Part shown: positions 1 to 28,522 of the stretch, in pieces
Numbering within the stretch: position 1 is the first letter of the stretch
Layout: each line of letters opens with the position of its first letter
Translations under genes and position numbers: made by a program
The notes under the pieces: generated by a model
What the model was told of the DNA's origin: nothing
What the model saw: the letters and a program-made list of their open reading frames with translations, nothing else
Databases searched by the model: none
IMG/VR virus record: IMGVR_UViG_3300037585_000113
Location: 1 to 28,522 of that record
DNA length: 28,522 bases
Reading direction: 5' to 3' (one strand)
Origin: a virus

Positions 1-127
1 TTAGCTTGGTTGAATCAATGGGGTGTTTGGGATTATTATACATTCACTAAAAAATCTATAAAAACAATATCTACTAAAGGGAGTACATACGAACAATTAG
101 GTGGAACTTGGAATGATAGTCTTTATA
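1..127. repeat. terminal direct repeat, left copy
   Basis: Bases 1-127 are identical to 28396-28522, and the copies include the same in-frame piece of a tail gene. The repeat length of 127 equals a common largest k-mer in de Bruijn assemblers, so this is best read as the overlap of a circular contig. It is not likely to be a physical terminal redundancy. The identity is seen directly; the assembler explanation is inference. Confidence 0.95.
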
Positions 128-447
128 CTCCATACGGATATAAGGGAGGTAAGAAAGCCTTTAGAGTAAATGCCACAGAAAAGATTACTATGAACACAGA
201 TTTTGTTAATGAATCAGAATCAGAATGGTTTGAAGAGCTTATAAATAGCCCTGAAGTTTACATACTTAAAGGCTTTACTACAGAACCAAGTGGTGCAGCT
301 CTACCAAAATTAATCCCTACTGATTATGCAACACCTGTAAGACTTATAACTTCTAGTTTTACTAAAAAGACTATTGCAAACGATAAGCTAATGCAGTACA
401 CTTTTGAAGTAGAGAAAAGTAAAACGTTAAGAACACAATCAGTATAA
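1..447 (+). CDS. tail protein, C-terminal part (continues from 27403)
   Basis: This is the 3' end of the gene that starts at 27403. The frame is open from base 1 (L-A-W-L-N-Q-W-G...), and the same codons occur at 28396-28522, so the two pieces join into one protein of 479 residues on the circular molecule. An internal start at base 10 would be a TTG and should not be used. The C-terminal part has many beta-prone stretches and ends with a charged tail. The stop codon overlaps the start of the next gene as TAATG, so the two are probably co-translated. I do not recognise a named domain. Its place just before the large tail-tip protein suggests a tail or distal-tail structural protein. Confidence 0.85.
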   Translation, partial: LAWLNQWGVWDYYTFTKKSIKTISTKGSTYEQLGGTWNDSLYTPYGYKGGKKAFRVNATEKITMNTDFVNESESEWFEELINSPEVYILKGFTTEPSGAALPKLIPTDYATPVRLITSSFTKKTIANDKLMQYTFEVEKSKTLRTQSV

Positions 448-3173
448 TGTCAGTACAACTAATATTATATCCACAGCATTATGATGGACAGTATAATTCT
501 ATATCTGCCGACCAAAATGAGTTTGTTGTAAATGGCATTAGTTTTGTAGGGTTAGATTCTGCTAGTTCTTATGACTTAGTTACCACTAGTATTTATGATG
601 TTATTCCAAATGCCCCACCCACTATAACCAATACGTGGTACAGGTTCAGAAGTACAGCATTTGGAACCCCTGCACTACCAACTGTAACATCTGGTAATTT
701 AGTTTTAAATTCTACTACTACTTTGACTCTATCAGGAGTTTACCAAAACCTTGCTAATTTAACAATAGGGCAATTATATAATGTTACTATTATTATACCA
801 ACACCTGCAAGTATGGGTGGAATATATGTAATGGCTTGGAATGGAACATCTCTCATATCTTCCCAAGTTTTTGATGCAACTTTATCACAGGTAAATGCTT
901 CATTCACAGCTAATGCTACCAACGTAACCCTGATGTTGTACTTTTATAATACTGTCGCTGATAATGTTACTATAAGTAGCGTATCTGTATTGCCTTCAGG
1001 AGTATTGCCTTCAGACGCTATAAATATTTTAGATAATGGACAAGTAATATGTGACCTTTATGAAGATGAAGATATACCTTTAAGTTTAAGTATTGATGAC
1101 TTTAAAAATGTAGCAGAACAAGTACAGTCATATTCTAAGGCTTTTAATCTACCTGCAACAAAAAGAAACAATAAGATTTTCAATCAGATGTACGAAATTA
1201 CAAGGTCTGATGATGGTATTATTTTCAACCCTTATGTTAAGACTCAATGTGTTTTAAAACAAGATGGATTCTTATTATTTGAAGGGTATATGAGAATGTT
1301 AGATATAACAGATAAGGGTGGTGAAATAAGCTATAATGTAAACCTTTATTCTGAAGTAGTAGCTTTAGCAGATGTATTAGAAGACCGTACTTTTAGTGAC
1401 CTAGATTTTACAGAATTAGAGCATGATTATAATAAAACTCAGATAAAATATAGCTGGAATAACAGTGGTACAGGAATTACATATCTCAACCCAAGTACTT
1501 CAGGATTTAGAGATGCTAATGATACTGTTAAATATCCTTTTGTAGATTGGAATCATCAATGGGTAGTAGGTGGTTCAGGAACAGGAACATTGGCTACAGT
1601 TGGAAACCCTGAACTTACATCTTTAGAACAAGCCTTTAGACCTTTTATTCAAGTAAGGTATTTAATAGATAGAATATTCAATGCACCAAATACTCCTTTT
1701 AGCTATACTTCTAGTTTTATTGGTGGTGGTGAATTTACAGACTTATATATGGACTTCAATTGGGGTGCTGATAATTCTCCTGTAGTATTTGGTTCAAGTG
1801 GTGTCTTAACAAGAATAACAGACCAATCTTTAACTACATCTTATACCACATTAGAATTTCAAGATAATCCAAGTCCTGTTTCTGTAATACCTACAGAGTT
1901 TGGGTATTCATCAGGGGTATTTACAGTTCCACAAGACGGACAATTTTATAGTATAAATTACAATATGGAATTTAAGACTCTACTCACGGCAGTAGAAACA
2001 TTAGACATTCAATGGGTTGTTAATGGTATTCCTACTCAACAGCAGACACAAACTGTAACGTCTGCTGGTTATACTTATAGTGGTAGTTTTACAGCAGGAA
2101 TTACCCCATTACTTACGGCAGGTGATACAATTCTTTGTCAAGCAAAATCATCAGGTACTACAATGGATTTGGAAAGTGGCTTATCAGGATCAATTCCCCT
2201 TGCGTATGATAATTTAGTTACAGCTACTACAAGTTCAGACCAAACCACAAATGATATGCTGCTACAAACACTAAGAGGTGAGTTGGGACAATGGGACTTT
2301 CTTAAAGGCATTATGACAATGTTCAATTTGGTAACTATGGTAGACCCTGATAATCCTAATAACTTATTGATAGAACCTTATTCAGATGTATTCATTACAG
2401 ATACAGCAGGAACTAATTTAGCTTCAAGAGGTGTAGAGCACGATTGGACAGACAAGATAGATGTTTCAGAAATGAAGTTAGTACCTTTAACCGACTTAAA
2501 TAAAAAGACTATTTTTAAGTTTGTTGAAGATGATGATGATTTTTGTTTTAGAAGGTACAGAGAGCAGGTAGGTGGGCATTTATATGGAAGTAAAAAGTAT
2601 GATGCTTCAGGGTTTACAGTTTTAACAGGTGAAGATGAAATTGTAGCAGAACCTTTTGCAGCAACCATAATAAAACCTTTAATGCCACAGTTTCAAAACT
2701 TTATAACCCCTGCAATCTATGCTAAAAATGATGATGGAACTGAAGGGTTTGAAAACAGCCCTAGAATTATGTGGAACAATGGGATTAAAGATACAGGGGT
2801 TTCTTATTATATACCTGCACAAAATGGGTTAAATAGTGAAAATCAAGATGATTTTTTACAGTTTAGTCACCTAACAGATATACCAGCAGTAGCAGGTTCT
2901 ACTCAAGATTATCATTTTGGAGAATGTCAATTGGCAGGGGGTATAACATCTGTAACAGACAATCTGTTTAACTTGTATTGGCTACCTTATTATGCACAAC
3001 TTTACAACCCTAATACAAGAACAATGACTATTAAGGTAAATCTTAATGCAGGGGATATATCTACCTTTAAGTTCAATGATAAGGTTATGCTTAAAAACAG
3101 AGTATTTAGAGTGAATAAAATAGACTATAAACCAAACGACTTAGCAACTGTTGAATTTTTACTTGTACCATAA
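447..3173 (+). CDS. tail tip / baseplate hub-like protein, 908 aa
   Basis: This is the largest protein in the genome. Residues about 55-185 are rich in Thr, Asn and hydrophobic residues and look like a beta-sandwich carbohydrate-binding insertion (WYRF and YVMAWNG segments). From about residue 190 the sequence changes to a mixed alpha/beta hub-like part with a stretch reading SFxKAFNLPATKRNN-like, which I associate with large tail-tip proteins of Bacteroidota phages. The C-terminal end (residues about 860-908) has the pattern of short beta strands typical of hub domains. TAATG junctions on both sides couple it to the preceding tail protein and the following fibre. The role in host contact or as baseplate hub is inferred from size, place and composition. 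No enzyme motif was recognised. Confidence 0.65.
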   Translation: MSVQLILYPQHYDGQYNSISADQNEFVVNGISFVGLDSASSYDLVTTSIYDVIPNAPPTITNTWYRFRSTAFGTPALPTVTSGNLVLNSTTTLTLSGVYQNLANLTIGQLYNVTIIIPTPASMGGIYVMAWNGTSLISSQVFDATLSQVNASFTANATNVTLMLYFYNTVADNVTISSVSVLPSGVLPSDAINILDNGQVICDLYEDEDIPLSLSIDDFKNVAEQVQSYSKAFNLPATKRNNKIFNQMYEITRSDDGIIFNPYVKTQCVLKQDGFLLFEGYMRMLDITDKGGEISYNVNLYSEVVALADVLEDRTFSDLDFTELEHDYNKTQIKYSWNNSGTGITYLNPSTSGFRDANDTVKYPFVDWNHQWVVGGSGTGTLATVGNPELTSLEQAFRPFIQVRYLIDRIFNAPNTPFSYTSSFIGGGEFTDLYMDFNWGADNSPVVFGSSGVLTRITDQSLTTSYTTLEFQDNPSPVSVIPTEFGYSSGVFTVPQDGQFYSINYNMEFKTLLTAVETLDIQWVVNGIPTQQQTQTVTSAGYTYSGSFTAGITPLLTAGDTILCQAKSSGTTMDLESGLSGSIPLAYDNLVTATTSSDQTTNDMLLQTLRGELGQWDFLKGIMTMFNLVTMVDPDNPNNLLIEPYSDVFITDTAGTNLASRGVEHDWTDKIDVSEMKLVPLTDLNKKTIFKFVEDDDDFCFRRYREQVGGHLYGSKKYDASGFTVLTGEDEIVAEPFAATIIKPLMPQFQNFITPAIYAKNDDGTEGFENSPRIMWNNGIKDTGVSYYIPAQNGLNSENQDDFLQFSHLTDIPAVAGSTQDYHFGECQLAGGITSVTDNLFNLYWLPYYAQLYNPNTRTMTIKVNLNAGDISTFKFNDKVMLKNRVFRVNKIDYKPNDLATVEFLLVP

Positions 3174-4033
3174 TGGGAAAATATAGAGTAATACAACCAA
3201 TAGATGGTCTTGGAATATTCCCTTTAGGCATTTCGTCTTTAGGAATTGTATCTTTTACAGATGGAACTAACAATATAACCCCAAACCAAAGTGAATGTGA
3301 GGCTTATGGTTATACTTATGATAAAGTTACAGGAACTTGTAGTACCTTTAGAGTTAATACAAATCTTGATGTTGCTTTTAGTAACTTAAACAACTCAATA
3401 AGTGGTTCAGGTAATATTACAGAAACGGGAACTAACAACACCTATATAATGGGTGAAAATAATATTGTAAAAGGTCTTTCAAGAAACAATATAGTAGTAG
3501 GTAATAATAATGTAATAGATAATAGTGTAAACAATGCTAACGTCTATGGTACTTTAGGTGAGGCTACAGCCACGAACTCAATTGTCTTAGGGGGTAATGC
3601 TTCAGCGGACATTTTAGGTGAAAGACAAACAATGACTTTTATATATGGTAAAACAACTACAGACAATAGTACAGTAGATGCTTTTCTAAATAATACAACT
3701 GATAGTTATTTTGTAGTGCCTGAGAATACAGCTATATATTTTCAATCAGAAACTTTAGCAGTAAGGGTTGGTGGTTCTTCAGGTTCAGGGGCAGTTGGTG
3801 ATTATAAGTCTTGGGTTGAAAGAGGTGTAGTAAAAAATGCAGCAGGAACATTAAGTATAGATAGGAGTAGAACATCACCTGCTGACTCAGGAACTACAAG
3901 TGGTTGGAGTCCGATAAATGCAGTATCAGGAACGAATTTTAGACAAACAGTAAAAGGTGCTACTAATATGGATATAGAATGGGCTTCAACAATTAGAATG
4001 ACACAAATAAAAACAGGGGTTACTTTATCATAA
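3173..4033 (+). CDS. tail fibre-like protein, 286 aa
   Basis: Residues about 55-150 are strikingly rich in Asn, Gly, Ser and Ile/Val in a short repeating pattern (for example NNNVIDNSVNN, IVLGGNAS), as in beta-helical or trimeric head repeats of fibres and adhesins. A small Cys-bounded segment, CEAYGYTYDKVTGTC, lies near residues 42-56. The C-terminal half looks like a small globular tip. It follows the tail-tip protein with a TAATG junction and precedes a small membrane protein. A receptor-binding or tail-fibre role is inferred; no enzyme or lectin family was recognised. Confidence 0.6.
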   Translation: MGKYRVIQPIDGLGIFPLGISSLGIVSFTDGTNNITPNQSECEAYGYTYDKVTGTCSTFRVNTNLDVAFSNLNNSISGSGNITETGTNNTYIMGENNIVKGLSRNNIVVGNNNVIDNSVNNANVYGTLGEATATNSIVLGGNASADILGERQTMTFIYGKTTTDNSTVDAFLNNTTDSYFVVPENTAIYFQSETLAVRVGGSSGSGAVGDYKSWVERGVVKNAAGTLSIDRSRTSPADSGTTSGWSPINAVSGTNFRQTVKGATNMDIEWASTIRMTQIKTGVTLS

Positions 4034-4236
4034 TGAGTGAAATACTACAATTAATAGAAGGATATGGACTACCATTAGTCTTGTTGTTAGGAGCTTTGTA
4101 TGCTTTATATAGGTTTCTTGTGTTTAGTTTATATGAAGTAAAAAACCAATTCTCTCGGTATCACGAAAAGAATGCAGATGATATGAATGAGATAAAACGA
4201 AAAATAGATATTATTTTAGAATTTATAAAAAAATAA
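4033..4236 (+). CDS. small single-TM protein with charged tail (holin-like?), 67 aa
   Basis: Residues about 12-32 form one strongly hydrophobic segment (LPLVLLLGALYALYRFLVF). A charged, probably helical C-terminal tail rich in Lys, Glu and Asp follows. This layout matches small phage proteins such as BhlA-type holins, but also small tail-associated membrane proteins. It is linked to the fibre gene by TAATG and to the tape measure by a 4-nt gap, so it is made with tail proteins and not with the lysis cluster at 12.9-13.7 kb. Function uncertain. Confidence 0.5.
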   Translation: MSEILQLIEGYGLPLVLLLGALYALYRFLVFSLYEVKNQFSRYHEKNADDMNEIKRKIDIILEFIKK

Positions 4237-4240
4237 AGAT

Positions 4241-5668
4241 ATGGCAGATAAAGTAGTATTAGAAGCGGAGGTTAAATCAAATATAGGTGAAGTATCTCAG
4301 GATGCAGAGGCATTAACAGGCGAACTTAAAATAATGGGGATTTCCTTGAATGATGTAAAGCAAGGATTTAACTCTATGGCTGGTGTTGCAAAGGCATCAT
4401 TTAGAACAATTAAAGCAGGTTTAATCTCTACAGGGCTTGGAGCATTTTTAGTTCTATTAGGTTCTGTTGTTACTTTCTTTACAAAAACCAAAAAAGGTGC
4501 AGAAGGATTAGAAACTGCTTTTGCAGGAATAGGAGCTGCTGTTAATGTAATAGTAGAAAGAATAGCTAGGTTTGGTGGTGGTATAGTGAAAATATTAACT
4601 GGTCAAGTAAGAGAGGGGCTTAGTGATATATCTAAAACTTTTAAAAATATAGGTAAAGAGATATTAACAGACACTTTAAATGCAGCAGCATTGAACAAAA
4701 TGTTCCAAAAGCTAAGAGATAGTGAAAGAGAAGTAAATGTAGAAACTGCACAAAGAAGGTCAGAAATTGAAGCCCTTAAATTAATAGCAGAAGATGTAAG
4801 TAAAACTGAAGCTGAAAGATTAGCAGCAGCTAAGTCGGCTTTTAAGATAGAAAATGACTTATTAGATAAAAGAGTAGCAAACGCTGAAAAAGCAGTAGAG
4901 ATACAAAGAAAACAAAATGAGTTAAAAGGTGAAGAAGCTGTATTAGATGAAGATTTAGATGCTCTTGCAGAAAAAGAAACAAACTTAGCTAATATAAAAG
5001 CTGAATCTATTACTAAACAAATAGAGCTTAACAATAAGATAAATGCTATTGAAGCAGAAGTAGCTGCAAAAAGAGCTGAAAGGAATCAGGCTAGACTTGA
5101 TGAAATTGCTGCAGAAAAGAAAGCAGCTGACGACTTATATGATGCTCAAATAGCACAAGCAAATGCTTTTGAAGCAAGAGTTAAAGCACAAGCAGATAGA
5201 GAAAAAGCAATTGCAAAAGATTTAGAAAATTTTAAAAAAGCTACTATACAACAGGGGTTTGGTGCAGCAGCAGCAATGGCAGGAGAAAATGTTGCTTTAT
5301 CTAAAGGGGTTGCAGCAGCACAAGTTATATATAACACTCAACAAGGTATAATGGCTGCAATGGGAGCAACTTCAATAGCTGACAAATTATTACCTTACCC
5401 TTTAAGACTTGCTAATGCTATTGCAACAGGGGTTATGGGTGCAGCAGCGTTAAGTAAGATTATGTCTACAAACCCTACTAGCGGTGCAGGTGGAGGTGGT
5501 GGTGCAGCAGGAGCAAGTGGTGGAACTCCAGCTCCTCAAATGATGTCAGGAGCTTTTGACTTAACAGGTGGAGTTGAACCTGAAGCAATGAGGGCTTACG
5601 TTTTAACAGACGAAATGACCTCGAGTCAGAACCAATTAGCTAACATAAGAAGAAGAGCTACAATTTAA
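4241..5668 (+). CDS. tail tape measure protein, 475 aa
   Basis: The layout fits a short tape measure. There is an N-terminal region with a hydrophobic stretch at about residues 60-85 (LISTGLGAFLVLLGSVVTFF). A long charged coiled coil rich in Ala, Glu, Lys and Arg spans about residues 150-345. A second hydrophobic, Ala/Gly-rich part follows at about 350-410, and then a Gly-rich linker near 415-430. At roughly 1.5 Angstrom per residue (the general tape measure rule) this would give a tail of about 70 nm. Unusually, the gene lies after the hub and fibre genes instead of before them. It is the only long coiled-coil protein in the genome, which supports the assignment. Confidence 0.75.
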   Translation: MADKVVLEAEVKSNIGEVSQDAEALTGELKIMGISLNDVKQGFNSMAGVAKASFRTIKAGLISTGLGAFLVLLGSVVTFFTKTKKGAEGLETAFAGIGAAVNVIVERIARFGGGIVKILTGQVREGLSDISKTFKNIGKEILTDTLNAAALNKMFQKLRDSEREVNVETAQRRSEIEALKLIAEDVSKTEAERLAAAKSAFKIENDLLDKRVANAEKAVEIQRKQNELKGEEAVLDEDLDALAEKETNLANIKAESITKQIELNNKINAIEAEVAAKRAERNQARLDEIAAEKKAADDLYDAQIAQANAFEARVKAQADREKAIAKDLENFKKATIQQGFGAAAAMAGENVALSKGVAAAQVIYNTQQGIMAAMGATSIADKLLPYPLRLANAIATGVMGAAALSKIMSTNPTSGAGGGGGAAGASGGTPAPQMMSGAFDLTGGVEPEAMRAYVLTDEMTSSQNQLANIRRRATI

Positions 5669-5672
5669 AAAT

Positions 5673-5700
5673 CAAACAAATACTAATTTAATCTATTATA
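5673..5700 (+). promoter_or_regulatory. putative phage late promoter, site A
   Basis: CAAAC at 5673-5677 is followed after 15 nt by CTATTATA at 5693-5700. This is the weakest of five sites sharing the CAAAC-N15-CTATTATATTA pattern, because the right half is cut short (it continues AGAT). The right box ends only 4 nt before the ATG of the protease gene, so a transcript from here would be nearly leaderless, or the motif acts in another way. Confidence 0.5.
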
Positions 5701-5704
5701 AGAT

Positions 5705-6418
5705 ATGCCTTGCGAAGAATGTGAAAACGGAAAAGTAAAATGGGGAAAGACAGGAGAATGTCAATATGACTCCATAGCTGAATGTGAAGAAGCTAACAAA
5801 GACTATTACGAAAAGACTACATCTATTGTAGAGCTTGTAATAGATGAATCAAATGAATCTCTTGCAATTGATGCTATAAGCCTTGTATCAGCACCAGCCA
5901 TAGAAGAAAATATGGTCTACATGAGTAGAGCAAAAAACAACCTGACTTTAGCTAAGGTAGATGAAGAGCAAAAAGTTTTAATCAGCCCTGCTTTAATCCC
6001 TCTAAAGTCAATATACCGATATGATGCTGATACTGATTCTGACTATTATGTTTATTTCAGTAAAGATACAGTAAAAAAATGTGCTTATAGTTATTTAAAA
6101 AACAATAATCATCATAAAGCTACCTATGAACATCAAGAAAGAGTGTCAGGTGTTTTAACTGTTGAATCTTGGATAATAGAAGATAGTAAAACAGACAAAT
6201 CAACTCTTTACGGCTACTCACTTCCTTCAGGAACTTGGATGGTCAAAATGTCCATAACCAATGATGAGTTATGGAGTAAGATAAAAGCAGGAGAACTTAA
6301 GGGACTTTCAATTGAAGGTTTTTTTACTTCGAAGTATGAAGCTATGCAAAAAGCAGAACCAACCAATGAAGAGATACTAAAGGCTCTAAATGAAATAATC
6401 ACAAAATCAAACGGATAG
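5705..6418 (+). CDS. XkdF-like prohead serine protease (Peptidase S78_2 type)
   Basis: A 237-residue protein resembling the XkdF family of putative phage proteases. A small Cys-rich N-terminal segment (C3, C6, C19, C27) may bind metal. The central and C-terminal part carries HKATYEHQERVSGVL followed by a beta-rich part and KGLSIEGFF. H143 and S202 are the best candidates for the catalytic pair, by analogy with other S78-type maturation proteases. The gene lies directly before the scaffold and major capsid genes, the usual place for a head maturation protease. It would cut the scaffold and perhaps the capsid N-terminus during head assembly. The family call rests on motif reading. The gap from the tape measure gene (5669-5704) holds a promoter-like motif. 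Confidence 0.7.
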   Translation: MPCEECENGKVKWGKTGECQYDSIAECEEANKDYYEKTTSIVELVIDESNESLAIDAISLVSAPAIEENMVYMSRAKNNLTLAKVDEEQKVLISPALIPLKSIYRYDADTDSDYYVYFSKDTVKKCAYSYLKNNNHHKATYEHQERVSGVLTVESWIIEDSKTDKSTLYGYSLPSGTWMVKMSITNDELWSKIKAGELKGLSIEGFFTSKYEAMQKAEPTNEEILKALNEIITKSNG

Positions 6419-6440
6419 AACTTATTTCTATTATATTACA
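6408..6440 (+). promoter_or_regulatory. putative phage late promoter, site B
   Basis: CAAAC at 6408-6412 (inside the end of the protease gene), then 15 nt, then CTATTATATTA from 6428. The start codon of the scaffold gene is at 6465, leaving room for a normal leader. It would drive scaffold, capsid and the 8162 gene up to the terminator at 8759. Confidence 0.6.
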
Positions 6441-6464
6441 AACTCACACTAATAAAAAATTACT

Positions 6465-7163
6465 ATGGATTTAAAAGAACAAATTTTAGTAGCTCTTGGT
6501 CTTAACAAAAAAGAAGAAGAAGTTACTTTGGCTTGGCAGTCAAAAAGCGAAGATGGAACTATTTTCGTAAGTACCGCTGAAGAATTAGAAGCAGGGGTGG
6601 ACATCTCAGTATTAACGGAAGACGGAACGACTATCTTACTTCCTGTTGGAACATACAAGACAGATACAGGAGTATCTTTTAGAGTAGAAGAAGAAGGTAT
6701 TGTTGCTGAAGTTATCGAATCAGAAACAGAAGAAGAAGTTGAAGCATCAGAAGAATTATCAGAAGAATCAGTTGAATTAGCTCCTGAAGATGATGACAGA
6801 AAAGAAGAAGCTGACGTAGCCGATTGGAAAGGGATGGAAAAAAGAATCCAGAACCTAGAAGACGCAGTAGCAGACTTAAAAAGAGAAAAGGAAGGTGGTG
6901 ATGATGAGGTTGAAGAAATGGCTACTGAAGAAGTATCTGACAAACCTAAGTCTATTAAAACTACAGAAACAGTAGAATTTTCAGCAGAAGAAGTTGAAGC
7001 AATAAAAGCTGAAAACGAAAAACTAAAAACGGAACTAGCAGAACAACCTGCTGATGCTCCAATTAACACAAATAAATTTAGTGCAGATAGACCTGAACTA
7101 ACTAAAAAAGAATATAACAAGTTATCTAGACAAGAAAGGTTCTTATATAACTTAAATAAATAA
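6465..7163 (+). CDS. capsid scaffolding protein, 232 aa
   Basis: Very acidic, low-complexity protein dominated by Glu with Ala, Val and Ser. A coiled-coil stretch lies at about 120-150 (MEKRIQNLEDAVADLKREKE) and another at about 170-195. A more basic C-terminal end (KKEYNKLSRQERFLYNLNK) could contact the capsid protein. It sits between the protease and the major capsid gene, the standard place for a separate scaffold, and the capsid protein lacks a long N-terminal delta domain. Function is inferred from position, charge and coiled coil. The long antisense frame over it is a composition shadow of the Glu codons. Confidence 0.75.
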   Translation: MDLKEQILVALGLNKKEEEVTLAWQSKSEDGTIFVSTAEELEAGVDISVLTEDGTTILLPVGTYKTDTGVSFRVEEEGIVAEVIESETEEEVEASEELSEESVELAPEDDDRKEEADVADWKGMEKRIQNLEDAVADLKREKEGGDDEVEEMATEEVSDKPKSIKTTETVEFSAEEVEAIKAENEKLKTELAEQPADAPINTNKFSADRPELTKKEYNKLSRQERFLYNLNK

Positions 7164-7184
7164 TAACTTAAAAAATAAAAAATT

Positions 7185-8099
7185 ATGGCAATAGCAATGA
7201 CGAGTAACTATGCAGGGAAGGCAGCAGGATTCTACATATCCCAAGCCCTTCGCCAAGCAACTTCAATGGAATACTTGACAGTATTAGAAAATGTGAAATT
7301 TAAGAGTAATATCCAAAAGATGGATGCAACTTCAATGGTGCAAGATGCATCTTGTAATGTAAACTTAGATGGAACTCTTACAATGACTGAGGCGGTTTTA
7401 GAACCGACTAACCTAATGGTTCAGACGGATTTATGCTCAAAAACTCTTTTAGAGAGTTGGGAAGCTTTACAAATGAGAGCAGGAGCAGGAGCACCTCCAC
7501 CTGCAAGTTTTGATGATTACGTTATTTCTTACTTAGGTGAGATTATAGCAGATGCAACTGAAGCTTCAATTTGGGGTGGTAATGGTGCAACAAACGGAGA
7601 ATTTACAGGATTTGTACAAGGTGCAGTTGGTAGATTAGTAGTAGATGCAACTGTAGTAGATGTAACTAATGCAGGTGGAGCAGGAGTAGCATATGACGCA
7701 GATAACATTATAGCTAATTTACAAGCGTGTACAGCAGCTATCCCAACAGCAGTTTACACTAAAGAAGACTTATATATTTATATGAGTCCTAAATCTTACA
7801 GAGTATATATTCAAGCAATATCTGCTTTAACAGGAACTCCTTGGGGGAATATGAATGATAAATACTATCCAATCTTTGAAGGAATAAAAATCGCAGTCTG
7901 TACAGGTATGAATAATGATGTGTTAGTAGCAGCAGAAAGAGGAAATTTATTTTTCGGGACGGATTTGGTTTCAGACGCTGTAAATATCAATTTACTAGAT
8001 ATGAGTCAGCTTGACGGAAGCTCAAATTTGAGAGCAGTTTGTCGTTACTCAGGTGGTACACAAGTAGGTATTGGAGCTGACGTAGTTCTTGTATCGTAA
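7185..8099 (+). CDS. major capsid protein, HK97 fold expected, 304 aa
   Basis: Length, Ala/Gly/Asn-rich composition and position right after the scaffold fit a major capsid protein. The middle part (YVISYLGEIIADATEASIWGGNG, residues about 108-130) is the kind of spine-helix plus loop segment seen in HK97-fold capsids. The C-terminal segment FGTDLVSDAVNINLLDMS followed by a beta-rich end fits the P and A domains. There is no long N-terminal coiled coil, in line with a separate scaffold. A hairpin follows the gene at 8113-8132 and may limit read-through to the next gene. Confidence 0.8.
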   Translation: MAIAMTSNYAGKAAGFYISQALRQATSMEYLTVLENVKFKSNIQKMDATSMVQDASCNVNLDGTLTMTEAVLEPTNLMVQTDLCSKTLLESWEALQMRAGAGAPPPASFDDYVISYLGEIIADATEASIWGGNGATNGEFTGFVQGAVGRLVVDATVVDVTNAGGAGVAYDADNIIANLQACTAAIPTAVYTKEDLYIYMSPKSYRVYIQAISALTGTPWGNMNDKYYPIFEGIKIAVCTGMNNDVLVAAERGNLFFGTDLVSDAVNINLLDMSQLDGSSNLRAVCRYSGGTQVGIGADVVLVS

Positions 8100-8112
8100 A
8101 TAATATAAAGAC

Positions 8113-8132
8113 GGAGGGTGTAAAAGCCCTCC
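8113..8132 (+). terminator. hairpin between capsid and tail-tube-like gene
   Basis: GGAGGG (8113-8118) and CCCTCC (8127-8132) form a perfect 6-bp GC-rich stem with an 8-nt loop, followed by AACTTTTAA. The T tract is short, so it may be a partial terminator or an mRNA-stabilising 3' hairpin that raises capsid protein output relative to downstream genes. Confidence 0.6.
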
Positions 8133-8161
8133 AACTTTTAACCCTTAAAACATAAAATAAA

Positions 8162-8725
8162 ATGGCATGTACAGCTTTAACAAAAGGAAGGGGACTCGAT
8201 TGTAACAGAATTAGTGGTGGAATTAAATATATCTACTTTGCAGTTTATGACCAAGTAACTTCAATACCAACAGCAAACGGTGAAATTACAGACTTAGAAA
8301 TGGGTTCTAATAGTCTTTATAGATATACAATGCCACTAGGTGTTGCTAGTCTTACAGATACTATTACAGGTTCACGTGAAAACGGAACTATTTTTTACAC
8401 ACCTTCGGTAAATATTATACTTAACAGACTGACTAAGGAAGACCAAAATCAGATAAAATTATTAGGTGCAACAAAAGTAATTATATTTGCTCAATTAAAT
8501 GCAACATTATCAAACGGACACGATGTAATAGCATGTTTGGGAAGTGTAAATGGAATGGAACTTAACGCAGGTACTATGGATAGCGGTGCAAGTTTTGGTG
8601 ACAGAGGAGGTTATACTCTTACATTTGACGGCTTAGAAAATCAGCCTTTCCAAATGGTACCAGATTACACTACTAATGTATTTGATAACGCAGGATTTAC
8701 ATTAGCAGGAGTAGTTTCTTCATAA
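8162..8725 (+). CDS. structural protein, probable major tail tube protein, 187 aa
   Basis: It begins MACTALTKGRGLDCNRISGG and is mostly beta-rich with Thr, Gly and Asn (for example YTLTFDGLENQPFQM near residues 156-170). It has no predicted signal or membrane segment. It lies directly after the capsid gene, bounded by a hairpin upstream and a strong terminator downstream, as would suit an abundant virion protein. I associate proteins with this N-terminal pattern with virion structural proteins of Bacteroidota phages. The tail-tube call is inferred from length and the lack of a better candidate elsewhere. A head decoration protein is the main alternative. Confidence 0.55.
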   Translation: MACTALTKGRGLDCNRISGGIKYIYFAVYDQVTSIPTANGEITDLEMGSNSLYRYTMPLGVASLTDTITGSRENGTIFYTPSVNIILNRLTKEDQNQIKLLGATKVIIFAQLNATLSNGHDVIACLGSVNGMELNAGTMDSGASFGDRGGYTLTFDGLENQPFQMVPDYTTNVFDNAGFTLAGVVSS

Positions 8726-8758
8726 CACAATTAGTAGTTTTCATATATTTCTTTGATT

Positions 8759-8790
8759 AGGGGGCTTTTTTAGCCCTCTTTTCTTTTATA
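8759..8790 (+). terminator. intrinsic terminator
   Basis: AGGGGGCT (8759-8766) and AGCCCTCT (8772-8779) pair over 8 bp with one G-T wobble and a TTTTT loop, followed directly by TTTCTTTTATA. It lies between the 8725 stop and the next promoter-like site at 8793, which cleanly closes the scaffold-capsid-tube unit. Confidence 0.85.
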
Positions 8791-8792
8791 AC

Positions 8793-8825
8793 CAAACAAA
8801 AACAGAGTTTTTCTATTATATTATA
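8793..8825 (+). promoter_or_regulatory. putative phage late promoter, site C
   Basis: CAAAC (8793-8797), 15 nt, then CTATTATATTATA (8813-8825), preceded by TTTTT. It lies immediately after the terminator, as expected for a new transcription unit covering 8828 to the portal and beyond. The right box ends only 2 nt before the ATG at 8828, so the transcript could be leaderless. Confidence 0.65.
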
Positions 8826-8827
8826 GA

Positions 8828-9535
8828 ATGATACAAGCAACCACAGAATCTACCTTTAGAGTATATATATCTACCGAAGATAATCGTATAAATACTTCAG
8901 TAGCTTCAAGTCAAATACGGCATTTATTTAAGTTCATAAATGATATGGATGGTTCTGTTCAGTATGCTTATGGGGTTGAAGAAGACATCTACAATAGGTA
9001 TACAGGACTAACTTTTGATTATAATGCAGACCCTGTTGTTTATTCAGGAACAACAAAGTTAATACCTGCTGGATATTGGAAGTATGAAGTATATGAAGTG
9101 AGTTGGGCAGGAACTGTAAATGTTGCAGCAGGAACAGCTCCAGCAACTGAGCTAGATGTATTAACACCTGTTGGTGTTCTTAAGGGAGTAGTACAAGGCT
9201 TAGTAACTAAAGGAATATTAAATGTAACGGAAAAAGCAGGAGATGAACAAGTTCAATATATCCAAAATGCAAAAAGTGTTCAAACCTTGACTATCGCTTA
9301 TGCTGGAGAAGGATATAGTACAGCCCCAACAATAACAATAACAGGGGATTGTATAACACAAGCAACAGCAACTTGTACTGTTTCAGGCGGCGAAGTGAAT
9401 ACAGTAACAATAACAGATGCAGGAAGCGGATATACTACAAACCCTACAGTTACAGTAACAGGTGGGGGTGCTGACACAGATGCAAATATTACAGCAGATA
9501 TAGAACAAACAAATTATATATACTACGGACAATAA
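8828..9535 (+). CDS. virion-associated protein with GY-type beta repeats, 235 aa
   Basis: Residues about 1-100 form an unrecognised globular part. Residues about 155-225 hold two copies of a short beta repeat, AYAGEGYSTAPTITITGD and DAGSGYTTNPTVTVTGGG. The pattern GxGYxxxPTxTxTG is seen in tails and fibres of several phages and in bacterial surface proteins. No enzyme motif was seen. It is the first gene of a unit that ends at the portal, so a head or tail surface role is plausible. The exact start is uncertain because the promoter-like motif nearly touches the ATG. Confidence 0.6.
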   Translation: MIQATTESTFRVYISTEDNRINTSVASSQIRHLFKFINDMDGSVQYAYGVEEDIYNRYTGLTFDYNADPVVYSGTTKLIPAGYWKYEVYEVSWAGTVNVAAGTAPATELDVLTPVGVLKGVVQGLVTKGILNVTEKAGDEQVQYIQNAKSVQTLTIAYAGEGYSTAPTITITGDCITQATATCTVSGGEVNTVTITDAGSGYTTNPTVTVTGGGADTDANITADIEQTNYIYYGQ

Positions 9536-9546
9536 AATAAAATAAA

Positions 9547-9828
9547 ATGGCAATAGAAAATGTACAACAGCTCTTAACAGAGCAATTAGGAAAAAATGGT
9601 GGAACAGTAGTCTTTGATAGTGGAGATGGAGCACAAACAGGTGTAGATTGGTATTGTGTTTACTTCCCTGTAACGAGTGTAGTTTCCGCTATAACAGTAG
9701 CAGATGCAACAGGAGAATCAGCTTTAGTAACTACACTTCCTGCTGGAACAACTCTCTTTATGAACATAACAGCAATTACCATTACGAGTGGTGTTGGAGT
9801 AGGTTATCACGAAGGACCAACTACATAG
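9547..9828 (+). CDS. small structural protein, unknown, 93 aa
   Basis: A small, acidic-to-neutral protein rich in Thr, Val, Ala and Gly (SVVSAITVADATGESALVTT), probably all beta, with no signal peptide and no membrane segment. It lies between the repeat protein and the LamG-like protein with a 3-nt gap to the latter. The composition fits a virion decoration or tail protein, but I recognise no family. A longer out-of-frame reading over its 3' part (from 9648) is a shadow. Confidence 0.55.
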   Translation: MAIENVQQLLTEQLGKNGGTVVFDSGDGAQTGVDWYCVYFPVTSVVSAITVADATGESALVTTLPAGTTLFMNITAITITSGVGVGYHEGPTT

Positions 9829-9831
9829 AAT

Positions 9832-10509
9832 ATGTTAAAATTAGGATTAGATTTAAGTGTAGGAAACAATGGTGGATGGACACCTAATGCTGAATCAAGT
9901 TTAGTGGCTTGGTTTGAGAATAAAACAAATGTTGCCTTTCAGAATGCACCAAATGCGGATAAGGTTTATTATTGGTTATCCTCCCATACTACTAACATAT
10001 TTATTTCTGGAAGTGTTGCAGAATCACCTACATACGACCCACCATCAGGGGCTCTGAGATTTGACCCTTCTGCAACTCAACACATGTCTGGAAGTCAAAT
10101 ATCTTTAACAGGTGATTTTACTATTGGAATAAGGCTGAATTTAATAGCGGGGGTTATTCTAGGTGATAATACGGCTGATGGTGAATTTTTTAGAATGTTC
10201 TCTACTACTAAGTTAAGAGTAAAGATTGATAATGCAACAGCAGTAGATTTAGAATTGGATAGTGGGTTTTGGGGTGATGGTTATATGGTTGTCACAAGAG
10301 AGAGTAATGTTTTAACACTTTGGTGGAATGGGGTTGCGCAAACTACTGCAACACCTACATTATCAGGAACAGCAGACATAGATTCACTAGGCATTAGAAA
10401 ACTTGATACGAACCCTTTTGAGGGTTCAATAAGTGAAGTCCAAATATTCAGTAGTGCAAGTGACGCTTTAACAAAGAATATTAATCTTAGATTAGCAAGT
10501 ATCGTATAA
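9832..10509 (+). CDS. LamG/concanavalin-like lectin-fold protein, 225 aa
   Basis: The sequence follows the pattern of LamG/concanavalin A-like jelly rolls. An early segment reads SLVAWFENKTN; a middle strand reads SGSQISLTGDFTIGIRLNL (about 84-102); and WGDGYMVVTRESNVLTLWWNG (about 147-167) is followed by GSISEVQIFSSA near the C-terminus. These fit strands in which phage and bacterial LamG domains bind glycans. No signal peptide is present, so it acts in the virion and is not secreted. It is probably a head or tail surface adhesin that holds the phage near glycan-coated cells. The family call is by pattern, and the ligand is unknown. Confidence 0.65.
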   Translation: MLKLGLDLSVGNNGGWTPNAESSLVAWFENKTNVAFQNAPNADKVYYWLSSHTTNIFISGSVAESPTYDPPSGALRFDPSATQHMSGSQISLTGDFTIGIRLNLIAGVILGDNTADGEFFRMFSTTKLRVKIDNATAVDLELDSGFWGDGYMVVTRESNVLTLWWNGVAQTTATPTLSGTADIDSLGIRKLDTNPFEGSISEVQIFSSASDALTKNINLRLASIV

Positions 10510-10519
10510 AAAATAAAAT

Positions 10520-12379
10520 ATGAAAGATAATATCATTAACATCAATTTAGAAACGAGTACAGCTCCTACAGTTCAAGAGGTAAGAGGTAGAGATTGGATA
10601 GAATACGGAACAGAAGATTGGAGAAACCTCTATCCTCAGTTCTTAATTGACCTTTACTATTCAAGTTCAATTACAGCGGCTATTGTTAATTCAACAGCAG
10701 AGATGATTGCAGGTGAAGCCCTTATTATAGAAGATGAAGATGATAGGGACTTAGAAGCTAGAGTTAAGTTACAGAACTTTATGGATAGAGCTAATGGAAA
10801 TGAAAGCCTACATGAAGTTATAAAGAAACTATCTTTTGACTTTAAGCTACAGGGTGGGTTCGCTTTGAATTTGGTGTGGTCAAAGGATAGAACTCAAATA
10901 GCTGAAATCTATCACATTGACGTTTCTAAGCTAAGATGTGCAAGACCTGATGAATTCGGAAAGACTAAAGGCTATTACATATCAGCAGATTGGTCAAACA
11001 CTAGAGCTAACAAGCCTTATTATGTACCTGCCTTTAATGCTAATGATAGAACTTCAGCAAATCAAATAATGTATTCAGGACTTTATAGCCCTAATATGAA
11101 TTCCTATTATACACCTGATTGGGTATCTTGCTCAAATTGGAGTCTTATAGATGGACGTATATCTGAGTACCATCTCAATGCAATCAGCTCAGGATTCTCA
11201 GGTTCTTTTATGGTAAACTTTAGTAATGGCATACCGACAGCTGAAGAGCGTCATCAAATAGAACAAAGCCTTACAGATAAGTTCACAGGACAAAACAATG
11301 CAGGGAAGTTCATTTTGACGTTCTCAGACGATAAGACTAGAACACCTGAAGTACAAGCAATAACACCATCAGACCTCGATAAGCAGTATTTGGCACTCCA
11401 AGAACTACTCACTAGCAACATTTTAAGCGGACACAGAGTAACTTCTAAGACTCTTATGGGTATAGATACTGCTAATGGTTTTTCAAGCAATACAGACGAG
11501 ATTATCAACGCTGCAAATTTCTATCTCAATACTGTGGTTAAGCCATTCCAAGACCAATTAGTTAAACAACTAAGAAAAATATTCCAAATTAACAATATGG
11601 ATATGCCTGTAAACTTTGTACAGCTTAAACCTATTACAGTTCAATTTGATTCTAAGACTATCAGAGAAGTTATGACTCAAGACGAAATACGTGAAGAGCT
11701 TGGACTTGAGCCTTTAGGTGATGAGGAAGTAGTTGATGAAACTTTAGAATTTAGTAAAGTAGAAAAAACAGAGCTAGAAAGTTGGATTGAAGAGTTCGGT
11801 GAAGATATTCCTGAAGATTGGGAAATAGTAGATGAAGAAAATGTAAATGATGAACACGAGGATTTTGATTTTGAAGCAGAATTAAATAAATTAGTTGAAG
11901 GTAAAACAGAACTAGCTTCAACAGGAACAGCAAGACCAAACCAAAGAAGTACACAAGATGGTGTAAATGATTCTTACAATGACTATTTTAAAGTAAGATA
12001 TATGTATACTAAAGATACTGCATTAAGCCAAGAAGGAGAAACTAGAGAATTTTGCAGATTAATGACTTCAGCTAATAAAATTTATAGAAAAGAAGATTTG
12101 CTACAATTAACTAATAAGCCTGTAAATGCAGGGTGGGGTCCACGTGGTGCTGCAACCTATTCTATATGGCTTTACAAAGGAGGAGGTAACTGTCATCATT
12201 ACTTCAGAAGAGTAGTTTATAAAACATCTCTAAGAAATGCAAAGTCTAATATAAATAGTAAGCAGATAATATCAGACGTAAAAGCACTTAGTGAAGGATT
12301 TACATTAAAAAGAAATAGTGGCTTAGTAGCAAAAGCACCTAAGAGAATGAAAAATAACGGATTTTTAAACCCTAGATAA
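10520..12379 (+). CDS. portal protein with C-terminal extra domain, 619 aa
   Basis: Residues about 30-400 look like an SPP1/HK97-type portal. YPQFLIDLYYSSSITAAIVNSTAEMIAGE is near the start; a helical clip/stem part includes LQELLTSNILSGHRVTSKTLMG; and TQDEIREELGLEPL (about 394-407) is a phrase typical of portal C-termini. An acidic linker follows (about 410-465). The last 140 residues form a distinct domain with FKVRYMYTKD, WGPRGAATYSIWLYKGGGNCHHYFRR and Cys/His residues around 558-560 that could bind metal. This added domain may be a fused head-morphogenesis or connector module. The gene lies downstream of the capsid and tail genes, not after the terminase. Confidence 0.8.
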   Translation: MKDNIININLETSTAPTVQEVRGRDWIEYGTEDWRNLYPQFLIDLYYSSSITAAIVNSTAEMIAGEALIIEDEDDRDLEARVKLQNFMDRANGNESLHEVIKKLSFDFKLQGGFALNLVWSKDRTQIAEIYHIDVSKLRCARPDEFGKTKGYYISADWSNTRANKPYYVPAFNANDRTSANQIMYSGLYSPNMNSYYTPDWVSCSNWSLIDGRISEYHLNAISSGFSGSFMVNFSNGIPTAEERHQIEQSLTDKFTGQNNAGKFILTFSDDKTRTPEVQAITPSDLDKQYLALQELLTSNILSGHRVTSKTLMGIDTANGFSSNTDEIINAANFYLNTVVKPFQDQLVKQLRKIFQINNMDMPVNFVQLKPITVQFDSKTIREVMTQDEIREELGLEPLGDEEVVDETLEFSKVEKTELESWIEEFGEDIPEDWEIVDEENVNDEHEDFDFEAELNKLVEGKTELASTGTARPNQRSTQDGVNDSYNDYFKVRYMYTKDTALSQEGETREFCRLMTSANKIYRKEDLLQLTNKPVNAGWGPRGAATYSIWLYKGGGNCHHYFRRVVYKTSLRNAKSNINSKQIISDVKALSEGFTLKRNSGLVAKAPKRMKNNGFLNPR

Positions 12380-12381
12380 CT

Positions 12382-12939
12382 ATGTCATACGTACTCTTCA
12401 TATCAGAAAGCAAATTAAAAGATTCTACAGCAATCAACCTAAATGTAGACGATGCTTTATTACTTTTTTCGGTAAAAGAAGCACAGAAGCTCTATGTTGA
12501 AACTGCATTAGGAACAGACTTAACACAGAAATTGAAAGATGAAATTACAGCAGGTACTTTAGCGGGGGCATATAAGACTTTAGTAGATGATTACATTGGT
12601 GATATGCTTCCTGCGTATGCTTTGTACCACGCTATTCCGTACCTACGTTTTAAAGTGGAGAACGGGAACATTTATTCTAAAACCTCAGAAACAGGAACTG
12701 CTTTAAGTACCGAAGAAGCGCAACATTTTAGAGAAGAAATTTTAAACACGGCTTCATATTATCGTGAAAGACTTATTGATTATATCTGTAATAATACCTC
12801 TAGCTTTCCAGAATACAGTACGAATACAGGAGCAGATGTCAACCCTTCAACTGACAACTACTATGCAGGAATGAATCTTGATACACCACCTCAAGGAACG
12901 AAACTTACATTAAGAGACTTTTTACCAGCAGGAGATTAA
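12382..12939 (+). CDS. DUF6712-like head completion protein, 185 aa
   Basis: It resembles the DUF6712 family found beside portal genes in Bacteroidota phages. It is mainly helical, with a DDALLLFSVKEAQKLYVETALGTDL stretch (about 24-48) and a second helical part (about 65-95 and 115-140), then a low-complexity C-terminal tail. The length and position right after the portal fit a head-tail adaptor (gp6/gp15-like) that sits under the portal. The TAATG stop/start overlap couples it to the small ORF at 12939. The adaptor role is inferred. Confidence 0.65.
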   Translation: MSYVLFISESKLKDSTAINLNVDDALLLFSVKEAQKLYVETALGTDLTQKLKDEITAGTLAGAYKTLVDDYIGDMLPAYALYHAIPYLRFKVENGNIYSKTSETGTALSTEEAQHFREEILNTASYYRERLIDYICNNTSSFPEYSTNTGADVNPSTDNYYAGMNLDTPPQGTKLTLRDFLPAGD

Positions 12940-13079
12940 TGAAGAAACACTACAAAACAAAACCAAAGAACATAACTAAACTAAAGACATATATCAATGC
13001 CACTCAAACAGATAACAAAGGAAGTAGGGGAAGTGTTAGGAGTAAACGGAGCAATATTAAGCATAACAACCTTCACTAA
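12939..13079 (+). CDS. small basic protein, 46 aa, unknown
   Basis: A short open frame opened by a TAATG junction, highly rich in Lys, Asn and Arg (MKKHYKTKPKNITKLKTY at the start). It overlaps the next small membrane protein gene by 83 nt in another frame. It could be a real basic protein or only a carrier frame that brings ribosomes to the next start. The coupling supports translation; nothing points to a function. Confidence 0.4.
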   Translation: MKKHYKTKPKNITKLKTYINATQTDNKGSRGSVRSKRSNIKHNNLH

Positions 13080-13167
13080 TTTAGAAGTCTTATTAAAGAT
13101 TTTATTGTTAATCATTTCAATAATCTATACTGTAGACAAATGGTGGTATCATAAAAAAAATAGATAA
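12997..13167 (+). CDS. small membrane protein, holin candidate, 56 aa
   Basis: An N-terminal part (MPLKQITKEVGEVLGVNG) leads into one hydrophobic segment at about residues 19-45 (ILSITTFTNLEVLLKILLLIISIIYTV) and a charged end WWYHKKNR. It lies just before the DUF5675 candidate endolysin gene and is coupled to the following small ORF by TAATG. Size, hydrophobic segment, basic end and neighbourhood fit a small holin. The other candidates are the proteins at 4033 and 14129. Confidence 0.55.
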   Translation: MPLKQITKEVGEVLGVNGAILSITTFTNLEVLLKILLLIISIIYTVDKWWYHKKNR

Positions 13168-13298
13168 TGCCTAAGAAAAGAAAACTCAATAGCAATAACC
13201 CTAAGTATAAACCTGAAGCTATAAAAGATGATAAAGTGCTTAGAAAGTTTATTAAAGAAGTTAAAGGCGTTAAAGTGTACGCAACCTACTCCATCTAG
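13167..13298 (+). CDS. small basic protein, 43 aa, unknown
   Basis: It opens by a TAATG junction with the holin candidate and starts MPKKRKLNSNNPKYKPEAIK. It is rich in Lys and Tyr and has no membrane segment. Its end overlaps the long start of the DUF5675 gene in another frame. The coupling argues that it is translated; function unknown. Confidence 0.45.
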   Translation: MPKKRKLNSNNPKYKPEAIKDDKVLRKFIKEVKGVKVYATYSI

Positions 13299-13710
13299 TT
13301 TGGCACCAATCAATCTTCTTATTATTCGAGATACATTCACAGAAGAAAGCACAATCGGTGAGCTTTTCTTAAATGGAGAAAGAATGTGTGATACTTTAGA
13401 AAATCCTTATATAAATAACGAAAGAAATATATCTTGTATTCCTGAAGGTGAGTACAAGGTAAGGTTAAGACTAGCAAGAGAATCAGCTACAAGAGATTAC
13501 TTGCACCTTCTAGTTCAAGACGTACCCAGCCGAGATTGGATACTTTTTCATAGGGGCAATTCAGCAAAAGACACAAGCGGATGTATCCTAGTAGGGTTTG
13601 CAAGTAAACAGGACTATGTTAAAAACTCAACTTTTGCAATGGATTTACTTATGAAAGAAATCATTAATTTAGGCGGAACAAATATTAATTTAATAATCAA
13701 AAATAAATAA
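13228..13710 (+). CDS. DUF5675-like protein, candidate endolysin, 160 aa
   Basis: From residue about 29 the protein follows the DUF5675 pattern: IRDTFTEESTIGELFLNGERMCDTLE, then IPEGEYKVRL and finally ILFHRGNSAKDTSGCILVG. H108, G110, N111, D115, G118 and C119 recall the His...Gly-Cys pattern of L,D-transpeptidase (YkuD) folds. That would suit an enzyme acting on cell-wall peptide cross-links. No other lysin family was recognised, and a membrane protein gene lies directly upstream, so this is the best endolysin candidate. The first 28 residues are Lys-rich and may be spurious: a TTG at 13300, one base after the upstream stop, is an alternative start that fits the domain edge. Confidence 0.6.
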   Translation: MIKCLESLLKKLKALKCTQPTPSSLAPINLLIIRDTFTEESTIGELFLNGERMCDTLENPYINNERNISCIPEGEYKVRLRLARESATRDYLHLLVQDVPSRDWILFHRGNSAKDTSGCILVGFASKQDYVKNSTFAMDLLMKEIINLGGTNINLIIKNK

Positions 13711-13712
13711 AA

Positions 13713-14105
13713 ATGAGAAAAACAATTTTAACAACAGTAATAGCATTATTTTGTTTAAGTGCTTCAGCACAATTCAGGGTAATGAGTAGCGTAAATACAT
13801 CAGGGGAAGGCTCTATGTTAAGTGTAGATAGTATCACTAACAACTTAGGGTTTGGCTACCAAGTAAATGATGATGTAATGGTAGGCTTTCAAAAGAATGG
13901 TGAAGACTATGATTTTGTAGCTAGATACAGTCTTACTAATGATATGTATTTATCAGTACAAGCTCCAACAGAAAACACAACAGATAACATGACATTAGGA
14001 GTTGGAACTTCTATTAAGCTCTGGGAAGAACTTTATATAGAACCAAATTATACAACAAAAGATGGTGAAGGCTCTTTTAATGTAGGACTGTCTTATAAAC
14101 TTTAA
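13713..14105 (+). CDS. secreted outer-membrane beta-barrel-like protein, 130 aa
   Basis: A clear signal peptide opens the protein: MRKTILTTVIALFCLSASA, with a cleavage site expected after A19 before Q20. The mature part alternates short beta strands (FRVMSSVN, LGFGYQVNDDVMVGFQ, DFVARYSL, MYLSVQAP, MTLGVGTSIKL, LYIEPNY, SFNVGLSYKL) as in small outer-membrane barrels. It ends with an aromatic-containing strand as barrels do. No lipoprotein Cys follows the cleavage site. It lies in the lysis/accessory block. Export to the host envelope is expected. Candidate roles are superinfection exclusion by changing the outer membrane, or help in lysis; neither is shown by the sequence. Confidence 0.6.
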   Translation: MRKTILTTVIALFCLSASAQFRVMSSVNTSGEGSMLSVDSITNNLGFGYQVNDDVMVGFQKNGEDYDFVARYSLTNDMYLSVQAPTENTTDNMTLGVGTSIKLWEELYIEPNYTTKDGEGSFNVGLSYKL

Positions 14106-14128
14106 TAATAATTTAAAAAATTAAACAA

Positions 14129-14311
14129 ATGAAAAATTGGCTTATTTTAACAATGTTCAAATCCAAGAAATTTTGGTATGCAGTAAGTAGTGTCGTTATC
14201 CCTTTATTAGTTACATATTTAGGGGTTGATGAAGCAACTGCATCAAATCTATTTTATGCTTGTCTTGCTTTAGTATTAGGACAAGGAATCGCTGATAGTG
14301 CGAGAAAATAA
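14129..14311 (+). CDS. small membrane protein, 60 aa (holin-like)
   Basis: Two hydrophobic stretches (about 16-32, FWYAVSSVVIPLLVTYL; about 40-54, LFYACLALVLGQGIA) flank an acidic turn, VDEATAS, and the protein ends in SARK. This two-helix hairpin form is common among small phage holins. An ATG at 14153 (MFKSKKFW...) is an equally good start. The end overlaps the GTG start of the phosphoesterase gene by 14 nt. It is a second holin or antiholin candidate beside 12997-13167. Confidence 0.5.
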   Translation: MKNWLILTMFKSKKFWYAVSSVVIPLLVTYLGVDEATASNLFYACLALVLGQGIADSARK

Positions 14312-15029
14312 TAGATACAGATTAAAGCCTCACGAAATCCAAATTATAGAGGGGCTACGGAGTAAAAAGGTAAATCGGTTGGTGGTGGGGGATGTACATC
14401 TCCCATACACTCACCGAAATTATCTTCAGCATTGTATTGATGTTTATAACAAATATCAATGTTCAGAGGTCAGCTTCACAGGTGATATTTTAGATTCTCA
14501 CTTCAGTTCTTTTCATTCTACAAGTACGGAATCACATGGAGCTAAATATGAGCTTGACATGGCTATTGAACAAGTCAAAGGATGGTATGAAGCATTCCCA
14601 AATGCAACCATAACTTTGGGGAATCACGATTTAATTATAGCTAGGAAATCAGAAGAAGCAGGAATAGATAAAAGATTTGTCAGAAATCTTAATGAAGTTC
14701 TTGGTTGTCCTGATTGGGTCTTTGAAGAACAATTTGTACACGATAATGTCTTATACACGCACGGAACAGGATGTAGCGGTAAAGGAATTATCAAAAGAAG
14801 TCAAAATTGGGGTTCTTCTATGGTGCAGGGTCATATTCACACCGAGAGTTTCATAAATTATACAGCATCTTTAACTGACCTTAAATGGCAATTACAGTCG
14901 CCTTGTGGCATAGACTATAAATCATTCGCCTATGGATATGCAAAGTTCCACACAGCCAAGCCTGTCTTAGGTTGTGCGGTTGTTTTGGATTCAGGACAAC
15001 TACCAATAATAGAACCAATGCCTTTATAA
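14298..15029 (+). CDS. calcineurin-like metallophosphoesterase, 243 aa
   Basis: All the metal-site blocks of this superfamily are present in order: GDVH (D32, H34), GD at about 62-63 (FTGDILD), GNHD at 108-111, a THG near 154-156 and GHIH near 178-181. The enzyme uses two metal ions to cut phosphate esters; the substrate may be phosphoprotein, nucleotide or nucleic acid ends. The start is a GTG overlapping the previous stop by 14 nt. Late position after the lysis genes is unusual for a nuclease or phosphatase. The superfamily is certain; the substrate is not. Confidence 0.85.
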   Translation: MRENNRYRLKPHEIQIIEGLRSKKVNRLVVGDVHLPYTHRNYLQHCIDVYNKYQCSEVSFTGDILDSHFSSFHSTSTESHGAKYELDMAIEQVKGWYEAFPNATITLGNHDLIIARKSEEAGIDKRFVRNLNEVLGCPDWVFEEQFVHDNVLYTHGTGCSGKGIIKRSQNWGSSMVQGHIHTESFINYTASLTDLKWQLQSPCGIDYKSFAYGYAKFHTAKPVLGCAVVLDSGQLPIIEPMPL

Positions 15030-15106
15030 TGGACGAAAACCCAACAATCAAAGTCTTTTTAATATATATGCTTCTAATCTTAGGCATAATATTGCTTAAT
15101 TTATAG
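15029..15106 (+). CDS. tiny membrane peptide, 25 aa
   Basis: It opens by TAATG from the phosphoesterase gene. MDENPTIKVF is followed by a hydrophobic run to the end (LIYMLLILGIILLNL). It would be a single-pass membrane peptide, one of several in this genome. The coupling and a composition that is plausible for a membrane helix support translation. No homologue can be named. It is the last gene before the control region. Confidence 0.5.
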   Translation: MDENPTIKVFLIYMLLILGIILLNL

Positions 15107-15153
15107 TACCCTTTAGCCTTTTTAGGCACTTTCTCGCACTTTTTATACTAATA

Positions 15154-15188
15154 TACTAGACAGCACTTAAAGTCGCTGTAATCTAGTA
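15154..15188. other. imperfect dyad in control region
   Basis: TACTAGA (15154-15160) pairs perfectly with TCTAGTA (15182-15188). Inside it CAGC (15161-15164) pairs with GCTG (15175-15178), and ACTT with AAGT around a single A. The right arm has a bulged C and TAA. No T tract follows, so a simple terminator is unlikely. It could be an operator, an origin or packaging structure, or the end of the late transcript. It lies just upstream of the early promoter. Confidence 0.6.
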
Positions 15189-15210
15189 AATACCATTACT
15201 AACATTATAA

Positions 15211-15256
15211 TTGTTAATAACTTTGTAAATAATTGTGTTAATATAGTTGTTAATTC
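15211..15256. repeat. three TTG(TG)TTAAT repeats beside early promoter
   Basis: TTGTTAATA (15211-15219), TTGTGTTAATA (15233-15243) and TTGTTAATT (15247-15255) lie within 46 bp in very AT-rich DNA and run into the early promoter. Their starts are 22 and 14 nt apart. They could be operator sites for a regulator or be part of an AT-rich origin element. Confidence 0.5.
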
Positions 15257-15276
15257 AAATATTAGTTGTATGTTTG
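15247..15276 (+). promoter_or_regulatory. early promoter, Bacteroidota type
   Basis: TTG at 15247-15249, then 19 nt, then TATGTTTG at 15269-15276. This is an exact match to the Bacteroidota -7 box TAnnTTTG, with an upstream TTG at normal spacing (17-23). Transcription would start near 15282 and give a leader of about 50 nt before the ATG at 15335. It would drive the early block with the host's main sigma factor. A second TAACTTTG at 15218 lacks an upstream TTG. Confidence 0.65.
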
Positions 15277-15334
15277 TACCATCAAAAGCGAAACAAAACG
15301 CTATAAAACAAAATTAATTAAAAAGAAAAAGAAA

Positions 15335-15526
15335 ATGAAAACAAATTATGAAAAGCCAAAATGGACAGACAAATGGGGATATATCAAGTCTATTAAATTA
15401 GAAACCAATCTTGTATGTATTGAACAAAATGGTGGGTGGATGACATACGAACAATTTGGAGGTTGGAACACCAAACAGGGAGGTGATAAAGCACTAAGTC
15501 TTTACAACTCAATAATTAATAACTAA
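15335..15526 (+). CDS. small early protein, 63 aa, unknown
   Basis: First gene after the early promoter. The ATG at 15335 is used; an in-frame extension to a TTG at 15266 would run through the promoter box. The protein is rich in Trp, Tyr, Gly and Asn (WTDKWGYIKS, WMTYEQFGGWNTKQGG) with no membrane segment. Such tiny first-expressed proteins often act on host proteins, but nothing in the sequence shows a target. No family recognised. Confidence 0.55.
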   Translation: MKTNYEKPKWTDKWGYIKSIKLETNLVCIEQNGGWMTYEQFGGWNTKQGGDKALSLYNSIINN

Positions 15527-15536
15527 AAAAAAGAAA

Positions 15537-15779
15537 ATGAAAAATCTAAACATTGTAACAGGAGCAGACTACAAAGTTACGCACAAGCTGACTAAATCAG
15601 TTCAGTTTATGAATGCTCAAGAACTAGCAACATTTGTATTTAAAAATGACTACAAGAAATATACAATAGAAAACACAGAGAAAAGGTTTGTAGATAGAAT
15701 ACCTGCTTGGGTAATATATACATCTCTGATGATATTAACAGTAGCGTCTATCTTGCTACATATACAGCTTAACTACTAA
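15537..15779 (+). CDS. small early membrane protein, 80 aa, unknown
   Basis: The N-terminal 55 residues are polar (MKNLNIVTGADYKVTHKLTK...). One hydrophobic segment sits near the C-terminus (IPAWVIYTSLMILTVASILLHI, about 55-76). It is probably a tail-anchored inner membrane protein. It is joined by TAATG to the next gene. Function unknown; early membrane proteins can block superinfection, but this is only a possibility. Confidence 0.55.
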   Translation: MKNLNIVTGADYKVTHKLTKSVQFMNAQELATFVFKNDYKKYTIENTEKRFVDRIPAWVIYTSLMILTVASILLHIQLNY

Positions 15780-16114
15780 TGGAATTAAAATGCGAGGACT
15801 ACTACTTTTATCCTAATGGAGAATACAAAACATTCTCTAAATGGGATAGCCAACTTTACTGCTTTGATAATGACTGTCATCAAATCAGCACAGCAGTTAG
15901 AATATTTGGAACTCAGAAACAAATAGATGCAGCCTTTAAAGACATCTGCACTTTGACAAAACTTAATCTTGATGAATGTTATACTTATGAGATTGAAAAG
16001 CCAGGCTCGTTTCATTACAATAAAGAACAGAATATAGTTATTGCTAAAAAGCTCAAGCAATACAAAGAAGCATACAAAATAAATAAAAGAGCTATAATTT
16101 TAAATTTAAAATAA
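15779..16114 (+). CDS. early protein, 111 aa, unknown
   Basis: Soluble protein rich in Lys, Tyr and Cys (several Cys near CEDYYFYP, YCFDNDCHQ, DICTLTKLNLDECYTYE), with no clear metal-binding spacing. It lies within a run of coupled early genes, with TAATG junctions on both sides. No family recognised. Confidence 0.5.
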   Translation: MELKCEDYYFYPNGEYKTFSKWDSQLYCFDNDCHQISTAVRIFGTQKQIDAAFKDICTLTKLNLDECYTYEIEKPGSFHYNKEQNIVIAKKLKQYKEAYKINKRAIILNLK

Positions 16115-16476
16115 TGAATAAAAAACCACTTTGCGAATACACAAAGGAACAACAAAATAGATTCCTTGATGAAATGGAAAAATTAACTTTAGGTGAAGTT
16201 CCAAATAAACTAGAAGAAATGAAAGGGCAGTTTGATTTAGAAGATAAACTAATGGAAATGCCTGAACTAGAACAGGAAGAAGAACTGATACACAAAAGAA
16301 TGAATGATATTAATACATTCCAAGCACACGAAAACGAAGTTTATTTAAGAGGAACAGATGAATATGGTAAAGACTTTCAAATCTGTTTTGACTCTTATAA
16401 CTTTTTAGAATGGATTGATGAAGAACATTTAAAGTATATTAAAAAACAATTAACAAAATATATAAAGTCAAAATAA
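16114..16476 (+). CDS. early acidic helical protein, 120 aa, unknown
   Basis: Acidic, mostly helical protein rich in Glu, Leu and Lys (for example KLEEMKGQFDLEDKLMEMPELEQEEELIHKR is split between 30 and 70). The C-terminal part, YLRGTDEYGKDFQICFDSY... then LKYIKKQLTKYIKSK, looks like a small globular end. Linked to the previous gene by TAATG. No family recognised. A 41-nt gap follows before 16518. Confidence 0.5.
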   Translation: MNKKPLCEYTKEQQNRFLDEMEKLTLGEVPNKLEEMKGQFDLEDKLMEMPELEQEEELIHKRMNDINTFQAHENEVYLRGTDEYGKDFQICFDSYNFLEWIDEEHLKYIKKQLTKYIKSK

Positions 16477-16517
16477 TTTTATATTTTTAACCCAATTATT
16501 AACATAAAGAAATATAT

Positions 16518-16907
16518 ATGAAAACAGAAGTATTAAAGGAAAAGTACATAAAGTACAACCTTACAAAAGATGACGTATTCAAGCACCAGCATTACATCAT
16601 CATAACACGCTCAGGAATTGACAAGATTCAGGCACAAGAAGGCATCAGTATTGACTATGATGTAATTAATTGTGAAAAGGATTTTTGTGTAGTAAAAGCT
16701 AATGCAAGAAAAGAAGGGGCTTTTATACAAACATTCGGTTCAGCTTTAAAGGGTGGGTTCAAAGATGGTAACTGCAACACTTGGTATGTAATGGAAATGG
16801 CAGAGAAAAGAGCTATGAGTCGTGCAGTATTAAAACTTACAGGATTCTATGAACTCGGAGTATTTGGTGAAGATGAAGCAGAAGATTTTAAAAAGAGTAA
16901 TAATTAA
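16518..16907 (+). CDS. putative recombination/annealing-type protein, 129 aa
   Basis: A compact protein with an ACT/annealase-like feel: KANARKEGAFIQTFGSALKGG at the middle and VMEMAEKRAMSRAVLKLTG near residues 93-111. The EMAEKRAxSRAVLKLTG segment resembles the A-E-K/T-R-A...R-A-L/V motif of Erf/Sak-type single-strand annealing proteins. It lies directly before the SSB gene, as annealing proteins often do. It is shorter than most annealing proteins, so it may be a partner protein instead. The family call is tentative. Confidence 0.45.
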   Translation: MKTEVLKEKYIKYNLTKDDVFKHQHYIIITRSGIDKIQAQEGISIDYDVINCEKDFCVVKANARKEGAFIQTFGSALKGGFKDGNCNTWYVMEMAEKRAMSRAVLKLTGFYELGVFGEDEAEDFKKSNN

Positions 16908-16920
16908 TAAATAAATAGAT

Positions 16921-17235
16921 ATGCAAATAATAGGAAAATTAACAACAAAATTAGACAGAGAAACAGGAACATCTAAGTCAGGAAAGTCTTGGGAAAAACA
17001 ATCAATCGTAGTAGAACAAACAGGGGCTACTTTTAACAAAGAAGTAGTAGTTACTTTCTTTGGTGATAAGATTAAAAACCTAAGAGATATTGAAGAAGGT
17101 TCAGAGGTTAGTGTTTCAATCAACTTATCCTCAAGGGAATACAATGGCAAATACTACCATAATATAGATGGTTGGTTCATTGCTAAGTTAAATGAACAAA
17201 CAGTAGCTGCTACTGATGAAGATATGCCTTTCTAA
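16921..17235 (+). CDS. ssb: DUF3127-like single-stranded DNA-binding protein, 104 aa
   Basis: It follows the DUF3127/SSB OB-fold pattern. An N-terminal strand reads QIIGKLTTKLDRETGTSKSGKSWEKQ; the central strands are FNKEVVVTFFGDK and GSEVSVSINLSSREYNGKYYHNIDGW; and an acidic tail ends in DEDMPF. That acidic tail with a C-terminal Phe is the classic SSB partner-binding tail. DUF3127 is a family I know mainly from Bacteroidota and their phages. It would coat ssDNA in phage replication and recombination. Its neighbours are a putative annealing protein and the initiator block. TAATG links it to 17235. Confidence 0.75.
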   Translation: MQIIGKLTTKLDRETGTSKSGKSWEKQSIVVEQTGATFNKEVVVTFFGDKIKNLRDIEEGSEVSVSINLSSREYNGKYYHNIDGWFIAKLNEQTVAATDEDMPF

Positions 17236-17753
17236 TGGTAGAGAAAGACAACTTTAGATACATCTGTGACCTTACTACTAGAGCTTTAGGCTTTACAACA
17301 GATGACCTTGCTTTAAAAAGCAGGAAGCAGCCATTACATATAGCCAGAGCAGTAGCAGCTTATATAGGTAGGACTGAAGAACTTATACATCCAAAGATAA
17401 TTGCTAAAGCATTTAAAAGGCATAGAACTTTAATCTATCATTATGAAAAGAGCCACAAAGCTAACTATGCCAACTGTGAATCTTATAGAAATGCTTTCAC
17501 AAAAGTCTATAAGGCATACAAAAGTTTAGATGGTGATATGGAAATATTTTTAGATGGTGATTTTATGAAAAGATATTTACTTAAAAATGGGGTTAAAGAA
17601 TCTAAAGCTCCTAAAAATTCACAAGTAATATTAGAAGTAAAAAGTGATAAAGTTAAATGTAAAATAAAAACTTCTTACTTTGACTACAGTAATCAATTTG
17701 AAATTATTAAGTTTGTTCTTAAAAACTATCATTATACTATTAAGATTCTATGA
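17235..17753 (+). CDS. DnaA domain IV-like protein, 172 aa
   Basis: Residues about 28-75 (RKQPLHIARAVAAYIGRTEE...IIAKAFKRHRTLIYHYEKSH) follow the DnaA domain IV pattern: a basic start, A-R-x-x-A-x-Y, then a helix-turn-helix ending in a recognition helix where DnaA has RDHSTV. No AAA+ part is present, so this is only the DNA-binding module joined to an unrecognised C-terminal part (about 95-172). It may bind the origin or bring in host DnaA. It overlaps the next gene, the initiator, by ATGA. Confidence 0.6.
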   Translation: MVEKDNFRYICDLTTRALGFTTDDLALKSRKQPLHIARAVAAYIGRTEELIHPKIIAKAFKRHRTLIYHYEKSHKANYANCESYRNAFTKVYKAYKSLDGDMEIFLDGDFMKRYLLKNGVKESKAPKNSQVILEVKSDKVKCKIKTSYFDYSNQFEIIKFVLKNYHYTIKIL

Positions 17754-18397
17754 CCAAACCTAACTATTATGCTACTATCCCTGCTGATGTAAGATACAGC
17801 AAAAACTTAACACCAAATGCTAAGTTGCTTTATGCAGAAATAACAGCATTATCTCAAAAAGATGGTTCTTGTTGGGCTAGTAATAAATACTTTTCAAATT
17901 TATATAATGTTTCTACTGTAACAATCAGTAGGTGGATAAGTAGTTTAGTTGAAAATAATTTTATTAATAGAGAGATAGTTTATAAAAAAGGTACTAAAGA
18001 AATTGATAAGAGGTATTTACAATTATGTAATGGGGGTATTAATAAAAATGTTAATGCCCCTATTAACAAAAATGTTAAAGATAACAATACAAGTATTAAT
18101 AATACAAGTATTAATATATCTAATAGGAAAAAAGATTTTGTTTTAAATGTTATGTCTTTTGATTATGATAAAAATATTTTAAATAGTTTTGTAGACTATT
18201 GGACAGAACCAAATAAGTCTAAAACAAAGATGAAGTTTGAATTACAACAAACATGGAGTACAAATCTTAGACTAAAGACTTGGGCAAAAAACCAAAAGAA
18301 ATGGGATAGACCTAAAAAACAAACTATGAGCAAAATACATCAGCATTTACAAAAGAATCTAAATGTTAAAGAAAAATTAAAAAAACAATTTAAATAA
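17750..18397 (+). CDS. winged-helix replication initiator (O/DnaD-like), 215 aa
   Basis: Residues about 1-85 (PADVRYSKNLTPNAKLLYAEITALS... CWASNKYFSNLYNVSTVTISRWISSLVENNFI) fit the winged-helix initiator N-terminus common in phage and plasmid replication proteins. A low-complexity Asn/Ile-rich spacer (about 95-125) is encoded by short DNA repeats. The C-terminal part (WTEPNKSKTKMKFELQQTWSTNLRLKTWAKN) resembles the end of such initiators. As in lambda O, the repeats inside the gene are a likely origin. The gene would start phage replication by loading host helicase, perhaps with 18397. The exact family is not certain. Confidence 0.7.
   Translation: MTKPNYYATIPADVRYSKNLTPNAKLLYAEITALSQKDGSCWASNKYFSNLYNVSTVTISRWISSLVENNFINREIVYKKGTKEIDKRYLQLCNGGINKNVNAPINKNVKDNNTSINNTSINISNRKKDFVLNVMSFDYDKNILNSFVDYWTEPNKSKTKMKFELQQTWSTNLRLKTWAKNQKKWDRPKKQTMSKIHQHLQKNLNVKEKLKKQFK
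18037..18115. repeat. iteron-like repeats inside initiator gene, candidate origin
   Basis: TATTAATAAAAATGTTAA (18037-18054) recurs with one change at 18061-18078, 24 nt later. AATACAAGTATTAAT is an exact tandem pair at 18086-18100 and 18101-18115, and each copy holds the palindrome AATAC-AA-GTATT. All four units share TATTAAT or TATTAAC. They lie in the low-complexity linker of the initiator gene, the same layout as the lambda origin within O. Origin function is inferred. Confidence 0.65.
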
Positions 18398-18765
18398 TGA
18401 GATTAATTAAAACAATGTCAAAAGAAGATTTAATATTATCTTCAGTTGATTTAGTAAGTAAGACTTACATAGAGTTAGGGCAAAACAATGTAGAAGAAGA
18501 AACTATTGAAATAATGTCTACAAGTTTAGCTGCTGACTTAGCTAGAATGTATAAAAATTTCTATTTTGAAGATGCGGAAAATGCTTTTAATTTAGGAGTA
18601 AGAAGTCCTATAACAAATGACTTTATACATTTAACTGTTCCAACTTATATGAAATGGCTTAGAAGACACCAAGAGATAATATGGGATGCTAGGTCAAGAG
18701 TAGATAAAGGGGAAAACCCCAAACAAGTACCACACTTTAGACCAGAACCAAAACTACTCAAATGA
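18397..18765 (+). CDS. putative replication partner/helicase loader-like protein, 122 aa
   Basis: Soluble helical protein. ARMYKNFYFEDAENAFNLGVRSP (about 50-72) is followed by a short basic helix, YMKWLRRHQEIIWDARSRV. It directly follows the initiator and is joined by TAATG, the position of the helicase loader P in lambda-like systems. No AAA+ motifs are seen, so any loader role would be of the P or DnaI-unlike type and is inferred from position only. An internal ATG at 18415 is an alternative start. Confidence 0.45.
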   Translation: MRLIKTMSKEDLILSSVDLVSKTYIELGQNNVEEETIEIMSTSLAADLARMYKNFYFEDAENAFNLGVRSPITNDFIHLTVPTYMKWLRRHQEIIWDARSRVDKGENPKQVPHFRPEPKLLK

Positions 18766-18821
18766 TAGGGTGGGTGATAGTAACAGCCATTGTAATGTGG
18801 CTAATAAGAAAATTAAAATGA
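18762..18821 (+). CDS. micro-ORF, 19-aa membrane peptide
   Basis: The ATG overlaps the previous stop as ATGA, and the frame ends by ATGA into 18818. The peptide is MIGWVIVTAIVMWLIRKLK, a hydrophobic helix with a basic end. The double ATGA coupling strongly suggests translation even if the peptide is only a bridge for ribosomes. A longer reading from GTG at 18770 is in another frame and is not needed. Confidence 0.45.
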   Translation: MIGWVIVTAIVMWLIRKLK

Positions 18822-18985
18822 CAAAACAAAAACTTTACAACCCTGATAAATGTAGCTCGTTTGAAATGCAGTTTGGATTTGAACAACCTTTAAAATATAT
18901 TCCTAATAAACGAAAACAAATTAGATATGAAAACAAAAGATATAGTCAAAGCTCTGTTAATACAGAAACCTCATTTACGAGATAG
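18818..18985 (+). CDS. small basic protein, 55 aa, unknown
   Basis: It starts by ATGA after the membrane micro-ORF. It is rich in Lys, Tyr, Gln and Asn (MTKQKLYNPDKCSSFEMQFG, IPNKRKQIRYENKRYSQ) and has no recognised family. The 3' half overlaps the next gene by 59 nt in another frame. A DNA- or RNA-binding role would fit the charge but is not shown. Confidence 0.45.
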   Translation: MTKQKLYNPDKCSSFEMQFGFEQPLKYIPNKRKQIRYENKRYSQSSVNTETSFTR

Positions 18986-19235
18986 TGACCCTAAGCTGAT
19001 AGCTACCTATTGGTTTAATGAACTAAAGAAAAAGAATATAGACCCTGCTGAAATAAATGGGCTTGAATTTATGAAGATGTTTGCTGATAGTAAACTGACA
19101 AACATTAAGACTATTGAAAGAATGCGTAGGAAGTTACAAGAAGAATGTCCTGAGCTTAGAGGTAAACTTTACAAAGTAAGAAAAGAAACAATACAAGACC
19201 AATGGAAGAAAGATTTGGGATATGAAGTCAATTAG
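18927..19235 (+). CDS. helical protein, 102 aa, unknown
   Basis: A charged helical protein (IATYWFNELKKKNIDPAEIN, FMKMFADSKLTNIKTIERMR, KLQEECPELRGKLYKVRKE) of a type I associate with phage replication regions, lying before ninG-like genes. It overlaps the neighbours on both sides. No catalytic motif was seen. It may act in DNA replication or recombination by context alone. Confidence 0.55.
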   Translation: MKTKDIVKALLIQKPHLRDSDPKLIATYWFNELKKKNIDPAEINGLEFMKMFADSKLTNIKTIERMRRKLQEECPELRGKLYKVRKETIQDQWKKDLGYEVN

Positions 19236-19626
19236 TAAATTAAAAAAAGAACTAGACAAATGGTTTAGCCTTTACATAAGGCTTAGAGATGCAACAGATG
19301 AAGGACTTGTACAATGCTTTACTTCAGGAAGAGTATATCACTACAAGAGTATGCACGCAGGTCATTTTATGTCAAGAAAAAGATTATCTACTCGGTGGTG
19401 TGAAGCTAACGTACAACCACAATCCCCTGCTGATAATCTTTTTGGTCAAGGGGAACAATATAAATTTGGATTGAATTTAGATGCTAAATACGGAGATGGT
19501 GCAGCTGAAGAACTTCAGTTAAAGTCAAGGCAAACAATGAAGATGACTAGAAGTGATTATGAAGAAAAGATAGGTTATTACAAAGCTGCTGTTGAAAAGT
19601 TAAAAAAAGATAAGGGAATTGAGTAA
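19222..19626 (+). CDS. ninG: NinG-like recombination protein lacking key cysteines, 134 aa
   Basis: The NinG/Rap family pattern is clear around residues 30-85: C32-F-T-S35-G, then MHAGHFMSRKRLSTRW, then NVQPQS68PAD71N and LFGQGEQYKFGLNLD. In the family I know, the positions at S35, S68 and D71 are usually Cys and form a zinc site with C32. Here only C32 is kept. The HAGHF and GQGEQYKFGL blocks remain, so the fold is probably conserved but metal binding is likely weakened or changed. NinG aids recombination and Holliday junction processing in lambda-like phages. Confidence 0.7.
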   Translation: MKSISKLKKELDKWFSLYIRLRDATDEGLVQCFTSGRVYHYKSMHAGHFMSRKRLSTRWCEANVQPQSPADNLFGQGEQYKFGLNLDAKYGDGAAEELQLKSRQTMKMTRSDYEEKIGYYKAAVEKLKKDKGIE

Positions 19627-19636
19627 ACTTTTATTT

Positions 19637-19644
19637 TAAGTTTG
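19637..19644 (+). promoter_or_regulatory. possible second early promoter box
   Basis: TAAGTTTG exactly matches the Bacteroidota -7 box TAnnTTTG. The nearest upstream TTG (19619-19621) is 15 nt away, slightly short of the usual 17-23. The box lies in one of the few gaps of the early block, 3 nt before the ATG of the gene at 19648, so a transcript would be leaderless. It would drive the sigma-like gene downstream. Confidence 0.35.
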
Positions 19645-19647
19645 CGT

Positions 19648-20004
19648 ATGCAGAAAACGATTTATGCAAATGAAAAACATAAACAAGCAATAGAAACTTA
19701 CTTGTTAATGTGTGAAGAGTTTGTAAAAGAAACAAGCACTAAAGCAAGATACCAAAACTACTTAGATGTTATAGATGTCATTTTAGAATACCACAACTCT
19801 TACGGAACAGGAACTAAGGAGCATAACTTCTTTGATTGGCTTATGATAATACCTATTAATGTATCAGTAGCAACTAATGGTTATTTTGCAGCTTTAGAAA
19901 CTAAAGGAAACAGGGCAATTCTAAGGGCATACAAAGTAGTATTAGATGAATTACTTAATGAAACAGTAGACAAGATTGATAAAATAGAAACAACTGATGA
20001 CTGA
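19648..20004 (+). CDS. unknown protein, 118 aa
   Basis: ATG start at 19648 (a TTG at 19642 would extend it by two residues and overlaps the promoter-like box). Helical protein with KARYQNYLDVIDVILEYHNSYGTGTKEHNFFDWLM in its middle (cut here for length) and a helical C-terminus. The word YGTGT recurs in the protein at 20577 (NYGTGTNCGS). It overlaps the sigma-like gene by 8 nt, which suggests linked expression. No family recognised. Confidence 0.55.
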   Translation: MQKTIYANEKHKQAIETYLLMCEEFVKETSTKARYQNYLDVIDVILEYHNSYGTGTKEHNFFDWLMIIPINVSVATNGYFAALETKGNRAILRAYKVVLDELLNETVDKIDKIETTDD

Positions 20005-20584
20005 GATATATGCAGAAATAGCAAAGCTATCAGATAAGTTTAGGTCTATGGCTTACGGACTTACAACAGATGAAAACAAAATACATGAAGCAGTTCAGGA
20101 ATTAATGCTCTACCTTCTTCAAGCAAACCCTGACACCATAAAAAAGATTTATGATAATGATGGTATTGAAGGGATTACAAGATATGGGGCAGTAGCATTA
20201 AGAAGGGCTTTAACAAGCACAAGGTCTAATTTTTATTATAAGTATGAAAAGTATTATACACATATTGATAGCTCTTGTTTCAATACTAACTACACTAGTA
20301 AGTTTTCTGATGCTAATGATAATTTGGGATATAGCATTGCTAATAATAAAAACATTGCAAACATTCCAAATGAAAAAGTAGATAATTACCAATGGACAAA
20401 GCTAGAAGAAATAGACAAAGCCTTAGAAGGTTTCACGTGGTACGATAAGAAAATATTTGAGCTTTATTATTATGAAGGAAATACATTAGACTCACTAGCA
20501 GAAAAAACTAGCATAAGTCGTAACAGTCTTTTTACTACAATAGATAAAGTAAGAACAATACTTAAAAAGAAACTAAATGAATAA
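19997..20584 (+). CDS. sigma-like transcription factor, 195 aa
   Basis: The C-terminal part (about 145-195: FTWYDKKIFELYYYEGNTLD, SLAEKTSISRNSLFTTIDK, VRTILKKKLNE) fits sigma-70 region 4, with a helix-turn-helix for promoter recognition. The N-terminal 90 residues could be a region 2-like helical part but are less clear (VQELMLYLLQAN, RYGAVALRRALTSTRSN). It overlaps its neighbours by 8 nt on both sides. A phage sigma made early is a natural candidate to read the five CAAAC/CTATTATA sites of the late region. The family call is moderately sure; the promoter link is inference. Confidence 0.6.
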   Translation: MTEIYAEIAKLSDKFRSMAYGLTTDENKIHEAVQELMLYLLQANPDTIKKIYDNDGIEGITRYGAVALRRALTSTRSNFYYKYEKYYTHIDSSCFNTNYTSKFSDANDNLGYSIANNKNIANIPNEKVDNYQWTKLEEIDKALEGFTWYDKKIFELYYYEGNTLDSLAEKTSISRNSLFTTIDKVRTILKKKLNE

Positions 20585-20978
20585 ATTTTTTGTGACTGAT
20601 GAAATATATGAAGAACGTCTTGCAATCTGTAAAGAATGTGTATATTATTTTAAGCCTACAGGAAATTGTAAGCGGTGTCTATGTTTTATGAAGCTGAAGG
20701 CACGTCTTGCTCCAATGGCTTGTCCACAGAAGTATTGGGATAAGACTACAGAGGTTACAGCTCCTGATGATTTACCTCAGCACTTGATAGATGAAGTCCT
20801 GGATATTTGGGATGACTTAAAAACAGGAAGGGCAAAAGATGTTGCTGCTAAAAAAAGAATGATAACTTTGTACAATGTAATACACATGACTAATTACGGA
20901 ACAGGAACTAATTGCGGTTCTTGTATATCAACTTGTTTTGATGGAATAAAAAAACTATATAAGAAATACAATGAATAA
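20577..20978 (+). CDS. zinc-binding protein with two Cys clusters, 133 aa
   Basis: The N-terminal cluster CKECVYYFKPTGNCKRCLCFM plus a later ACP fits a four- to five-Cys zinc ribbon of a type I associate with small phage proteins (C..C, C..C.C, CP). A second cluster near the C-terminus reads NCGSCISTCFDG. The two parts are joined by a helical stretch. It starts by an 8-nt ATGAATAA overlap with the sigma-like gene, so it is made together with that factor. It may act in transcription or DNA binding; no family is assigned with certainty. Confidence 0.55.
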   Translation: MNKFFVTDEIYEERLAICKECVYYFKPTGNCKRCLCFMKLKARLAPMACPQKYWDKTTEVTAPDDLPQHLIDEVLDIWDDLKTGRAKDVAAKKRMITLYNVIHMTNYGTGTNCGSCISTCFDGIKKLYKKYNE

Positions 20979-21153
20979 AAAAAGCTACAAATCAATAAAA
21001 TCAGTTCTGAGGTTTCATATTAAAAAGAATGTGAAAAGCCTTTGGACTTGGGATAAAAGTGATGACGAAAACTTTACCTGTATCTATGAAAACTATTCGG
21101 GTGATGACAGAATCTATACAAGCCAACAACTCTTAAAACTTTTAGAAAAATGA
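20971..21153 (+). CDS. small protein, 60 aa, unknown
   Basis: It opens by an ATGAATAA overlap, the same junction as at 20577. The N-terminal half is basic (NKKSYKSIKSVLRFHIKKNVKS) and the C-terminal half acidic to mixed (DKSDDENFTCIYENYSGDDR). No membrane segment and no family recognised. Confidence 0.5.
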   Translation: MNKKSYKSIKSVLRFHIKKNVKSLWTWDKSDDENFTCIYENYSGDDRIYTSQQLLKLLEK

Positions 21154-21293
21154 TTACACTACTAAAAATAACATTAATCTGTATGGTACTATTTATCTTA
21201 TTTGTACTGTATATGCAAAACAGAAGAATAAACAAAAGCAACCAAGAACTATATGATAACCTTAAAAAATTAGATGATGCCGATAGACTATAA
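21150..21293 (+). CDS. small single-TM protein, 47 aa
   Basis: It opens by ATGA from the previous gene. One hydrophobic helix (LLKITLICMVLFILFVLYM, about 4-22) is followed by a charged helical tail (QNRRINKSNQELYDNLKKLD). This N-anchored, cytoplasm- or periplasm-facing coil layout recalls inner spanins or small early membrane proteins. The early location argues against lysis. Its end overlaps the start of the DUF3310 gene. Confidence 0.5.
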   Translation: MITLLKITLICMVLFILFVLYMQNRRINKSNQELYDNLKKLDDADRL

Positions 21294-21549
21294 AGAAACA
21301 ACAGAACCAAGTTACTACTCAGGAAAAAAGTATGGGTACTCAGCTAGAAAAGTAGTTGAAGATTTTAACTTGTCTTACAATGTAGGTACAGCAGTCAGCT
21401 ATCTACTCAGAGCAGGAAAGAAAGAAGGTAACCCTGCTGAACAAGATATACAAAAAGCTATCAATCATTTACATTTTGAGCTAGACAAGCTATTTAAAAA
21501 AAGTGAAACTAGAACAGGTGGTTTATCACCAACAGGAGCGCAGTCATGA
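21274..21549 (+). CDS. DUF3310-like protein (nucleotide kinase-annotated family), 91 aa
   Basis: The pattern fits DUF3310: an E/Y-rich start, then VVEDFNLSYNVGTAVSYLLRAGKKEG (about 28-53), then AEQDIQKAINHLHFELDKL (about 55-73). Family members are often annotated as phage nucleotide kinases, though I see no P-loop here. Two ATGs at 21274 and 21277 give the same protein with or without one Met. It overlaps the membrane protein upstream and is joined by ATGA downstream. Confidence 0.7.
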   Translation: MMPIDYKETTEPSYYSGKKYGYSARKVVEDFNLSYNVGTAVSYLLRAGKKEGNPAEQDIQKAINHLHFELDKLFKKSETRTGGLSPTGAQS

Positions 21550-21773
21550 AAAAAGAAACAATAGAGCTAGTAACCTGGAAACAGATAGTTAAAAAATATA
21601 ATTATAAGGAAAGTAAGAATAAAGGCACAAGATTTGGCATACAATTAAAATTAGAGGGAATGAATGATATTGATTTTATATGGTGTGAAACAAACTTAGA
21701 AAGAAAGAAATTAGTAAAGACCATAATGAGGATAGCAAAAGATGAAGGTAGGGATTTACAATTAATAGATTAA
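21546..21773 (+). CDS. small protein, 75 aa, unknown
   Basis: Soluble, charged alpha/beta protein (ELVTWKQIVKKYNYKESKNK, FGIQLKLEGMNDIDFIWCET, LVKTIMRIAKDEGRD). Joined by ATGA to the DUF3310 gene, with a 1-nt gap to the zinc protein downstream. No family recognised. Confidence 0.5.
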   Translation: MKKETIELVTWKQIVKKYNYKESKNKGTRFGIQLKLEGMNDIDFIWCETNLERKKLVKTIMRIAKDEGRDLQLID

Positions 21774-21774
21774 G

Positions 21775-22023
21775 ATGACAAAGTACGTCTGTAAATGTGG
21801 TAAAGAAAAAGACTTGGCAAAAGTTACCATAGTATTTAAAGATAAATGGGTTGCTAAAGAAGCACTATGTAGTTGTGGTCTTTATATGGATAGCGAACCT
21901 GAAGAAGGTATGCCTAGTCTTAAACGTACAGAACCATCACTAAGTAAAAGGCGTGATATGCTATGGGATTCAGCAAAAGAAAAACTATGCGGTGAAAGAG
22001 GAATTAATGAACCATTTGACTAA
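21775..22023 (+). CDS. small zinc-ribbon protein, 82 aa
   Basis: Two Cys pairs, CKCG (about 6-9) and CSCG (about 32-35), form a typical zinc-ribbon pattern separated by a beta part. The C-terminal half is charged and helical. It is coupled by TAATG to the DNA methyltransferase. The ribbon could bind nucleic acid or act as a partner, but no family is known to me. Confidence 0.55.
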   Translation: MTKYVCKCGKEKDLAKVTIVFKDKWVAKEALCSCGLYMDSEPEEGMPSLKRTEPSLSKRRDMLWDSAKEKLCGERGINEPFD

Positions 22024-23096
22024 TGAAAGAACATAAGTTTAAATATGAATGGACGTTAAAAGATGCTAACTTTACAAAGGACAAAGGTAAAGTATTTAGT
22101 TGCTTTGCTTGTGGTGGTGGTTCTACAATGGGATATAAGTTAGCAGGATTTGATGTAATAGGTTGTAATGAAATAGACCCCAAAATGATTGAAGCATATA
22201 AAACAAATCACCATCCAAAATACAGTTACTTAGAACCAATACAAACTTTTAAACTTAGAAAAGATTTACCAAAAGAATTATATGACTTAGATATTTTAGA
22301 CGGCTCACCACCTTGCAGTAGTTTTTCTATGGCAGGAAATAGAGAAAAGGATTGGGGAAAAGAAAAGAAATTTAGAGAAGGTCAAGCTAATCAAGTATTA
22401 GATAATCTATTCTTTGACTTTATAGACTTAGCTAAAGAACTTCAACCTAAAGTAGTGGTCGCTGAAAATGTAAGTGGTTTAATGATGGGGGCTGCAAAGG
22501 AATATGTAAAAAAGATTTATCTAGCTTTTAAAGAAGCAGGATATCAATTAAGAATAGAACCTTATTTATTAGACGCAAGTACAATGGGTGTACCTCAAAG
22601 AAGAAGAAGGGTTTTCTTTATAGCTTTAAGAAATGATTTAGCTAATCCATTTATGGAACAAGTGGATATGTTTCAAGAAGCACCAAAGCTAGACTTAAAA
22701 TTTAATGAAAAAGAAATAACTTATAAAGACATAGAACAACCAAATACAAAGCAAGATAATATAACTCACATTCCTGAAGGTGTTCTGCCTTATTGGAAAC
22801 AAATAAAAGAAGGTAGAAGTTGTGCAGACGCACACGAAAAAGGACATTTTTTTCAAGAGTTAAAGTTAGATAGAAATAGGGCTTTGCCAACACTAAGAGC
22901 AGGAAGTAATAGTTATTACCATTATAAAGAAGAACGTCGTTTATATGATATTGAAATAATACTAGGTGGCAGTTACCCAAAAGATTATAATTTTTTAATA
23001 AATAAACCTATCTACTTAATAGGAATGAGTGTACCACCTATAATGACAGCACAAATATCAAGCAGAATATATGAACAATGGTTAAGTAATATATGA
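22023..23096 (+). CDS. C5 cytosine DNA methyltransferase, 357 aa
   Basis: The conserved motifs run in order: motif I FACGGGSTMGYKLAGFDVIG (SAM site, about 28-47), motif IV GSPPCSSFS with catalytic C98, motif VI AENV (147-150) and motif VIII VPQRRRRVFFIA (190-201). A C-terminal segment, LIGMSVPPIMTAQISSRIY, matches motif X. It transfers a methyl group from SAM to C5 of cytosine in DNA. No restriction enzyme gene is near, so it is solitary, most likely protecting phage DNA from host restriction. The target site cannot be read from the sequence. It is coupled to neighbours by TAATG and ATGA. Confidence 0.9.
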   Translation: MKEHKFKYEWTLKDANFTKDKGKVFSCFACGGGSTMGYKLAGFDVIGCNEIDPKMIEAYKTNHHPKYSYLEPIQTFKLRKDLPKELYDLDILDGSPPCSSFSMAGNREKDWGKEKKFREGQANQVLDNLFFDFIDLAKELQPKVVVAENVSGLMMGAAKEYVKKIYLAFKEAGYQLRIEPYLLDASTMGVPQRRRRVFFIALRNDLANPFMEQVDMFQEAPKLDLKFNEKEITYKDIEQPNTKQDNITHIPEGVLPYWKQIKEGRSCADAHEKGHFFQELKLDRNRALPTLRAGSNSYYHYKEERRLYDIEIILGGSYPKDYNFLINKPIYLIGMSVPPIMTAQISSRIYEQWLSNI

Positions 23097-23476
23097 AGTT
23101 TGTAATAAAAGACAATAGAGACAAGCAAAGCCTATTCAGTTACCTAAAAGAATTAGAGAACGACTACATAGTAAGTGTAAAGAAACAAAGAAACAATAGA
23201 AGCAATATGCAGAACAATTACTATTGGGCTTGTATAGTACAACCATTAGGATTAGAGCTAGGATATTTCCCAGATGAATTACATGACGCTTTAAAAATTA
23301 AGTTTTCAAGTGAATGGCAAAGCATAGAGATAAACGATAAACAAATAGGACTGCAAACAGTAAACAGTACAGCAAGAATGAATACAAAAGACTTTGAGGT
23401 ATATGTAGACCAAATAAGAATTTGGGCTTTAACAGAATTAGGTGTAAGATTAATGCTGCCAAATGAATTCAAGTGA
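23093..23476 (+). CDS. ninB: NinB-like recombination protein, 127 aa
   Basis: The family pattern shows at RNNRSNMQNNYYWACIV (about 34-50), a middle FPDELHDALKIKFSSEW, then NSTARMNTKDFEVYVDQIRIWALTELGV and a PNEF end. This fits the NinB/Orf family of ssDNA-binding recombination proteins that help annealing at replication forks. It is the last gene of the early block, joined to the methyltransferase by ATGA, and the late promoter of the packaging unit begins inside its end. NinG- and NinB-like genes in one phage match lambda-type recombination equipment. Confidence 0.7.
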   Translation: MKFVIKDNRDKQSLFSYLKELENDYIVSVKKQRNNRSNMQNNYYWACIVQPLGLELGYFPDELHDALKIKFSSEWQSIEINDKQIGLQTVNSTARMNTKDFEVYVDQIRIWALTELGVRLMLPNEFK

Positions 23477-23492
23477 TTTCTATTATATAATA
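23460..23492 (+). promoter_or_regulatory. putative phage late promoter, site D
   Basis: CAAAT (23460-23464), 15 nt, then CTATTATATAATA (23480-23492), preceded by TTT. The left box is in the end of the NinB-like gene. The start of the small terminase gene lies at 23521, leaving a leader of normal length. This would open the packaging and tail unit. Confidence 0.6.
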
Positions 23493-23520
23493 GCAACTTG
23501 ATTAATCAAATTATTTCAAA

Positions 23521-23778
23521 ATGACACACGGAGGAAAAAGAGCAGGGGCAGGGCGTAAAGCAAAAGCAGAAGAACAAAAGCTAATAGAGAATTTAACACC
23601 TATGAACCCAATGGCTTTAGAGTCATTAAAAAAAGGCTTAGAAAAAAAAGAACAATGGGCGGTTAAGTTATTCTTTGAATACTTTTACGGAAGACCACAA
23701 CAAAGAGTAGATGTTACTTCAAATGAAGAAAGCCTGAATATGCCACTTATAACATTTATAGAAACTGATACTGAGTAA
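23521..23778 (+). CDS. terS: terminase small subunit, 85 aa
   Basis: It starts MTHGGKRAGAGRKAKAEEQK, the Gly/Arg-rich opening seen in many small terminase subunits, followed by a helical part and YGRPQQRVDVTSNEE, also typical of this group. It is short compared with most TerS proteins. It would bind the packaging site and form a ring that feeds DNA to TerL. It lies directly before the large subunit, which begins by overlapping its stop codon region. The packaging site itself was not identified. Confidence 0.7.
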   Translation: MTHGGKRAGAGRKAKAEEQKLIENLTPMNPMALESLKKGLEKKEQWAVKLFFEYFYGRPQQRVDVTSNEESLNMPLITFIETDTE

Positions 23779-24967
23779 AAAATACAATCCTTTATTTGAA
23801 TCTGATTGCCGTTATTTTATAATAACAGGTGGTAGAGGTTCAGGTAAGTCTTATGCAGCAACAGTATTCTTGACTTTACTAACTATGACAAAGGGTATTA
23901 GAATACTCTTTACAAGATATACTATGACTTCAGCTCACTTATCTATTATTCCTGAATTCTTAGAAAAGATAAGCCTTTTAGGATATGAAGATGTGTTTAG
24001 TGTAAATAAAGCTGAGGTGGTAAACACAAAGAACAAGTCAGATATTTTATTTAGAGGTATTAAGACATCAGCAGGAAATCAGACAGCTAGTCTAAAGTCT
24101 TTGACAGGGGTTTCTAATTGGATATTAGATGAAGCTGAAGAACTTATTGATGAGAATATCTTTGATACAATAGACCTTAGTATTAGAGAAAAAGACATAC
24201 ATAATAGAATCATACTTATATTGAATCCTGTAACTAAAGAGCATTGGATATACGACAGGTTCTTTGAGAGCAAAGGCGTTGAAGGTGGTTTTAATGGCGT
24301 TAAAGACAATGTATGCTATATACATAGTACATACCTAGACAATAAAGAAAACCTCTCACAGAGCTTCCTAGAGCGTATTAAGAGCATAAAGCATACTAAC
24401 TTTAAAAAGTACACTCACAAAATTATGGGGGGCTGGTTAGACAAAGCGGAAGGTGTAGTCTTTGAGAATTGGAGTATAGGAGAATTTAATCCTGATGACT
24501 TACAAACTTCTTGTGGAATGGACTTTGGCTTTAGTATAGACCCTGACTCACTAACTGAAGTAGCTATTGATAAGAAGCATAAGAAGATATATCTTAAAGA
24601 ACACATATATCGTAATGGACTAAAAAGTCAAGAACTAGCTAAGATAATATTAGACAAAGTAGATGATACTTTGATAATAGCCGATTCAGCAGAACCAAGA
24701 CTAATAGCAGACCTTAAACATTTAGGTGTAAACATCAAGCCTGTTAAAAAAGGAACTATTGAAAGTGGCATAACTAGAATGCAAGATTATCAATTAATAG
24801 TAAGCCCTGAGTCTACAAACATAGCTAAAGAATTGAACAATTATGTATATGCAGATAAGGGTTCAAAATTATATGTGGACAATTACAACCACGCAATAGA
24901 CGGAATAAGATACAACATAATATACCACTTAGATAATCCAAATGCAGGGAGGTACTTTGTTCAATAA
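23771..24967 (+). CDS. terL: terminase large subunit, non-standard start, 398 aa
   Basis: Walker A GGRGSGKS (residues 20-27 if the start is 23771), Walker B WILDEAEE near 118-125 (D120, E121) and a nuclease part with MDFGFSIDPDSL, IIADSAEPRLIADL and AIDGIRYN near the end show an ATPase-nuclease packaging motor. The reading frame opens at 23762 after a TAG, and contains no ATG, GTG or TTG before the TTG at 23870, which lies after Walker A. The product LSKKYNPLFESDCRYFIITG is what I would expect for the family's N-terminus, so a CTG start at 23771 (overlapping the terS stop) is the best guess. A +1 frameshift from terS is an alternative. Confidence 0.85.
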   Translation: MSKKYNPLFESDCRYFIITGGRGSGKSYAATVFLTLLTMTKGIRILFTRYTMTSAHLSIIPEFLEKISLLGYEDVFSVNKAEVVNTKNKSDILFRGIKTSAGNQTASLKSLTGVSNWILDEAEELIDENIFDTIDLSIREKDIHNRIILILNPVTKEHWIYDRFFESKGVEGGFNGVKDNVCYIHSTYLDNKENLSQSFLERIKSIKHTNFKKYTHKIMGGWLDKAEGVVFENWSIGEFNPDDLQTSCGMDFGFSIDPDSLTEVAIDKKHKKIYLKEHIYRNGLKSQELAKIILDKVDDTLIIADSAEPRLIADLKHLGVNIKPVKKGTIESGITRMQDYQLIVSPESTNIAKELNNYVYADKGSKLYVDNYNHAIDGIRYNIIYHLDNPNAGRYFVQ

Positions 24968-24975
24968 CTAATGAG

Positions 24976-25010
24976 TAAACTAAAAATTAACTTTTTCTAT
25001 TATATTATAA
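24976..25010 (+). promoter_or_regulatory. putative phage late promoter, site E
   Basis: TAAAC (24976-24980), then 16 nt, then CTATTATATTATAA (24997-25010), preceded by TTTTT. It has the best right half but one base of extra spacing and a T for C in the left box. The tail chaperone gene starts at 25020. Confidence 0.6.
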
Positions 25011-25019
25011 CCGAACATT

Positions 25020-25661
25020 ATGAAAGTAAAGATTAAGAAGGGTGAAAAGACAAGGGAGTATAAATTAATAAACAGTTGGTCGGATGTGAGTTTGGAATCT
25101 TGGCTAAAACTTATAGACCTTGAAACAGGAAGCAAGACAAAAGAAGCAGCAGAAACAATAGCAGCTTTGTCAGATATACCAAAGCAATTAGTAAATGAGC
25201 TTAGTATAAAAGATGTAGCAGTTATAATGAGTAGGATAGCAGAGTTACAACAGGAGCAAGATAGTTCTTTAAAAAGGATAGTTAAGATAAACGGAGTTGA
25301 GTACGGATTCCACCCAGACTTAGACTCAATAACACTCGGTGAGTATGCCGACATTGAAACGTTTATCAAGAACGGAATAGAAACTCAGTTACCTGAATTG
25401 ATGGCGGTATTGTATAGACCGATAACAGAAAAGAAAAATGATATATATACTATTGCGGCTTATGATGGAGATATTAGGATGCGGACAGAAGAAATGAAAC
25501 AGATGTCAGCTGAACAGGTACAAAGTGCTTTACGGTTTTTTTTTGTTTTAGGGAAAGAGTTGTCGCTGATTTTGCCATCATATTTGATGGAGCGGCTGAA
25601 GGAAATGAATCAGCAATTGCCTCAGAATCCTTCGCAGAAAAATGGGGATGGTTCGGAGTGA
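25020..25661 (+). CDS. tail assembly chaperone, short form, 213 aa
   Basis: First gene of the tail unit. The pattern fits a gpG-like tail chaperone: a beta-rich start (KVKIKKGEKTREYKLINSW), helical parts, a segment HPDLDSITLGEYADIETFIK (about 98-117) and a C-terminal helical part ending in a polar tail. A run of nine T (25536-25544) near residues 173-175 makes a -1 slip site, which would give the long form. The zero-frame end reads FVLGKELSLILPSYLMERLKEM, a sensible helix, so both frames look used. It would coat the tape measure during tail assembly. Confidence 0.75.
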   Translation: MKVKIKKGEKTREYKLINSWSDVSLESWLKLIDLETGSKTKEAAETIAALSDIPKQLVNELSIKDVAVIMSRIAELQQEQDSSLKRIVKINGVEYGFHPDLDSITLGEYADIETFIKNGIETQLPELMAVLYRPITEKKNDIYTIAAYDGDIRMRTEEMKQMSAEQVQSALRFFFVLGKELSLILPSYLMERLKEMNQQLPQNPSQKNGDGSE

Positions 25662-25798
25662 TGTATAGATTAACAAATGGAGAGATTGTAAACTTAGAAA
25701 GAATAACAAACCTTAGCCTTTTAGAATGCTTGACTTGGCTAAGTTATGAAACAGATTTGAACTCACAAAATAAAGTAAAACATGGCAGTCAGCAATAA
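25020..25798 (+). CDS. tail assembly chaperone, -1 frameshifted long form, about 259 aa
   Basis: After T_TTT_TTT at 25538-25544 the -1 frame stays open for 84 codons to the TAA at 25796-25798. The new part reads CFRERVVADFAIIFDGAAEG at first. It then includes ESFAEKWGWFGVMYRLTNGE and IVNLERITNLSLLECLTWLS, a segment that looks like a conserved tail-chaperone extension in Bacteroidota phages. The layout equals gpG/gpGT of lambda. The part from ATG 25661 could also be read alone as a 45-residue protein. The end overlaps the start of 25782. Confidence 0.7.
25538..25544 (+). promoter_or_regulatory. -1 ribosomal frameshift site
   Basis: The heptamer T_TTT_TTT lies in the zero frame of the chaperone gene within a run of nine T. 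It fits the X_XXY_YYZ rule for -1 slippage, and the -1 frame is open beyond it whereas the +1 frame stops at once (TAG at 25549). A stimulating structure was not identified. Confidence 0.75.
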
Positions 25799-26333
25799 GA
25801 CATATAACAACGTATTGAATACTCTTTTAAGAATGGGAGAATATCATAACCAGATAAGCACAACATCAGTTGGTGATATTTGGGAAATTAACTTGGAGAA
25901 GATGGAAAAGATGCCTTTACTTCACATCAACCCCATATCAGTAGTAACAGGTGATAGCCAATTGACTTACAACTTTCAAATCTTTATTTGTGACTTAGTA
26001 AACGAAAAGTCAGATTGGACAAAGAACAATGCTGCTGCTAACTTTACAAAATTAGTTAAGACGTTAAGTAATGAACAAGATGTATTCAATGAAACATTAC
26101 AAATAGCTACAGACTTTATAGGAATGCTTAGACATTCAAAACAACAATCATTAGAGGGTGTTGATGATATTAATGCACCAATATATTTTACGCAAGACCA
26201 ATTCACATTAGAGCCATTCCAAGAAAGGTTTGACAATTTGCTTTGTGGTTATGTCTTTCAGATAGGTGTCTTAGTACAGAATGACTTTGAAGCCTGTACG
26301 ATTCCTGTATCTTCAAGCGGTGCAGGATATTAA
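25782..26333 (+). CDS. tail completion/neck-type protein, 183 aa
   Basis: Alpha/beta soluble protein (IWEINLEKMEKMPLLHINPI near 33-52, QLTYNFQIFICDLVNEKSDW, QFTLEPFQERFDNLLCGYVF, QIGVLVQNDFE). The alternation resembles tail terminator or tail-to-head joining proteins. It directly follows the chaperone and precedes small tail proteins. Ends with a TAATG junction. The call rests on size and place; no family was recognised with certainty. Confidence 0.5.
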   Translation: MAVSNKTYNNVLNTLLRMGEYHNQISTTSVGDIWEINLEKMEKMPLLHINPISVVTGDSQLTYNFQIFICDLVNEKSDWTKNNAAANFTKLVKTLSNEQDVFNETLQIATDFIGMLRHSKQQSLEGVDDINAPIYFTQDQFTLEPFQERFDNLLCGYVFQIGVLVQNDFEACTIPVSSSGAGY

Positions 26334-26398
26334 TGAAGTTTAAAATAGGAAAATATAGAATAGAAATAGGATTTTTTAAAATAACAATAAAATTATAA
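26333..26398 (+). CDS. micro-ORF, 21 aa
   Basis: TAATG opens it. MKFKIGKYRIEIGFFKITIK is basic, alternating, and looks like one or two beta strands. It ends 1 nt before the ATG at 26400, so it may be a bridge for reinitiation. A real peptide role is possible but cannot be shown. Confidence 0.35.
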   Translation: MKFKIGKYRIEIGFFKITIKL

Positions 26399-26399
26399 A

Positions 26400-26849
26400 A
26401 TGGCAGATTTAGTAACAACAATAACAGAAACAGTTACTTTGAATAACTCTTTAAGAGGTTCAAGTAATACTTTAACAACAACAGGCATAGTAGATGTATT
26501 TGAAAGAATATTAACTTGTACTCATTCACAGACTACAACAGTAGCAGTATTTGCGTCAACTCCTCATGGTGCTGATGGTGCTTTAGATGTAGAAAACTGT
26601 AAGTATTTAAGAGTAACTAATTTGAGTACAGACCAAGACATGAAAGTAGCTTTTGTAACTTCAGGAACAAACTATCAAGTAACTGTAAGAGCAGGAGGTT
26701 CTCATATCTTATTCCAAGCTGAAGAAGCATTAATTGGTGGAGAAGATGCAGCTCCTGCATTTGGTACATTAGCAGACTTAGTAACTGTAGAGGTAAGACC
26801 ATCAGCTTCAGAGGATGTTCAGGTAGAAGTGTTTGCAGGGCTTGTATAA
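26400..26849 (+). CDS. structural protein, 149 aa, unknown
   Basis: Thr/Val/Ser-rich, probably all-beta protein (TTITETVTLNNSLRGSSNTL, KYLRVTNLSTDQDMKVAFVT, YQVTVRAGGSHILFQAEEAL). No signal peptide and no membrane segment. It lies between two tail-completion candidates and is joined by TAATG to the next gene. The composition fits a virion protein such as a tail or head surface component, or a second tail tube candidate. No family recognised. Confidence 0.55.
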   Translation: MADLVTTITETVTLNNSLRGSSNTLTTTGIVDVFERILTCTHSQTTTVAVFASTPHGADGALDVENCKYLRVTNLSTDQDMKVAFVTSGTNYQVTVRAGGSHILFQAEEALIGGEDAAPAFGTLADLVTVEVRPSASEDVQVEVFAGLV

Positions 26850-27403
26850 TGGCTAGTAGCGTAGAAAATTATCTTAATAGTTTAGGTAAGTATGTAGTCA
26901 AGCAATCAAGGACTATGCTAACTAAGGCTAAAAAGAATGTTAATAAGGATTTGTATAATTCTATTAGCTATAAAGTAGTGCCTGATGGTGATGGTTTTGC
27001 TTTACAATTTTTTATGTTAAATTACGGACAGTTTGTAGATAAAGGAGTTTCAGGAAATAAAAAAATACAAGATTATACAACTTGGGATAAAAGAAAGGTT
27101 GAAAGCCCTTTTAAATATAAATCCAAAGGACCCCCAATAGATATAATTTCAAAATGGATAAAAGCAAGAGGAATAAAGCCTGAAGGTACAGGTAGAGGTA
27201 GGTCTAAAAAAACAGGGCAATATATATCAGGTTTAGCTTATTTGATAAGTAGGTCAATTAAAAGAGATGGGATAAAAAGCCTTAGCTTCTTTCAAAGACC
27301 TTTAGGGCTTGGACTTGAGAAATTCCCTACAGACTTATTAGGAGCAGTAAAAGAAGATATTTTAAACACGTTAAATAAAGAAACAATAACACAAGTAAAC
27401 TAA
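26849..27403 (+). CDS. HK97 gp10-like tail completion/neck protein, 184 aa
   Basis: A basic N-terminal helix leads to FFMLNYGQFVDKGVSG (about 53-68), then PPIDIISKWIKARGIKPEG, then ISGLAYLISRSIKRDGIKSL near 125-145. The order of a YxxFVDxG motif, a helix with WIK and a basic C-terminal helix fits HK97 gp10-like minor tail/neck proteins. It lies in the tail unit with TAATG on both sides. It would join or finish the tail end during assembly. Confidence 0.65.
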   Translation: MASSVENYLNSLGKYVVKQSRTMLTKAKKNVNKDLYNSISYKVVPDGDGFALQFFMLNYGQFVDKGVSGNKKIQDYTTWDKRKVESPFKYKSKGPPIDIISKWIKARGIKPEGTGRGRSKKTGQYISGLAYLISRSIKRDGIKSLSFFQRPLGLGLEKFPTDLLGAVKEDILNTLNKETITQVN

Positions 27404-28522
27404 TGGCAAATACAATCATAACACAATATCCTTTATATAACAAACTTCCTGTAGGTCAAGAGTTTATGTTTTCTGTAACCAACTCTATGACAGTAGCGCT
27501 TGAAAAGAGTGTTAAATTTGTTGCATATGTTTATGTTAGTGATGGTCAGCCACCTAATACTTCTGTTAATACTGACTTAATAGGTACTTTTAAAACAACA
27601 CCAAATAATAAAGGAACAGGGATATTTGATTTTAGAGGTCTTTTAGAAAGCTATGTGAGTCCTGATAATTTATCCCCAAATACTTTAACCAAATATAAAG
27701 GAGTAGCAGGTGGTGGTTTACTCCAATATCCTATTCATATTATTGATAAATTTTCTAAACAAACAAAAGTGCTTAGATATGTAGTATTCAAGTTTACTAC
27801 TGAATATTTAGACACAACTGCATCACCTCCTGCTTTAGTAGAAGCCCCTGATGCTATTTCACCTTTGTATCAAGTCTTTGATGGATATTTAAAACATTCT
27901 AACGTTCTACATAGGGGCGGCTTAGGTTGGGATTTTGGTTTTGATTTGCAAGATTTTGATTTAGGCACATCTAGTAAGAAATTCTTAACAAATGCACCTA
28001 CAACACAATATGCAAACATTGGTGATTATGGAACATTATCTTTTTTTACAAAAGGGATTACTTCTGGTACAGACACAGTAACTAAAATCATATTGTCTTA
28101 TTACCCAACAACAGGACCTACCCTATCAGAAACTGTAGACGTAACGCAGTCCAATGGAGCTTACAATATATCAAGTGGAGGTGGCTTGGGTAATATATCT
28201 AAGTCCTTACTTTATTTTGGTTGTTTTCCTGCTAATTTAAGGAATTGGAGTTCTAACTTTCAAACTATGGTTACAGCAGGTGCGGTAGAGGGTGGATATT
28301 ATACAGTACAAGCATTTGATGGTGGTACAGCAGCATCTTCACTATATACAATCAATGTTAATTGCCCTGATTTGAAAGGTTATGAAAGTATTAGATTAGC
28401 TTGGTTGAATCAATGGGGTGTTTGGGATTATTATACATTCACTAAAAAATCTATAAAAACAATATCTACTAAAGGGAGTACATACGAACAATTAGGTGGA
28501 ACTTGGAATGATAGTCTTTATA
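27403..28522 (+). CDS. tail protein, N-terminal part (continues at 1-447)
   Basis: The ATG follows the gp10-like gene by TAATG. The frame is open to the window's end and matches the frame at base 1, giving 479 residues on the circle. The protein is beta-rich, with Thr, Gly, Tyr and Phe (GTFKTTPNNKGTGIFDFRGL; HRGGLGWDFGFDLQDFDLGT; ILSYYPTTGPTLSETVDVTQ). The middle part resembles beta-sandwich domains. No signal peptide or enzyme motif. Its place before the hub-like protein suggests a distal tail or tail-tip component. Confidence 0.65.
   Translation, partial: MANTIITQYPLYNKLPVGQEFMFSVTNSMTVALEKSVKFVAYVYVSDGQPPNTSVNTDLIGTFKTTPNNKGTGIFDFRGLLESYVSPDNLSPNTLTKYKGVAGGGLLQYPIHIIDKFSKQTKVLRYVVFKFTTEYLDTTASPPALVEAPDAISPLYQVFDGYLKHSNVLHRGGLGWDFGFDLQDFDLGTSSKKFLTNAPTTQYANIGDYGTLSFFTKGITSGTDTVTKIILSYYPTTGPTLSETVDVTQSNGAYNISSGGGLGNISKSLLYFGCFPANLRNWSSNFQTMVTAGAVEGGYYTVQAFDGGTAASSLYTINVNCPDLKGYESIRLAWLNQWGVWDYYTFTKKSIKTISTKGSTYEQLGGTWNDSLY
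28396..28522. repeat. terminal direct repeat, right copy
   Basis: Exact copy of bases 1-127; see the left copy. The joint gives a circle of 28,395 bp with one unbroken gene across it. Confidence 0.95.

Follow-up and report, generated by a model that had tools for sequence, protein, structure and literature searches.

Introduction

Phages T4 (gp55) and SPO1 (gp28 and gp33-34) have late sigma systems, in which a phage sigma factor serves later gene classes. In the phiEco32 group, a phage sigma factor acts on a phage-specific motif before the structural genes, while early genes use host promoters (PMC4281155, PMC4331800). The sigma factor of SU10 is annotated as an ECF sigma, and the phiEco32 gp36 group has dedicated middle and late promoters (PMC4281155, PMC4331800). 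The phiEco32 motif is a single element, tAATGTATAtA, which lies 6-8 nt before the start and serves the middle genes too (PMC4281155, PMC4331800).

Here we analyzed a 28,522-nt stretch of viral DNA (IMG/VR record IMGVR_UViG_3300037585_000113, positions 1 to 28,522), referred to as the window, which appears to represent a small marine virus of Bacteroidota bacteria. A preliminary description had proposed that five copies of a two-part motif form a dedicated late promoter class. We consider it highly probable that the five sites are the promoters of a late regulon, read by the host core RNA polymerase together with a phage ECF sigma factor encoded at 19997-20584.

A two-box motif in the window

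The relevant features of the window are as follows.

5673..5700, + strand: candidate late promoter 1, protease gene; CAAAC-N15-CTATTATA, exact match
6408..6435, + strand: candidate late promoter 2, 6465 gene and 7185 structural gene; CAAAC-N15-CTATTATA
8793..8820, + strand: candidate late promoter 3, 8828 gene through portal gene; CAAAC-N15-CTATTATA
23460..23487, + strand: candidate late promoter 4, terminase unit; CAAAT-N15-CTATTATA
24976..25004, + strand: candidate late promoter 5, unit from 25020, tail region; TAAAC-N16-CTATTATA
19997..20584, + strand: 195-aa divergent sigma factor of ECF type, proposed to act late
15247..15276, + strand: host-type (Bacteroidota sigma-A) early promoter; TTG-N19-TATGTTTG
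8759..8779, + strand: intrinsic terminator immediately before candidate late promoter 3; best match of the terminator scan
5705..6418, + strand: prohead protease-like gene (Peptidase_S78_2), first after promoter 1; Pfam PF14550, E 2.5e-18
10520..12379, + strand: portal protein gene, unit behind promoter 3; phrog_33693 portal, E 7.6e-67
23870..24967, + strand: large terminase gene, unit behind promoter 4; phrog_3717 and phrog_2, E about 1e-32

The listed start of the large terminase gene is a TTG, and the real start may lie further upstream, the frame being open from 23771. No RNA structure was found in the terminase leader. The analysis bore out the terminator described ahead of the site at 8793: it is the top terminator match, and the fold of 8735-8800 has z = -3.56.

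A pattern search of the window recovered all five proposed sites (5673, 6408, 8793, 23460 and 24976), with the left boxes CAAAC, CAAAC, CAAAC, CAAAT and TAAAC and the offsets to the C of CTATTATA (20, 20, 20, 20 and 21 nt) as described. The pattern [CT]AAA[CT]-N15/16-CTATTATA has exactly these five matches, all on the + strand, and none on the - strand. In 300 dinucleotide shuffles of the window its mean count was 0.057 and its maximum 1, and when the letters of the right box were permuted, each of the 279 alternatives gave at most one match. Two details of the preliminary description had to be narrowed. While all five sites have CTATTATA, only three (6428, 8813 and 24997) match the complete 11-mer CTATTATATTA exactly, with the variants CTATTATAAGA at 5693 and CTATTATATAA at 23480; the core conserved in the phage family is CAAA[CT]AAA...TTTCTATTATAT. 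Furthermore, not all sites are purely intergenic: those at 6408 and 23460 overlap the ends of 5705-6418 and 23093-23476, respectively. A further CTATTATA, at 11104 within the portal gene, lacks a left box.

The right box alone was not enriched: for CTATTATATTA with up to two mismatches, 42 occurrences were seen and 39.7 expected from shuffles. Being equally common in shuffled AT-rich sequence, which the preliminary description had named as grounds for dismissing the motif, thus applies to the right box alone and not to the two-box motif. Since counts of TTTCTATTATA within single relatives were uninformative as well, the argument rests on the two boxes together and on orthology. The unenriched right box is what chance occurrence of AT-rich words would give, but five two-box matches against an expectation of 0.057, conserved at orthologous positions, refute this explanation and leave it practically no probability.

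Conservation in related phages

In uncultured relatives, 77-100% of the non-redundant cases had the motif ahead of the five corresponding late-unit genes, and before all other genes it remained at the shuffle-level background. It was present in 23/30 orthologous upstream regions for promoter 1, 23/23 for promoter 2, 40/41 for promoter 3, 10/11 for promoter 4 and 29/29 for promoter 5, counts that are not independent events because relatives of one group share ancestry. The spacer drifts while the boxes stay fixed, and the offset of 20 or 21 is kept site by site, promoter 5 having the 1-nt longer spacing in all cases. The motif is also retained (5/5 and 18/18, with values near zero elsewhere) in a second subclade, the sigma factor of which is about 53% identical. 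The claimed position at the starts of late units is thereby upheld.

When IMG/VR was scanned with only the DNA pattern, and thus blind to homology, 87 sites were returned. All but one (86) were in this phage group, and 79 of the 87 lay directly before the five late-unit genes.

The early block and its host-type promoter

The two-box motif was absent from the early block of the window, as the preliminary description had noted, and in relatives it did not exceed background there (0/54 early regions). The Bacteroidota sigma-A promoter, TTG...TAnnTTTG, was instead found in 31/54 of the relatives' early regions, compared to 1.45 in shuffles, and a TTG-N17-22-TAnnTTTG element occurred at 0/134 late upstream regions, confirming that the late motif differs from the host pattern. 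In the window, the host-type promoter at 15247 precedes the early block, which includes the sigma gene. A scan with an E. coli-type sigma-70 consensus carried no information (84 sites, 82 in shuffles). The orthologous conservation, the homology-blind scan and the host-type promoter at the early block strongly support a dedicated late class: the motif stands before structural and packaging units only, at conserved orthologous positions.

A search of genome contigs for hosts or prophages gave two contigs only, apparently phage contigs binned into unrelated MAGs. The host is therefore inferred only from the promoter type and a cultured relative.

The putative late sigma factor

Profile and fold searches support the identification of 19997-20584 as a divergent, full-length ECF sigma factor, as its earlier labeling as sigma-like had suggested. 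The TIGR02937 sigma70-ECF profile matched residues 13-193 (profile positions 12-165 of 165) with E 2.3e-8. The score of 33.9 bits is below the curated cutoff of 42.9, whereas that of relative L242 (53% identical) is above it at 51.4 bits, and the profile matched at E<=0.001 in 56/56 relatives' proteins. The protein thus has the ECF layout of about 160-200 aa with sigma-2 and sigma-4 only and a full-length profile match. A tblastn search with the window sigma factor against the phage collection showed no similarity to any record.

Because a phmmer search against PDB sequences gave nothing meaningful, a fold search was used. The AlphaFold model consists of two helical segments with a disordered linker (85-130) between them, and has middling confidence (pTM 0.39) and undefined domain orientation. 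Its best PDB matches in Foldseek are sigma factors, headed by 6dv9_F, M. tuberculosis ECF sigma-L (probability 1.00, E 1e-3). For one sigma domain alone, the match to 8jzt_C reaches TMt 0.85, and the whole-chain TM is low (0.33) because the domain orientation is not predicted.

The protein might alternatively be a sigma-4-like activator in the style of ArpU/RinA/Xpf, which binds the left box and recruits the host sigma-A holoenzyme. Its strongest local similarity indeed lies in the C-terminal helix-turn-helix, PHROG assigns residues 135-193 to phrog_36 'transcriptional regulator', and Pfam gives only region 4-like matches. We nevertheless regard this as unlikely: the ECF profile spans residues 13-193 and in a relative scores above the cutoff, conservation is equal in the N-terminal and C-terminal halves, and the right box stands in place of the host TAnnTTTG element instead of preserving it.

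A possible second sigma-promoter pair in the sister group

The distantly related, cultured Nonlabens phage P12024S encodes an ECF-like protein of its own, gp33, and has a separate late motif, AAAAC-N17-CGTTAATA, which in most cases lies 4 nt ahead of an ATG. No published description of the late motif of P12024S or P12024L was found. As in the window, the ECF-like protein of these phages (Inhavirus) is encoded shortly upstream of the terminase genes; their portal is 29% identical, and their about seven late promoters have an equal distance to the ATG. Unlike in the window, the -10 box is CGTTAATA, the -35 box lies 1-2 nt further upstream, and the sigma factor is only remotely similar. Compared directly, gp33 and the window sigma factor align over the first 52 residues only, which does not in itself support common descent of the two genes. 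The P12024-type pattern was less specific in IMG/VR (82 sites). In P12024-like contigs, which held 31 of these, 29/31 were within 12 nt of an ATG; the remainder of the 82 were mostly chance-like. We find it likely that two related groups of Bacteroidota phages each have an ECF sigma factor with a co-diverged two-box late promoter (CAAAY-N15-CTATTATA and AAAAC-N17-CGTTAATA), with transcription starting on or near the start codon.

This pairing also bears on whether a host alternative sigma factor, not the phage protein, reads the late promoters. Flavobacteria have several ECF sigma factors. In Flavobacterium, a CGT -10 box is regarded as marking an ECF promoter, and F. psychrophilum has one promoter motif with such a box (PMC9723704). 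However, among the virus records of IMG/VR the window motif is essentially confined to this phage group, in which the phage sigma gene is widespread, and the motif differs between the two phage groups, as does the ECF protein. A host sigma factor therefore seems quite improbable.

Predicted transcription starts

Transcription is predicted to begin at the A that follows the C of CTATTATA by 12 nt, the fifth nucleotide after the right box. The preliminary description had expected starts 5-12 nt after that box, and the predicted position falls within this range. For promoter 1 the start (5705) coincides with the A of the ATG, so that the mRNA would be leaderless. Promoters 2, 3, 4 and 5 would start at 6440, 8825, 23492 and 25009, with leaders of 25, 3, 29 and 11 nt, respectively. 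In the upstream regions orthologous to promoter 1, a C-to-ATG distance of 12 is the mode, and at sites with a longer leader, position 12 is a purine in 98%. The third positions of the codons after close ATGs are the most variable, which indicates protein-level constraint. Because the predicted start often falls on the first base of the start codon, a leaderless form is expected for many late mRNAs, judging from the sequence. In flavobacteria leaderless mRNAs are rare (5.5% in F. psychrophilum; PMC9723704).

Short, strand-oriented repeats near gene starts could also be operators bound by a repressor or activator, or sites for recombination or DNA packaging. The fixed phase to gene starts, the purine at the predicted start, two boxes at promoter spacing, the missing host-type promoter at these positions and the equal geometry with different sequence in the sister group make this very improbable.

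Discussion

The late promoters are very probably switched on by the phage's own sigma factor; we infer its recognition of the promoters, the start sites and the timing. Early in infection, the host housekeeping sigma factor would read TTG-N19-TATGTTTG at 15247, and the operon transcribed from there contains the sigma gene. The phage sigma factor would then open the five late promoters of the protease, capsid region, portal, terminase and tail units, with CAAA[CT]AAA (about -32 to -25) as the -35-like and CTATTATA (-12 to -5) as the -10-like element. The first transcribed base would be an A, 12 nt past the C of CTATTATA; at the protease gene here and in many relatives it is the first base of the start codon, which would give a leaderless mRNA.

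This proposes, from sequence alone, an early-to-late transcription switch for abundant uncultured marine Bacteroidota phages, with five predicted start sites available for test. The cultured sister group P12024S/L makes the promoter and leaderless predictions directly testable. If late genes do start on their own AUG, this would show how such phages translate virion proteins in hosts that lack Shine-Dalgarno signals, and leaderless translation of virion genes would be set by promoter position itself. The two sigma-promoter pairs might be used in Bacteroidota as separate expression parts and, if truly co-diverged, would offer a natural series for ECF sigma-promoter co-evolution.

The system would resemble T4 gp55 and SPO1 gp28/gp33-34 in its working, while sigma classes and promoter sequences differ. 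As in phiEco32 (gp36) and its relatives SU10 and 7-11, a phage-encoded sigma factor would redirect the host core RNA polymerase. Unlike phiEco32, the window has two ECF-type boxes, before late units only, and concerns Bacteroidota phages with many predicted leaderless mRNAs. The window sigma factor had no tblastn match in the phage collection and the motif differs from TAATGTATA; the two systems appear to work alike, and membership in the same family is not supported by tblastn or motif.

ECF promoters typically have an AAC -35 box. The window phage resembles the ECF group (group 4) of the sigma-70 family in the size and the sigma-2 plus sigma-4 layout of the 19997 protein, and its promoters may share the AAC-type -35 box and a -10 box starting with C. 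Its left box reads AAAC or AAAT, followed by a CTA right box (at offset-20 sites, the base lying 16 nt ahead of the C is T in 67% and C in 33%), and the sister clade promoters have a clear AAAAC and CGTT. Unlike in group 4, no anti-sigma partner gene is recognized in the window phage, and its sigma factor would act as the developmental switch of a virus.

Occurrence of the two-box motif

A scan of the 28,522-base IMG/VR virus record for [CT]AAA[CT]-N15/16-CTATTATA gave no match on the - strand and five exact matches on the + strand, which carries all main genes:

5673, +, proposed late promoter 1, before 5705 (protease)
6408, +, proposed late promoter 2, before 6465
8793, +, proposed late promoter 3, before 8828 (unit to portal)
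23460, +, proposed late promoter 4, before 23521 (terminase unit)
24976, +, proposed late promoter 5, before 25020 (tail region)

Shuffled sequence contained a mean of 0.057 two-box matches (maximum 1, versus 5 observed), and among the right-box letter permutations (n = 280) every one other than the real box gave at most 1. The five sites of the preliminary description hold exactly in position as a two-box pattern; the longer 11-mer of its title is exact at only 3/5 sites. An exact 127-bp direct repeat is found at both ends (1-127 and 28396-28522); the window therefore probably holds the full sequence of a circularly permuted genome (about 28.4 kb), which would make the site count genome-wide.

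Conservation in related phages

Three IMG/VR homology scans (queries: sigma, portal, terminase) recovered about 240 loci from a group of marine phages not yet in culture. The window proteins were located in these loci by tblastn, and the 140 nt upstream of each ortholog were compared; the sets were stripped of near-duplicates by ungapped identity, and their site counts do not equal independent evolutionary events. Allowing at most one mismatch per box, we found the motif upstream of orthologs of 5705 (23/30 non-redundant relatives), 6465 (23/23), 8828 (40/41), 23521 (10/11) and 25020 (29/29), and at about shuffled-sequence level upstream of all other genes. In the alignments the boxes are fixed and the spacers drift; the TAAACTAAA form and 1-nt longer spacer of the 24976-type site are kept in nearly every relative. 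In another subclade, with a sigma of about 53% identity, the motif precedes orthologs of 23521 (5/5) and 25020 (18/18), with near zero before other genes.

IMG/VR was also scanned by the DNA pattern CAAAYN12TTTCTATTATATA alone, which gave at least 87 sites. Among the 87 matches listed, 79 lay directly before 8828, 23521, 6465 or 5705 orthologs, 7 belonged to the same phages with the first gene different or cut off, and 1 was in an unrelated contig. In several of the 7, promoter 4 is followed not by the small terminase-like gene but by an unrelated one in its place:

Related loci L282, L283, L296, L301 and L308: unrelated replacement gene (METEQKRTQEGKKKLLAAL...), ATG directly behind the late promoter

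The promoter thus stays when the gene is exchanged. The proposed dedicated late promoter class is strongly supported by conservation before the same five late genes and by the position of 79 of the 87 listed blind-scan sites before four of them.

Early and proposed late promoters

The units are presumed late from their gene content (protease, portal, terminase). The early block has a promoter of the Bacteroidota sigma-A type, for which the box in F. psychrophilum is TAnnTTTG at -12 to -5 (PMC9723704):

15247, host-type promoter TTG-N19-TATGTTTG, upstream of the early block

Host promoters of this type occurred in 31/54 early-block regions of non-redundant relatives versus 1.45 expected. The late motif was found in 0/54 of these regions and host sigma-A-type promoters in 0/134 late upstreams, in agreement with the claims that the late motif is absent from the early block and distinct from the host pattern.

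The sigma gene (19997-20584) is most simply read as co-transcribed with the early operon, because it overlaps its upstream neighbour (19642-20004). The gene directly downstream, 20577-20978, matches DUF6171 and equals the sigma gene in breadth of conservation (133 loci); its product is a candidate transcription co-factor. A C-5 cytosine methyltransferase gene (22023-23096), present in only 8 of about 240 loci, was probably inserted into the early operon recently.

Predicted start sites and leaders

If CTATTATA spans -12 to -5, as does the sigma-A box in flavobacteria, transcription is predicted to start (+1) at the A that lies 12 nt beyond its C. This base is A at 5/5 window sites and a purine in 98% of longer-leader sites (n = 54). 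Of 125 family sites, 39 have the C 11-13 nt before the ATG and another 31 have it 14-16 nt before. Judged from the sequence, the close ATG is the real start, because the codons right after it are constrained as protein, with the third position most variable. Together with the predicted +1, this would make the mRNAs of promoters 1 and 3 leaderless or nearly so; predicted leaders behind promoters 2, 4 and 5 are 25, 29 and 11 nt.

The predicted terminase-unit leader contains a perfect palindrome (23498-23509, TTGATTAATCAA) followed by ATTATTTCAAA; at least 41 distinct contexts keep it immediately after the late promoter. No RNA structure was found in this leader, so the palindrome is possibly a DNA-level operator or packaging site.

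The probable sigma factor and a sister system

The 195-aa product of 19997 matches the NCBIfam sigma70-ECF profile along almost the full length of the profile (E 2.3e-8); the score is under the curated cutoff. All relatives scanned match it (56/56), and the 53% identical protein of related locus L242 lies above the cutoff. The AlphaFold model has two helical domains and a disordered linker (mean pLDDT 69); its best PDB matches are sigma factors, the first being ECF sigma-L (6dv9_F, probability 1.00). Profile and predicted structure agree with the sigma-like nature suggested earlier. A tblastn search with this sigma gave no match to phiEco32 gp36 or to other deposited phages. The phage contigs L241 and L242 are assigned to MAGs that carry the labels Euryarchaeota and Pseudooceanicola, and are probably mis-binned.

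By portal protein, the only named relatives are the Nonlabens phages P12024S/L (29% identity). Their gp33, whose gene lies a short way upstream of the terminase genes, carries a sigma-70 region 2 annotation and also matches ECF profiles. Their late genes have a different motif, read from upstream sequences, AAAAC-N16/17-CGTTAATA, with five exact copies in P12024S versus 0.01 expected; it is kept in seven related loci, mostly 4 nt upstream of ATG:

P12024S (L243), 145-174, 2997-3026, 5378-5407, 21247-21276, 23928-23956, 25167-25196 and 26768-26797: predicted late promoters AAAAC-N16/17-CGTTA[AC]T[AT], apparently undescribed

Comparison with known systems

P12024S/L resemble the window phage in combining an ECF protein with a two-box late motif of equal build, but differ in motif sequence and, largely, in the sigma; each of the two ECF proteins is thus accompanied by a promoter of its own sequence and of equal build. 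The direct similarity between the two sigmas is too weak (profile E 9e-5 over 52 residues) to prove that their genes share an ancestor. In the literature searched, which covered a minority of subscription papers, we found no account of late promoters of ECF type in phages of Bacteroidota. That phages can encode sigmas for late promoters of their own is already known. Closest in logic is phiEco32 gp36, which differs in recognizing a single -10-like motif that serves middle genes too (PMC4281155, PMC4331800).
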